Translations under genes and position numbers: made by a program
Notes under the pieces: model-generated
The model's database searches: none
What the model was told of the DNA's origin: nothing
What the model saw: only the letters and a program-made list of their open reading frames with translations
Part shown: positions 1-64,000 of the stretch, piece by piece
Layout: every line of letters begins with the position of its first letter
How positions within the stretch are numbered: the first letter of the stretch is position 1
Assembly: GCA_030068145.1 (NCBI GenBank)
Contig: JAPJBO010000152.1
Span: 186,001 to 250,000, forward strand
DNA from: Diplonema papillatum
Taxonomy: Eukaryota > Euglenozoa > Diplonemea > Diplonemida > Diplonemidae
Length of the DNA: 64,000 nt
Direction of reading: 5' to 3'

Positions 1-800
1 GTCGACGAACAGTCCGCATCTTCCTTGCAAGCAGTCTCGACAGGTGTCTTCTTGCAAGTGCCAGGAGCATCGCAGACAGCATCCGTGCATACGCACGAGT
101 ATCCAGGGAGACACTTGTTCGAGTAGCAGTCGAAGAAGTTGCCGTTGCAAGTCTGGCCTTCGTCATTGCGGTCAACGCAAACCATGTCGTCGAGACACTT
201 TCGGCCGTCGTCGCTAAGCTTCCATTTGCACCACTCGGTCGACGAACAGTCCGCATCTTCCTTGCAAGCAGTCTCGACAGGTGTCTTCTTGCAAGTGCCA
301 GGAGCATCGCAGACAGCATCCGTGCATACGCACGAGTATCCAGGGAGACACTTGTTCGAGTAGCAGTCGAAGAAGTTGCCGTTGCAAGTCTGGCCTTCGT
401 CGTTGCGAGCAACGCAAACCATGTCGTCGAGACACTTTCGGCCATCCTCGCTAAGCTTCCATTTGCACCACTCGGTCGACGAACAGTCCGCATCTTCCTT
501 GCAAGCAGTCTCTACAGGTGTCTTCTTGCACGTGCCAGGAGCATCACAGACAGGATCCGTGCATGCGCACGAGTATCCAGGGAGACACTTGTTCGAGTAG
601 CAGTTGAAGAAGTTGCCGTTGCATGTCTCTCCTTCGTCATTGCGGGCAACGCAAACCATTTCGTCAACACACCTTCGGCCATCCTCGCTAAACTTCCATT
701 TGCACCATTCGGTCGCAGAACACTCGGCGTCTGTTTTGCAGGAAGCGAAAGACTCTCGAAATGACGAGACGACGAGTATGGAGGCTACAAGGAGCACCAT
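1..800 (-). CDS. Secreted cysteine-rich tandem-repeat protein, 3' end off the window
   Basis: The minus strand opens with an ATG at 800-798 and stays open to the window edge, giving 266 codons with no stop seen. The N-terminus reads MVLLVASILVVSSFRESFA, a good signal peptide, followed by SCKTDAEC. The rest is a 79-residue (237-bp) unit repeated in frame; copies are offset at 1, 238, 475 and 712. Each full unit has 12 cysteines (pattern ACKEDADC, EWCKW, GRKC, MVC, QTCNGNFFDCYSNKC, YSCVC, VCDAPGTC). The unit next to the signal peptide is the most divergent and the later ones are nearly identical, so the array has grown or been homogenised recently. It is probably an extracellular or surface protein with disulfide-bonded modules. 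I do not recognise the family. The total length is unknown because the stop is outside the window. Confidence 0.8.
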   Translation of the reverse strand, partial: MVLLVASILVVSSFRESFASCKTDAECSATEWCKWKFSEDGRRCVDEMVCVARNDEGETCNGNFFNCYSNKCLPGYSCACTDPVCDAPGTCKKTPVETACKEDADCSSTEWCKWKLSEDGRKCLDDMVCVARNDEGQTCNGNFFDCYSNKCLPGYSCVCTDAVCDAPGTCKKTPVETACKEDADCSSTEWCKWKLSDDGRKCLDDMVCVDRNDEGQTCNGNFFDCYSNKCLPGYSCVCTDAVCDAPGTCKKTPVETACKEDADCSS

Positions 801-3800
801 GATTAGTGTGTTGAAAGGAGAGCACCTGGTTTTGAGGTTGAAGTGATTTCAGGACGAATCAACATTGGCCCCGTTCACCGGACACTACTGGATCTCAGAA
901 CGCGCAGAATAGGAGCCAACAAACGGGCCTGCGTCGTCCTAGGGCCAATTGGCAACCTCTTTTTCTCGCCGCCCATTGTTGCGCCGCAGGAGCCGTTTAA
1001 CATACAGCGCCCTTACCGGAGTTCACCTCATCATCAAAATATGTGCGTCTTTGCGTTCATGTGCGTCTATGTAACTCAGCCTCACGAGTCGTTGACTTGC
1101 ACACGTCATAAAGACGACACGTTGATATGCACCTCCGCACAAGAACCCGGTGACTTAAGAGCAAGAAATTCCTGCTTGTTTTCGGTAGGCTTTTCCTTTG
1201 CATTGCCATGCATAAACCACGAGACACTGCACCCCTAGAGAAGGGTATGGAACCCTGTGCATGGGTGAAGCGTTATGAGGGATCGGTTCTCGAAAAAAAG
1301 CACAATTGCTGAAAAGCCTGGCTGTGGACATGCTGACTGGAAGGTTATCGTGTACATGGATCACCAGGACTGGATCTGCGCGTGCCCGCTTCGTTTTTGT
1401 TGTGTGAGGTCGAAGGGGATCGACAAGTCTTGTCAGAACCATCGGTCCCGGGGAAACCAAGTGCGGTTTGGATGAGCCCGCAACAGGGAAGACCCCCGTT
1501 CACCCGGAAAACCGACTACGCGCGGAAGCAAACAAAGGTGAATCGAAGGACCCCTATTCTTCATCATTTTTTACTGATTCCGAGAGGGTAGTGGAGTGCA
1601 AGAACAGCCGAGCTCGGCATTCCAGAGACGCGCCGCCTCACCTGACGCTGCCCGGGGGCAGTTGAAAACACAGGCTGATCCCTTCCCTCCATTTATTTTC
1701 CTTTTCTTTCTTGTCGTGAGGTCAAACGGAGATTTCTAACAGAAGGGTCTTTTGAGGTTGTAGTTGCAATCGGCAAAGGAAATACTCGAGGGCCGCTCGG
1801 TGCTTTTCGGCGGAGGCTAGAGGGGGGAGAATGCAAGTGAAGAATGCGCCTTTGTTTTGTTGACGACGCGCGACACTAAACTGAGATAGTCACAATACAG
1901 TTCTCCTTTTAGCTTTGGACTCGTGTTGCAATAGTAGTTGTGTACTTTTTCAGATGAGCCGATGCCTTTTGGCTCGCCTTCAAGATACGGCTATGCCAGG
2001 CATACTCTTGACAGACGTCTGGCATTGTGCAAGAGGGTTACAGTCGTTGGGTGGTATTGGCAAGGGGTTTCATCGCTACTCTCGCTGCAATAATGGTATT
2101 GGCCTTTGACAGAGTGAGCTAATGCCTCTCTCAGTTCACCTTTCAGTCTTGTGGCAAGCTAGTCATAGCGGGGAGTCCCCGGCAAGCTTAACTTTGAGTT
2201 TTTTGCAACTGGCGGCCTCTCCGAGTATTTCATGCAAAAAGCAGGTGCGTGTTCGAAAAATAGAAAACAAGGTCCCCTCCAGGGTTCATTGTAGGATTCT
2301 GGTTTCGGTTTTGAGCTGTCCGGCTCTATTCGCTGAGCCGGAAATTATTTTGCCATGCAGTGTTGGTTCGAACTCGCGTACTCATACATTCCTGCAGTTT
2401 AAAGCAAAGTCCAGCTCTTCCTCTTTCAAGAGCACTGACAGTGTCAGCTGGAGTTCCCGCACAGAGCAGACACACTGATCATTGCAGCAGTGGGGCACAG
2501 GATTTCTGAGAGCTGCAATCTATGAAAGTGTCGGACCCCTTTAGTCGACTCTCAATATTTTCTTGGGGGAGTCCGCTGGACCCCGTTGGACCCGCCTAGA
2601 ATAAACCCTGCTTCCGCGTCCGCTCGATGATCCAATCGCTACTGAAGAAGGTCGAGTGCGGGGACAACGGCCAGAGCGCCGGCTACATCTCGCCAGCGCT
2701 CGTTACCCGTGCTCTGGCCCACGTTGTGAGGGGCATGAAGAAGACTGCCGAGATCTCAACTCGAACGGAGGTCTGACGCCCACGGAACATGTGGACGGCT
2801 GCCGTGTTTAGATCCGTTGTCTTTGCTGGAAGCAAAAACTTGCTTGAAGTGGTATGGTGACCTGTAGGCAACGTGTTTCGGTCCTTCACTAGGCGGACCG
2901 TAATCAGCGCGGAGTGTGGGTCTGGGGAGTGAATGTCCGCAGGTTACGACAGCGAGCGTGGGTCAGGTTTGCCAGGTGGCTGTTCGTAGCCTGTCTCAGC
3001 CAGGGTCACCCATGCTACGAGAGCCCAGGTCAATCCTCCTCGGAGGGGGGCTCCTCTGTAACCGTGTCTCAGAAATCAGATAAAGGACGGCGGGCACCTG
3101 CCTTTCAGTCTTCGTTTTACTCTTACGGTGGAAGCAAACTCTGCAGAGAACAGAGGAAATGCGGTCAGTCTTACAACTGACCGCTTGGCACGGAATAGTA
3201 GTCGTCTGAACTTAAGCAGTGTGACGATAGTTGAATCATCACAAGGCAACATATCAAAGACGGCTCGCTGATTCGCGACTCTCTTTTCTCTCTGGCCTGC
3301 GCACCACCTGCCTTGCCTCCCTCTCTGTCTCCCTCATGACTCCCTGAGATGTTTCGCTTCGGCTTGAGCACTCGGGACACTCGGGACGATGACATGTGAA
3401 GAGTCGACTGCTGAATAGTGGCAGTAGTTGTCGAACTGCCGAAGCAGCCGGAGACAGCAGGTACACCCCGCGCAAAAAAAATGGGAAGAAGAAAATAGGC
3501 CAATAAATAAAATAATAACAAAATCAAGGCAGGATCTATCGGGAGGTCCGTTGGGGGGATGGGGGGGAATTGTAAAAATGTGCACGGACAGGCTTCGGCG
3601 TGGACCTTGCTCCCGCCGGCCATCCTTTTGTTTTCGGGGTTCACGTGGAGCCCAGGATTCTGCGCAAGGGTTCAAGGAAGCAACCCGAGATCACGCCTTT
3701 TTCTTCTTGAGGTTTGAGAAAGGTCGAGCAAGGGAAGCGGTTTATCCCCTGGCGGTGGCGTTTGCCGTCCACTTCCGTTTCGACGGCTCGGCGACCACAA

Positions 3801-3879
3801 GGTAGTGTTGTGCCCACCCGGGTGCTATCCTCATTCCCGTTGAACCCCTGAAATCACATCGGTGACAACCGAGTGTACA
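801..3879. other. No gene recognised
   Basis: Only short open frames without family features occur here. About 2895-3035 holds a diverged copy of a dispersed repeat also seen near 31.56, 37.23, 52.36 and 57.19 kb (shared stretch around GCGGACC, CTGCAGACAGGACAGCG, GGTGGCTGTTCGTAGC). About 2205-2255 resembles the end of the A-tailed dispersed repeat described at 17.15 kb. The remainder shows nothing I can name. Confidence 0.5.
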
Positions 3880-3990
3880 AACACGAAAGAGAACGCTGGC
3901 AGCGTGTTTGGGAGAAGATTAGCCTACCGATCGTATTCACTTACTATCACTCACTAACAGGCTAATCCTCCCCCAGCACGTACAAACAAG
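3880..3990. repeat. Dispersed repeat copy (partner at 37797-37905)
   Basis: About 110 bp starting ACACGAAAGAGAACGCTGGC recurs almost unchanged at 37797-37905. At the second site it follows a further 120-bp segment whose relative lies near 56.33-56.46 kb, so it is part of a larger element family. No coding capacity seen. Confidence 0.6.
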
Positions 3991-4115
3991 CGTGGCGGTG
4001 CAGTGCAAACAGGCACATTGGGTTACGAGCTGGAATCTCGCCTTTGCCTTTTTTCAAAAATACTCGAGGGACTGCTTTGTGCTCAAATCGAAGGAGAAAA
4101 CAATACAACTACAAA

Positions 4116-4147
4116 GGGAGCACAGATTTTTTCCTGAGCGGGCCACC
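4116..4147 (+). repeat. Left 32-bp inverted repeat bounding the 41-bp satellite block
   Basis: These 32 bases (GGGAGCACAGA ... GCGGGCCACC) are the exact reverse complement of 12142-12173. The pair encloses both satellite arms and element A. Beyond the perfect 32 bp the flanks share only patchy similarity. Confidence 0.75.
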
Positions 4148-4276
4148 TGCCCACCGACTTGGCAGAATGAAAAGGTGGGTCCCCGGACCCCCCCCACCTT
4201 GGTATCCGAAAAATTTTTCTTGAGCGAACTTGAGAAAATTTTTCCCCGCCCCAGCATAAATATGTGGTCGAATTGA

Positions 4277-4397
4277 CAGTGCGGCGGACCTCTACGGTGA
4301 GAGTCACAGGTTCGAATCCCGCCAGGGTCGATTTTTTTACCAGTGCGGCGGACCTCTACACTGAGGGCACAGGTTCGAATCCCGGGGTCATGTTTTT
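4277..4397 (+). other. Two tandem tRNA-like B-box units with T-run terminators
   Basis: Two units of about 60 bp start with CAGTGCGGCGGACCTCTAC and carry the Pol III B-box sequence GGTTCGAATCC near 4310 and 4372. Each ends in a T-run (4332-4338 and 4393-4397). They look like the 3' half of a tRNA or a tRNA-derived SINE head. I cannot fold either into a complete cloverleaf, so I do not call a tRNA gene. Confidence 0.45.
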
Positions 4398-4466
4398 CAC
4401 CTTTTTCGAGCACTTTCATCGAGATTCTAAAGCCATCGGTGACAGTGGTCCGTGACCTGTCCGGAA

Positions 4467-5748
4467 ACGTTAGTTTGAGGGTTGTCCCACTTTTTTGGAT
4501 CACCAATACGGACGTTTGAGGGTTGTCCCACTTTTTTGGGTCACCAATACTGACGTTGCATCACCAATACTAACGTATGAGGGTTGTCCCACTTCTTTGC
4601 ATCACCAATACTGGTTGTCCCACTTTTTGGATCACCAAAACTGACACTTGAGGGTTGTCCCACTTTTTTGGATCACCAATACTGACGTTTGAGGGTTGTC
4701 CCACTTTTTTGGATCACCAATACTGACGTTTGAGGCTTGTCCACTTTTTTGCATCACCAATACGGACGTTTGAGGGTTGTCCCACTTTTTTGGGTCACCA
4801 ATACTCACGTTTGAGGGTTGTCCCACTTTTTTGGATCACCAATACTGACGTTTGAGGGTTGTCCCACTTTTCTGGGTCACCAAACCTGACGTTTGAGGGT
4901 TGTCCCACTTCTTTGCATCACCAATAGACGTTTGAGGGTTGTCCCACTTTCAATACTGACGTTTGAGGGTTGTCCCACTTCTTTGCATCACCAATACTAA
5001 CGTTTGAGGGTTGTCCCACTTTCTTGGATCACCAAAACTGACGTTTGAGGGTTGTCCCACTTTTTTGGATCACCAATACTGACGTTTGAGGGTTGTCCCA
5101 CTTTTTTGGATCACCAATACTGACGTTTGAGGGTTGTCCCACTTTTTTGGATCACCAATACTGACGTTTGAGGGTTGTCCCACTTTTTTGGGTCACCAAT
5201 ACTGACGTTTGAGGGTTGTCCCACTTTTTTGGATCACCAATACTGACGTTTGAGGGTTGTCCCACTTTTTTGGGTCACCAAACCTGACGTTTGAGGGTTG
5301 TCCCACTTCTTTGCATCACCAATACTAACGTTTGAGGGTTGTCCCACTTTTTTGGATCACCAATACTGACGTTTGAGGGTTGTCCCACTTTTTTCGATCA
5401 CCAATACTGACGTTTGAGGGTTGTCCCACTTTTTTCGATCACCAATACTGACGTTTGAGGGTTGTCCCACTTTTTTGGATCACCAAAACTGACGTTTGAG
5501 GGTTGTCCCACTTTTTTGGATCACCAATACGGACGTTTGAGGGTTGTCCCACTTTTTTGGGTCACCAAAACTGACGTTTGAGGGTTGTTCCACTTTTTTT
5601 GATGACCAATACTGACGTTTGAGGGTTGTCCCACTTTTTTGGATCACCAATACGGACGTTTGAGGGTTGTCCCACATTTTTGGATCACCAAAACTGACGT
5701 TTGAGGGTTGTCCCACATTTTTGGGTCACCAATACTGACTTTTGAGGG
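4467..5748 (-). repeat. 41-bp satellite, left arm, first part
   Basis: Tandem units of about 41 bp (GTTTGAGGGTTGTCCCAC, T-run, GGATCACCAATACTGAC). Variants mostly differ in GGATCACC / GGGTCACC / CGATGACC. The first few units are irregular or shortened and later ones are regular, as expected at the eroded edge of an array. Because 41 is not a multiple of 3 and the unit lacks stops in most frames, long spurious open frames arise; I do not regard them as genes. Confidence 0.95.
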
Positions 5749-5893
5749 GAGTTTCTGCTCTTCGTATTGTCTGACGAGAACTGCCTAGAAGAAAGGGAGA
5801 AGTAAGAACACGTCTTTGTAACTGATATCACTAGCGCAAGGGAATGTTGAGTGACTGCCTTAACCCGGGGAAACGAGCTTGGGCGAGGTCACC
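5749..5893 (-). repeat. Element A terminal repeat B2
   Basis: 145 bp identical to B1. Its outer end at 5749 follows satellite sequence ending TTTGAGGG; the broken satellite unit resumes at 8296. Confidence 0.92.
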
Positions 5894-5913
5894 GGGGGGT
5901 TAGGGAGGGTGGG

Positions 5914-6012
5914 AAAACTTGACTGTTTCTTTGAACCAACCACACCCTGAAGGCTGTGTAGAGTTCTCTAATCGACTTTCGTGGTGCATCAACTCCCTCA
6001 GTGAAACTGTGA
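5914..6012 (-). repeat. Element A repeat A2
   Basis: 99 bp identical to A1; separated from B2 by 20 bp of G-rich spacer (5894-5913). Confidence 0.92.
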
Positions 6013-6157
6013 GAGTTTCTGCTCTTCGTATTGTCTGACGAGAACTGCCTAGAAGAAAGGGAGAAGTAAGAACACGTCTTTGTAACTGATATCACTAGCG
6101 CAAGGGAATGTTGAGTGACTGCCTTAACCCGGGGAAACGAGCTTGGGCGAGGTCACC
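6013..6157 (-). repeat. Element A repeat B1
   Basis: 145 bp, identical to B2 (5749-5893). It contains the stop of the RT-RNase H frame and abuts A2 with no spacer, forming the circle-junction-like core. Confidence 0.92.
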
Positions 6158-7691
6158 TTCCATCCACCACAACGCCAGTGAGAAACTGCCTCACCGCAAG
6201 TACAATTGAATCGAGCGCATCAGCGCCAATCATGGTCAGCGGTACGCGTGATGGCAAGTCCGCAGGGTTGCCTTCACTCCTGACCCATCGCACGGAAAGA
6301 GCACAGTTTAAGGAACGCACGCGTTCCAATCCTCTGACTACCGCGTTGTTCAACACGGCACTCTTCAAACAGGCACCCTTTCGGGCAACCCCTTTCACCG
6401 TGGTATTATCAACTACGACATCCACTCTTCCCCCTTTGATTGAGACTGGAAGAGCAAGGAGAACCAGGTTAAATGCAATGGCCTCCAGCTCGTTGATATG
6501 CAGCGAGCTCTCCGCAGCATTCCACGACCCTCCTAAGACGGTCACTTCCATCGTCCGCGAATCCACAAGGACACCGCCCCAGCCTTTCTTGCTCGCGTCC
6601 ACGAAGGCCGTGATGCGCGGGGACTGTTGCAGAACGGGGATGGCCCTCGGCTTTAACACCGAGTCAATCCACTCTTGAAGGGACAATCGCACACAGGGAG
6701 ACACCTCCACCGTATCAGAGGGGAGTCGTGCACCCCGGTTCAACGAATTCGTAACGCGCCGAAAGAATTTAAGCGCAAACCAAAAAGAGCCTGGAAAGAT
6801 TCCAGCGACTGCAGAGGCATGCAGCAAACGACCACCAAGAGTTTCGAGCTCGGAGGCCCGCATTGTTGGCGACGACTTCAGCGTGTAACGCGCTTCCATA
6901 AGCTTCCGGCGTAGCTTCCGCGAGACTGCAACACGGTGAGCAACATGGTCCCAATCGACCCCGATGAACTCATACCGCGTGGCCGCCGTCTGCGAGTCGG
7001 AGGGCTTCCACGTCAGATCGCAATCAGCGGCGGTCTGGTCCAGCCTTCGGGTCGCGAGCTGCACCGCCGACCTTTTCCCGGCATATCGGATGTTGTCGAC
7101 CCATATATCGACGGTGACATCCCGCTCGGCAAACTGCGGTAGCACGTAATCCGCGTGCCCGCCCGCCACGGCTGCCAGCGTGTGCATTATCTCAGGTGCA
7201 CACGAATGTCCCATGGGAAGCCGCAGAAGTTCCCACCAACCGCCACCGGAATCAGCGAAGCGGAAGAGGTGACGCGACTCCGGTGGAATCTCGATCGCGT
7301 AAAAGCCGGTCTTGAAATCGCGGGTCGAACCACACTCTTCACGGCTTGCCCCCAGATACGCCGAAACGTGTCCGAGAGGCACATGCGCCTCGTACCCCCG
7401 CTCGTGAGCGGCCCGGTTGCCGTCCACTGTCCACAATATGAAGCGCTGTCGCAGCGCCCCGTCCTTCTCTTCCAAGACGGTAAAAGGAACCGAAGCGAAC
7501 GGGCCGGGACCGGTCGAACTGCGGGCAATCCCGTTGTCGGCAAGCAAAGACGCATGTTCAGGACGAAGGGTTGAGGGTGAACCGATTACCGTCTCGGTTT
7601 CAACACGAGGGAAGAACGTTGTTTGCCACGTATCGTCAAAGCGGCGGAGAGCCGCTTCGTTCATCCGCGCGCGCAGCTTGTCGACCGACAT
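6153..7691 (-). CDS. Element A reverse transcriptase-RNase H frame
   Basis: An open frame of 512 codons from an ATG at 7691 (MSVDKLRARMNE), ending just inside repeat B1. The RT region includes LRLPMGHSCAPEIMHTL, the palm strand region near DIWVDNIRYAG, and YEFIGVDWD. The RNase H region includes FVDASKKGWGGVLVD, LHINELEAIAF, VDVVVDNTTVKG and GNPADLPSRVPL. It matches element B's frame along nearly the whole length, which supports a real protein family. In VIPER-type elements the RT-RNase H follows the recombinase, the order seen here. Treated as part of a fossil or near-fossil element. Confidence 0.85.
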   Translation of the reverse strand: MSVDKLRARMNEAALRRFDDTWQTTFFPRVETETVIGSPSTLRPEHASLLADNGIARSSTGPGPFASVPFTVLEEKDGALRQRFILWTVDGNRAAHERGYEAHVPLGHVSAYLGASREECGSTRDFKTGFYAIEIPPESRHLFRFADSGGGWWELLRLPMGHSCAPEIMHTLAAVAGGHADYVLPQFAERDVTVDIWVDNIRYAGKRSAVQLATRRLDQTAADCDLTWKPSDSQTAATRYEFIGVDWDHVAHRVAVSRKLRRKLMEARYTLKSSPTMRASELETLGGRLLHASAVAGIFPGSFWFALKFFRRVTNSLNRGARLPSDTVEVSPCVRLSLQEWIDSVLKPRAIPVLQQSPRITAFVDASKKGWGGVLVDSRTMEVTVLGGSWNAAESSLHINELEAIAFNLVLLALPVSIKGGRVDVVVDNTTVKGVARKGACLKSAVLNNAVVRGLERVRSLNCALSVRWVRSEGNPADLPSRVPLTMIGADALDSIVLAVRQFLTGVVVDGR

Positions 7692-7807
7692 CGGCTTGAT
7701 CGGCGCGACGTGCAACGGCGAGGCACGCTCCTCCTTGCTACGCGGCAGACGCGTCGAACCGCCTCGTCGGGTGACGGAGTGGAAATGACCACTGCGGAGG
7801 TATCCCG

Positions 7808-8272
7808 TCACAAGTGCCTCGTCACCTTGCCGGTCTCGAGTGCCCTGGCAAGGTCCACGTCGCCCCCGGCGTACCGGAGTGTGGTCCTCGAAAGCGTCCC
7901 GGGACCTCCCTCCTCCTCGTGCTTCGTCAGCCGATCGACGAGGTGCGGCGACAGCTTGCCGCTGGTCAGCAACGGCAAGAGGTGCTTCACTGCGCCGCGT
8001 TTGATCGAGTGCGCGGTGTACCCCTGCATCTGCACCGACTGACCCCACAGAGAGTCCAACGCCGACGTCGTCAGCCTTGTCAGGGGTGCGAAGGGTGCGC
8101 ACTTCCTGAACAACATGGCGATCTCCGTCGTCAACGGCCCCTGGATCACCGCGAACCGCGACGCCTTGAAAGGATCGTGCGTCCGCCCCTTCTTGAAAAA
8201 CTTGACTGTTTCTTTGAACCAACCACACCCTGAAGGCTGTGTAGAGTTCTCTAATCGACTTTCGTGGTGCAT
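7808..8272 (-). CDS. Element A tyrosine recombinase, C-terminal region
   Basis: A frame of 154 codons whose first ATG lies inside terminal repeat A1. It shows the tyrosine-recombinase signature AHSIKRGAVKHLL (H-x-x-R box), then TKHEEEGGPGTLSRTTLRYAGG with the candidate nucleophile tyrosine. It lies just before the RT-RNase H frame. Element B preserves only the last few residues of the equivalent (LRTAEVTEHL). The domain identification is by eye from motif spacing. Confidence 0.72.
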   Translation of the reverse strand: MHHESRLENSTQPSGCGWFKETVKFFKKGRTHDPFKASRFAVIQGPLTTEIAMLFRKCAPFAPLTRLTTSALDSLWGQSVQMQGYTAHSIKRGAVKHLLPLLTSGKLSPHLVDRLTKHEEEGGPGTLSRTTLRYAGGDVDLARALETGKVTRHL

Positions 8273-8295
8273 CAACTCCCTCAGTGAAACTGTGA
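8197..8295 (-). repeat. Element A terminal repeat A1
   Basis: 99 bp, identical to 5914-6012 (A2). Its outer end at 8295 is followed directly by satellite sequence (TTGTTCCAC). Confidence 0.92.
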
Positions 8296-8756
8296 TTGTT
8301 CCACTTTTTTTGATGACCAATACTGACGTTTGAGGGTTGTCCCACTTTTTTCGATGACCAATACTGACGTTTGAGGGTTGTCCCACTTTTTTCGATGACC
8401 AATACTGACGTTTGAGGGCTGTCCCACTTTTTTGGATCACCAATACTGACGTTTGAGGGTTGTCCCACTTTTTTCGATCACCAATACTGACGTTTGAGGG
8501 TTGTCCCACTTTTTTGATCACCAATACTGACGTTTGAGGGTTGTCCCACTTTTTTCGATGACCAATACTGACGTTTGAGGGTTGTCCCACTTTTTTCGAT
8601 CACCAATACTGACGTTTGAGGGTTGTCCCACTTTTTTGGATGACCAATACTGACGTTTGAGGGTTGTCCCACTTTTTTCGATCACCAATACTGACGTTTG
8701 AGGGTTGTCCCACTTTTTTGGGTCACCAATACTGACGTTTGAGGGTTGTCCCACTT
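8296..8756 (-). repeat. 41-bp satellite, left arm, second part
   Basis: Continuation of the same array in the same orientation after element A, about 11 units, ending at the inversion point. Confidence 0.95.
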
Positions 8757-8769
8757 CGGTCATCGAAAA
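8757..8769. other. Satellite inversion junction
   Basis: At 8737-8756 the array reads GTTTGAGGGTTGTCCCACTT; at 8770-8789 it reads the exact reverse complement. Only 13 bp (CGGTCATCGAAAA) separate the arms, so the site is a near-perfect palindrome within a kilobase-scale inverted repeat. Confidence 0.9.
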
Positions 8770-11700
8770 AAGTGGGACAACCCTCAAACGTCGGTATTGG
8801 TGACCCAAAAAAGTGGGACAACCCTCAAACGTCAGTATTGGTGACCCAAAAAAGTGGGACAACCCTCAAACGTCAGTATTGGTGATCCAAAAAAGTGGGA
8901 CAACCCTCAAACGTGAGTATTGGTCATCGAAAAAAGTGGGACAACCCTCAAACGTCAGTATTGGTGATCCAAAAAAGTGGGACAACCCTCAAACGTCAGT
9001 ATTGGTCATCCAAAAAAGTGGGACAACCCTCAAACGTCAGTATTGGTCATCGAAAAAAGTGGGACAACCCTCAAACGTCAGTATTGGTGACCCAAAAAAG
9101 TGGGACAACCCTCAAACGTCAGTATTGGTGATCCAAAAAAGTGGGACAACCCTCAAACGTCAGTATTGGTGATCCAAAAAAGTGGGACAACCCTCAAACG
9201 TCAGTATTGGTGACCAAAAATGTGGGACAACCCTCAAACGTCAGTATTGGTGACCAAAAAAGTGGGACAACCCTCAAACGTCAGTATTGGTGATCCAAAA
9301 ATGTGGGACAACCCTCAAACGTGAGTATTGGTCATCGAAAATAGTGGGACAACCCTCAAACGTCAGTATTGGTGACCCAAAAAAGTGGGACAACCCTCAA
9401 ACGTCAGTTTTGGTGATCCAAAAAAGTGGGACAACCCTCAAACGTCAGTATTGGTCATCGAAAAATGTGGGACAACCCTCAAACGTCAGTATTGGTGATC
9501 CAAAAAAGTGGGACAACCCTCAAACGTCAGTATTGGTGATCCAAAAAAGTGGGACAACCCTCAAACGTCAGTATTGGTCATCGAAAAAAGTGGGACAACC
9601 CTCAAACGTCAGTATTGGTCATCGAAAAAAGCGGGACCACCCTCAAACGTCAGTATTGGTGATCCAAAAATGTGGGACAACCCTCAAACGTCAGTATTGG
9701 TCATCGAAAAAAGTGGGACAACCCTCAAACGTCAGTATTGGTCATCGAAAAAAGCGGGACCACCCTCAAACGTCAGTATTGGTGATCCAAAAATGTGGGA
9801 CAACCCTCAAACGTCAGTATTGGTCATCGAAGAATGTGGGACAACCCTCAATCGTCAGTATTGGTGACCCATAAAAGTGGGACAACCCTCAAACGTCAGT
9901 ATTGGTGATCCAAAAAAGTGGGACAACCCTCAAACGTCAGTATTGGTGACCCAAAAATGTGGGACAACCCTCAAACGTCAGTATTGGTGATCCAAAAATG
10001 TGGGACAACCCTCAAACGTCAGTATTGGTGACCCAAAAAAGTGGGACAACCCTCAAACGTCAGTATTGGTGATCCAAAAAAGTGGGACAACCCTCAAACG
10101 TCAGTATTGGTGATCGAAAAAAGTGGGACAACCCTCAAACGTCAGTATTGGTGATCCAAAAATGTGGGACAACCCTCAAACGTCAGTATTGGTGACCCAA
10201 AAAAGTGGGACAACCCTCAAACGTCAGTATTGGTCATCGAAAAATGTGGGACAACCCTCAAACGTCAGTATTGGTGACCCAAAAATGTGGGACAACCCTC
10301 AAACGTCAGTATTGGTGATCCAAAAAAGTGGGACAACCCTCAAACGTCAGTATTGGTGATCCAAAAAAGTGGGACAACCCTCAAACGTCAGTATTGGTGA
10401 TCCAAAAAAGTGGGACAACCCTCAAACGTCAGTATTGGTCATCGAAAAATGTGGGACAACCCTCAAACGTCAGTATTGGTGATCCAAAAAAGTGGGACAA
10501 CCCTCAAACGTCAGTATTGGTGATCCAAAAATGTGGGACAACCCTCAAACGTCAGTATTGGTCATCGAAAAATGTGGGACAACCCTCAAACGTCAGTATT
10601 GGTGACCCAAAAATGTGGGACAACCCTCAAACGTCAGTATTGGTGATCCAAAAAAGTGGGACAACCCTCAAACGTCAGTATTGGTGATCCAAAAATGTGG
10701 GACAACCCTCAAACGTCAGTATTGGTCATCGAAAAATGTGGGACAACCCTCAAACGTCAGTATTGGTGATCCAAAAATGTGGGACAACCCTCAAACGTCA
10801 GTATTGGTGACCCAAAAAAGTGGGACAACCCTCAAACGTCAGTATTGGTCATCGAAAAATGTGGGACAACCCTCAAACGTCAGTATTGGTGACCCAAAAA
10901 TGTGGGACAACCCTCAAACGTCAGTATTGGTGATCCAAAAAGTGGGACAACCCTCAAACGTCAGTATTGGTCATCGAAAAAAGTGGGACAACCCTCAAAC
11001 GTCAGTATTGGTGATCCAAAAAAGTGGGACAACCCTCAAACGTCAGTATTGGTCATCGAAAAAAGTGGGACAACCCTCAAACGTCAGTATTGGTGACCCA
11101 AAAATGTGGGACAACCCTCAAACGTCAGTATTGGTGATCCAAAAATGTGGGACAACCCTCAAACGTCAGTATTGGTCATCCAAAAATGTGGGACAACCCT
11201 CAAACGTCAGTATTGGTGACCCAAAAATGTGGGACAACCCTCAAACGTCAGTATTGGTGATCCAAAAAGGTGGGACAACCCTCAAACGTCAGTATTGGTG
11301 ATCCAAAAATGTGGGACAACCCTCAAACGTCAGTTTTAGTGATCCAAAAAAGTGGGACAACCCTCAAACGTCAGTATTGGTGATCGAAAAAAGTGGGACA
11401 ACCCTCAAACGTCAGTATTGGTGATCCAAAAAAGTGGGACAACCCTCAAACGTCAGTATTGGTCATCGAAAAAAGTGGGACAACCCTCAAACGTCAGTAT
11501 TGGTGACCCAAAAAAGTGGGACAACCCTCAAACGTCAGTATTGGTGATCCAAAAAGGTGGGACAACCCTCAAACGTGAGTATTGGTGAGCCAAAAATGTG
11601 GGACAACCCTCAAACGTCAGTATTGGTGATCCAAAAATGTGGGACAACCCTCAAACGTCAGTATTGGTCATCGAAAAAAGTGGGACAACCCTCAAACGTC

Positions 11701-11850
11701 AGTATTGGTGACCCAAAAAAGTGGGACAACCCTCAAACGTCAGTATTGGTCATCGAAAAAAGTGGGACAACCCTCAAACGTCAGTATTGGTGACCCAAAA
11801 AAGTGGGAAACCCTCAAACGTCAGTTTTGGTGATCCAAAAAGGTGGGACA
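8770..11850 (+). repeat. 41-bp satellite, right arm (inverted relative to left)
   Basis: About 75 units of GTCAGTATTGGTGATCC, A-run, GTGGGACAACCCTCAAAC. Variants (GATCC, GACCC, CATCG; AAAAAAG versus AAAAATG) are scattered. Some multi-unit blocks recur, for example near 9620 and 9745, showing higher-order duplication. The array degrades near 11800-11850. Confidence 0.95.
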
Positions 11851-12382
11851 ACCCCAGTTTTTGTTGTCTGAAAAGTGGTCTAGCTGTAGATTTCTAAGTG
11901 AGAAACACCAACAGGATTGTTGAAATGGGGTTGAAAAGTTTATTGGAAAACCCGTACCGTTTGGGCGGGGGGCGTAGCCCCCCGCACCCCCCTGTTTTTC
12001 ATGTTTTTTGGCGGGATATCTGAAAAATTTCTGAAAAACTCGCGGAGAACACCAATCCGGAGTGATTCCAGAATTCTGGAAAACCGGACCCTCCTGGGGG
12101 AAAAGGTGGGTCCCCCACCCCCCCCCTATAAATGGTGGGCTGGTGGCCCGCTCAGGAAAAAATCTGTGCTCCCAAAGGGATGACGTTTTTTGAATACCGA
12201 CGGACATTGTCCGTCGAAAATGGGGGGGGGGTACCCACCCACCCCCCAGAAATCCCGAGAAATCTTTTTTTTACCTAACAATTTTTTTGGGGCATTTTTT
12301 GTGGGGGATTTCTTGGCCCCGCGCAGCGGGAATTTTTTTGTTTGAGGTTTTTTTTTGGACCCGTGTTAAGATCATCTCAAAC
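11851..12382. other. Satellite flank with right inverted repeat; no gene
   Basis: Contains the 32-bp inverted repeat 12142-12173 matching 4116-4147. The adjoining 12176-12215 (GGGATGACG, GAATACCGACGGACA) recurs inverted at 17105-17140. C-runs and G-runs are common. No coding region seen. Confidence 0.6.
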
Positions 12383-12708
12383 CATTATGCGCAACTATGC
12401 GCAACGACCCGAAAGTATGCGGAACAGCCCAAACAACTATGCGCAACTATGCGGAACAACCTGAAACTATGCGGAAAAGCCCAAACAACTATGCGCAACT
12501 ATGCGCAACAACCTGAGACTATGCGGAAAAGCCCAAACAACTATGCGCAACGATGCGGAACATCCCAAACAACTATGCGCAACTATGCGCAACTATGCGG
12601 AACGACCCCAAAGTATGCGGAACAGCCCAAACAACTAGGCGCAACTATGCGCAACTATGCGGAAAAGCCCAAACAACTATGCGCAACTATGCGGAACGAC
12701 CCCAAAGT
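12383..12708 (+). repeat. ATGCG-type satellite, left flank of element B
   Basis: Irregular tandem repeats built from CAACTATGCGCAACTATGCG and GGAACAGCCCAAA / GGAAAAGCCCAAA. The unit length varies because the ACTATGCGCA block is repeated a variable number of times. The same array resumes at 14842 after element B. Confidence 0.9.
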
Positions 12709-12904
12709 AGCGTGTTGAGGACGGCGGAGGTGACCGAACACCTGTGAAGGGCCGGAAGCGGGGCCACGATGATCCGAGACAATTCATGCGGCAGCACCAC
12801 TCGGTGTTCAAGCGCGGCAAACAGACGCGCCTACCGAAGACGGAGGACGAGAAGGCTTCGCCGTTGCACGTCGACAACATGAGACGTGGCGGCGGACGTT
12901 CGAT

Positions 12905-14362
12905 GTGGCGAAATTGCGGCCGTCTTCTTCTCGACGGGTTTCGCGGCTGCAAGCGAAGCATGCGGAGGAGCTGGAGTTGAACGGCATTGCGCAACGGGCT
13001 GGCGGCCCGGGTAGGTCGGACAACGTCCCCTTCACTGTGGTGGAGGAAAAGGAAGGCGCTCTGCGCCAACGTTTTATTTTGTGGACGCACGAGGCGAACG
13101 ACGCGATCGAGGCGGATGGCTACGAGGCCCAGGTACCGCTGAAGCACGTCAGCACGTACCTCGACGCGGTGCACGCGGAGTGTGGCTCGACACGCGACCT
13201 CCGCTGCGGTTTTTACGGCGTAGAAGTTCCGCGGGGGGCCCGGGATGCCTTTCGCTTCCAGGACGACGCAGGCGATTGGTGGGAACTCACCCGCCTGCCG
13301 ATGGGCCACACGTGTGCACCGGAATTGATGCACACGTTGACTTCGACGATCGCCGGGCACCCCGATTTCGTTAAGACGGTGCATGCGGTGCCAGCGGCTG
13401 TGACGGTGCACACGTGGGTCGACAACGTGCGTTACGCGGGGTCCCGGAAAGACGTGCTCGAGGCGTCCCGCAAGGTCGACGAATTGGCAGCTCGTTCGAA
13501 GGTTACGTGGAAGGACGCCGACACGAGAACCGCCAGCACCCGGTACGAGTTTATCGGGGTGGACTGGGACCACCAGAGCGGGAAGGTCGGCATTTCGGCA
13601 AGGTTGTCGAAGAAATTGGCACGGGATCTGGTAGAGGTGCGCAAGGGTGCGATGTCCGCGTCCGGTCTGGAGACGCTGGGTGGTCGGTTGCTGCACGCGT
13701 CGGCCATCGTGGGTGTTTTCGTCGGCGAGTTCTACTTCGCCTTGAAGTTTCTTCGCCGGTTGACGAATGCGCTGAACCGGGGCGAGAAGGCCGTCGACCA
13801 GACGGTTCGCCTCTCGGGTAGTGTGCAGCGGCTACTCGACGGCTGGGTTCGCGCGGTGTTGGAGAAGCGAAGAATGCCAGTGGCGGCCCGGGTGCCGTCG
13901 CTCACCGTGTTTGTGGACGCAAGTCTCGAGGGATGGGGCGGCGTGCTGGTTGACGTCGCCACCAACGCGATCGAAGTTCTGGGCTCGCGGTGGTCCAGGA
14001 AAGAAAAGGGCCTTCACATCAACGAGCTGGAGGCCCTTGCATTTGAACTTTGTGTGTCGGCAGTGCCTGACAAGTACGCGGGCGGCACGGTCACCGTCGT
14101 GGTCGACAACACGACGGTGCAGGGTGTTGCTCGGAAAGGGGCATGTCTGCGATCGCAGACTTTGAACGATGCCGTGGTGAACGGGCTCACACGCCTGCGC
14201 CACATGAACATTTCCTTATCTGTGCGCTGGGTAAAAAGCGCCGGGAATCCTGCGGATCTTCCGTCACGGGTTCCGTTATCGGCAATTTCCGATAAGAATG
14301 TGGCCGACATGGCACTTGCAGTTAGGCAGTTCCTGACTGGCGATATGGGTTTGGTGGTGTGA
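12905..14362 (+). CDS. Element B reverse transcriptase-RNase H frame
   Basis: A long open frame (485 codons from the first in-frame alternative start) matching element A's RT-RNase H. RT blocks include LTRLPMGHTCAPELMHTL, VHTWVDNVRYAGS and YEFIGVDWD. RNase H blocks include FVDASLEGWGGVLVD, LHINELEALAFEL, VVVDNTTVQGVA and GNPADLPSRVPL. The frame ends at the start of repeat B1, as in A. Treated as a fossil element part. Confidence 0.8.
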   Translation: MAKLRPSSSRRVSRLQAKHAEELELNGIAQRAGGPGRSDNVPFTVVEEKEGALRQRFILWTHEANDAIEADGYEAQVPLKHVSTYLDAVHAECGSTRDLRCGFYGVEVPRGARDAFRFQDDAGDWWELTRLPMGHTCAPELMHTLTSTIAGHPDFVKTVHAVPAAVTVHTWVDNVRYAGSRKDVLEASRKVDELAARSKVTWKDADTRTASTRYEFIGVDWDHQSGKVGISARLSKKLARDLVEVRKGAMSASGLETLGGRLLHASAIVGVFVGEFYFALKFLRRLTNALNRGEKAVDQTVRLSGSVQRLLDGWVRAVLEKRRMPVAARVPSLTVFVDASLEGWGGVLVDVATNAIEVLGSRWSRKEKGLHINELEALAFELCVSAVPDKYAGGTVTVVVDNTTVQGVARKGACLRSQTLNDAVVNGLTRLRHMNISLSVRWVKSAGNPADLPSRVPLSAISDKNVADMALAVRQFLTGDMGLVV

Positions 14363-14509
14363 CCTCCTGGGCTAGCCTGTTTCTCTCACCATTCAGCGGC
14401 TATCTCGGGGGGTTACCCCATCGTAAGTGAAATTCGTTTAATTTTCTTCCTTCGCGTTCATTTCAGTGATCAGATCATTGTCACCGAGTGAAGCGCACAA
14501 AGCATTCTG
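14359..14509 (+). repeat. Element B repeat B1
   Basis: About 151 bp from GTGACCTCCTGGGCTAGCC to AAAGCATTCTG, repeated with a few differences at 14693-14841. Confidence 0.88.
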
Positions 14510-14692
14510 TCGATTCATCGTGGGAATGCTAAGCGCGTAACGAACCACTCTCTAGGAAGGTGTTGGGCACCGGATTCAAAGGAATCGGACAACAAAAGTT
14601 CCCACCCACCCACACCGGTTTGCTTGTCTTGTTTTTCGTGTCCGCGTTCAGCGCGAGGTCCAGGGGACCTGGGTTCCCGCCCTCCGTCCCCC

Positions 14693-14841
14693 GTGACCTC
14701 CTGGGCTAGCCTGTTTCTCTCACCATTCAGCAGCTATCTCGGGGGGTTACCCATCGTAAGTGCAATTCGTTTAATTTTCTTCCTTTCGCGTTCATTTCAG
14801 TGATCGGATCATTGTCACCGAGTGAAGCACAAAGCATTCTG
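14693..14841 (+). repeat. Element B terminal repeat B2
   Basis: Near copy of 14359-14509. Its outer end runs directly into satellite (CGGAACAGCCC). Confidence 0.88.
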
Positions 14842-15000
14842 CGGAACAGCCCAAACAACTATGCGCAACTATGCGCAACTATGCGGAAAAGCCCAAACAA
14901 CTATGCGCAACTATGCGCAACTATGCGGAACTGGGCTGTTCCGCATAGTTGCGCATAGTTGCGAATAGTTGTTTGGGTTGTTCCGTACTTGCGCATAGTT
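14842..15000. repeat. ATGCG-type satellite, right flank, with orientation flip
   Basis: Satellite resumes after element B, then reverses near 14935, where GCGGAACTGGG faces CTGTTCCGC. The following copies are in the opposite orientation, as in the larger 41-bp array. Confidence 0.85.
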
Positions 15001-15005
15001 TTCGG

Positions 15006-15355
15006 GGACCAAAATTGGACCAAAATTGGACCAAAATTGGACCAAAATTGGACCAAAATTGGACCAAAATTGGACCAAAATTGGACCAAAATTGGACCAA
15101 AATTGGACCAAAATTGGACCAAAATTGGACCAAAATTGGACCAAAATTGGACCAAAATTGGACCAAAATTGGACCAAAATTGGACCAAAATTGGACCAAA
15201 ATTGGACCAAAATTGGACCAAAATTGGACCAAAATTGGACCAAAATTGGACCAAAATTGGACCAAAATTGGACCAAAATTGGACCAAAAAATTGGACCAA
15301 AATTGGACCAAAATTGGACCAAAATTGGACCAAAAAATTGGACCAAAAATGGACC
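15006..15355. repeat. 11-bp satellite (GGACCAAAATT)n
   Basis: About 32 tandem copies of an 11-bp unit, with a few units expanded by extra A near 15288 and 15335. The unit lacks stop codons in the frames it generates on both strands, hence long spurious frames (KIGPKLDQNWT and its antisense). No promoter or conserved start supports a gene. Confidence 0.95.
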
Positions 15356-15362
15356 AGTATTA

Positions 15363-15480
15363 GGGGGGAAAATGTTTCTTGGGTTTGAAGAGCGCGTGGT
15401 GCTTGCACCACTGAGGCCAGGTTATTTAACCGCGGATTTAGTGAAGGATTGTTCAGGAAACGGTCGCGAGCGAAACCCGT
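15363..15480 (+). repeat. Structured 115-bp dispersed repeat, copy 1
   Basis: Runs from AAAATGTTTCTTGGGTTTGA to GCGAGCGAAACCCG. Other copies lie at 53640-53752 and 60046-60139. It contains two small hairpins (GTGGTGCTTGCACCAC and GGTTATTTAACC). The three copies are about 95% alike over the shared part, which suggests recent spread or constraint. Class unknown. Confidence 0.75.
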
Positions 15481-15745
15481 CCCCCCCCCCCCCCCCCCCA
15501 CCACCACCCGCACTTGTTACATGTTACGGGTTAGGCCAAATCTTAATAAACACCCTGCCCCCCGCCCCCCCCCCCCCCCTCCTCCTGCATGGCTGGCAGG
15601 TCACCCGGTGTCAAGCGACCGACTCCGCAACTGCCGCTGGCCAGGTCAGGCTGGCACGAAGGAGTTACGGAGGGCGGCAGCTTGGGCAATGCCGACTTTG
15701 CGGAGGCATTCAACGGACGACGATCTGTCGCAGTGGACACAAGGA
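15481..15745 (+). repeat. C-tract-bearing dispersed element with short coding-like tail, copy 1
   Basis: Two long C-runs, ATGTTACGG, CATGGCTGGCAGGTCACCCG and a coding-like tail (WHEGVTEGGSLGNADFAEAFNG on plus). A second copy lies inverted at 16845-17060. A third relative of the coding tail, lacking the C-rich part, lies inside the frame at 16010-16468. Confidence 0.6.
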
Positions 15746-16009
15746 GCTGAGCCCTGCGCTCCTTCCCAAAAACGCCAAGCAGCTCCTTTCGCTTCGCTGC
15801 GAGGTTATCCTTACCCTAATCTTGGCATCCGCGGAGTGCCCGTCCCGCGAGCGCTGTTCCAGAAACGGGCTAAAAAAACAAGAGTCGAGGGCCGAGGAAA
15901 CCTTTCGGTATTTAGTATGTACACTAAAACAAGGATTAATCATCTCTGCTCTCGGTAGCTATTTATTCCCGCAGGGAGCCTGAGATACAGTAAATACACA
16001 ACAACAAAC
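15746..16009. other. No gene recognised
   Basis: Short stretch between repeat debris and a possible gene start; nothing recognisable. Confidence 0.4.
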
Positions 16010-16468
16010 ATGACGGATGCCGCCTTCTTCATTGAAGCTGTTGCAGACGGCACGTTTGGAGAGTGCGTTGAATGGAGTGAGGAAAGGGTGCTTGCTCGTA
16101 TCCGCGACTTGCGTGGTTCGCAAACACAGGACGCGCAAGCCTTTCAGGCTGAGCTTGCTGCCGCAAGCAACCCAAACTTGGGAATTAGCTCCAACAATGA
16201 AGGAGTGAAATTCTGTGTGTGGCACGACAAAGGAGTTACGGAGGACGGCAGCTTGGGCAATGCCGACGTTGCGGAGGCATTCAACGGACGACGATCTGCC
16301 GCAGTGGACACAAGGAAGGATGGGATAAGCACTCGCGTGGTGTACCAGCAAGCTGCCACAGCACGTGCAGTGGACCGGAGAGGTCTTCACGGAACAGGAG
16401 GGGGATTTCCACTTTGGCATACCAAATCATCAAAAGGCCGGTTGTTCCTTCATGCGAAGCCTTCGTGA
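16010..16468 (+). CDS. Hypothetical protein, possibly transposon-derived
   Basis: A 152-codon frame with an ATG start (MTDAAFFIEAVADGTFGECV) and acidic, gene-like composition over the first 70 residues. Its middle (WHDKGVTEDGSLGNADVAEAFNG) recurs in two nearby C-tract elements (15655-15725 plus; 16850-16910 minus), so this part belongs to a repeated family. After that the protein loses obvious character, and it may be a decayed or intron-containing gene. A minus-strand fragment just downstream (16513-16840) resembles a hAT-type transposase core, so the whole patch may be one broken DNA transposon family. It lies on the plus strand, unlike the confident host genes. Confidence 0.35.
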   Translation: MTDAAFFIEAVADGTFGECVEWSEERVLARIRDLRGSQTQDAQAFQAELAAASNPNLGISSNNEGVKFCVWHDKGVTEDGSLGNADVAEAFNGRRSAAVDTRKDGISTRVVYQQAATARAVDRRGLHGTGGGFPLWHTKSSKGRLFLHAKPS

Positions 16469-16512
16469 GTGCCTACTTCCGTGCGCGTTTTGGTGCCGGT
16501 TCGTGCATGCTG

Positions 16513-16840
16513 TCAAGCAGGCGGGCAGAAACCTTTGCTGCTGGCTTCAAGCGCACGGGTAACGGCAGTTTCTTTAACTGCGCACAACGATGAGACGAAG
16601 TAGCGTAGGATAACTACATACACCTCCATCTGCATTGCGTGCTTCAGTGTCGTTCCGTCCAAGATCAGCACAAAGGAGCTCGATACACTTAGTTCCTTGG
16701 CGATGCGCACTTGTGCGATGGAAGCCCAGATGCCCACCATTTCCGAGACGTGTGAAGTGGTGTTGTACTTCTTGGGTATATCAATACCCCGCAATCGGTC
16801 GGCTCTTATCTGCCGCACGGAACTTCTGTGAGACACTCCT
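16513..16840 (-). pseudogene. Possible hAT-like transposase fragment
   Basis: One minus-strand frame reads SHVSEMVGIWASIAQV, then SVSSSFVLILDGTTLKHAMQ and VYVVILRYFVSSLCAV, ending in a stop. The pattern hydrophobic run, DGTT, short gap, then VxxRYF resembles the region around the second catalytic acidic residue of hAT/DUF4371-type transposases. The upstream neighbour (WHDKGVTEGGSLGNADFAEAFNG) is in another minus-strand frame, so the coding sequence is interrupted or spliced. Identification is by eye and tentative. Confidence 0.35.
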
Positions 16841-16844
16841 TCCG

Positions 16845-17060
16845 TTGAATGCCTCCGCAAAGTCGGCATTGCCCAAGCTGCCGCCCTCCGTAACTCCTTT
16901 GTCGTGCCAGCCTGACCTGGCCAGCGGCAGTTGGGGAGTCGGTCGCTTGACACCGGGTGACCTGCCAGCCATGCAGGAGGGGGGGGTCCCCCCCCCCCCA
17001 CCCCCCCCTGACCGCGATCCGTAACATGTAACAGCCCTTAATAAGCACCCTGGGGGGGGG
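16845..17060 (-). repeat. C-tract-bearing dispersed element, copy 2 (inverted)
   Basis: Reverse-complement relative of 15520-15725, with the same coding-like tail, the CAGCCATGCAGGAGG segment and long G/C runs, ending ACCCTGGGGGG. Confidence 0.65.
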
Positions 17061-17151
17061 GGGGGGGGGTACCCACCCACCCCGGCCACGGCCCCAGGGT
17101 GGGACATTGTCCGTCGGTATTCCAAAAACGTCATCCCAAAGTGGGTCTTTT

Positions 17152-17290
17152 TTGTTGAACGCTTACGCCCGCCACTAAACCCAGATTTGCCTGTGTTTCG
17201 TGTGGGCTACAGCACATTTACCTTTTGATCTATCGCAGTTGGCAGTCTCCTCAAGCATTTCCTAGAAAGCAGGTGCTTATACAAAAGAAA
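17152..17290 (+). repeat. A-tailed dispersed repeat (SINE-like), copy
   Basis: Begins TGTTGAACGCTTACGCCCGC and ends CAGGTGCTTATACAAAA with an A-rich tail. Other copies: 41155-41300, 47660-47800 and 55415-55550 (plus); 30234-30460 (minus, with an internal insertion); 48765-48800 (minus, partial); a diverged one at about 56520-56635. The A-tail suggests retroposition. No complete Pol III A and B boxes were identified, so SINE is only a working label. Confidence 0.65.
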
Positions 17291-17454
17291 AAAGTGAGAT
17301 TCCCCCCAGTTCAGCCCAAAACGGGTTTTGGAAGCCCCTAGCTCGGACCCCTGCAACCGCAAAGGCTTTGCTTTCGATTTGGGCAGAGACTCATGAGGGT
17401 CCGTATTGCTGTGTGTGTTCACTTTTTCTTCGCTGCCAGAATCAGTGTGGTGTC

Positions 17455-17940
17455 AGAGGATCGTGCTCTCTGACACCGCCATCTCCAACTCGCAGGAAGG
17501 TCAGTTCCGCTGAGAAGCACTGCGCAGGATTACTTTTGCCAACTCGCAGTGGCGCTGTGCGCGGTGATCAGGATGGTCTCGGAACACGCTTCGATGAGTT
17601 CCACAGCGTCTGGGTCAGCTTTAAATTCGGGGTTTTCATTGCGGTAAGGGTCTTTGAGTCTGCTGAGCAGTGGACGACGCTCTGCTGGTTTAGGCAGCTG
17701 TTGAGCACACGGATTCGGTCGAGGTCCTGTCTACCCCGTCTGCTTTGTACCTGACTACGGAAACAGAATACCAACTAATGCTCAGACGTGCCTCTGCCAA
17801 GTACTCAGCTGTTGCATTGACGTTTACGCGGGTATCCTTCGGGGACCAACTGGCAGTTTGTTCTGTCGGAAGACAGGCTTTCTCTGCAGACGGAAGTTGT
17901 TTTGTTGCACTCGCTTCAGCTTTGTGTCGTGTCGTGAGAT
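17455..17940 (-). pseudogene. Kinesin 3'-end echo, oldest copy
   Basis: Strongly diverged copy of the 3' UTR and last coding part of the adjacent kinesin gene. Alignable landmarks are GAGAAGCACTGCGCAGGAT, the GATGAGTTC stretch, GAGCAGTGGACGACGCTCTGC, AGGCAGCTGTTG and CACACGGATTCGGTCGAGGTCCTG. It lies farthest from the gene and is the most changed. No usable frame. Confidence 0.65.
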
Positions 17941-18528
17941 CGTACTCTCAAAAGCACCGCCACCTCAAAACGACGAGAAGGCTGCTTCGTCGCTGAGAAA
18001 CCTGCACAGGATCACTCTCGTCAGCGCACAGTGGTGTTGTGCCATCGCGGGTGATCCCGAATGGGTTTGGAACAGGCGGCTTCGATGAGTTCTGGGGGGC
18101 AGCTTGGAGTTCAGCTTCTTCATCGCGATGAAGTTTTTGAGCTGCCTCGATTCATCCGCCAAGCGGTGGACGACGCCTTGCAGGTTCAGGCAGTTGTTGT
18201 GGACGCGGATCACAAGGTCCTGCATCCGCTTTGAGCAGGATGTCCCGCCGCGTCCGGGAGATCGTTCTCTCCAGCACAGCCACCCGCTGCTGTTACGGGG
18301 CCACCAGTTTTTCGACGTCAACACCCACTCCACCGCCACCACCGCCGCCGACGCCCGGGTCTTTCGAGATTGTCGCGTCGCCCAAGCTGGCGCCCGGCAG
18401 CCTCCGGCGGCGGTGGGTGGCGCGGCGTTCGCCGTCCTCGCCCATGCCCTTGATGCTGACCGACGCCGCGTGTCTTTGATGGCGGGAGCCTCGCGATGGA
18501 GGGAGCAGGCCCTGCGCGGCAGATGGTA
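17941..18528 (-). pseudogene. Kinesin 3'-end echo, younger copy
   Basis: A clear copy of about 18530-19200, that is, the kinesin 3' UTR plus the last roughly 200 codons, in the same orientation. Identity is high (for example AAGCGGTGGACGACGCCTTGC and CAGGTTCAGGCAGTTGTTG), but it has internal losses and frame changes: the LTSPTPAAAELI segment is missing, and the coding relation to SIKGMGEDGERRAT survives only in pieces. It stops near the point equivalent to about 19200. This is a tandem partial duplication rather than a second gene. Confidence 0.85.
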
Positions 18529-18606
18529 GTTTCAAACACCGCCACCTCAAAACGACGAGAAGCGCTGCTTCGCCGCTGAGAAGCACTGTCTATAGGATCA
18601 CTCTCG

Positions 18607-21324
18607 TCAGCGCACAGTGGTGTTGTGCCATCGCGGGTGATCCCGGATGGGTTTGGAACAGGCGGCTTCGATGAGTTCGGCGGCGGCTGGCGTCGGACTC
18701 GTGAGGTTGGGGGGCAGCTTGGAGTTCAGCTTCTTCATCGCGATGAAGTCTTTGAGCTGCCTCGACTCGTCCGCCAAGCGGTGGACGACGCCTTGCAGGT
18801 TCAGGCAGTTGTTGTGGACGCGGATCACAAGGTCCTGCATCCGCTTCAGCTTCGTGTCGAGCAGGATGTCCCGCTGCGAGTCCCGTTCGGAGATCGTCCT
18901 CTCCAACACAGCCACCCGCTGCTGATACGGCGCCACCAGCTTTTCGACGTCAACACCCACTCCACCGCCACCACCGCCACCACTACCACCGGCGCCCATC
19001 CCCGGGTCACTCGAGATTGTCGTGTCGCCCGAGCTGGCGCCCGGCAGCCTCCGGCGGCGGGTGGCGCGGCGTTCGCCGTCCTCGCCCATGCCCTTGATGC
19101 TGACCGGCGCCGCGTCGGCGAAGCCGCTGTCTTCGACGGCGGCGGAGCCTTCGCGGAGCGAGCTGTTCGTGCTCGCGATGGAGGAGAGCAGGCCCTTCGG
19201 ATCCGCGTGCCGGATGTTCTGCAGCTGCTTCAGCTGCGACGTCGGCGGCGCGGCCGCCGGTTCCTCGCGCATGGCGGCCGCCGGCGCGTGCGCCTGCCGC
19301 GACGTGACGAAGGAGCGCACCGCGTTCTCTACGGCGATCACCTCCCGCTCCTTCACCAGCGCGACCTGCCCCTGAAGACTCGGCAATTCACGCTTCCGCG
19401 CCGGCTCGTCGTGCAGCCCCGGGTTGACCAGCGTGCCCAGCTGCAGGAGCCGGCGGAGATACCCGACCTGCTGCCGCAGGTCTGCGGTCACCTTCGCGCC
19501 GTCCGCCTCGCGGTCCGACAGCTCGGCGCGCGTTTTTTCCGCGGCCCGCGCGCTGTCGGCCTTCAGCTTCCCGACTTCCTCGAGCAGCGCCGCGTGTTTC
19601 GCGCGCAGATCGGAGACCTCTTTCCGACCCTCCGCCGCCTCCCGCTGCAGATCCGCGTCGGTGGCTTGCCGGGCGCGCGAGATGTCGTCGTCCCGGGTCC
19701 GAGCGAGTTCGCGGGCGGTGTGTTCTGAGGCTTGCAGCTTGTCTTGGAGGGCGAAGCATTCAGCCTTCAGCGCGTCGTTCGCCGCGTCAGCGGCTTTCTT
19801 GTCCTTCCGCAGCTTGTCGATCTTCCGGAGCTTCTGGTCGTTGTCCTCCTCGAGCTCCCGGCAGAGGGTTTCGAGAGTGTCGTGCGACTCCTGAAGGGAA
19901 CGGGCGTCCTCCTCCGCTTCCTCGATGCGCTGTTGGAGGATCTGCAGGCGCGCGTTGCGCTTCGAGGCGTCGGCGGCTGATTCCCGGTCGCCGGCGGACT
20001 GCAGGTCGCCGTGTAGGGAGGACACCTGGGCTTGGAGGTGCGCGTTGCTCTCTTGGAGCGCGGCCACCATTTTTTCGGCCTGCGCGTCGCCACGCGGCCC
20101 GGCGAGGGCGACTTTCTTCATGCGGAGCTGCAGGGCCCAGACTTTGAAGGTCTTCGCGACGAGCGAGAGCTTCGCGGACTTGAGCTCGGCTTCGAGTTTT
20201 CGGGCGCGGGTCTTGTCGTCGGACACCTCGTTGCGGTGCACGACGTTCCGGACGCGCGACGCGCGCGAAGCGAATTGGAGGGTGGATCTCGTCTCCTCGA
20301 GGTGGACTTCCGCTTCGGTGATGGCCGCGACGACGCACGTCAGCGAGTTCCCCCCGAGGGACGTTTCGAGCATGCGGGTGAGCAGCGAATCGCGGTACGG
20401 CACGTGCTTGCCCTTCGAGTCGGGGTCGGCGAGCTTCTCGATGACGGTGCCGAGGAACAGCAGCGACTTGTTGATGTTCGCTCCCTCCGCCTTCCGCTGG
20501 CCGGTGGCGTTCGTCTTCGAAATCCGCTCCGACCCGGCGAGGTCGACCAGATGCAGCGCGGACACTTTGATGCTGTCACCCTCCTGCGCCAAGGGCAGCC
20601 CCGTCCTTGCGTCGACGGACGCCGACAGAGCCGCCGACGAGCCCGCCACCTCCGAATCGACCTTCTCCCAGCACTCCACGTCGAGCCGCACGATGCAATG
20701 CGAGCGCGACGACCGCTCGTTCATCGAGTGCGTCGCACTCACCCTACGCGCCTCGGCTTCCTTGTGGATGTAATCGATGAACTGGCGTGTGGACGTCACG
20801 GGCCGTCGGATCGCACCGTCCACGTACACTCCCCGCAGCGGTGATTTTACGATGCGCAGATTCGCCGGCGCCGCCGCAGTCGGCGGCGCGAGGAGGTCGC
20901 GAAGCTGCTCGTTGTATATCTCGAGCATCGAGCACTTGATGACGTACTCTTTGCCGTCGCCCTGCTGCTCGTTGATCGTCGTGAACATGTCTTGGACTGC
21001 GAGCGGGACGATGCCTGGGGACGAGCCTTCTCCGAGCATTGTGTATGACTTTCCGCTGGATGTCTGGCCGTACGCGAAAACCGTGGCGTTGAAGCCGGAC
21101 ATGCAGCTCTGTACAATAGGCCCGGCGATGCATCGGTCGTATATGTCGCGCGTGGTCCGTTCGGCGGTGAAGACGTGGTCGAAGCTGAAGCGGATGTCCG
21201 GGTTGCCACGCTCGACGAGGGTGTTGCTCTCGATGCTCCACGCGCTGCCGCCCTCGCCGATCTCCGGCCGGAGCGGGCGCACCCGCACCGCGACGCACAC
21301 CGCTTGGTGCCGCTTCTCCGCCAT
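18607..21324 (-). CDS. Kinesin heavy chain, N-terminal motor (kinesin-7-like)
   Basis: Intronless frame of 905 residues. I start it at the ATG at 21324 (MAEKRHQAVCVAVRVRPLRP), where the motor homology begins; the upstream in-frame extension has no homology. Motor domain residues about 8-365: P-loop GQTSSGKS (86-93), switch I NERSSRSH (202-209), switch II DLAGSE (261-266), and HVPYRDSLLTRML with NSLTCVVAAI near 308-335. Residues about 370-660 are a long coiled coil, followed by a low-complexity tail with a glycine run and a second helix (KMQDLVIRVHNNCLNLQGVV-type). The compact motor with little neck and the CENP-E-like P-loop context suggest kinesin-7, but subfamily is uncertain. It would move cargo or chromosomes along microtubules using ATP. 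Partial copies of its 3' end lie downstream and of its 5' end upstream. Confidence 0.93.
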   Translation of the reverse strand: MAEKRHQAVCVAVRVRPLRPEIGEGGSAWSIESNTLVERGNPDIRFSFDHVFTAERTTRDIYDRCIAGPIVQSCMSGFNATVFAYGQTSSGKSYTMLGEGSSPGIVPLAVQDMFTTINEQQGDGKEYVIKCSMLEIYNEQLRDLLAPPTAAAPANLRIVKSPLRGVYVDGAIRRPVTSTRQFIDYIHKEAEARRVSATHSMNERSSRSHCIVRLDVECWEKVDSEVAGSSAALSASVDARTGLPLAQEGDSIKVSALHLVDLAGSERISKTNATGQRKAEGANINKSLLFLGTVIEKLADPDSKGKHVPYRDSLLTRMLETSLGGNSLTCVVAAITEAEVHLEETRSTLQFASRASRVRNVVHRNEVSDDKTRARKLEAELKSAKLSLVAKTFKVWALQLRMKKVALAGPRGDAQAEKMVAALQESNAHLQAQVSSLHGDLQSAGDRESAADASKRNARLQILQQRIEEAEEDARSLQESHDTLETLCRELEEDNDQKLRKIDKLRKDKKAADAANDALKAECFALQDKLQASEHTARELARTRDDDISRARQATDADLQREAAEGRKEVSDLRAKHAALLEEVGKLKADSARAAEKTRAELSDREADGAKVTADLRQQVGYLRRLLQLGTLVNPGLHDEPARKRELPSLQGQVALVKEREVIAVENAVRSFVTSRQAHAPAAAMREEPAAAPPTSQLKQLQNIRHADPKGLLSSIASTNSSLREGSAAVEDSGFADAAPVSIKGMGEDGERRATRRRRLPGASSGDTTISSDPGMGAGGSGGGGGGGVGVDVEKLVAPYQQRVAVLERTISERDSQRDILLDTKLKRMQDLVIRVHNNCLNLQGVVHRLADESRQLKDFIAMKKLNSKLPPNLTSPTPAAAELIEAACSKPIRDHPRWHNTTVR

Positions 21325-21397
21325 CTTTGCCGCGACTGCGCGGCCCGCCACACACCCTCTCCCCCCCTCCCGCCCAGCGCCCCCCTGGTGGGTTTCG

Positions 21398-21440
21398 AGT
21401 GAAAATTCGCTTGAGGATCGATCCGGGGTTTCAAAGTCAT
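21398..21440 (-). other. Dispersed 45-bp motif in the kinesin upstream region
   Basis: On the minus strand the core reads about TTTAAAACCCCGG, gap, TCAAGCGAACTTTCACTC. Relatives: 22040-22085, 22146-22196, 25422-25472 (inside the PPR intron) and 57541-57593, all in the same orientation. It lies 75-115 bases before the kinesin ATG. Whether it is a repeat remnant or a signal is unknown. Confidence 0.5.
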
Positions 21441-21539
21441 GGTTTGGTGTGAGTAGCAGTGCATGTCCGTGTCGTTGTGACGCGGTGCCTCCCTTCGCGA
21501 AAGTACGACCACGCTGTGCGTGTGTGTTCAATCTCACTT

Positions 21540-21592
21540 GTGGGTAATCCCTGCGCGGAATTATAGCCCATTGTGCGTGCGTGTGTGTTTGT
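21540..21592 (-). mobile_element. Tiny LINE 3'-end insertion inside CA-rich sequence
   Basis: On minus, TGGGCTATAATTCCGC, then AGGGATTACCCA and GTGAGATT closely match the last 45 bases of the LINE at 49175-52063 (TGGGCTAGACTCCGC, AGGGGTTACCCA, TGAGATTT). Both sides here are CA-rich (ACACACACGCAC). It fits an extremely 5'-truncated copy of the same LINE family. Confidence 0.55.
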
Positions 21593-21724
21593 TGCCCGTT
21601 GCCGACGATTCGACATTTTTATGGCGCGCTCTCGTTTCCGATTGTGACTATATTTAGCCATATCCGGGGTTTCGTATGCCTGACTCCGGGTTCACATTCC
21701 GAATGCCGCATTCGCTAGGACTGG

Positions 21725-22110
21725 ATGCCTGGCCGTACGCGAAAACCGTGGCGTTGAAGCCGGACACGCTCTGTACAATAGGCCCGGCGATGAATCGGTC
21801 GTATATGTCGCGCGTGGTCCGCTCCGGCGGTGAAGACGTGGTCGAAGCTGAAGCGGATGTCCGGGTTGCCGCGCTCGACGAGGTGTTGCTCTCGATGCTC
21901 CACGCGCTGGCCGGAGCGGGCGCACCCGCATCGCAACGCACACCGCCTGGTGCCGCTTCTCTGCCGTTTCTTTTGCCGCGACTGCGCGGCCCGCCACACA
22001 CCCTCTCCCCCCCTCCCGCCCAGCGCCCCCCTGGTGGGTTTCGAGTGAAAATCCGCTTGAGGATCCGAGGTTTTAAAGCTCTGGTTTGGTGCGAGTAGCA
22101 GTGCATGCGC
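21725..22110 (-). pseudogene. Kinesin 5'-end echo
   Basis: Copy of about 21063-21440: 5' leader, start region and about the first 85 codons of the kinesin, in the same orientation, just upstream of the gene. The start codon position is changed (ACG), a segment equivalent to PEIGEGG is missing and small shifts break the frame. It ends abruptly just inside the P-loop region (YGQ). The leader, including the 45-bp motif, is duplicated too, so this is genomic tandem duplication and not retroposition. Confidence 0.88.
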
Positions 22111-23062
22111 GCGTGTTTGTCTTCGTTGCCGACGATTCAACATTTCAGAGTGCAAGTTCGCTTAGGGATCCGGGGTTTTATAGTCTCCGGGTGACCATTG
22201 TCGTAAAGGTTCCTTTAAGGTATAGTATGTTAGTGTGCGTACAAAGTACGTGTGCTTGTGCGTGTATTAAGGAAAAACATCAAAACCCAAACCGCAGCCA
22301 CAAAAAACAGCCCGACTAGGACACAACCACACAGGGAACCCAAAAACAATCGGAACCCCCAGGAAAGTTTGATCCACACCGGTGTGGGTTCATAAAATGC
22401 CCGCAAAATGTGTCACCAAACCTCCGGGACCCTGAAAGGACCCTGAAAGACGTCGACTTAGTTTAACAGCGCGCTCTCGTTTCCGATTGTGATTAGTCAT
22501 ATCCAGGGGTTTTGCGACCGACACCGGGGTCATATTCCGAATGCCATTCGTCAGGAAATTGTGTGCGTCCGGCGACAGTCACTCAGCAAGTTGCGTGTGA
22601 CGGCATTGTTGTGATTGATTGCTTGCGGAACCTTTGATGTGGACGCTGAGCTTCTTCGTCAATTCTTCGCCCGCTTTGGTGCCATTTTTGTGGGTATTGG
22701 AAACCCCACGTTTCTTCCGCCCTTCCGTGTCTTCCATCTAGTCCTCGCCCATTGTGGGTGTCGATCCACGACCCATTTGCACAAGCAGAGGCACCAGCTA
22801 TCACAATCGCCAATTCCCATCCTAGAACCGGTAGATAAAAGGATGAGCAAAGCAGAAGAGAAAGTCGGGGCGTCAAGCCCGCAACGTCGTCAGTCCGCAA
22901 GGGGCAGCATCATTTGCGTCACCGGTACAAAGGTGCGCCTTTAGGTTGAAGAACCAGAAGGATCACGTCCCACAACCCGGCGAGACCTGTTCATGAAGGC
23001 GGTGAAGAAGCGGTAGAGTCCAGGTCGAAATACCGGTGAAATCTTGAACACTGCGCGGGAAA
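22111..23062. other. Intergenic, no gene recognised
   Basis: Contains another copy of the 45-bp motif (22146-22196). The rest has no recognisable coding region; the short frames have no conserved features. Confidence 0.5.
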
Positions 23063-23263
23063 ATGCCCGTTTTTGCTGTTTCCTATTCGGTGTTTCTTGG
23101 GGCACTGGCGTCCTTGACACGTTTAATACACGGGGCTCAAGAGCATGCAGTCGTTGGCAACGGCGCGTTCGCGTATGCATGTTCCGCCACAGGACAGTCT
23201 TTCTGTCGACCCATCGAGTGCGGCGCTTTTTTTGATGGGAGACAACAGGCGTGTTCGCGCTGA
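23063..23263 (+). CDS. Possible small secreted protein
   Basis: A 66-codon frame with ATG start: MPVFAVSYSVFLGALASLTR could serve as a signal peptide, and four cysteines follow. It is short, on the opposite strand to the confident genes, and has no recognised family, so it may be chance. Confidence 0.2.
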   Translation: MPVFAVSYSVFLGALASLTRLIHGAQEHAVVGNGAFAYACSATGQSFCRPIECGAFFDGRQQACSR

Positions 23264-23529
23264 CATTTTGAATTTTAAATAGGCGTTAGTTGAGCTCGGG
23301 AGCTTGCTTCATTGAACCCTGGCGTAATACCCTGATACTAAGCGTGCTACTTTTGGTAAGCAGGACTGGCGACGCGGGATGAACCGAGAGCTAACTTAAG
23401 GTGTCCGAGTGATCGCTCATCAGATCCCACAAAGGGTGTTTCATCTTAACAGCAGGACGGTGGCCATGGAAGTCGACTAGTGGCTGAGAGCTCGACTATT
23501 TTCCTACAAACATGTAAAGACAGAAGTAC

Positions 23530-23880
23530 TTCGTGTTGCGTGCAGGGGGCAGGCCGGTTTTGGAGGAGGAAGTGCTTTCCGAAGTTTCGCCGCAGGGGAC
23601 TTCAAGTGGAAACCCGCGGTGTCCTACACGTTGTGGGAGTGGTTGGGGAAATGGACGGACGACAGCAGCGGCTTGGCTGGAGCCGGCGGGAGGGCAGCGG
23701 CGGCGGGTGCGACGGTGGCCGGCGGCGGGATGCCGGCGGACCGTGCGAGGAGGGCGTTCATGTCTTCAGCGGCGCGGGTTGTCCGTGGCAAAACGACGGC
23801 TTGCGAACAGCGGCAAGAGAATCGGATGCTCGTGCATGCGCGGCTTGCGGCTCTTTAGCCTTCACAATACATTGTGTGGG
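23530..23880 (-). pseudogene. PPR gene 3'-end echo, outer copy
   Basis: Copy of the PPR gene's last coding part and 3' flank, equivalent to about 24330-24600, in the same orientation. Landmarks: GGAGGAAGTGCTTTCCGAAGT, GCCGCAGGGGACTTCAAGTG, GTGGTTGGGGAAATGGACGG and GGCGGCGGGATGCCGGCGG. It is broken by small shifts. Confidence 0.85.
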
Positions 23881-24266
23881 CAACCCGCCAAATTGCTGTG
23901 TTTTGTACGCCCGCCGGATGGCGGTTTTTACAGCAGACAACAGGCGCGCACGCGCCGCCTTTTGGCTGAGGGGCGGTTTTGAAGGAGGAAGTGTTTTCCG
24001 AAGTTTCGCCGCAGGGGACTTCAAGTGGAGAACCACGGCATCCTGCAGGTTGTGGGAGTGGTCGGGGAAGAGGACGGTCGACAGCAGCGGCTTGGCGCGG
24101 AAGGTCGCACGGTCCGCCGGCTACCGTAGCACCCGCCGCCGCTGCCGCGCGGGTTGTCCGTGGCAAAACGACGGCTTGCGAACGGCGGCAAGAGAATCGG
24201 ATGCTCGTGCATACGCGGCTTGCGGCTCTTTAGCCTTCACAATAGGTTGTGTGGGCAACCGGTGTG
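23881..24266 (-). pseudogene. PPR gene 3'-end echo, inner copy
   Basis: Second copy of the same end, from the CGCCCGCCGGATGGCGG stop region through TTTTGAAGGAGGAAGTGTT and GTCGACAGCAGCGGCTTGGC. The part equivalent to SLLARSAGIPPPATVAPAAA is shortened. It lies directly beside the gene's own stop; the tandem unit is about 380-420 bp. Confidence 0.85.
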
Positions 24267-24645
24267 CTACGCCCGCCGGATGGCGGTTATTACAGCAGAC
24301 AACAGGCGCGCACGCGCCGCCTTTTGGCTGAGGGGCGGTTTTGGAGGAGGAAGTGTTCTCCGAAGTTTCGCCGCCGGGGACTTCAAGTGGAGAACCGCGG
24401 CGTCCTGCACGTTGTGGGAGTGGTTGGGGAAGAGAACGGACGACAGCAGCGGCTTGGCTGGAGCTGGCGGGGCGGCAGCGGCGGCGGGCGCGACGGTGGC
24501 CGGCGGCGGGATGCCGGCGGACCGTGCGAGGAGGGAGTTCACGTCTTCCGCGCCGCGCGGGTTGCCAGTGGCGAACGACGGCTTGCGCACCGAGGCGAGG
24601 AGCCGCGCCTCCCGCGGCGCCACATCCGGCGCGCGGGTGGCGCCC

Positions 24646-24677
<32 letters not shown>

Positions 24678-26946
24678 ACCAGGAGCAGCAGCAGCAGCCT
24701 CCGCCAGGTCGGGTATGCCGCGGCCGGCGTCCCTCGCTGCTGCTGCTGCCGCCGCAGCAGCACCAGGAGCAGCAGCAGCAGCAGCGTCCGCCATGTCGGG
24801 TATGCCGCGGCCGGTGTCCCTCGGTATCGGGCCCAGCGGCCGCACGGCGGCGTGGCACGCCGCGACGTTCCTCCGGAAGGCGTCCGACGCGCCGATGCCC
24901 TGCTTCGCCTGCTTCTCCTCGAGGGCCGCCAAGCGCCGCCGCAGGCCGGCCGCGGCGTACACGCCCGACAGCCCGTCGAAGAGGAACCTTTCGGTCGCGA
25001 ACCCCGACGCCTCCGCCTGCGAAAACTGGAGCTCCGCGACTGCCACCAGTTCCCCGCCGTCGGCGCTCCCCGGGGCAACCGCACCTACGGCCTTGGCGAT
25101 GGCTTCGAAAACCAGCGTGTAGGTCATGAGGTCTGGCGTCGTGCCCAGCCGGCCCATGCGTTCGGCCGCCGCGCGCACCGCCGGCCAGTCGGCCGCCTCC
25201 TTCAGCACCCGGAGCAGGCAGTTCCACAGCGCGCTCGAGTTCACGCCGTCGTCGAGCAGGGCCTGGTGGACTTCCTTGGCCTGTTCCACTTCGCCTTGCC
25301 ACCGGCAGGTCACCAGCAGCTTCATGCGGGACTCCGCGTTCGCCTTGATGCCGTGATGCACCTGAGCGCGTTGGTTTGTTGTTGTCGAGCAGACACAGGG
25401 GACAGATCTTGCCTTATTTTAGAGTTAAAGTTCGCTTGAGATCCCGGGGTTTTAGGGTCTCCGTGTGACCGTTCATGAATGGGTTCTCTTAGAGCAAGAA
25501 AGGGCTATATTGGTTACGGGTTGTATATTTGGTGCACGCTTTCGTTATGGGTTATGGCTAGCCATGTCCGGGACTGTTTGTGACCGACACCAAGTACATT
25601 CCTTCGTGGATTTTGTTGCTGGTGTGCTGACAACGCATTGTTGGCGCTACGAATTAGTCGTTGGCAACACACAACGCAAAACTACCCGAAGCAGGCGAGT
25701 TCCGCTTGCGCAGGAACGAAGATTTTTGGTTTGGCAGGTCGGAATGTTCAAAGTCTCCTCTTGACCGTGGGCGCTTTTTTTGAGCACCAACAAACACTTG
25801 CAGGTGCCCTGGTGAGTGAGGCGTGTGTGCAAGCCGCCCCATGCAGGTGAGTTCTGCGGTGCAGATGCAGTATTGGAAAAATTTGAGGGCCAACCAGTTC
25901 GGGTACCGACTCATCGTGGAAGTATTTTCTCCTTGTATTCTGCGGTCAGCTTTCGAGCCTAAACGAGCATCCGACGACTTTTTCTGGATTCTCAGAGCGT
26001 TATGGGTGAGCCGGTCCGTCCCTATCTCTTGAAACTGCATCGAAGTGCCTGCCGATGCTTATCACAGTGAATCACGGTCCACCACGGTCTATCAGGTCCA
26101 TCCCTAGTCCCTAGAGCTGCATCGAATTGCCTATTCTTCGGTCTATCACGGTCTATCAAGAGGGGATGGTCCGGCTCAGTTATGGGGCAGTTGGTATCGG
26201 GTTTTGGCAAAGCGGCACACCTCGAACGCCCGGACAACAGCTGCCCCCGCGCGGTGCGAGCGGCAGTTCGAGAGGAGCCCGCGCAGCGTGACTTGGTCGG
26301 GGGGGCATCCGTCCTGCTTGAGCGCTTCGTACACTCTGCGCGCGAGCGTCTCGACGGGGTGGCCGCCGACGGCGGCGGCCGGACCGGCGGCGACCGCGAG
26401 GCAGTAGAGGTAGCTGTTGTACGCTGCCAGGCGCGGCGGGAAGCCGGCGTTCCGCATGGCTCTCCGCGTCCGGACCCACCCGGGGAGGTCTCCCCTCGCT
26501 GCGTGGCAGTGGAGGAGCCATTCGTAGCTGGCGGCGGTGGGCATGAGGCCGGCGGCCTTCATCTCGGCGAGAAGCTGCATGCTGCGGTCGATCTGCCCGA
26601 ACCAGCTCAAAAACTGCAGCGCGACCTCATAGGTCAGCGGACCGACCGAATTCCCCCACCGGCGGAGCCTCGCGAGGTCGAGCACAACCCGGTACTGCAG
26701 GTACTGCTTCTGCGACGTGTGCAGCTGCCGGTGCCCCCGGCCCCCTGCCTTCTTCAGGTACGGCCGCACGAAGCAGCCGTGCACAAACCGCGCGGTCCCT
26801 TCGTCGTCGAGCCCCCGGGGCAGCTCGTCGTCGACTTCCTCCCGCGGCAGCTTCACCGTGCCCGCCGCGGCCCACCCGCTGACGCCTTCGCCGGCGGCCC
26901 GCCGCCCCGCGAACACATTCGCGTACGACCGGTCGATCCGAACCAT
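24267..26946 (-). CDS. Pentatricopeptide-repeat protein, two exons
   Basis: Exon 1 is 26946-26221 (ATG, MVRIDRSYANVFAG) and exon 2 is 25361-24267. The intron 26220-25362 (859 bp) begins GTGTGC and ends CTCAG, phase 0, joining RAFE to VHHGIKAN. The product is 606 residues. PPR-like helix pairs: YEVALQFLSWFGQIDRSMQL, ASYEWLLHCHAARGDLPGWV, AYNSYLYCLAVAAGP, VTLRGLLSNCRSHRAGAAVV, RMKLLVTCRWQGEVEQAKEV, ALWNCLLRVLKEAADWPAVR, MTYTLVFEAIAKAVG. The C-terminal third is alanine/proline-rich low complexity encoded by CAG/GCT-type triplet runs. PPR proteins bind organellar RNA in sequence-specific fashion; mitochondrial targeting is plausible but not shown. Two decayed copies of the gene's 3' end follow it, and the intron holds a MITE. 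Exon joining is inferred from splice sites and repeat continuity. Confidence 0.82.
26008..26178. mobile_element. 171-bp MITE in the PPR intron, with 8-bp target duplication
   Basis: Terminal inverted repeats TGAGCCGGTCCGTCCC and (reverse) TGAGCCGGACCATCCC. The target duplication GTTATGGG is seen at 26000-26007 and 26179-26186. A second copy is inverted at about 56942-57121. An 8-bp duplication fits hAT or P-type transposases. Confidence 0.88.
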
Positions 26947-27086
26947 CGTCGACCCAGCATCCTTTCCAGGCGCGTCCCCACCCCCGCAAACCCTTCCTCG
27001 GGCCCCTTGGAATGATAGTTAGTTTCTTCCGAAGCAGGGTCTCACGGAGTGCCCCCGATTGACAAGCCTACGGGAAAAGTCTTAGT

Positions 27087-27425
27087 TTAGTGTTCAGACA
27101 GATCGCTGTCCCTGTCGCCAATGATTATGATCACCTTTTTCGAAGAAGAAGATGTGTCGTTCGCGGGGCATGCCCACCACAGGTGCTCCGCGGTGTCGGG
27201 GACCCGCAGCTCGCAGTCGGGGCAGTCACGGCCACAGGCCCGGGGAGCGCTTTCGCTGCTCGAGGCCACCTCGTCGAGCACGGTTACGACGTGTACTACG
27301 CGAATGCAGGCCTCGCTAGTCCGCAGCAGTCGCTTGACCACGTTTACGTGTCCTTGGTAACTTGCAAGAATGAGGCCCGTGGCTCCCACTTTCGAAACCT
27401 CGAGAATAGCAGCGATGGCAGCCAT
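27087..27425 (-). pseudogene. LINE-derived fragment with zinc-knuckle motif
   Basis: A minus frame contains CGRDCPDCELRVPDTAEHLWWACP, matching the pattern in the 49-52 kb LINE (CPYCNDEEGETVAHLWWMC). Such C-x2-C...H...C motifs follow the RT in many LINE proteins. The rest of the frame (GATGLILASYQGHVNVVKRLL) looks ankyrin-like, which is odd. It is too short to be a gene on its own. Confidence 0.45.
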
Positions 27426-27910
27426 ACTTAAGCGTTATTTGTGGATTAGAAGGTCGGTATTTCAAAGTCTCCGGTAGAGGCTTGGGTTGAGAGGGTTGGG
27501 AAAAGTGAGAGAGTGCTGCTCGTTTCGGGTGATGTGTCACTCCGTTGTGAAATCTTGTGAAGTCCTCCAACGCGATGGTGGTGGTGGCATAGACCTGGGG
27601 ACACAACCGTGGGGAAGGCATCAGGATATCTTGACTTGGGGACTCCGGGAAGAAACTCCTCTGCTCACGCCCACTTTGATTCCAAGAATAGGTCGAGGAA
27701 GCGCTTTTTCAATGCTTCCGATCATTCGCCTCACCATCTTGTTCCACCTGTATTATGTTGAGACACAGACATGACCCTGTGACTCCGAACGTATCCTGCG
27801 AAAACATGTTCAAAAATGGCAGGAATTTGATACGCAGGGTTCAGTAGCTATCACTTTCCTGAAGCAGGATCGAAAATGGGAGGGAGAGAAAAAGCAACAT
27901 GGCGTGACGC
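27426..27910. other. No gene recognised
   Basis: About 27450-27475 shares GGTATTTCAAAGTCTCCGG with 37055-37075. Nothing else is identifiable. Confidence 0.4.
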
Positions 27911-28160
27911 CGGAGTGAACCAGCTACTGCCTCCAACCATTAGTATTGCTTTACCTGGCAAAACTCCGGTGTGAACCAGCTACTGCCTCCAACCATTAGC
28001 ATTGCTTTACCTGGCAAAACTCCGGTGTGAACCAGCTACTGCCTCCAACCATTAGTATTGCTTTACCTGGCAAAACTCCGGTGTGAACCAGCTACTGCCT
28101 CCAGCCATTAGTATTGCTTTACCTGGCAAAACTCCGGTGTGAACCGGCTACTCCAAGCGT
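27911..28160. repeat. 56-bp minisatellite
   Basis: Units start GTGAACCAGCTACTGCCTCC at 27915, 27971, 28027 and 28083, with a shortened one at 28139. The full units are almost identical. Confidence 0.92.
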
Positions 28161-29040
28161 TCGCTTTACCTGGAGTTAACTCGTGTTTTGATGCTGCTGT
28201 CCTGAGGAGACCCTCGGTCTTTCGCCCGACACCACTGTTGACCAGCGACTTCCGCGTCGCCCTGCGGTTGGGAGGACTGGGAATGGCTCAAGTGGAAATG
28301 CCGTGTGTGCTTCCTGCATTGCACCAGATTGTGGAAGCAGTCGAATGGCACAAGTGTACACATGCGGTGTGCTCCCCCCCTTGCCTCATTGCGCCAGACT
28401 ATGGACCCGAGCGCCAAACAGTCTGAATATTTCACTAAGCCTGATGCATGTGACGGCATTTCATAGGTCCATCCTACTTTCTGCTGGGTTTGAGTTCAAC
28501 GACTTCAGGTTTTCGCATGTCTGTCTGTAGGCGGAGGTATCAGGAAGATGTCTTGCGATCTTCTTTGACGTGCGCACCTCGGACTCGACCCCAGGACAGT
28601 CCACGGGAAAAAAGATTCAGGGCAGAAAGAAAGGGTGCGAGTATTGCGAGAAGCTCTTCGAGACGTCAAGGGTAAGAAGTTTAAAGACTACGTATCGTGG
28701 TCAGAAGGGGGAGAGCGGAGTGCGAGGGGGAGGGTTGCAGAACGGGGCCGGGGAGTGTCGCGGGTGTGGCCGCAGCCTTCTTTATTTATTAGCTTTTCTC
28801 TTGTGTTTAACCGGTTGGGTGTCATGGGGGGGCCTTCACGTGGCGACACTGTTTGGGGGTAGATACTCCCAAATGTTAACTCTATATTCGGATTTTGATG
28901 CAAAGGCACGCCCTGCAGCTGAATGTGGGCTCTTGGTGTCCGCAATCGGTCCCGGAACTCGTGTATCACCCTGGCAGTACCCACAATGGCCCCCAAACCC
29001 CCCAGGCATCTTGTTAAGAACCATCCATCCATCCATCAGC
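28161..29040. other. No gene recognised
   Basis: Only short frames without family features. A CATC microrepeat occurs near 29025. Confidence 0.4.
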
Positions 29041-29352
29041 CGGCTGACCCCCCTCCCCCTCCCCCCCCCCAGGCTATTTTCACTGTGGAGGGGGGAGACG
29101 CTACCTGTCACACTCTAAGGTGGTCACCACGGTGGGCGGTCAGAAAAAAAAAATTTTTTTTTGCCCCAAATACCCCAAATACCACACTTTGGAAAATTTT
29201 TGTGGGCCCACTTTTGGCAGGGAATTTTGACCATTTCACCTTAGAGAATTTGACCACCCAGCCTCCAAGGCAACTGCACTGTAGAGGGGGGGGGTCTGGT
29301 TTATCCGGCCATCCGGCCAAAGTGGCTGATCCTTAACAAGAGCGCTGAAACC
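29041..29352. mobile_element. MITE-like element bounded by C/G runs
   Basis: Runs from a C-run plus AGGCTATTTTCACTGTGGAG to AACAAGAGCGCTG plus another C-run. A second copy is inverted at 55232-55632. Its centre has an A-run next to a T-run. Ends of the type CCCTGGGGG recur at other repeats in the window. Confidence 0.65.
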
Positions 29353-29575
29353 CCCCCAGGAATGACGAAAGATTGAGTTCAGGAGGGGACGGCAGGACGA
29401 TCAGCGAAGCCCTGTAGAGAGCAATAATGGTGCGAAAATGTGGTGCAGGAACAGCCGCACCTTAATGGAGTCGCGGTCGCCGATCCCCCGACCGCCAGCA
29501 TCATGTACCTGATGCGACGCGGAACGAAGTGCTAACAGCACCGCCCGGCGAATAGAGGGCCGCAAGAGTGGCAAA

Positions 29576-30137
29576 TTGACCGGTCGGGGGGTGCTTAGCA
29601 GCCAATGGGCAGTATCTGGTCCTTGCCGCGCCAGAGAAGCGAAGAAGCACGAGAGGCAGGGTTTGGCGGTTTTTACTGCAAATCGAGTGACGAAGGTGGC
29701 CACCTGGAACGCGCGTTCACTGCTGCTGTGTGCGCTCGGATCGGCGCCGCCCAGGCGGCTACCTACCTAAGTCTTGTAAAGATGGCTCCGTTCTCTTTCA
29801 GACTTGCTCTGGACTAGAACGGCACATACAACTACGCGGACGCCACGACGAGCAAGCAGGTGGAAGCGCCCGCAAGAAGCTGAGGCCGCAGCAGCCGCCT
29901 GCGAACGAGAGGCGGACAGGTGGACAGCCCACGAACCCAGCGGAGCCGCGAGACGAGCAGGGCAGGGAACATAGGGAAGTCGAGATCTCGGCCGCGGGGA
30001 ACAACCCGCGAGGGAGAAAAGGAAGTGCGCCGAATCATCTGGTGATTTCTCGAGCTCGTCGTCGAGCTGCGAGTGGACGTGAAGCGCGCACCGGAGACAA
30101 ACAGTACGCGGGGCAAGAAGCGACCGAAGCATGACAC
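29576..30137 (+). pseudogene. LINE ORF fragments (endonuclease start and zinc-finger-like part)
   Basis: One plus frame ends in ANRVTKVATWNARSLL, the typical first strand of the LINE APE endonuclease (TWNARSL). The adjacent frame (29730-30134) has FQTCSGLERHIQLRGRH, like half a C2H2 finger, followed by a basic, polar tail of about 90 residues. The frames are different, so this is decayed LINE sequence and not a working gene. Confidence 0.4.
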
Positions 30138-30233
30138 GACGCGTGCGAAGAGGTAGTCTGTAGCGGCTTGTGCAGTCTATTGTCAGATTGTTGCTGCATA
30201 TCAAGTTCAAACTACTACTACTACTACTACTCT

Positions 30234-30460
30234 TTTGTATAAGCACCTCAGCTGCCAGTTGCGAAATCTCAAAGGCGCCATCCGGCGCCACCTAGCGAAA
30301 GGTTGGCAAAGTGTACGACTCATCACATGCCGAGGACTCCCCACTGTCGAACAATTAGTCCAAATCCCAAAGGAGGCAAATGTGCTGTAGCCCAAACACA
30401 GATAAACTGAGTTTAGTGGCGGGCGTAAGCGTTCGACGAAAAAGACCCATGTTGTAGTTG
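30234..30460 (-). repeat. A-tailed dispersed repeat, minus copy with internal insertion
   Basis: The repeat's two ends (TTTTGTATAAGCACCT and TAGTGGCGGGCGTAAGCGTT) are about 90 bp farther apart than in other copies. The extra segment lies between about 30280 and 30370. Confidence 0.6.
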
Positions 30461-31395
30461 TATTGCTTTCTCCCCCTCCAGCCTCCGTCGAAATAAGCAC
30501 AAGGCAGTCTGTCTCGAGTATGCGTTGCGAACGCAAAAACAGCAGCAAACCGACCATTGGCGGCAGCTTCACGGCCATGCACAACAGCCATTTGCGAGAA
30601 TTTCGGTTTTGTGCTTCCACGACTCCGTATGGTATGGGCGTCAAGATTGGTGTCTATCTTTCGTGTTCTCTTCTTGACCCTGGTCATCGGCGCTCATGCT
30701 CCGTACTCCGGGGCTAGAAGCGACAGTTCTTACTCGTATTGCTGTTCGGAATGCGCTGGTCCGACCAGATGAGCTGTTCTGAACCGCTCATCTGCAACCA
30801 AATGTCACAACAATTCTTCTTTTCGAAGCGGTTGTAGAGGTTGCCTAATTGGTACCCCCGAAACCCCCGTTATGATTCGCGAAACGGTGGGGGCTACATG
30901 TTATAAGTGTTCTGGACTTTCTTTTGCCGTCAGTTAGTCACCAGCTGCATATGGAGTATCGAAATGTAGCCGTACTCCGTATTGCGTTGTTCCCGCGTAG
31001 TTTGTGCGGAGTTCTTGCGTACTTCGTTACTTCGGTTTTCGGGGGTACCACCAATCGATAATAAAAGAAGTTTCATTTTTCTTTTCACTCGCTGTAACAG
31101 CTAGTGTGTGAAAATTGAAGACCTTCTTTTTTATTATTCGTTGATAACTAAGAATCGTTATCCTTTCTCTTTTTTCTTTTTTTTTTTTTTTAGATGGGAC
31201 ACTTTGATACTGCCGCACCGCAGGTCAGAGTGCTGGGCGGGTGGGGGAAGGGAGGACGGAGGTTAGTACAGCGAGAGAATGGGCGGCAAAGAACTGCGGA
31301 AGCTTGTTTGAACAAAACTCGCCGAGGGGGGAGGAAAGGTGCTTGGTATAGACATGTGCTCGCCACCGCGCGGTTGCCGGCTGCGTCGTGTTTCT
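30461..31395. other. No gene recognised
   Basis: Nothing recognisable apart from a poly-T/poly-C stretch near 31160-31195. Confidence 0.4.
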
Positions 31396-31950
31396 CATAT
31401 TTCAACGCAGTGCTCTGCGCTATGGCTGCCACGGCACCGTTTACGTTTGGACGAACGGTAAATCTGTCTCCGATAACGTATCTGACGAAAACGGTCATAA
31501 AAAATGTCACGGATTCTGAATGAAGAGGCAACTGGGCGGTGCCTTCTTCTTTGGTCCTCTAAGCCACGGACACATAAGGCGGGCCATCGTCAGCTGTCTG
31601 CAGACAGGACAGCGGTGCGAGTCTGGTTTGACACAGGTGGCTGTTCGTAGCTCGTCACAACCAGGACCACCCGTGCTACTGGGGCGCAGGCAAATTCGCA
31701 CGGGTTCGAAAACGGCGTTGTCGTGAGAACCTTCCTTTATCGAGAGGACGTTGCAGCTCGCGATGGGCATGATGGGGCTGCTGCTCCTCATATTTCAACA
31801 CAGTGCTCTGCGCTATGGCTGTCACGGCACCGTTTACGTTTGGACAAATTAGTCACCGATAACGCGACAGCTGACCGTATTCATCTCGCTTTTTGGACGA
31901 AAACGGTCATAAGAAATCTCGGATTCTGAATGAAGAGGCAACTGGGCGGA
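31396..31950. repeat. Local direct duplication plus dispersed repeat
   Basis: 31396-31545 (TCATATTTCAACGCAGTGCT ... GAAGAGGCAACTGGGCGG) recurs at 31788-31950 with small changes. Between them lies a copy of the CTGCAGACAGGACAGCGG repeat (31560-31690) also found at 37.23, 52.36, 52.52 and 57.19 kb. Confidence 0.7.
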
Positions 31951-32062
31951 TCCTCTAGGTTTTGTTTGTGTTGCCGGCGATAATCGCTAAGTCAGCTGCT
32001 TGTGGCAGCTTTGTTTTTTTTTTAGCGTTTGTTGTGGTTTAGAGGTTTTTCTTCCAACTGTG

Positions 32063-32408
32063 CAGGGGTTATTCTAATCCCCGAAATTCGGGAAAAGCAT
32101 GGTTAAAAAGTCTGTAATATAGCCGGCAAGATTTTTATTTCCACGTTGAGCGAGGTTTTCTTAATGGCCTGCAATGCTGGTATGCGACCATCGTGGACGT
32201 GTTGCTGCTTCGCCACGTTGCTGTAGACCCCACCTGTGGGTCCTGCGGGTCCTGTAGCCTCCGTGTCTCTGGCCTTGCAAGCACAAAAAAAGTTCTCACC
32301 AGAAACTCCTCTGGTTAAAAAATCTTTTTTTAACCGGCCTGTTTTGAGAACACTTTTTTTTTTTTTTTGGTGAAGAAACCTTTTTTTAACCATGCAGGAT
32401 AATCCCTG
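32063..32408. mobile_element. hAT-like MITE, copy 1, with 8-bp target duplication
   Basis: 346 bp. Ends CAGGGGTTATTCT and, inverted, CAGGGATTATCCT. The target duplication CAACTGTG is at 32055-32062 and 32409-32416. The CAGGG end plus 8-bp duplication is the hAT signature. A second copy lies at 44127-44465. Confidence 0.92.
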
Positions 32409-32416
32409 CAACTGTG

Positions 32417-35400
32417 TCCAGGGAAGTAGCTTGAAACGTTGGTTATTGCTGGTTTTTTACTTTTCCGAATGTATGCGATATAATACGAAACTTTTATTTG
32501 AGGCTCTAAATTGAGCTTACTGAAAATGGTCCATGCTGAAGTAGACATGACTTGCGTATCATTAATCCAGCAAAACAGCAAAGGTCAGAAGTTGGGTACT
32601 GCATCTTCAGGGTACAAAATTGTCTCTTGAAAGTGCTCGATGCCGGCACCGAGGGTGTCTGATAGCCAACGAGTGAAGCTTCGTCGTCAATGTCTTGACG
32701 ACAGGTCGAAGAACGAGAAGGAACCATATCGAGGATCCGTTCCCACGCCCTTCCCAATTCAAGAAATGAGCTTGGGCATGGTTCCTTGCCAACCCTTCCG
32801 TGGACGCGCTTTCACATCGTGGCGTGAGCAGCACTTGAGGTTGCGGGGATGAGAAGCGGTGTTCCACAAGACTCGGTGTTCGCTACGTACGATCAATCAC
32901 CCGTCTATGCACAGGGACACATGGTGCCCAGAAACGACGTTGACGACGCAGCAGGGTTGCGTGCCGGGAGTGCACGCAAATCGGACAGTTAAAAGGTTAG
33001 GAGCTTTAAAACACGGTGAAAGAGAAGGAGACGAAGAAGGACAGGAAACAGTTCGATCCGCGGTCGTAACAACCGCAGCACAAGTCGAAGCTAGCTGAGC
33101 CACGATCCCGTCCGCTCAGCCCGTGTAGCTCCGGGCTCGTGTTCAGCGCAAGTGCCAATCCGATGCTGTGCTACGCCTTAATGCTTTCGTTTGGGCAATC
33201 GGTCTTGACACGCAGACCTGTGGCTCTGTAGTACTCGTGCAGGTTTTCCTGGGTGATTTTGCCTTGTTTTCGCATTCTGCAGCCGTTATTCCAACCCAAA
33301 CGAGCGTCCGACCACTTTTCCTGCATTTCCGGAGCCTCTTATGGCCACCTGAGTGGTAGGTTTCGAGTTTTGGGTTTCTGGCGACCCCCAGTTTGGGTTT
33401 CAGATGTTTTCCCTTAAGGTATTGCCCGCCCGATCGCCAGTGGTCCCGGCAGGATCTAGCTGCTGCGCCATCAGAGGATTCAGCCCATGCAAAGCGCCGT
33501 GCCGCGTAACTACAGGAAAGACCCCCGCACAATAAGGTTTTCGGTAGATGCGGACTGCTCTGCGAGAGTTACCCATCGTTGCACAGCAAAGCACTTACGC
33601 ACACTCACCTCCCACCGCCTATCTACGTGGCGTGTATCGAGGAATATTCAAGAGTGCGAATGCACTGTATGTGTAGTGACATCCCGCATGTGTTCTCAGA
33701 GCCAATCCTTTTCCCTAACTTACGAGTCCACTTGCTGACTTCCCTACAGTGCATCACAACGTGATTGTGTGAGTGTGACTACTATAACTGTTCCGGTTTG
33801 GGTGGGTCGAGGAGGCGGGTGTGGGTATGCTCGTGTGTGCGGGGTGTATCGAATCTCAACTACGGGTACCTCCGGGCTGCAGAGTAAAGCCCAGTGAGAG
33901 TGTGTGAAGGGTTTGTTCCATCAGAAGGTCTGCCGAGTCACTATCATCACAGAGGGCTACCGCAGGGGTGTTTATGGCTGACGGCTGGTAGCACACTCGT
34001 AAAGGGTACAAACTGAGCGCTCTGACGTGGATTGGTTGAAAATAGAAAATGGGCCAGGTAGGAAAATATAGCACACACGGCAGACAGGCATCCCCGAAGA
34101 GAAGAAGCGAATAATCGGAGCGCTTCATTGAGCTCCGACTGTCTCAATCGGGGACACGTTTACGCTGGCGCGTAACCTTTGGTTTGCCTTTTGCCTTCGG
34201 GGAAGTTCTACACGGTGGAGGAACTGAAGCTGGAAGAAAGAAAAACACGTGTCGCATGTGCATTTACACGCGGTCGCTTTTCAAGTGTGACCTGGGCGCC
34301 CCCTTCCTAACTCCAGCTTCTGCGGCTGGACGCACTAGATCGTGGAGCACAACATGTGGTAAAGGGGGTCGAATAATAACACTTATTTGACACGCGTCTG
34401 GTTGTCTAAAAACACTACCACTATTCGATCCTGCTACTGTGTTCGGCTACCCGAACTTTATTTAGTGAGGGTTGTAGATCGTGTAGCATAACATGTGGTA
34501 CGTTCCACAAGCGCAAAACGCAAGAGGACGCCGCGGTCCGGACGCGTTCCTCGGCGTCCGGTGTCATCCGAAGTCCGAGTCCACGCCGGCTGCCAGCCTC
34601 CGAACCGTATCCCAGCACGTACGTATACCATCCACCCGCTAGGTATCAGGGATGCTGCTGGTGCTACGTAGCAGGCGTCCTGCTAACGCCCTTGCTTCAG
34701 GGAGAGCCGTGCCCGCAGACACCCACTCAGGACCCATGGGTTGCTCTTCGGCAGAGGGGCAGTGTGAGGCCGCGCCAGACTTGTCGCCACCCCCCGGGGT
34801 ACGCCGTATTCCCTCGCAGCCACCTGCTGCTACCCGCGGTTGCGGCGGGCAAGGTCGCGGCGGCTTGGTGGTTCTTGCAGACCTTCTCGCACGTACACGT
34901 TTTAATAGTTCGCTTTTGGCTAGACAAGTGGCCACCAATGAGCCGAAACCACAAACGAACGACTACTACCAACCGCACTCAGAAACCCGTTGAACCGTTC
35001 GAAGGCCAATTATTTCCGCTACTTCTAAAGATAATGCTTAGAATGGAGTGCGTGTGAATCCATGTGGTTCACGTACTCAAAAAAAAAGAACTCCCTGCGA
35101 AGAACCCGCGAAGTGGGAGCTCGGCTTGCAGAACGTCCGAACCAATATATGGGCGCAGGGCGTGTTGGTTGTGAGAATGTTGAACTTGGGCACTCGCCAA
35201 CCCCACCTGCCCTGATCTGGCTGCAATGGCACCCTGCGGGCAAGGTCTATGGTGCAACTTGACATGATCCAAGCCCCGTGAAGGCTTGAAGCCAGTATTC
35301 TGTTCCCACGGCAATGAGAAAAAGCCAGCAACCCCCCGACTTGCGCTGCGAGTTTCGGAAGAAATCCGAGGCGTAGGCGCACCGGCAGGGCAAGGGAGAA

Positions 35401-36394
35401 AAGCTGCTTGTAGGCATTCGCCAATAGTATCAGCCCACTACGGATTTGGCAAGTCTGATGCGGTGAGGCATCCTGTGGGCAAGATCTATAGGACAACAAT
35501 TGTTCGTTCTCGACAAAATATTATGAGGAAAGTCCATGAAAACACGTACTCGCCTTTTTCGAGGTCAGTACCTCGGTCCTGCAGCTTGAGAAAAGACAAT
35601 ACAACATGAAGTGCGCTGCGCGTAGCGGGATAGGACATCCCAATGACATGCAGGCGTAACGGCTGGTAAGTGAGAATGCTGCTTATAGACATTCGCCGTT
35701 AGCCAACCGCATGGATCCTGTTTGTGGGCAAGATCAGTATGGTACAATTGAGAGCTCGTTCTCGATGAATTCGTCCATGTGTTATTCCACAAGCTCCTGC
35801 TACTGGGCTACGGAGTGACGTCAAAACATCCGTGAGAATCATGACCTCAGTTTGTCACCGGGATAGTAGGCAGAAGTCACATTCCACTTAATTTTCTGAT
35901 AACTCTCGGCGACGTCGAAGGGACACCGGACAAGAGCACCAGCTCAACTCCCTCGCATCGAAAGACGAGAACCCGGGCCGGTCGACTTCCCAACGCGTAG
36001 TAAGCGCAGCTACCAAGCAATAGCGAGACGGGGCATCATCAGCAGCCGTAGGATTTCTACGCATGTACTCCCTGCTGCCGTCGTGACCCTTTTCGAGTGA
36101 GCGAGAGAGAGACTGGTGCAGCGACGAAGAACAATGAGACTTATGAGAACAATGAGAAGCGAAAATGGTTCCCCCCACGCACATTTCATTTTGCGGTTCC
36201 GGCGATTATCGCGCAGTCAGTTGCCTGCGATGGCGTTTTCTTTTTTCCGATGAGAGGAGGCGGCCAGGTAGGAAAGGACGTACTTCTTAGAGGAGCGCTC
36301 CTGCACACAGGCGTTGCGGTGGGCAGGGTGGGTGCTGGCATCACACTTGTTCACCAATGGTTCGTTTACATGTTGAGATAATCATCCGTTGATA
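32417..36394. other. Gene-poor region, no gene recognised
   Basis: Only short frames. 33100-33240 resembles 40830-40960 (both hold GCCTTAATGCTTT / GCCTTGATGCTTT, GTTTGGG, AATCGGT, then CTGTGGCTCTG / CCGTGGCTCTG), so both are copies of an unknown repeat. 35240-35760 has three loose direct copies of a segment with CATTCGCCAA and GGGCAAGATCTAT. A GC-rich patch at about 34640-34880 has no recognisable protein. Confidence 0.45.
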
Positions 36395-36525
36395 GGACAG
36401 CCTACGAAGTAGGTTGGGACAGCCTGCGAAGTAGGTTGGGACAGCCTACGAAGTAGGTTGGGACAGCCTACAAAGTAGGTTGGGACAGCCTACGAAGTAG
36501 GTTGGGACAGCCTACGAAGTAGGGT
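36395..36525. repeat. 22-bp minisatellite
   Basis: Six copies of TTGGGACAGCCTACGAAGTAGG with single-base variants. Confidence 0.92.
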
Positions 36526-38476
36526 ATCGAGCCCCGTTGTCATCAAGAGCAATTTGCGTACATGTGGTAGCCGTTTTCCAGGCTCCCTTTCCGGAATCAA
36601 AATCCAACTCCAAATCTATAATCCACTAGCCCCGTCACCTCGCTACAGCTAACGACAGTTCGCTGTGCTGCTGTCAAAAGCTGGGTACGTGGAAGCTCTT
36701 GCGGGTGCTATCGAGGGCTGGCCCACATCTGTCGGTGGACCAAGTAGCTGAACTCTTCTTAAGAAGAGAAGGGTTTCTCACTGCTGGGTTTGGATCGCTC
36801 TTCTGCAGATTCTATTCGTCGTCATGCAGCTCGAGATCGTGGTGCAATGCTCACTGGCATATTCCACCGTTCCCGTTTTGTTGGCAGCAAGGTTCGCCAG
36901 CCGCAACGCGGCCGAACGAATCCGCAGTAAACTCTGCAAGAGGTTCACTCGGCAACTCCTTGCGGACATGCCTATCTTTTTGGAGTATTCTGAGGTTTAA
37001 ACGCTACCCCTTGCAGGACATGCATACTTTTGTGGAGTAAAGGTTCAAAGGACCGGTATTTTAAAGTCTCCGGACGGCGGGGCTGGGGGCGCCGGAGATG
37101 ACAGGGGAAGATCTTAGTTGAATGTTTCGGCGGGACACCGCGTGCATGTCTGATGCTACCATCAAGTCTTCTTCGAAACACCGGAAAATCCGTGGGGAGT
37201 GGGGTTGGGTACTGGTCCCGTCTGCGCTATAAGCCACGGACACATAAAGCGGACCATCATCAGCGCGGAACCTGAACGTCTGCAGACAGGACAGCGGTGT
37301 GCGTCTAGTTTGTCAGGCGGCTGTTCGTAGCTCGTCACAGCCAGGACCCGTGCTACTAGAGCAAAGGCGAATCCGTCACGGGGAGAATTGGGTTGGGTGG
37401 GGTGGCGGTTGTTTCTACTTCAACTTCCGGCTGAAAAGTCAGGGAGTTCCGAAGCGAAGCTCCGACTCTCAGGGTTTCCAATGGAAAAGACACGAAGAAG
37501 AACAAGAGTTCGTGCGCGATTTAAGCAAAGTTTCAATGGTTCGTTCGGGTTGACCCGCGGGCAACGTTCATTTTTTTTTAGTGGGAATAATCGAGTCGCA
37601 GCTCTCGGCAGTTCGCGAAAAAGAGGCTGCTCTATTTTTAATCGTACCGTTGTACGGAGGAGAAATACCCGACGTAGCTGCGTTGACTCCGAAAGGAAGA
37701 GGGAAGAGGGGCGAGCACAATACAAACACGAACTGATTTCTTCTTCGCTTACGCCACCGTGTGTGTTTTTTTTTTTCTTAATAACAATTAATTGTAAACA
37801 CGAAAGAGAACGCTGGCAGCGTGTTTGGGAGAAGTTTAGCCTACCGATCATATTCACTCACTATCACAACAGGCTAGTCCTCCCCCGGCACATACAAACA
37901 AAAACATGGCACTACCTTGGACTGACATCCTCGAGGGAGGAGTCGAATGGGGTGCTATCCCCGTCGTGAAACTTAACTCAGGACTTTTACCCCATACATG
38001 GTGCTAACTTGCGGCGAGGCAGACGCTCGTGAAGTGGTGAAAAAAAAAATCTACGAGCCGTGGTGCCATCCGAGGTAGTACATTTTTTTCCCCCCGCAGC
38101 TTGTCTGTGTGGGCCAGTCAGCTTCACTAGCATCAACGTTTGAGCACCTCGTGTGGCTTTTCAGTAGCTGGCTTGGAAACCAACCGTCCGTCGCAGTCAG
38201 CCTGCGCAATGCACTTCCACTTGTTCGTCCAGATCGAATGTCTCCGGCGCCGATCAACGTCTCTTCAAGATCAAGCAGCAGGGCATCCACTTAGTGAAAT
38301 GCGCGGGTTTCGCAGCACGTTTACATCACTTGAAGGAAGTCAAACTTTGAAACTTTGCTGTGAGCTTACGAAAATGGCGGTGGAGACCTCAAACTGTGAG
38401 ACTTCCAAAACTGGACGGAAAGGAGATGCAGAGGAAGCACGAGTTCAAGCCACGCGGACGTACAAGAGCAGTTGTG
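36526..38476. other. No gene recognised; dispersed repeats
   Basis: Holds the CTGCAGACAGGACAGCGG repeat at 37228-37375, a segment shared with 56.33-56.46 kb at about 37660-37790, and the 3880-3990 partner at 37797-37905. Confidence 0.5.
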
Positions 38477-38568
38477 TCGATTCATCGTGGGAATGCTAAG
38501 CGCGTAACGAACCACTCACCAGGAAGGTGTTGGACACCGGATTCCAAAGGAATCGGAAAACAAAAGTT
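38477..38568 (+). mobile_element. Isolated A-type end fragment of a retroelement-B relative
   Basis: 92 bp from TCGATTCATCGTGGGAATGC to AAACAAAAGTT match the A2-like segment of element B (14510-14600) with a few differences. No other part of the element is beside it, so it is a fossil fragment. Confidence 0.75.
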
Positions 38569-38639
38569 TGGTCGTGCGTGTTTTCTGATTTTGACACAGC
38601 ACAATGAAGTGCTGACAAGCATGAAGCGGTGGCGCAGTG

Positions 38640-38835
38640 CGTTATGAAGTGGTGAACTGGCGCAGTAAAGCATGAAGTGGTGACGATGAGGTGGCTAAGC
38701 GCAGTACGGCATGAAGTGGTGAGGTGAAGCGGTGAAGTGGCGAAGTAAGGCATGACGATGAAGTGGCTAAGCGCAGCAAGGCATGAAGTGGTGAAGCGGC
38801 AAGCAGTGAGTGCCATGATGAAGTGGTGAAGTGGT
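38640..38835. repeat. Degenerate GAAGTGGTG-type minisatellite
   Basis: Irregular repetition of GAAGTGGTGA, GGCATGAAG and AGTGGCTAAGCGCAG. Two larger halves (about 38690 and 38750) are similar to each other. Isolated GAAGTGGTGAAGTGGTG recurs near 39233. Confidence 0.8.
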
Positions 38836-39431
38836 GTTTTATTTCCCTTCTCTGGGCCCGCGCTAGCAGCGACGGACCTCGCTTAAGAAGAAAAACAGAG
38901 GGTTGGATGGAGAGGACGCAGGCGTGCGTCGGGGCCCGTGAGGAAGCACCGGCCACCTTGCAAGATGAGAATACCTGCCCTGGAAAGAAGCACCCTTTTA
39001 CTCGCGGGGGTAAGCACCCTTGCGGGGGAGCTCTCCCGTGTGCCTCCATGCGGAAGGACACTGGACCTTTTAAGAAGGCCGCGAGAGTCGGCTGAGCCGG
39101 GAGCTACCGGAGAAGGTGTGTATGTGCTTAGGTATTACAACCTGGTTCGATTGCGGGATAATAAAACCTCGGGGATAAAAGACTGCGTGTTTTTCCCGTT
39201 CAAGAAAAAAATAATAATAAACGCAAAATCGATGAAGTGGTGAAGTGGTGGTTAGCGCCATGTATGCTTTTTCCCTGTTGAACTACTTGTCACTCGACAC
39301 ACCGAAGCAAACCCCTATGGAAAAAAAAACGATCGTTTTGTGTTAACGATGCATCGTTGGTACTAAAAATTAGTAGTTGGCAGCGTACTGTGAGTTCCGC
39401 TAGTGCGCACAAACAAAAAAGGAAAAGCAAA

Positions 39432-40053
39432 ATGCCCGCACCCACCAAGGAGGATCTGGACTTGACCCAGGTGAAGTGGAAAGACGTCCCCGTTCCCGAG
39501 GAGCCTATCGGACCGAATAGGACAATGCCGGGGGAACAGTGCGTGTTCTACCCAACGTGCGACACCTTGCACTCCAGCGAGGTTACGTGTTGCAGATGCG
39601 GTGGTGTGGGAGACGCCGCTTGTCTGCAGAGCAGGCTGAAGGGCGGGGTAGCCGTGGCGAAGAAATTCGCCCTGCCGGAGGACGCCGCCGGGGTGGATCT
39701 GTCCTCCTTGCTGCTGGATCGTACACAAGGGAGGCCCCCTTATTGATCCGGACAGCATAAGGACGGATCCGGAGGACGGCCTATCCGGTCTGGAGGGGAT
39801 GACCTCCGCGGATGACTGCCTCCCGGAGGGTGCCCTCACACACCCCGACGCAGTGGTCAGGGCCCTTCCGGAGCGGCTTATGCAGACGACCGCTCGGATG
39901 CGGCTGATGGAACAGGACCGGGTGAGAGTTCCGCTGGAGGTCGACATTTGCCGTGTGGAATGGAAACCATTCCTAGGCTCGGCAGGAGGGGTAGAAACCC
40001 TCCTGACCCGCGTCAGGTCGTTTTTTTCAGGCCAAAACCACGAATTCTCGTAA
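39432..40053 (+). pseudogene. Unknown cysteine-containing protein remnant
   Basis: A plus frame from ATG at 39432 (MPAPTKEDLDLTQVKWKDVP) has a cysteine-rich patch QCVFYPTCDTLHSSEVTCC, RCGGVGDAAC, then LPEDAAGVDLSSLLLDRTQG. The coding character continues into a second plus frame to 40053 (LSGLEGMTSADDCLPEG ... VRVPLEVDICRVEWKP). The protein-like composition across both suggests a once continuous protein of about 200 residues. It is unclear whether it is a host gene or part of a mobile element. Confidence 0.4.
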
Positions 40054-40084
40054 ACGATCGTTTCCAATCCGTGTTGTACACCAA

Positions 40085-40740
40085 AGAAATGTGAAAACGG
40101 GTTTTTGCCTAGAGGCTTTTCGTGTTATTCTGCAGATGCTTTGGGCTATCTTTGTGTCTATGCTTTCAGTTGTCTTCTTAACCATGGTTAAGTGCGCAAA
40201 TGGTGTCAGCCGAAGCTGGTAAAGCTTCGGCGCCGCCCACGTTATGTTTGTTTAGCATTGAGTTCTTTTAAGTACATGAACCACATGGATTAGCATGCAC
40301 TGCCTTGAAAGTCAGGTTATCGGATGACGTCGTCACCTGCCATTGCGTCGTCAAGGTCGAGCATTTGTGGAGCTAGCGGGGTTTGGCTTTCTTGCGATTC
40401 CAGAGACTGAGTCGGCGAGTACGAGGGCGGGCACGTGTGTCCGTTTTTCACTTTCGAGGGCGTTGGTGTGCCCGTGGTCCCCGGTCGTTTCTGAGAGCTG
40501 CTTGCCCTCGGTACCTTCTTCTTCCTTCGATGCACCCCTGAGTCGGGGGTGGTCGCCTTCGTCTTCTTCCGCTTGCGGCCGGCGATCGGGCCTTCCTTCG
40601 GGGTGCCTAGCACCCTTTTGTTTAGCAGCGGCTGCCAAACATCCCGTGACACCGCGCGAGGTGGTAGAACGCTCTTTTCTTTTCTTTTCGATTGCTTTTG
40701 ATGGGGCATGCAGGCCTGAAATGCAAGAATGGAAAGAAGA
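40085..40740. repeat. Dispersed element family, long copy
   Basis: Starts GAAATGTGAAAACGGGTTTT, includes AAGCTGGTAAAGCTTCGGCG and GAACCACATGGATTAGCATG, and continues with CGGCTGCCAAACATCCCGTG. Two other copies (41893-42185, 54157-54490) lack the 310 bp at 40311-40620. That extra part completes a basic 130-residue minus frame (40709-40317, MPHQKQSKRKEKS), so the short copies may be deletion derivatives. Confidence 0.7.
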
Positions 40741-41532
40741 AGAAAAAGGCCGCTCCTGGTCCAGGAACGTTACGGTCAACCACAGAGTTTGCAAAGCTTG
40801 AGTCGGAGGCAGCACAGTGCTACAACCCCGTCCGCTCTGCCCTGCGGCTGACCGTCTCGACGAGCGCGAGCGCCAAGCCCCAAGGTGCGCCACGCCTTGA
40901 TGCTTTAGTTTGGGAAATCGGTAGCCACTTGACCCGTAGGCCCGTGGCTCTGCAGTACCGCCGAACACGTGAAGACTGGCTCCCGTGTAGCAGGCTTTCC
41001 CTGGTACCTGTACACCAAAGAAAAAAAGCTAACCCAACAACTTCCCGGTAGAGAAGACCTGACAAAGGAACCAACTGCCTTCGGGGGTGGGCTAGCCTGA
41101 CACTTGCTGTCGTCGGCGGGAATACTTGGGTCGCAGCTCTTGGCAAAGACTTTGTGTGTTTGTTGAACGCTTACGCCCGCCACTGAACCCAGATTCACCT
41201 GTGTTTCGTGTGGGCTACAGCACATTTACCTCCTTTGATATTTTGCAGCTGGCAGCCTCTTCAAGTATTTCCTACAAAGCAGGTGCTTATACAAAAAAAG
41301 AAGGTGGTTTTATGCCACGCCTTTTCTCACGAACGGGAGGGGTCGGTCCTGCTTTAGGTTAAGTTAGGTTCTCCCGACTCTACCTCTTGAGTCTGTGCTA
41401 ACTACGATTTCCGATAATCGTGGTTAGCACAAACTCAAGAGGTATAGCCAACTATTCCCTGCTGCAGTATTTGCAATACTTTCGAGGAGAAATAAGAGCT
41501 CGTCACTCGCACAACGCGGCTGATACAAAACT
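40741..41532. other. No gene recognised; repeats
   Basis: 40815-41030 is the relative of 33100-33240; 41155-41300 is an A-tailed dispersed repeat copy. An inverted pair near 41365-41445 (CTACCTCTTGAGTCTGTGCTAAC and its reverse) forms a hairpin. Confidence 0.5.
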
Positions 41533-41573
41533 AATGATGATGATGATGATGATGATGATGGTGATGATGATGG
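41533..41573. repeat. (ATG)n microsatellite
   Basis: Nearly pure triplet repeat of about 40 bp. Confidence 0.95.
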
Positions 41574-41892
41574 GAAGAGAGAGTTGTTTTCGTTGAACGC
41601 AGTGCCTGATCGTTTTTTTACGTAAAGCTTGATTCAGGACGCAAGTGAAAACGCCACGGTTTGCGGCGACGAGCTTCTCATTTCCTCCAACACTTCATGT
41701 TTGGTTTAAAAAAAAAAAGACAGGCGCTTCGTTTTGTTTGTGCGTGCCGGTTGATCGTTTTCTCACTTGTATTTACCCTGTGTGTATTCAGGTAAGAAAT
41801 TCTGATCAACCACCAAAACACGCTGCCTACGTCTTTTTAGCCTGCACAATACATTGAAGGGCAACCCACAAGATTGTTAGTACTAAAAAGAA

Positions 41893-42185
41893 GAAATGTG
41901 AAAACGGGGTTTTGCCTGGAGGCTTTTCGTGTTATTTTGCAAATGCTTTGAGCCATCTTTGTGTCTGTGCTTTCAGTCGTCTTCTTAGCCATGGATAAGT
42001 GCGCAAATGGTGTCAGCCGAAGCTGGTAAAGCTTCGGCGCCGCCCACGTTTGTTTAGCATTGAGTTCTTTTTGTGCATGAACCACATGGATTCGCATGCA
42101 CTGTTAGCACCGGCTGCGGAACATCCAGTGACACCGCACAAGGTGGCAAAACGCTCTGTTTTCTTTTCGATTGCTTTTGATGTGG
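41893..42185. repeat. Dispersed element family, short copy
   Basis: Matches 40085-40310 joined to 40622-40690 without the 310-bp central part. It ends about 25 bp before the stop of the RING gene. Confidence 0.75.
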
Positions 42186-42209
42186 AAAAGATGAAAGGGA
42201 AGGAGAGGT

Positions 42210-42860
42210 TTAGACTCTATTGCGCAGCGCCGCCCGGTGCGAGGCCCAGAGCGGCGCGAGCTTCTGCGGGGCGGTGACGGTGATCTCGGCCTTGCAGACG
42301 GGACAGGCGCGGGACGCGTCCATCCATTGGTTGATGCACGCGGCGTGGAACGGGTGCGCGCACGGCAGCTCGGTCAGCGGGGTGTCGGCGGCCAACTGCT
42401 CGAGGCAGATGCTGCACGTGCGGATGCCGTGGTGGGCCTCGTCGGGCTTGATGCTCTTCAGCTGCTGCCGGACGGCGGCGTCGACGCTCGTGCGGACTTT
42501 TCCCATCGAATCCTGCAGATCGAGCAGTTCCTCGTAGTTCATCTCGGCCGTGTTCCTCGTGAAAAGAGCCGGCTGCGCCTGCCGCCGGGCCGAGGAGTCG
42601 GCGGTCGACCCGTGCCTGAGGCGGCACCGGCTGCCTTTGTCGCAGAACCCGTTCCAAAAGTACTGGCACGCGGGCACCGGCTTCTGCCCGGCCCGCGCCG
42701 CCTCTATCTCGAGGTCCTCCCGGCTGAACTCCTCCGCGAAGTAGCAGTCGATCGCCTCCGCCGTGCTCCCGTCGCACTTCTCCAGCAGCAGCACCGCGGC
42801 GTCCGCCGACAGCTCGCAGGTCGCCGCCACAACCTCAATATCCTGGGGCGAAGGAGGCAT
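42210..42860 (-). CDS. CCCH zinc finger / RING-H2 E3 ubiquitin ligase
   Basis: Intronless 216-residue frame from the ATG at 42860 (MPPSPQDIEVVAATCELSAD). Residues about 6-45 look like a UBA/CUE-type ubiquitin-binding helix bundle (SADAAVLLLEKCDGSTAEAI). A CCCH zinc finger follows: C65, C73, C79, H83 (C-x7-C-x5-C-x3-H), typical of RNA-binding fingers. A short helical linker leads to a RING-H2 domain: C149, C152, C167, H169, H172, C175, C186, C189, with P187 before the last cysteine. The combination suggests an E3 ligase that may be guided by RNA or by ubiquitin chains. The RING pattern is complete, so it should recruit an E2 enzyme. A copy of part of its N-terminal coding region lies about 500 bp upstream. 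Confidence 0.9.
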   Translation of the reverse strand: MPPSPQDIEVVAATCELSADAAVLLLEKCDGSTAEAIDCYFAEEFSREDLEIEAARAGQKPVPACQYFWNGFCDKGSRCRLRHGSTADSSARRQAQPALFTRNTAEMNYEELLDLQDSMGKVRTSVDAAVRQQLKSIKPDEAHHGIRTCSICLEQLAADTPLTELPCAHPFHAACINQWMDASRACPVCKAEITVTAPQKLAPLWASHRAALRNRV

Positions 42861-43255
42861 GATGTGTGTATGTTTGGGTTTGTGTAATTTCGTTTGTTTG
42901 GTGTTTTTTTCGAGTGTGTTTTTTCAGTGGATTTTTATATTCCGAGTGTTTACCAGGCTGTTCGGCCTTGTCGACGCTTGCACAAAAAGGACGGGGGAGT
43001 GGTGCTGTGGACGCTCCTTTTTGTGTTAGCCTGTAAGTGTAAGAGTGGAGCTGGACATGGATGTGCGGTTCTTTTTGATTCGGGTTGGATTTTTTTGCCG
43101 ACTCAGAACCTCTTATTTGGCTCGGGAACCCTGGACATAGTTTTACAACAACAAGACAAAGACATATGTTTAAGTTTAAGAAGAAACGCTTCCAGGCACC
43201 CGTGTGAACGCCTGTCTTTCAGTGTTGGGTGTCCTGCATTGCTGCCGCCAAGCCG

Positions 43256-43375
43256 ACGTGCGGCGCCTGCTGCCTTTGTCGCAAAACCTGTTCCAAGGTA
43301 CCGACCCACGCCGCCTCTATCTCGAGGTCTTCCCGGCTGAACTCCTCCGCGAAGTAGCAGTCGATCGCCTCCGCC
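43256..43375 (-). pseudogene. RING-gene 5'-region echo
   Basis: Copy of about 42622-42763 (codons 33-80: the SREDLEIEAA region to the CCCH finger), in the same orientation and upstream of the gene. Landmarks: GCCGCCTCTATCTCGAGGTC, CTGAACTCCTCCGCGAAGTA, GCAGTCGATCGCCTCCGCCG. The CCCH linker part is shortened. It is flanked by unrelated repeats. Confidence 0.88.
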
Positions 43376-43830
43376 GAAGTTGTTTATCCCACGGGAAATC
43401 ACTTATTCCCCCCTCCTGGGGCGCACGTTACACACGCGCCCAAACCTGCATACGCATTTGGCTGTGCATACGGCGACAGTCGTCAGTCGGCGAAAGGCTT
43501 TAACGGAGACTCCGATGTACACGACAGCAACGGCTACCCGCCACAGCCTTACACCCTCCGACAAAAGTGCAGCGAAAGTGCAGCGAAAGTGCAGCGAAAG
43601 TGCAGCGAAAGTGCAGCCACGGTAAATCACTTTTCCCCCCTCTTGGGGCCCACGTTACACACGCGCAACCTGCATACGCATACGGCTGTGCATACGGCGA
43701 CGCCGTCATCAGTCGGCGAAAAGGCATTAACGGAGACTCCGATGTACACGACAGCAACGGCTACACCCCCCGACAAAAGTGCGAAAGTGCAGCGAAAGTG
43801 CGGCAAAAATACGCCTTTTCGGTCCTTTCG
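43376..43830. repeat. Tandem duplication of about 230 bp with 11-bp microsatellite
   Basis: 43396-43620 and 43625-43815 share CACTTTTCCCCCCT / CACTTATTCCCCCCT, ACGTTACACACGCGC, CGGAGACTCCGATGTACACG and ACAGCAACGGCTAC. Each copy ends in AGTGCAGCGAA repeats (about five in the first, fewer in the second). Confidence 0.88.
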
Positions 43831-44118
43831 AGCTATCCTTCCCGAAACCTTTGCGTTGACGCATCCACCCACGACTGCCGGCACGGCTTGAGGCTGGTCA
43901 TTCGATTCGTTCGTTCGATATGCGGCGGGTTTTTATTCCTCGTATTTTCTCACGAACGGGGGAGTCGGTTCTCCCGACTCCAAATCATGGCAGCACAACC
44001 TCAAGCGGCCGTCTAGTCAACTATTCCCTGCAGGCATTGGCATACTTTCGTAAGCAGAGTAGTACAAGGGAAGAGTCAAAGGAAGAACTAGTGGGCGATG
44101 TATTCACTTTTTTTGTTT
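43831..44118. other. No gene recognised
   Basis: Short stretch with TTCTCACGAACGGG shared with 41325-41345. Nothing else. Confidence 0.4.
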
Positions 44119-44126
44119 TTCCTTGC

Positions 44127-44465
44127 CAGGGATTATTCTAATCCCCGAAATTCGGGAAATTCATGGTTAAAAAGTCTGTTGCATGGCCGGAAAGATTTTA
44201 TTTTTTCCCCACGTTGAGCGAGCTTTTTTGAATGGCCTGTAAGCCTGGTATGCGACATTCGTGGGCGTGCTGCTGCTTCGCCACTTTTGTTGTAGACCCC
44301 ACTTGTGGGTCCTGCAGCCTCCGTGTCTCTGGCCTTGCAAGCACAAAAAAAAGTTTTCACCAGAAACTCCTGTGGTTAAAAACTCTTTTTTAACCGGCCT
44401 GTTTTGAGAGTTGTTTTTTTTTCGCAAGAAGAAATAATTTTTTTAACCATGCAGGATGATCCCTG
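44127..44465. mobile_element. hAT-like MITE, copy 2, with 8-bp target duplication
   Basis: 339 bp, relative of 32063-32408. Ends CAGGGATTATTCT and, inverted, CAGGGATCATCCT. The target duplication TTCCTTGC is at 44119-44126 and 44466-44473. Body similarity to copy 1 is high. Confidence 0.93.
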
Positions 44466-44473
44466 TTCCTTGC

Positions 44474-47114
44474 GGTGGGTCCTCCCCCTCACGCAGGTGT
44501 CCTAAGGCAAGCTCATCGGGAACAGAAATCTCGCGTAGAGCATAAGGGTAAAAGCTCGCCCCCTCCGTTAAACTACACGGGGCGAGTCCTGCCCAAGAAG
44601 CTGGAGACAAGGGGCCAGGCTGACCATTGTTTGGCGAACAGTGATCAGAGGACGGAACCCTGCGTTTTCAGAGCCTCTCAGGGAGCTTGCGGACACTGTT
44701 TTCTTACTATTTGAGGGGTTAAAGATGGTAATTTTTGCTCATCCACGTCCAAAGATGGGTTCTAGACATGTTTTCCCCTTGATGGGTGCACAAAAGGCTG
44801 ACCAACATGGACGAATAATGAAAATTCGGGTTCCGGACAAAAGAAAGGGCCTGAGTGGGCACCCCTACAAGGGCTCAGGATAAAAAGTGGGTACCACTTT
44901 TCTGGCGTGTGTTGGGTGCAGCACCACCAGCTTTGGTCGGGTGCGTTACGCCGCATCAGCCAGCTTTTTGGGCTCGTGTTAACCCATCCCAGGGCTCAAC
45001 GTCCCGCTCGCGTTCTCGGTGTTCTGGAGAGCTGCCCCGGCCTCCGGCGGGCAGGCGGCGCGGGTCGAAGGTTTCGTTTTCGCCCCCTCTCTCCTCCGCC
45101 CTGAATACTCCATTTATTCGGCAAAAAACTTCCGCCGATTTTGGCTCGGTGTCGGTTTTAGGTGACGGGGCGGTTTGTTCATCAGGTTCTCTACCGCTCT
45201 GCAGGTTGCTTGAAATTCTTCTTCTTTCTGCTTTGGTTGATTGGCCACCGTCCATCCCGTTTCGATTGTCCTCCCGAAAAACAAAGGAACTGTCCCCACT
45301 TTCTTCCGTCGGTTTCTTCCTTTTTTGGAAGCGTCTTTTTTTTTTTGTGGGTTGAGGAGGCCAGATCTTTTTATTTGCGCTCGCTTTGCTCAAGCTAATT
45401 GTGTGGGTGCTTGCAGCAGCTTCTCTACGGAAGGCGGGAACTGTTCGAAATCGGTAAAAAAGGTGTGCCCGAGGCACACCCGAAATGCATTCATGGTGTG
45501 AGGGTCCACAGTAGAAACTTAACTTCCCAAGGAATGCCACCCCTACATTGGGTAAAATGGCGATTTCTGGCGATTTTTGCATTTAGTACTTCCCGTGAAC
45601 TTCCTAAGTACTTCCCAAGTACTTTGAGTACACGCCTTGTACCCCCGAGTAAGGCCACCGGAACACACCAAATCACACCCGCTTTTTCAACACCAGCTTA
45701 ACTTCAACTATGAGCGGTAGTCACGCCCTCAGGGCAAAGCCCGTTTTAACTTTGTGATTGGGACATGCTAAGGTTGGAAGGTATGCGTGCATCATGCGAC
45801 TCGTGTTCGCATCTCGCAACACAGAGACACACAGCCCCTTGCCTCGGTAGTTTTCGACAGGGGCAGCAGGACACCTCGGCTGGATGCGGGCAACTGCACC
45901 TTCGTACCACCGACCCTCTGGGTGCTTCCAGGTTACGCGCCATCAGGGGTTTGAAACATGATGATCAATATCTGAAACCCGCACCCACGCGGCATTGACT
46001 GCGGCTGGCCTATGAAAGGGCTGCCTTTGATGTTCCTTTGATCAAACCCACACCAACCCGAAACGGTTGTCCCCGCCTGCAAGCGGAAGTCGCGCCCTCC
46101 GGGCAAAGCCCTCGCAAGAACGATCTCCAAGAGGTGGTGTCACCCAGCTGCACCGTGTGCGCCACCCCTGCTGATGATATGTCCGCCAAATACCCTATTG
46201 GTTGTGGGAGTCAAAAGTACACGTGGGCCACGATGGAGTGAGTCTTCTTCTCACCTAACAGCCCCGGGCCAGCTTTCCAGCCGGGGAACCAAGCACGGGA
46301 ATCTACAACTAATATTCGAACTCAGGCCGCCGGGACCTCTGGACCGCACGGTGGATGTATTGCGCCGCTTTTCGGCTTGTTTGTAGCAAAAAAGCTTTCT
46401 TGCTGCTGGGCTTGCTTACGGCAAGTCTTCACGCTGCCGCGGCCTGTCGGCTTTCGCGAACGTCGCGGAAAGGGGCGATGCCGCCGTGACACGTTACTGA
46501 GCCAATTCGCCCCCCATGCCTGATCGAACGTTGACGAGCGCTGCCGTTTGGAATAGAAATGCAAACAATCTGTGGCGATAATCTGCCTCAGTGTACAGTC
46601 TAGCTCGTCATTAGTGCGGCTTTAATTCGAGTGCATTTTAACGTTTTTTTTTAATTTTGTGTGTCGGGCCCATTTCTTCATAGCTTTTCTGCATTTTGGA
46701 CTTAATTATGTCTTCCCGGGTGCTGATCATCACTCCGACTCTGACGGAACCACTTCCTGGTGGTGTTCCTGGTGGTGTAGTACAGCACTTCGCGACCTAT
46801 GCCAGTGACTACACGGACTCGACCCTAACCCCACAAGGGAGCAGCTGCCGTCTTCCCATCAATCTCTTCAGTGACTAGCTAGAGCCATTTTGTTGGAGTT
46901 AATTATGTCGGCTCTAAATAGGTCGTTTTTAATTTTGTCGCACGACCAAATCCGACATAATTAAAAACGACATAATTACCGCCCGCACTGTAATCGAGCT
47001 CAGGCCGTTTTCGGGGGGGGGATAGGTGAATTGGCTCATGTACTGTGGTGGAATCCGTTGAAACAGTTGGGGGTTTGGCTTGGATACGGTTCGAGGTGCT
47101 CCCTGAGTACCTCC
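44474..47114. other. No gene recognised
   Basis: Only short frames. 46890-46975 contains an inverted pair (GTTAATTATGTCGG, GTCGTTTTTAATT and their reverse). No family features were seen. Confidence 0.45.
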
Positions 47115-47470
47115 TTCACGGTGAAATCCAGCAACTTTTGCTCGAGTGAAACCAGACTCTTCAAAAGCGGGTGTGCCACACCCGGAAATAGGGTGTGAAA
47201 TAGGGTGCGCACACCCTATTTCCGGGTGGTCACACCCGCACTTGAGGCCGGACTTTAGCTCGAGCAAAAGTTGCTGGAGTTCACCGTGCAATAGAGTGTG
47301 CACACCCTATTTCCGGGTGTGGTTACACCCGCACTTGAGGCCGGACTTTAGCTCGAGCAAAAGTTGCTGGAGCTCACCGTGCAATAGAGTGTGCACACCC
47401 TATTTCCGGGTGTGGCCACACCCGCACTTGAGGCCGGACTTTAGCTCGAGCAAAAGTCGCCGGGTGTTCA
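47115..47470. repeat. 93-bp tandem repeats headed by a long hairpin
   Basis: Three units with CACACCCTATTTCCGGGTG (about 47210, 47301, 47394), CCGCACTTGAGGCCGGACTT and TAGCTCGAGCAAAAGTTGCT. The segment 47115-47195 is the reverse complement of part of the first unit, giving a stem of about 30 bp around 47198 plus an outer stem (CACGGTGAA...CAGCAACTTTTGCTCGAG). Confidence 0.88.
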
Positions 47471-49151
47471 CCGTGTTCCTTCATGCAACAGCATTTGATT
47501 TGCTGAAACACTCCAGGTACCGCCCGGCGGGGGAGCAGGCACGGGTCTATACTGTACAGACCCCCTTGGAGTCAGGCTTGGGAGTGAACGGTCGCTCAAA
47601 ACCCGGGGGCTTTCGTTCAGGCAAGCCGAAATCAGCAACCGTTGCGAGCGCGCAAGCATTTGTTGAACGATTACGCCCGCCACTAAACCCAGATTCACCA
47701 GTGTTTCGTGTGGGCTACAACACATTTACCTCCTTTGATCTTTTGCAGCTGGCAGTCTCCTCAAGTATTTCCTACAAAGCAGGTGCTTATAGAAAAGGCC
47801 GGTCGCGCAACCTCGAAGACCCCCACCTCTTGGGGTGACCTGTCCGGTGAACAACCGCTATATACTCCGGGGTTAGAAGTTCCTCTCGTACTCCTCCGTA
47901 TTGCTGTTCGGAATGCGCTGGCCCGATAGTTGGTCTGAACCCAGCTCGCACCCCCTGTCAAAATGTTTCGCCAGCATCTTAACTGCACGCCGCGGCGGAT
48001 CCTGGAGGAGAAAAAAAAAGAAAAAAGATAAGAGAGAGATAGTGAAGCGCAAGGCCAGAAAGGAAGGGGGGGAGAAGGTAAGTGCAAGCAACCCGACGGT
48101 AAAAACGCTTCGTGGGGTGGGCATGGGGCAGCGACGCCTCGACACGTGCCTGTACGAGTCGGATCGCGATGGTTGTATCGGATCACGTATCACACGTACC
48201 CCAGGCACCGCTGGAAGATTGTGATACGCGATGAGCATCGGATACGTAATAGGCACCACGCATCGAAACATCACTGGTGTGGGGGTAGGCGTGCGGTCTC
48301 CACAGCCGGTGGCACTAATAGTCGAACACAAGTTTCGCAGCCCCTCCCCAGCCCTGGCTGGCACGGAAGCCGACTTCGTTGAGAATCTGCCGATAGTCTC
48401 GCACGAAGACTTTAGCAGATTCGACGAACCCGACGCCTTTGTGTCCGCCAGGAGTTTGCCAGGAGGGAAAATGGGAACCCGCCGTCCGACTAAGCTTTCG
48501 TGGGTGAACAAAACAATTGTTCGTCCTCGGGAAGGTAGCCGTTGAAGCGGATGCCGCTGCCGCTGACGAGCTTCCTCGGGCGTGCGGGGTTGCCGAAGGG
48601 GAATGCGCGAGCATTCCGCAACCCAGACGCGAGTGTGATGACCTTTTTTCGGAGGGGCTAACGCACTCAAAGTTCGACTAATACGCAACCCGGACGCAGA
48701 GATCTGAAGTGGTGACACATGGACGCTCCTGTTGACCACGTCCACAGGCGGACCCTGACGGTCAGTCTGGGTTTAGTGGCGGGCGTAAGCGTTCAACGAA
48801 AAATACCCACTTTGTAGATGTAATTTAGTTAGTTCCTCCAACCTTCGTCAAATAAGCACAGCAGCCCCTCGAGTATTTTCTCCGCTGTCACTTCTTCTCT
48901 TTGAAAATTCTTCAGCTTCATAGTCAGAAAGTAGCCCTCTAGGCTAGGTGACGGCCGATGCACCCCCGGGCTGGGAGTGGGGGCCTCTATTCGCTCTCCT
49001 GTTTGCGTGATGCTTTGTGCAGCAGCTGGCTACTGCTTCGTTTTCAGTCACACCTTCGCCGCAACGTCCTAGTCTGCGAGCTGTGTAGAAGTGGTGATGA
49101 TGCTTGAGGCGATCTCCGCCGGTAGACGCCTTTTAACGCACTCACTGCATC
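47471..49151. other. No confident gene; A-tailed repeats
   Basis: 47660-47800 and 48765-48800 are A-tailed repeat copies. A 290-codon minus frame (48745-47873) and a 104-codon plus frame (48231-48545) overlap; neither shows a recognisable domain, so I leave both uncalled. Confidence 0.4.
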
Positions 49152-49174
49152 GTGTGTGTGTGTGTGTGTGTGTG
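49152..49174. repeat. (GT)n tract at the LINE 3' side
   Basis: About 11 GT repeats directly adjoining the LINE's 3' end (CA on the element's strand). Confidence 0.95.
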
Positions 49175-52063
49175 AAATCTCAGTAATGGGTAACCCCTGA
49201 GCGGAGTCTAGCCCAGTTGCGCAATGCACCTACGTTACTGCTGATGCACCAGCCGGCCGCTGGCGGTGGTTGCGACGTACACGGAAATGCAGCCTCGACT
49301 GGCATTGGTTTCCTTCTTCGTGATTTGCATGTTGCTGTCTACAGCAGGTGTCCGGGGGTATTCGCCTTCTCGTACATGTGGTGCAGCGCGGGGCGTCATG
49401 CTTAGTACATCTTAAGGCCGCATTGACATTCCGTCTCGTTGGCGGGTGAGATCGTTGACTGGGAGGGTCTTCTCGTCCTCTCCCCTTCCACTCTGCTGTT
49501 TCCTTCCAGGTCGCCTCGTAGTATCGCTCGGGTTGGATACTGGCTGCCCACCTTTCGTGGGCCTTGACAAACGGATTCGGGGTTGTTCCTTCCGTGTCGG
49601 ATGCGCCCCGGCTCATCGATCGTAGCACTGCCTCCGTCTGCGGTGAGAGCACGGCTCGGCACGATACGCCCTGCATTACCCCACCGCCCAAGGCCGTAGC
49701 GCTCGTCACGTTCGCAACGCGTCCAGGGTGCCAGGCTGTGCCGTAAATCCGCGCGGCCGTGTTTGCTAGCCTGTGCAGGGTTCGGGCCTTTGCCAGCGCA
49801 CTCCGTCTGTACGCTTCGTACTGCGCCATGACGGTGCTCACCTCTCCAGATGTCTGCTCTTGCACCTGGTCCATCGCCGCGTTGCTCAGCGCGTCGGCGT
49901 CGGTGTTGCGGTCACGCGCGACATGCTCCAGGTTGAAATTGAACCGTGGCGCGAGGGCTCCCATGGACGCCGTCGCCTGCAGGAGGTACGGCCGCAGGAT
50001 CGGCTTGCACTGCGCTGTCTTCTTCATCGTGCTGATCACTACCTTCGAATCACCTCGGACCGTTACGGGTCCTTGCACGCTCGGGGGCTGCTCCCCGAGC
50101 AAGTGCAAGCCCCCGACCAGAGCGCTAAACTCTGCCACGTTGTTGGTCGTTCGGCCTAGGGGGACGATGACCTCCGCGATCTTCTTCCCATCTTCGTATA
50201 CAACCGCGCCAGCACCTGCCACAGCCAACGCGGTGCCGTTTTGCCTCGACCCGCCATCGAAGTACAGACACAAGCCCGACTGCGCTTCGCTTGGTGGGAG
50301 GATCTCCCGGGCTGTCGTTGTTTTGGTCTTCCGCATTGTGGGTGGCTGGATTCGCCGATCCGACACGTCCGGCAGCCGTTCTCCCGTCGTGAGCTCAAAG
50401 TCGACGGCTAGCTCTAAGAACGTCACCGTGTGTTCGGATCCGATATGTGCCCAGCACAACTTGCCGATCCACCAGTGTAGCGCCTTCCAGAGCGCCTCAG
50501 TCTGCTTCCATTGCTGCGAAACCGTCCCCACTTCGATTGTCGGCATGGATATCCTTCTCGGGCACGGTGTCGTCCATCCCCATGGATATTGGGCTAAGCG
50601 GTGGTGGCGTGACGTCTCTTGTGCTCTGTCGTCGCGTATTTGACGAGCACGCAGTACTGCAAGGAAGAAACGCTGCAGGTTTCCGACGAAAGCACACGCT
50701 CGTACATGATCCAGGGGGATCGGCTGCGCAGCCGCATCGACCCCATGCCTGTAGAGAGGCGCTATTCCGCACATGCTAAGGCAGGTTGGCCACGTTGTCC
50801 TGTCTGTGGTGACCATGCCGTGCTCTTCCCGCACATCCTTCCATGCCTCACACATCCACCATAGGTGCGCCACCGTTTCCCCCTCTTCGTCGTTACAATA
50901 CGGGCAGGGCCTTCTCTGCCCTGTGCGGCCTGTCGTGGATACTGCCCCTGCGATAATGGACCTCAACATTCCTTGCTGGTATCCAGTGATGCCACTATCC
51001 GGCGTTTGCAGAAGGTGTCGGGTGACGCTTCCATCCACTCCATGCGCACACCCCCGCATGTCCTCCCTCCTTCTGCACACGATGGCAAGTTGCTGGCCAC
51101 GCAGAGCATGGCGCAAGTCGTGCAGCATGACTTTGGTCTCCACCTCAGTCGCGCTCGTCACGTGGAAGCTCGTCTGCTGCGCGCTCTCGCTGACGTACAA
51201 GAGGGTTATCGGGCTGTCCCACGTCCAACCCGCTTGGTTAAGGGCTTCCTGAATCAGGCTGTGCGGCGAACCTTTTGGCAATTCGTCACGGCGCGTCCAC
51301 GCCCTTTGCGCGCTCGTTCTGATGTGTTGCCACTTCTGCATCTGCCTGACCCATGCCTTTACACGTAGATACGCTGGTGCAGTGTACGGGTCAAGCCGAT
51401 GTCCGTGGTGGAGCACCTGCATGACCACTTCCACCGCACGTCGGTTGGTGCCGGTCCACAGTGCCGACATGATCAATTGGCGTAGGGTGTATGCTGTTTT
51501 GCGGTCCAACGGCATCACTGAAATTCCGTAGTAAAGCTTTGCACCAGCCGTCATGGATGCCAGCTTCTCTCGTGCCGCTGCGGGTACCGGGAGTCTCTTT
51601 ACGCGTTGCAGATTTTGTACGGCGCTTCTCCTGCGCTCCTGGATCCTGCTCGACAGTTTGTGCCCCTGCCCCTTCGCGTGTAGCATCACGCCAAGGCAAT
51701 CGAAGCTGTCCGCCCTTTTGTAAAACTGCGCGGGTTCCTGCGACTCGAATACGTCTGCGTGTTCCTGCCAGTCCATGACTTCGATCAGCCAACCATCTGA
51801 CGTCCCGAATGAGTGACACTTCTTAGGGCACAGCGACAACCCTGTCAGGACAGTGAATCGGATTGTCTTACTTGCAATCGTCTGAAGAAGGCGGGCTTCT
51901 TTGGCGGTGGCTGTGATGTCGTCCACGTATGACCGGGGTTCCCCTTCTCGCTTCACATGCCTCATCCATACGCTGATGAGTAGCCCGATAAGGATTACAC
52001 TTATCGCGCATCCTTGCATGATGCCATTCGTAGGGGTGAAGCCCTCTCCCACTGTGCCATTGA
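49175..52063 (-). mobile_element. 5'-truncated LINE (non-LTR retrotransposon) with RT and RNase H
   Basis: About 2.9 kb between two (GT)n tracts. The 5' end starts inside the RT fingers/palm region, so the endonuclease and first half of the RT are absent. The 3' UTR is only about 55 bp and shares 45 bp with the tiny insertion at 21540-21592. Position exactly inside a CA microsatellite suggests a microsatellite-targeting LINE. Confidence 0.85.
49230..52063 (-). CDS. LINE ORF2 remainder: RT C-terminal part, zinc knuckle, RNase H
   Basis: An open frame of more than 940 codons without interruption across the element. RT: NGIMQGCAISVILIGLLISV then RSYVDDITATAK (YVDD catalytic box) and GLSLCPKKCHSFG. 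A thumb-like region follows (FDCLGVMLHAKGQGHKLSSR). A zinc knuckle CPYCNDEEGETVAHLWWMC lies mid-protein. Near the C-terminus is a type I RNase H: LCLYFDGGSRQNGTALAVAG, NNVAEFSALVGGLHLL, VRGDSKVVISTM, RNTDADALSNAAMD. The tail is basic and cysteine-bearing. The frame being wholly open implies recent insertion. The frame runs on upstream through the CA tract by chance (THTHTH), which is not part of the protein. Confidence 0.88.
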
Positions 52064-52083
52064 TGTGTGTGTGTGTGTGTGTG
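52064..52083. repeat. (GT)n tract at the LINE 5' side
   Basis: Ten GT repeats directly abutting the truncated 5' end of the LINE. Confidence 0.95.
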
Positions 52084-52833
52084 GTGGACGACGGGTTCAA
52101 AACGTTGATGCCATGGCGCCATTTTTTTCTTTTTGTGCGGGACAAGTCTCCGGGCAGCAGTTGTCGGTGCCAAGTGGACGTTTGTTTCTTACCTCGGTAC
52201 GCTCGAAATGAAAACTGCAGAAAAGAAACGGAACGTGGGTGGGGAGTCGTCGTAATTGGGCTTCATTATCGGGGTGGGTACGATGATCTGCGTTTGGAAT
52301 TGTACATACTGCCTCTTTTATTCGATGTGCACCCAGCTGATAGCAGGGGATTGCAAGAACGTTTAAGCCACGGACACAGAAGGCGGACCATCATCAGCGC
52401 GGAACCTGAGTGTCTGCAGACAGGACAGCGCTGCGAGTCTGGTTTGTCAGGCTGCTGACAGCAAGAACGTGCTTGGAATGGGTATGTGCTCAACACCGCA
52501 CTGGTCCGTGTTTCGGTCCTTTAAGCCACGGCGCGGAACCTGAGTGTCTGCAGACAGCACAGCGGTGTGAGTCTGGCTTGTCAGGCGGCTGATAGCAGAG
52601 GGGGAGGTTAACAACGTTACACAAATTGTAGCTATAGTACTCGCCAGAGCAGGAATCATCGATCGGGTGCATTATTTGGAAGAGCCGTACCAAACAATCG
52701 TGCACCACAAAAAAGTCGAAACTCGAAAGCTGGCCATTTCTTTCGACCCACAACGGGGTCACACGCAGTTGGGAGTTCTTGCACTGCGCGTACTTCTAGA
52801 CGGGTTCTTGTTTTGAAGAAGTCGACGTTTTTA
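52084..52833. other. Dispersed repeats, no gene
   Basis: Two copies of the CTGCAGACAGGACAGCG repeat at 52362-52455 and 52522-52595. No gene seen. Confidence 0.5.
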
Positions 52834-52980
52834 AGCATCCGATTCACATGTGAAGCGGCATGGGGTCCTTTAAAAAGGTTAGGATCCGAGTCTGGGACAA
52901 GGGGGGTCGGATTGGCAACGTTACTGCGTTCACCATCGGGTGGGCGTTTTCTTGCTTTTCTGATATCGGACAGGTACTTA
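52834..52980. repeat. Segmental repeat X, copy 1
   Basis: Repeats at 53832-53978 almost unchanged. On plus it reads MGSFKKVRIRVWDKGGRIGN and so on up to GATATCGGACAG/GTAC, which resembles an exon end with a donor site. Origin unknown. Confidence 0.75.
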
Positions 52981-53024
52981 TGGCACCGCAGGAGCACACA
53001 CGAATACACTCATGCATACATAAG

Positions 53025-53250
53025 CACACATGGAAATTTTCAAGGCAGGATCAGCTCCAGCACTGACGCAGAACTGTGTGCGTTGATGGTGCTCGCCACG
53101 GCCCTAGCCCCAGGCCACCGTTACACCACGCAGTGACAGCCAGAGTGCTGAACCTCACAAAACAAACCAAAGGTCGAAATACACCAATCTGTACGTCCCA
53201 CGGGATCGTCGGAAACACAAAAGCAACCGCAGGAGTAATCAAAAATAAGT
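53025..53250 (+). pseudogene. LINE RNase H fragment
   Basis: One plus frame reads GRISSSTDAELCALMVLATA, like the second motif of RNase H (S-x-x-AEL-x-A). The next frame reads ARVLNLTKQTKGRNTPICTS, HGIVGNTKAT, like the last RNase H block (HVGIxGNxxAD). The frame change between them and short length show decay. Confidence 0.5.
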
Positions 53251-53310
53251 AAAAGGCGGAGTCCTTAGCGGTTCACTTTCGAGTTCCGACTATTAAAGGC
53301 TCGCCACGCG

Positions 53311-53550
53311 ACGTTACTGCGTTCACCATCGGGTGGGCGTTTTCTTGCTTTTCTGATATCGGACAGGTACATACGTGTATCTTCAATTCGTTTTGACAGC
53401 GACTAGTTTGGATGTTTCGTTGTTGTCTTTTTCCTTTCTTTCTTTTTTGCTGGTGCTGCACGGCGCAGCGGAAGCTGCCCACAGGACGGGAGGGCAGACC
53501 GCACCGCCACAAAGAGACACTCTTCGTCGGCGGGCCGCAGCGGGGGAGAA
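53311..53550. repeat. Segmental repeat Y, copy 1
   Basis: Matches 53919-54158 almost exactly (ACGTTACTGCGTTCACCATC ... GGGCCGCAGCGGGGGAGAAA). It starts within what is segment X in the fuller copy. Confidence 0.85.
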
Positions 53551-53639
53551 AGAAACAGGCGAATGAATTTGTGGTCTAAGACTGGTTCGTATTGCACTTT
53601 TAAGCTTTCCCTGATTGACCGGCAGGTTAGGGAGGGGGG

Positions 53640-53752
53640 AAAATGTTACTTGGGTTTGAAGAGCGCGTGGTGCTTGCACCTTTGAGGCCAGGTTATTTAA
53701 CCGCGGATTTAGTGAAGGATTGTTCAGGAAACGGTCGCGAGCGAAACCCGAC
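53640..53752 (+). repeat. Structured 115-bp dispersed repeat, copy 2
   Basis: Same family as 15363-15480; full length, with ACCTTTG instead of ACCACTG in the first hairpin. Confidence 0.8.
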
Positions 53753-53831
53753 CAGGTAACGACCATTTCACTGTCTTCTTGGGTTTGTGATGCGAACATC
53801 ACGAGGTGCTGTCCGAAGACACCGCCCACGT

Positions 53832-54158
53832 AAGCATCCGATTCACATGTGAAGCGGCATGGGGTCCTTTAAAAAGGTTAGGATCCGAGTCTGGGACAAG
53901 GGGGGTCGGATTGGCAACGTTACTGCGTTCACCATCGGGTGGGCGTTTTCTTGCTTTTCTGATATCGGACAGGTACATACGTGTATCTTCAATTCGTTTT
54001 GACAGCGACTAGTTTGGCTGTTTCGTTGTTGTCTTTTTCCTTTCTTTCTTTTTTGCTGGTGCTGCACGGCGCAGCGGAAGCTGCCCACAGGACGGGAGGG
54101 CAGACCGCACCGCCACAAAGAGACACTCTTCGTCGGCGGGCCGCAGCGGGGGAGAAAT
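53832..54158. repeat. Segmental repeat X+Y, contiguous copy
   Basis: Joins X and Y without the sequence that separates them at 52980-53310. It is directly followed by a copy of the GAAATGTGAAAACGGG family, so the two families are fused here. Confidence 0.85.
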
Positions 54159-54490
54159 GTGAAAACGGGTTTTTGCCTAGAGGCTTTTCGTGTTATTCTG
54201 CAGATGCTTTGGGCTATCTTTGTGTCTATGCTTTCAGTTGTCTTCTTAACCATGGTTAAGTGCGCAAATGGTGTCAGCCGAAGCTGGTAAAGCTTCGGCG
54301 CCGCCCACGTTATGTTTGTTTAGCATTGAGTTCTTTTAAGTACATGAACCACATGGATTAGCATGCACTGTTTAGCAGCGGCTGCCAAACATCCCGTGAC
54401 ACCGCGCGAGGTGGTAGAACGCTCGTTTATTTTCTTTTCGATTGCTTTTGATGGGGCATGCAGGCCTGAAATGCAAGAATGGAAAGGAGA
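54157..54490. repeat. Dispersed element family, short copy 2
   Basis: Matches 40085-40310 joined to 40622-40735, lacking the central 310 bp. Confidence 0.8.
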
Positions 54491-54559
54491 CGGGGGAAAA
54501 AAAGGGAAAAGGTTTGTGCCCTCGTAGCTCGCCGGGCCAGCGCTCCAGATAGGACTGGG

Positions 54560-55057
54560 CTAGGTACTTTGGTGGCATGCGGGGTTTTTTGCACAGGTGC
54601 GCTCGTGGATTTCGACACCCCGTGCGTTGGCGAAAGATCCGCCGCTCAGTTTTTCGGTTGCCCCACAGTGGGAACATTCCAGTGGCTGAGCGTTACCTTG
54701 AGATGTCTTATCAACATCCTGGTCGGACCGTGTCTTCTTCGTGTCCGGTTTCCCGCTTGGTGACTGGCTGGCTGTTGGACTGGCTGTTGGCATGCGTGGG
54801 CGTTTTCTGCGAGGTGGCGACTCGGGTTGCGACTGCGATAGGCCTTCAAGTACTTCGTTGAAGAAGCTTGACCCGTCCCCAGTGGGATTGGGAACGGGAC
54901 CCATGTTCGACGACCGGGTGATAAACCGAGTTTTTGTGTCATCGTTCATGTTGCCCTGGACTGGTATGAAATGCCATTGGGCAATGTGGCCAAGCAATTG
55001 GCGGTTAGAGCCGTTTCCTACTTCGCTGTACTTGTAATCACCCGCTTCCGACTCCAA
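54560..55057 (-). CDS. Zinc-finger-bearing ORF, probably of a retrotransposon
   Basis: A 165-codon minus frame. N-terminal half: MESEAGDYKYSEVGNGSNRQ, LSQSQPESPPRRKRPRMPTA (basic). Near the C-terminus is CSHCGATEKLSGGSFANARG then EIHERTC, a C-x2-C...H-x4-C finger like those before the RT in some LINEs. It overlaps the end of a dispersed element copy on the same strand as that family's basic frame (40709-40317). It may be the ORF1 or N-terminal part of that element. Confidence 0.4.
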   Translation of the reverse strand: MESEAGDYKYSEVGNGSNRQLLGHIAQWHFIPVQGNMNDDTKTRFITRSSNMGPVPNPTGDGSSFFNEVLEGLSQSQPESPPRRKRPRMPTASPTASQSPSGKPDTKKTRSDQDVDKTSQGNAQPLECSHCGATEKLSGGSFANARGVEIHERTCAKNPACHQST

Positions 55058-55231
55058 CTTCTGGGGCTGGACCTCACCGTGTAGTATTCCCTGGTGGTGT
55101 TAGCGTGGTTTGCAGGTAGCCTGCAAAAGCAAGGAGCCGTTTCCGTTTCCGTTTCCATGTTTTGGAAAAAACGGATGGAAACGCGTTTACTTGCCAACAT
55201 AGCCCTGGGGGGGGGGGGGGGGGGGGGCAGC

Positions 55232-55632
55232 GCTCTTGTTAAGGATCAGCCACTTTGGCCGGATGGCCGGATAAACCAGACCCCCCCCCCTCCCCTCTAC
55301 AGCGCAGTTGCCTTGGAGGCTGGGTGGTCAAATTCTCTAAGGTGAAATGGTCAAAATTCCCTGCCGAAAGTGGGCCCACAAAAAATTTTCAAAGTGTGGT
55401 TTTTGGGGTATTTTGTGTTGAACGCTTACGCCCGCCACTAAACCCAGGGTTACCTGTGTTTCGTGTGGGCACATTTACCTCCTTTGATCTATCGCAACTG
55501 GCAGTCTCCTCAAGCATTTCCTACAAAGCAGGTGCTTATACAAAAAAAAATTTTTTTTCTGACCACCCACCGTGGTGATCACCTTAGAGAGTGACAGGTA
55601 GCGTCCCCCCTCCACAGTGAAAATAGCCTGTA
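55232..55632. mobile_element. MITE-like element, copy 2, split by an A-tailed repeat
   Basis: Inverted relative of 29041-29352. It is interrupted at about 55415-55550 by an A-tailed dispersed repeat inserted at the element's central TATTT/A-run. Outer ends abut long G-runs (55207-55230 and 55638-55655). Confidence 0.8.
55415..55550 (+). repeat. A-tailed dispersed repeat nested in the MITE-like element
   Basis: Begins GTGTTGAACGCTTACGCCCG, ends GGTGCTTATACAAAAAAAAA. It is younger than its host element. Confidence 0.82.
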
Positions 55633-55655
55633 TATAGGGGGGGGGGGGGGGGGGC

Positions 55656-56941
55656 AGGGGGCGCACTAAGGATTGGGGGGTGCAACGGGCAATGTCAACG
55701 TCTGCTAAATTTGGAAGGGGGGGGGGGGGGGGGGGTCCTGTTTGGTGCACCTGGTGGCCGGGGACCCCCCCACCCTTTTTTCCGGCGACCCCCTTAAACG
55801 CGCTCTTTCGCGATGGATCTTTCCACTCCGTCCTCAGTTGGTCTGTGAGGCCTGAAATTTGACGTGCAAAACACAGGCTGAAACCGGGAAAATCTGCCCT
55901 TTCGTGGTTTTCTTGGTGCCGATTTTTCGGAATTCTCTAAGTACGTTTCCCAGCGGATTTGCCTGAAAAACAGCTTTTGGGGGGTATTGGCATTTTGGGA
56001 AAAGCACATGGTAAATCGGCCCAATCGGCCCGAATTTTCACTTTTTGGGCCAATTTTCCAGATTTTGGCTGATTTTTGAGTGCACTGCAGGAATCTTGGT
56101 TTTCGGGGAAACTGACTTTGCTCAAAAGTTGCTAAGTACATTTCCCTGCCAAAAAAGTGCAGGAAAACATTTTGGTGGGGATTGACCATTTTTTCCGCAA
56201 AAGTGGGTTTCGATTTCGAAAACGAGGAGAACGGATTCATCTGGAGGAAACGGAGTACCCACTCGGCACCGGGGGGTCTGGGAAACACCCCAAAAACAGC
56301 CCCCAAAACGACCCCCCCCCCCCCCCGCCCCCCAAAATACTCGACGTAGCTGCTTCGACTCCGAATGAAAGGGGGGAAATATAGAGGTAAGGGGCAAATA
56401 CAATACAAACACAAATCTGATTTGTTCTTCGCTTACACCACCGTGTGTTGTTTTCTCACTCAGGACTTTGACCTGTTGTGTTTGTGTGATTTGTCGTGTA
56501 GGGGTAGACCCGCATGACCTCACGTCCGTTCAACACGTGGTTCGGTAGTTACAGCACTTGGGATCCCTTCTGTTCTTTGTCGGGCAGCATCGTCGAGCAT
56601 TTCCTTTCAAGCTGGCGCTTATGTAAAAAAAAAAAGGGGGGTGCAACGTGCAACAGGGGCAACGTCCCTTAGTGCGCACCCTGGGGGGGGGGGGGGGGGT
56701 GGGGGGGGGGTCAGGTCAGATTCTGCCAACGACTCCGCAATCTGGCCGCTTAGGGCCACCCCTGGGGGGGGGGGGTCGATGTTTGTTGGTGCTGGTTTTG
56801 AGGGATAAGGAAAAGGTAAGAAATCTTTTTGCGGTGGCCTCCGCTGGTCTGGTAGTTTGTGCTACATCCGTTATTTTACACTCGTTCTCTTCTCTAATCA
56901 CTACTGTACGTACGCTTTCACTCTTTTGTGACCACCATAAT
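55656..56941. other. G-tract-rich repeat region, no gene
   Basis: Several poly-G/poly-C runs (about 55718, 56307, 56685, 56765), often next to CCCTGG. 56330-56460 is related to 37660-37790. A 206-codon minus frame (56414-55794) has low-complexity composition and no domain; I do not call it. Confidence 0.45.
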
Positions 56942-57121
56942 TGAGCCGGACCATCCCCTCTTGATAGACCGTGATAGACTGAAGAATACAGCACCAGGCA
57001 ATTCGATGCAGCTCTAGGGACTAGGGATGGACCTGATAGACCGTGGTGGACCGTGATTCACGGTGATAAATAGTGGCAGGCACTTCGATGCAGTTTCAAG
57101 AGATAGGGACGGACCGGCTCA
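56942..57121. mobile_element. MITE copy 2 (relative of the PPR-intron MITE), inverted
   Basis: Terminal repeats TTGAGCCGGACCATCCCC and GGGACGGACCGGCTCA. The body is the reverse complement of 26008-26178 with about 10 extra bases. No clear target duplication remains. Confidence 0.85.
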
Positions 57122-58344
57122 GGGGAGGGGGTTGCAAGAACGTGCTTGGAATAGCCATGTGCTCAACCACTGCACGGGTCCCATCTGCACTGCGGACCAT
57201 CATCAGCACGGAACCTGAGTGTCTGCAGACAGGACATGGTTTATCAGGCGGCTGCTCGTAGCTCGTCAGCCGTTGTGACCGGTTTTGACGGGTGCAATGC
57301 GAGTGTAATGTACCCTGCGACGACGAACAATAATCCGCCTACGTTTCCGGGTCTATTTGGCACCGTTCTCTTCATCCGAGAAAAGGGCGAGCAAAAAGTC
57401 GTCGGAAAATATTTGCTACGTAGAGTAGACCAGCGGGAAATTTTCAGTGCGGGGCCCCAGGGGGGCAATCTTGCTTCTTTGATGTGTTGTCGGCGGGTTC
57501 CGATCACGCGCCCCCGATTCACACGAGCCGGCTTCTTTTTAGAGTGAAAGTTCGCTTGAAACTCCGGGGTTTTAAAGTCTCCGGGCGACCTTCGTCGTGA
57601 TGGGAAGATATCCTTTGTGCTCTGAGTGTCGTAAGAGTGGTGGTTACACGAGGCATTTTTGTGATGCGTTGCGCTGGGGGCTCTTCTTGGATTGGTTGCT
57701 ACGCGAATGCCCGGCGGTTTCAGGTATTCAATACTTTCCAGCGTAATGCTGAAAGCTTCACTGACTCGCGACCCTCTTCACGACTTTTGCTTCCTTCGGC
57801 TAGCTGCGGGTTCGGGCGCAGACTTGCTGCGAAGAGAACGAGTTTCCCTCTCGAGCTCTGTTGGCACAGCCAATCGGCAGCAATGACGGGGTATACATAT
57901 GGCGGGGACGTCCAGGTGTCAGTGCAAGCTGATATGACTTGCGCCCATGTTTCTACCAGGGGGCATTCCTCACTCAAGGAGAACTTGTTGCGTTTCTAGG
58001 ACGTTTGTTCGTGCGACCCAGGCGAAGTTGAAGTGTGTTCCACACCAACTTGTATTTGTATTGCTCATCTCTCCCCCTCTCTATCTCAAGCCGGTCCCAT
58101 CCCTATTCCCCGGAACTGCCAGCTGGCTGTGCCAGAGAGAGGTAGATGTGCACCGTGGGCCCCGGCGGGCACGATTTTGTTTCAGCCACATGCAATGGGT
58201 GAGACTGAACCGCCCAAGCAGGATCTTCTGATCATGATCATTTGCCAATTTGCCGCGCGGAACCACGTCCAGGATTTGGGCCCAGGGTAGTGCGGTCAAC
58301 GAAAAACTCTCGTTTCCCTCTCGCGGTGTACGATTTCCGCGCGA
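57122..58344. other. Repeats, no gene
   Basis: 57186-57262 is a CTGCAGACAGGAC repeat copy; 57541-57593 is a 45-bp motif copy. No confident coding region was seen. Confidence 0.45.
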
Positions 58345-60755
58345 TCAGGCGGTTAAAGGGTGCTCAAGAGGGGACTTGTTCCTGGTGTTGCCCCCCCACC
58401 CGCGCTTGCCCGGGGGCGGTTTGAGGTCGACGTTGTACTGGTTTTGGATCGAGCCCGCGCCGTAAGGGTCGTCAAGGGAGTCGAGCTTGCTGAAGTTCGG
58501 CCGGTCCGTGGCCATAGAGTTGTACTTGTCCAGCGAGTTTTGCAGGTCGGACGGGAGGTAGTACGGCTTGTCCTTGCCGTTGTTGATGTCGAGGTCATGG
58601 CAAAAGGAAAGCAGCACCGTGTCGATGCATACCGAGAACACGATCGCGAAAACGCTCGAAATCACGTACGCGAGCAACGCGACGCAAATCAGCGGTATGA
58701 TCGTATCCTCAGGCTCCCTATCCTTCCCGGCCATGTCTGCGTAGATGATGAGCCAATACGCTGTGCACGACGTTGCGGCCATTATGAGGATCTTGCCGAA
58801 GAAAATGACCCATTCCGCAATGAAATTGACGGCGATCACGGAGAAGGCGTGGCTCAGCAGCAGAAAGAGCGCGCGGCGGGCGCCGTTGCAGAAGTTGTCG
58901 GAGCACAGGGCCGTCATGATGAACGCGTTACGGCTGATGAACTTGATGAGCCTCTCGAAGCACGCGAGGCAGCACTGCGCGCACTTGATGAGGTAGTCGA
59001 CCGCGGGGCTGTCCGAGATCTTCCGCAGCCGGCTCTCGAACTTCGCCAGCAAGTACTGCAGGAATTGCACGACCGCGATGATGAAGCTCCCGAGCATCAG
59101 CGTCCCCAAGTGGTACCGAATCGTCCACCAAACCCCGACGACCACCCCCGCGTCCGGCTTTTTATCGTCCCCGGGCACGCTCCAGTACCAGAACACTGCG
59201 CAGAACGCCAGCACCAAGAATCCGATCGCCTTCAACAGCGCCGCCGACCACAAGAACATGAACACGTTGTACAGGTGCGCGTACGTGGCCCACTGCTCGC
59301 TGTTGAGCACGTCGACGAGGACGTCAGTTGCGGGTCCTAGATGGCCATCTGGGTCTGTTGCGTTGAGGTAGGCTTGCATGGTTTCTTCCTTGATGGACCC
59401 GGTAGTTTCGATGTACAAACCGACCAGCACGTGGAACGCGAAAACGGGGATGAGCAGAAGAACGATGACAGGGGGCACGATGGCCATGGTCGGGATCGAC
59501 AGCGGGATGCGGCTGGCCTCTTCGATAGTGTCGCAAGCGATCGCGATGTTCTTGCAGAAGAAGAGCAGCAAGCAGCAGTAGATGACGAACCAGAGCCCCG
59601 TGCCGATGGTGAGGATGAGCCAGACGGTCTCCATTTCGTCGGACGCCGAGCGGCGCCAGTTGCTGGCGCAGATGTAGGCTACGACGGCGGACGCGACGAA
59701 CAGCAGCAGAAGGGTGAGGTACACACACGGCTTCACCGCCCTCCGCAGCACGAACAGCCACAGGAACGAGATCACGGTGCAGGCCACAGCGGAAATGATG
59801 ATCACGGTCACCGATTCCTCAAGCTCGCCGACTGCCGCTCTAAGGGTCCCGGCGACGTCAAAAAGCTCAGCGATGTTGCCTGTGTTGGGTGACGGGGTTG
59901 GCGTTTACATGCGTGGAGATCCCTCCCCCCCCCCCACGTAGTTCGGGCGTTGCTAAGTTCTGGTGGTAACCAAGGTTCGGGCGATGCTAAGTTCTGATGA
60001 CGCAAAGTTGAGTGCTAAGTTCGTGTAGTGGCAGTACTCGGGGGGAAAATGTTTCTTGGGTTTGAAGAGCGCGTGGTGCTTGCACCACTGAGGCCAGGTT
60101 ATATAACCGCGGATTTAGTGAAGGATTGTTCAGGAAACGCCCCCCCCCCCCCCCTCGGACCCCGTGGCAACACACCTGTCAGCTGCGACGGGTCGACGGG
60201 GATGCAGCGGTGGACGACTTCTTTCATGTCGAATCTGACGTCGAATCCGACCTCGACTCCGTTATAGTAGTCAGTTCCGTCGTACCACGTGACGTGGTCA
60301 TCCGAAGAAGGACACTTCGCGACGCAAAGCCCGAGATTCAGCGTGTCCTTGATGAGGTCTTCGCAGGTCGGCCCATCGGGCGCTACGAGGCGCTTGGCGC
60401 AGGTTTCCGCCGAAGGCAGCGGGTACACGATTTTGTTGAGATCGCTCCACGCCAGCTTAGTGCCGTTTGAATCCACCATGTCAACTTCGAAGGGCAAGCT
60501 GTCGCCGTGGTGCCCGCAGAGGTTCCCCTCGCGGTCGATGCCGAACAGCAGGCGCTGCGGGTCACCCTCCTTCAGCACGACCGTCGTCAGGAACATCATC
60601 GCGAACCAAGCCACCGCGTACAGCAGAAACCCGCAGAGGTCGGTGCACCCCCTGTCGGCATAGTACCCGACCTCGTTCGCCGGCGGAAACCGCTTCGGCG
60701 CGTACCGGGCGGCCAGCCGCTGCTGCTCCGCCTCCTGCTCTTTGCTCGCGCCCAT
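58345..60755 (-). CDS. Choline transporter-like protein (CTL/SLC44 family), two exons
   Basis: Exon 1 is 60755-60176 (ATG, MGASKEQEAEQQRLAARYAP) and exon 2 is 59879-58345. The intron 60175-59880 (296 bp) starts GTGTGT and ends CACAG, joining LTG to NIAELFD. The product is 704 residues, the usual CTL size. Family marks: RGCTDLCGFLLYAVAWFAMM (first membrane segment with the conserved CTD), GDPQRLLFGIDREGNLCG, a large cysteine-bearing extracellular loop (residues about 62-225), then about nine more membrane segments. The region near IDTVLLSFCHDLDINNGKDK then PYYLPSDLQ is the typical CTL C-terminal signature. It would move choline or related amines across the plasma or organelle membrane. The intron carries a dispersed repeat, and part of the 5' end is duplicated upstream. 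Confidence 0.92.
60046..60139 (+). repeat. Structured 115-bp dispersed repeat, copy 3, inside the CTL intron
   Basis: Same family as 15363-15480, ending in a C-run. It makes up about a third of the 296-bp intron, on the strand opposite to the gene. Loose GTTCGGGCGATGCTAAGTTC repeats fill much of the rest (59942-60025). Confidence 0.82.
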
Positions 60756-61027
60756 GGTTCTCGTCTACCGACTCGGAAGCGGGGCGGAGCCTGTCCCTAT
60801 CCTTTGCCGCCGACTGCGCGTGTCGCTTTGCCGCTCGTGGCGGGGGAAGACCCACGCGCGAAAGGCTTCTGTCTTGCGGCAGCTGTCCTTTCGAGCTCCC
60901 TCCCTTAGACGCCTGGTTTGGGTTGCTTGTGTCCCCGTTGAATGTTACCGACTGTGGCGTGAGGGCGAAAGTAAGCGTGAAAAGACTGCTGGCTGTTTTT
61001 CAGGCTAAATGTTTGTAATTCTGCAAG

Positions 61028-61110
61028 GAAGAACAGCCGGCTGCTGCTCTGTCTCCTTCTCTTTGCGCACGCCCACAGTTCTCGTCTGACTCGAAAGCGG
61101 GCGGAGCTCA
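61028..61110 (-). pseudogene. CTL-gene 5'-end echo
   Basis: Similar to 60712-60795, that is, the first codons and leader of the CTL gene, same orientation, about 310 bp upstream. Landmarks: GCTGCTGCTC, CTCCT / CTCCTT, GCTCTTTGC / TCTCTTTGC, AGTTCTCGTCTGAC versus GGTTCTCGTCTACC, and GGCGGAGC. The ATG equivalent is lost. More diverged than the other echoes. Confidence 0.65.
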
Positions 61111-62339
61111 GTGGTGTGTTGAGGAGGTGACCCGCGGCATCGTCAGCGAAGGGTAAGTGTCGGCGTCTTCGGACAACGTCCTTGCTCCCGCTGGCCTGAC
61201 GTGGTTAAACGCTCGCAGGCTCATGTCAGACACAGCGATCTTCTACTTCCCGTCTTGAAACGCGGACCAAGGAGTCTAACACGTGTGCGAGGCTTAGGGT
61301 GTCAAACCCACAAGCCGCACTGAAAGGGTGATGTGCCAATCCTTGAGGACGCAGCACCGCCCGATCCTGATTTACTGGAAAGGGATTTGAGGTTGAGTAC
61401 ACTTGTTGGGACCCGAAAGATGGTGAACTATGCCTGGATAGGACGAACAGCCACATCCCGGTTGACCCACCATGAAACCATGATGTGAAACGTGTTGCTG
61501 CTGCACGTACTGGGAAGGGCTGAATATCTGTCGTGTGTGTCTTACGGCGTGCCGGCCAAGAACGTGCCTTCTGTGGGCGCATGGCACCCTCCATCCCACA
61601 ACCTCATAGAAGCGACACGTGTGGGCTTTCGGAACATTTTCCGTGTTTGTGGCTCGACCGTAGACCGAGTGTCCGGGACGAGATTCTCTTTTCGCTGCGA
61701 CCCAACGCTCCCGGGGCACTACGTGATGCTGTGAAAAGGTACTGGTTGCGAAGGAATGGTTGTGATCTACGGGTAAGGGCGCGCGACGCTTTCCGCAGAC
61801 GTGAAAACGCCTGGCGGTGGCGGCGTCCGGCGCTTGCATATTTGCGCTGCGTGCTGTTGAAGGGTGACTGATGCGATCAGTCGCTCTGGGGTCGGCGGTT
61901 TGCCAAGTGACGCTCGGTACTGTCTCCTCGGGCTTCGCGGACGTAAACTAGTCAATCCCCTCGTGATAGACCAGCTCTACGAGAACGGCAATGATGCACC
62001 CTCGTAGTTGGAAGTTAGAGTGCAGAACATCTGTAGCGATGGCCTGCACTAGTGATCAGGTGACAACCTCTTCGATCGTACTGTGCCGTGCCACATCTGA
62101 TAGACAGCGGGGTGAAAGGTCTGAGGTAGATACGCCTGGAAGGCGAAGGTCAAACGGCCGAGGACAGCGCCAATGCAGGAATGCTCGCCGCCTGTGCGTC
62201 ACCCGATCCCTCGGCGCCGCCGAGCCCCGCGCCGCATTCCCCGTTCACATCCACGCCAGCCTGGACAAGCCGTACGATGATGACATCCGGGAGCCCGCGG
62301 CCGTTTGTTGAACTATTTCGTCCGCGCGTGGAGGCTCAG
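61111..62339. other. No gene recognised
   Basis: Only short frames without domain features. Confidence 0.4.
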
Positions 62340-62640
62340 GCGCTAGGCGCAGTCTGTGTCTTAAAGCTTCACGTTCAAGTCGGCGCAGATCTCGGTCAAG
62401 AACCCCGCCAGACGCGACGTGGCGCGCGCCTTGTCGGCTTCCAGCTTCTTGCACAGTTTCGCGATCTTCGTTTTCCACCCGTCTGCCTCCTCGTCACGTT
62501 CGCGCTTGAGCGCCTGCTGTGCGGGCGCAGCTGCCCAAGGTCCGTTCCAGCTCCTTCACGCGCTCCTCCAGCACGGCCGCCGCGTGACCCGTTCGTTGTA
62601 GGCGTCTTTGACTTTGCTGGGGACGTTGCGTGTGTCGGAA
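62340..62640 (-). pseudogene. Coiled-coil gene 3' unit, oldest echo
   Basis: Shortened copy (about 376 bp spacing instead of 484) of the 3' coding unit to the right. It keeps AGCTTCACGTTCAAGTCG, GCAGATCTCGGTCAAGAAC and GCTCCAGCACGGCCGCC but has lost about 108 bp in the middle. Most diverged and farthest from the gene. Confidence 0.82.
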
Positions 62641-63124
62641 AACTGCTGAGTCTCAAGTCGCCAAGCTGGCAACGGCAAATGGCGCGGCCATATCTCTTCT
62701 GCGAGTGGAGGCTCAACCAGCACCAGGCACGCTCTGCGCCTTGAGCTTCACGGTTCAAGTCGTCGCAGATCTCGGTCAAGAACGCCAGAGACGAGATGTA
62801 GCGCGCCTTGTCGGCCTCCAGCTTCTTGCACGTTTTCGCGAGCTCTGCGTTCTCCTCCGCCACCTCGTCGCGTTCGCACTTGAGCGTCTGCGCCTGCTGC
62901 GCGGCCTCTTCGTACGCCCGGCGCCACTCGTTGGCGGAGACCAACGCTTTGCCGACTCTCGCTTTGCACGCCTGCTCATTCTGCGCCAGGGCCTGCGCTG
63001 CCCGCATGTCGCAGCTGCCCAAGGTCCGCTCCAGCTCCTTCACGCGCTACTCCAGCACGGCCGCTGCGGTGACCCGTTCGTTGTAGGCGTCTTTGACTTT
63101 GCTGGGGACGTTGCGTGTGTCGGA
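62641..63124 (-). pseudogene. Coiled-coil gene 3' unit, second echo
   Basis: A full 484-485-bp unit. One extra base near 62752 (CACGGTTC instead of CACGTTC) shifts the frame after TEICDDLN, so the normal ending KLKAQSVPGAG is lost. Otherwise close to the next units. Confidence 0.82.
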
Positions 63125-63608
63125 AAACGCCTGAGTCTCAAGTCGCCAAGCTGGCAACGGCAAATGGCGCGGCCGTATCTCGTCTGCGATTGGAGGCTCA
63201 ACCAGCACCAGGCACGCTCTGCGCCTTGAGCTTCACGTTCAAGTCGTCGCAGATCTCGGTCAAGAACGCCAGAGACGAGATGTAGCGCGCCTTGTCGGCC
63301 TCCAGCTTCTTGCACGTTTTCGCGAGCTCTGCGTTCTCTTCCGCCACCTCGTCGCGTTCGCACTTGAGCGTCTGCGCCTGCTGCGCGGCCTCTTCGTACG
63401 CCCGGCGCCACTCGTTGGCGGAGACCAACGCTTTGCCGACTCTCGCTTTGCACGCCTGCTCATTCTGCGCCAGGGCCTGCGCTGCCCGCATGTCGCAACT
63501 GCCCAAGGTCCGCTCCAGCTCCTTCACGCGCTCCTCCAGCACGGCCGCTGCGGTGACCCGTTCGTTGTAGGCGTCTTTGACTTTGCTGGGGACGTTGCGT
63601 GTGTCGGA
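63125..63608 (-). pseudogene. Coiled-coil gene 3' unit, third copy
   Basis: Near-identical to the next unit, with an open coding part ELERTLGSCDMRAAQALAQN to KLKAQSVPGAG stop (63198). Upstream of it, CGCAACGTCCCCAG/CAAAGTC looks like a 3' splice site, so each unit may be an intron end plus terminal exon. It could be an alternative last exon and not a pseudogene. Confidence 0.6.
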
Positions 63609-63681
63609 AAACGCCTGAGTCTCAAGTCGCCAAGCTGGCAACGGCAAATGGCGCGGCCGTATCTCGTCTGCGATTGGAGGC

Positions 63682-64000
63682 TCAACCAGCACCAGGCACG
63701 CTCTGCGCCTTGAGCTTCACGTTCAAGTCGTCGCAGATCTCGGTCAAGAACGCCAGAGACGAGATGTAGCGCGCCTTGTCGGCCTCCAGCTTCTTGCACG
63801 TTTTCGCGAGCTCTGCGTTCTCTTCCGCCACCTCGTCGCGTTCACGCTTGAGCGTCTGCGCCTGCTGCGCGGCCTCTTCGTACGCCCGGCGCCACTCGTT
63901 GGCGGAGACCAACGCTTTGCCGACTCTCGCTTTGCACGCCTGCTCATTCTGCGCCAGGGCCTGCGCTGCCCGCATGTCGCAGCTGCCCAAGGTCCGCTCC
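63682..64000 (-). CDS. Coiled-coil protein, C-terminal part; gene continues off the right edge
   Basis: The minus strand is open from the window edge to a stop at 63682. The visible 105 residues (ERTLGSCDMRAAQALAQNEQ, VGKALVSANEWRRAYEEAAQ, RERDEVAEENAELAKTCKKL, SSLAFLTEICDDLNVKLKAQ) form a strong heptad-type coiled coil ending SVPGAG. The same exon is repeated in tandem downstream at 484-bp spacing. The family cannot be named from this part. It follows the minus-strand direction of all other host genes here. Which of the tandem units is the real last exon is not decided by the sequence. Confidence 0.6.
   Translation of the reverse strand, partial: ERTLGSCDMRAAQALAQNEQACKARVGKALVSANEWRRAYEEAAQQAQTLKRERDEVAEENAELAKTCKKLEADKARYISSLAFLTEICDDLNVKLKAQSVPGAG

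Follow-up and report, generated by a model that had tools for sequence, protein, structure and literature searches.

Partial gene copies lie, in the same orientation, in all five reported gene neighbourhoods of the 64,000-nucleotide stretch of Diplonema papillatum DNA analysed here (hereafter the window), far above shuffled controls in self-BLASTN and local alignment. These copies, or echoes, are decaying fragments at the DNA level, and they most probably represent the remnants of ordinary short head-to-tail tandem duplications which chanced to span gene ends, through a process that is not gene-specific. In self-BLASTN, E-values ranged from about 1e-8 down to 0 for the copies of kinesin, PPR, RING and the coiled-coil gene, and each of the four complete genes displays at least one echo. 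The first-pass annotation had reported such copies beside five host genes: every locus was recovered by self-BLASTN and local alignment with shuffles, the exact borders of the units being off by tens of bases. Its proposal of a duplication at the DNA level is likewise sustained by the inclusion of UTR and flanking DNA, the common strand, the gapless head-to-tail junctions and the frameshifts in the copies.

General features of the window

The window is eukaryotic, with a [G + C] content of 54.9%, and its recognisable host genes (kinesin, PPR, RING-H2 and choline-transporter-like, CTL) are all encoded on the minus strand, in a one-directional arrangement. The kinesin gene (18607-21324) is an uninterrupted coding sequence (CDS) with its ATG at 21324 and its stop at 18607 (Pfam Kinesin, E=4e-95), and its motor domain is closest to CENP-E among solved structures (best phmmer match 1t5c). 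The PPR gene (24267-27018; PPR_2, E=4.3e-8) was delineated from its ORFs, the N-terminal exon ORF spanning 27018-26176 and the C-terminal exon, to which it would be joined, probably lying within the ORF 25418-24267. The RING-H2 CDS occupies 42210-42858 (zf-RING_2, E=3.2e-13), and the CTL gene (58345-60755; Choline_transpo, E=5.3e-71) extends from an ATG at 60755 to a stop at 58345, with a probable GT-AG intron at about 60175-59886, read from the sequence, between exon 1 and exon 2. This intron contains a dispersed repeat (60032-60139) with 96-97% identity to copies at 15355-15462 and 53633-53753, and that part of the intron is therefore recent. A coiled-coil gene fragment (62296-64000, minus strand) runs past the window end.

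The remaining sequence is rich in repeats. Reverse-transcriptase/RNase H-type ORFs were found at 6153-8477, 12773-14362 and 49230-52262, and satellites occupy much of the region from 4.4 to 15.4 kb. Among them, a 41-bp satellite forms long arrays at 8296-8756, 8758-11854 and 4473-5748, with a unit common to neighbouring arrays and a strand switch at about 8757; the many weak miRNA-family matches in satellites were put down to chance. At the window start (1-740), 237-bp tandem repeats (79 codons, in frame) within a cysteine-rich open frame truncated by the window edge probably correspond to a repeated protein domain. Another dispersed family, with members of up to ~150 bp, is present on both strands (17142-17296, 30362-30449, 41159-41306, 47659-47797, 48760-48876 and 55406-55550).

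A fragment of the 28S rRNA gene is located at 23251-23600 between kinesin and PPR, beside the PPR echoes, on the plus strand and thus opposite to the genes (LSU_rRNA_eukarya, E=1.5e-16; best-conserved part at ~23330-23480). It is absent at Rfam gathering scores and surfaced in a permissive and then a regional search, and its conserved stretch has no exact match among viral contigs. A dinoflagellate origin with spliced-leader relics was considered and rejected, as neither TTTTGGCTCAAG nor TTGGCTCAAG was matched.

Kinesin and PPR echoes

The kinesin gene is accompanied by copies of both its ends, all on the minus strand. At the 3' end, a parent unit (18472-19115) made of C-terminal coding sequence and ~135 bp of 3' flank aligns to 18471-17937. 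This latter copy, the young echo B (17937-18471), matches 19115-18521 with 95% identity over 530 aligned bases, contains 11 indels, including gaps of 29, 11 and 9 bp, and has a broken frame. A farther copy, echo A (17445-17729), shows 79% identity to both the gene and B; when the gene, A and B are compared, A is the one that differs at 71 of 90 sites and is therefore older than B. About 50 bp are left unmatched in the tandem arrangement of this end. At the 5' end, the parent unit (21056-21720), composed of ~400 bp upstream of the gene and ~270 bp of CDS, is directly abutted at 21720/21721, without any gap, by its echo (21721-22556). The near part of this echo (22120-21721) aligns to 21478-21056 with 95% identity over 395 bases and its far part (22556-22469) corresponds to 21720-21624, at the far end of the parent unit, the two parts of the echo being separated by a dispersed repeat (~22142-22204). 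This repeat of ~60 bp, which the kinesin leader also resembles in part of its sequence, recurs at 25416-25473, immediately upstream of the second ORF of the PPR gene, and at 57537-57598, near the CTL 3' flank.

In the PPR gene, the 3' parent unit (24193-24599, minus strand), comprising the terminal 333 bp of CDS, to the stop at 24267, and 74 bp of 3' flank, is followed by two copies on the same strand: U2 (23818-24192), which carries CDS and 3' flank with 92% identity to 24599-24193 and is also detected as a tandem repeat by TRF, and U1 (23552-23817), farther away and truncated, with 91% identity to 24599-24333. U2 is gapless against the parent and U1 abuts U2, so that no spare base is present at either junction (24193|24192 and 23818|23817).

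Coiled-coil array

The array at the window end (62296-64000, minus strand) consists of 484-bp units that hold the C-terminal ORF of the coiled-coil gene with its stop. Three units (64000-62549) are 98-99% identical to each other and are followed by a decayed distal unit (62524-62296) with 85% identity. The 3' units that had been attributed to this gene are thus confirmed as an array, whereas the intact gene, if it exists, is located outside the window.

RING and CTL remnants

The two remaining echoes are much shorter. The RING echo (43260-43376, minus strand), ~400 bp upstream of the ATG, aligns to 42763-42621 with 93% identity over 117 bases. Described initially as a copy of the 5' region of the gene, it is indeed an upstream copy on the same strand, but of an internal segment of the CDS, from about codon 32 on, rather than of the gene start. 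The CTL echo (61034-61107, minus strand) aligns to 60790-60714 with 89% identity over 73 bases and covers the 5' leader and the first codons, consistent with the 5' copy reported initially. It falls below the BLASTN cut-off, with a local alignment score of 84 against a best score of 21-26 for shuffles of its own parent region.

Both remnants are shorter than the offset that separates them from their parent segment (117 bp against 613-639 bp for RING, 73 bp against ~320 bp for CTL). The tandem origin that the first-pass annotation gave to all echoes thus holds for PPR and the kinesin 5' end through their gapless junctions, whereas for RING and CTL, whose remnants are too short for proof, it is only assumed. 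For these two, templated insertion of nearby coding DNA during break repair is a real though less likely possibility, which would account for fairly high identities (93% and 89%) being confined to short patches, the rest of the supposed unit having no similarity. Conversely, both copies lie on the strand and on the side that a tandem origin predicts, and the proven tandem units decay with many deletions, which could have erased the rest of the RING and CTL units.

Origin of the echoes and gene-end geometry

We propose that the echoes originate in head-to-tail tandem duplications of ~0.3-0.7 kb spanning a gene end, possibly through replication slippage, unequal exchange or break repair. Selection would keep the intact gene copy, while the extra unit, which contains only one end of the gene, 5' or 3', and its flank, would be free to decay through point changes, deletions and repeat insertions, the echoes themselves being presumably neutral. 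Repeated events at one boundary would generate arrays with outer copies that can be much older. Genes would only make the products of duplication recognisable for longer.

The rule that a 5' fragment always lies upstream and a 3' fragment downstream, described earlier as what short tandem duplications crossing gene boundaries leave, is observed and is dictated by geometry. When a head-to-tail duplication spans such a boundary, a 5' piece upstream or a 3' piece downstream is all that it can leave, and a duplication inside a gene usually breaks it and is therefore lost. Such regularity is thus expected and probably does not signal any special process.

Gene ends compared with intergenic DNA

Local direct duplications are common throughout the window. 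Outside satellites, 91 of 378 overlapping tiles have a direct repeat within 1.5 kb, as compared to 14 of 378 for inverted repeats, and intergenic examples include 43389-43808, 31379-31949, 47195-47475, 27910-28152 and 5749-6157. Direct repeats were present in 13 of 23 gene-end tiles and in 28 of 123 intergenic ones (Fisher p=0.002, on tiles that are non-independent). Counted on events, the excess at gene ends was ~2.7-fold (p 0.04-0.09, five events), the 8-11 intergenic events being judged by eye from merged regions. Since selection maintains one partner of a gene-end pair, namely the gene, such pairs should stay recognisable longer, and the excess is gone when a two-fold longer detectability, an assumption and not a measurement, is attributed to them (p 0.26-0.45). 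When the gene ends were shifted circularly along the window, the excess reached significance at 300 bp only (p 0.02-0.04, as compared to 0.07-0.26 at wider distances). The comparison of gene-end and intergenic copies that had been suggested as a check therefore yields, within the window, a modest excess which vanishes with two-fold detectability.

These results bear on the hypothesis of a gene-targeted process, such as breaks or replication stress at the trans-splicing/polyadenylation boundaries of polycistronic units, which would preferentially generate tandem duplications at gene ends. The ~2.7-fold excess and the occurrence of at least one echo at each of the four complete genes are in its favour. 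We nevertheless consider it unlikely, given the small number of events, their p-values under two-fold detectability, the plentiful intergenic tandem duplications and a circular-shift test that is significant at the narrowest distance only. A bolder extension, slightly more doubtful still, is that, in this lineage, short tandem duplication is both very frequent and targeted to the processing boundaries of polycistronic arrays, so that most genes would carry decaying end echoes, serving as a clock and as a continuing source of raw material for UTRs and exons. Of the genome-wide, gene-linked process initially envisaged, the genome-wide occurrence is backed by the passages of Valach et al. 2023 (PMC10161547) on similar structures, whereas specificity for genes is unsupported, similar direct duplications being common away from them. 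Duplications that span gene ends by chance remain our preferred explanation.

Decay of the copies

The echoes display frameshifting gaps, deletions and broken frames, and their differences from the parent are spread over all codon positions (5,4,10; 3,2,5; 8,7,11), with out-of-frame indels. The start codon is lost in the kinesin 5' echo (ATG to ACG) and in the CTL echo (ATG to GTG), and thus in each of the two 5' echoes that include it, at merely 5-11% overall divergence; selection against upstream ATGs is possibly involved, two cases being too few to tell. A RIP-like or methylation-driven mutation process was rejected, since no bias was detected (C>T/G>A changes per site of 4.0% at CpG and 4.5% at other C/G, with 4.5% for A/T transitions). 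Retroposed fragments were also dismissed, as the copies are always adjacent, on the same strand and ending at junctions with their parent. In the proven units, the duplicated sequence reaches as far as ~400 bp upstream of the kinesin ATG; the copies contain non-coding flank and are therefore not processed cDNA.

It is very unlikely that the copies are functional, as alternative 3' exons, UTR regulators or protein extensions. In the kinesin echo B, a frame of 188 codons has stayed open and a stretch of it matches the C-terminus of kinesin, but much of this frame is shifted relative to the gene. Differences at all codon positions, out-of-frame indels and lost start codons also argue against function, as does the absence of an equivalent array from mature mRNA in the example detailed by PMC10161547. 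The suggestion that echoes shape UTRs or make new exons thus finds no support, with copies that are broken and, in that published example, an array outside the mature mRNA. Still less probable is an assembly artefact (chimera or collapsed haplotypes), for which the single assembled sequence and the ending of the 484-bp array at 98-99% identity with the window could plead, since most echoes differ by 5-21% with many indels, far beyond sequencing error, and PacBio reads back such an array in the published genome (PMC10161547).

Comparison with known systems

In satellites and minisatellites, decay at the array edge makes the distal units the most diverged, while the inner units stay similar. The units described here differ from such arrays in containing a portion of a single-copy gene, the intact end of which is maintained by selection. 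They also resemble the partial gene duplicates of C. elegans, Drosophila and yeast (Katju 2012, PMC3449122), which arise from sub-gene-length duplications capturing a part of a gene and often decay; those surveys, however, dealt mainly with annotated or expressed pairs, whereas the copies in the window are adjacent, mostly shorter than 0.7 kb, and broken.

The closest counterpart comes from the same organism, for which the phenomenon is already published. The passages of Valach et al. 2023 (PMC10161547, Fig. 2) on "repeat-bounded gene structures" in Diplonema (Paradiplonema) papillatum describe genes of which part of the 5' UTR and CDS is tandemly repeated upstream, or whose 3' end is repeated into the 3' UTR, in the same orientation. 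Dozens of gene models are affected, in a genome that is rich in repeats and has its genes in one-directional clusters; in the example presented, supported by long (PacBio) reads, the gene has 13 copies, 12 of them with 71-96% identity and the most distal with 47%. According to the same source, ~3600 pieces of 28S rRNA are scattered in this genome. The one-directional gene clusters, GT-AG introns, retroelements and 28S pieces that it reports are all present in the window, none of these traits being exclusive to diplonemids.

The loci of the window, which these passages do not name, share several properties with the published structures. Flank and CDS are both included in the kinesin 5', kinesin 3', PPR 3' and CTL 5' copies, as compared to CDS only in the RING copy, and the head-to-tail arrangement is gapless at PPR and kinesin 5'. 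The distal copy is the most diverged in kinesin (95% then 79%) and in the coiled-coil array (98-99% then 85%), as in the published example, in contrast to the PPR copies which are about equal (92% and 91%). The number of copies is also different, with 12-13 in that example and mostly one or two at the loci of the window. The published figure of dozens of gene models may greatly understate how common echoes are. They are also a source of confusion in gene prediction and in read mapping, and counting the young ones would gauge the rate of short tandem duplication in understudied and very abundant protists. The present analysis adds exact junctions, a geometric account of the 5'/3' regularity and the detectability argument; it confirms a published oddity of a diplonemid genome on new genes and provides a simple reason for its regularity.
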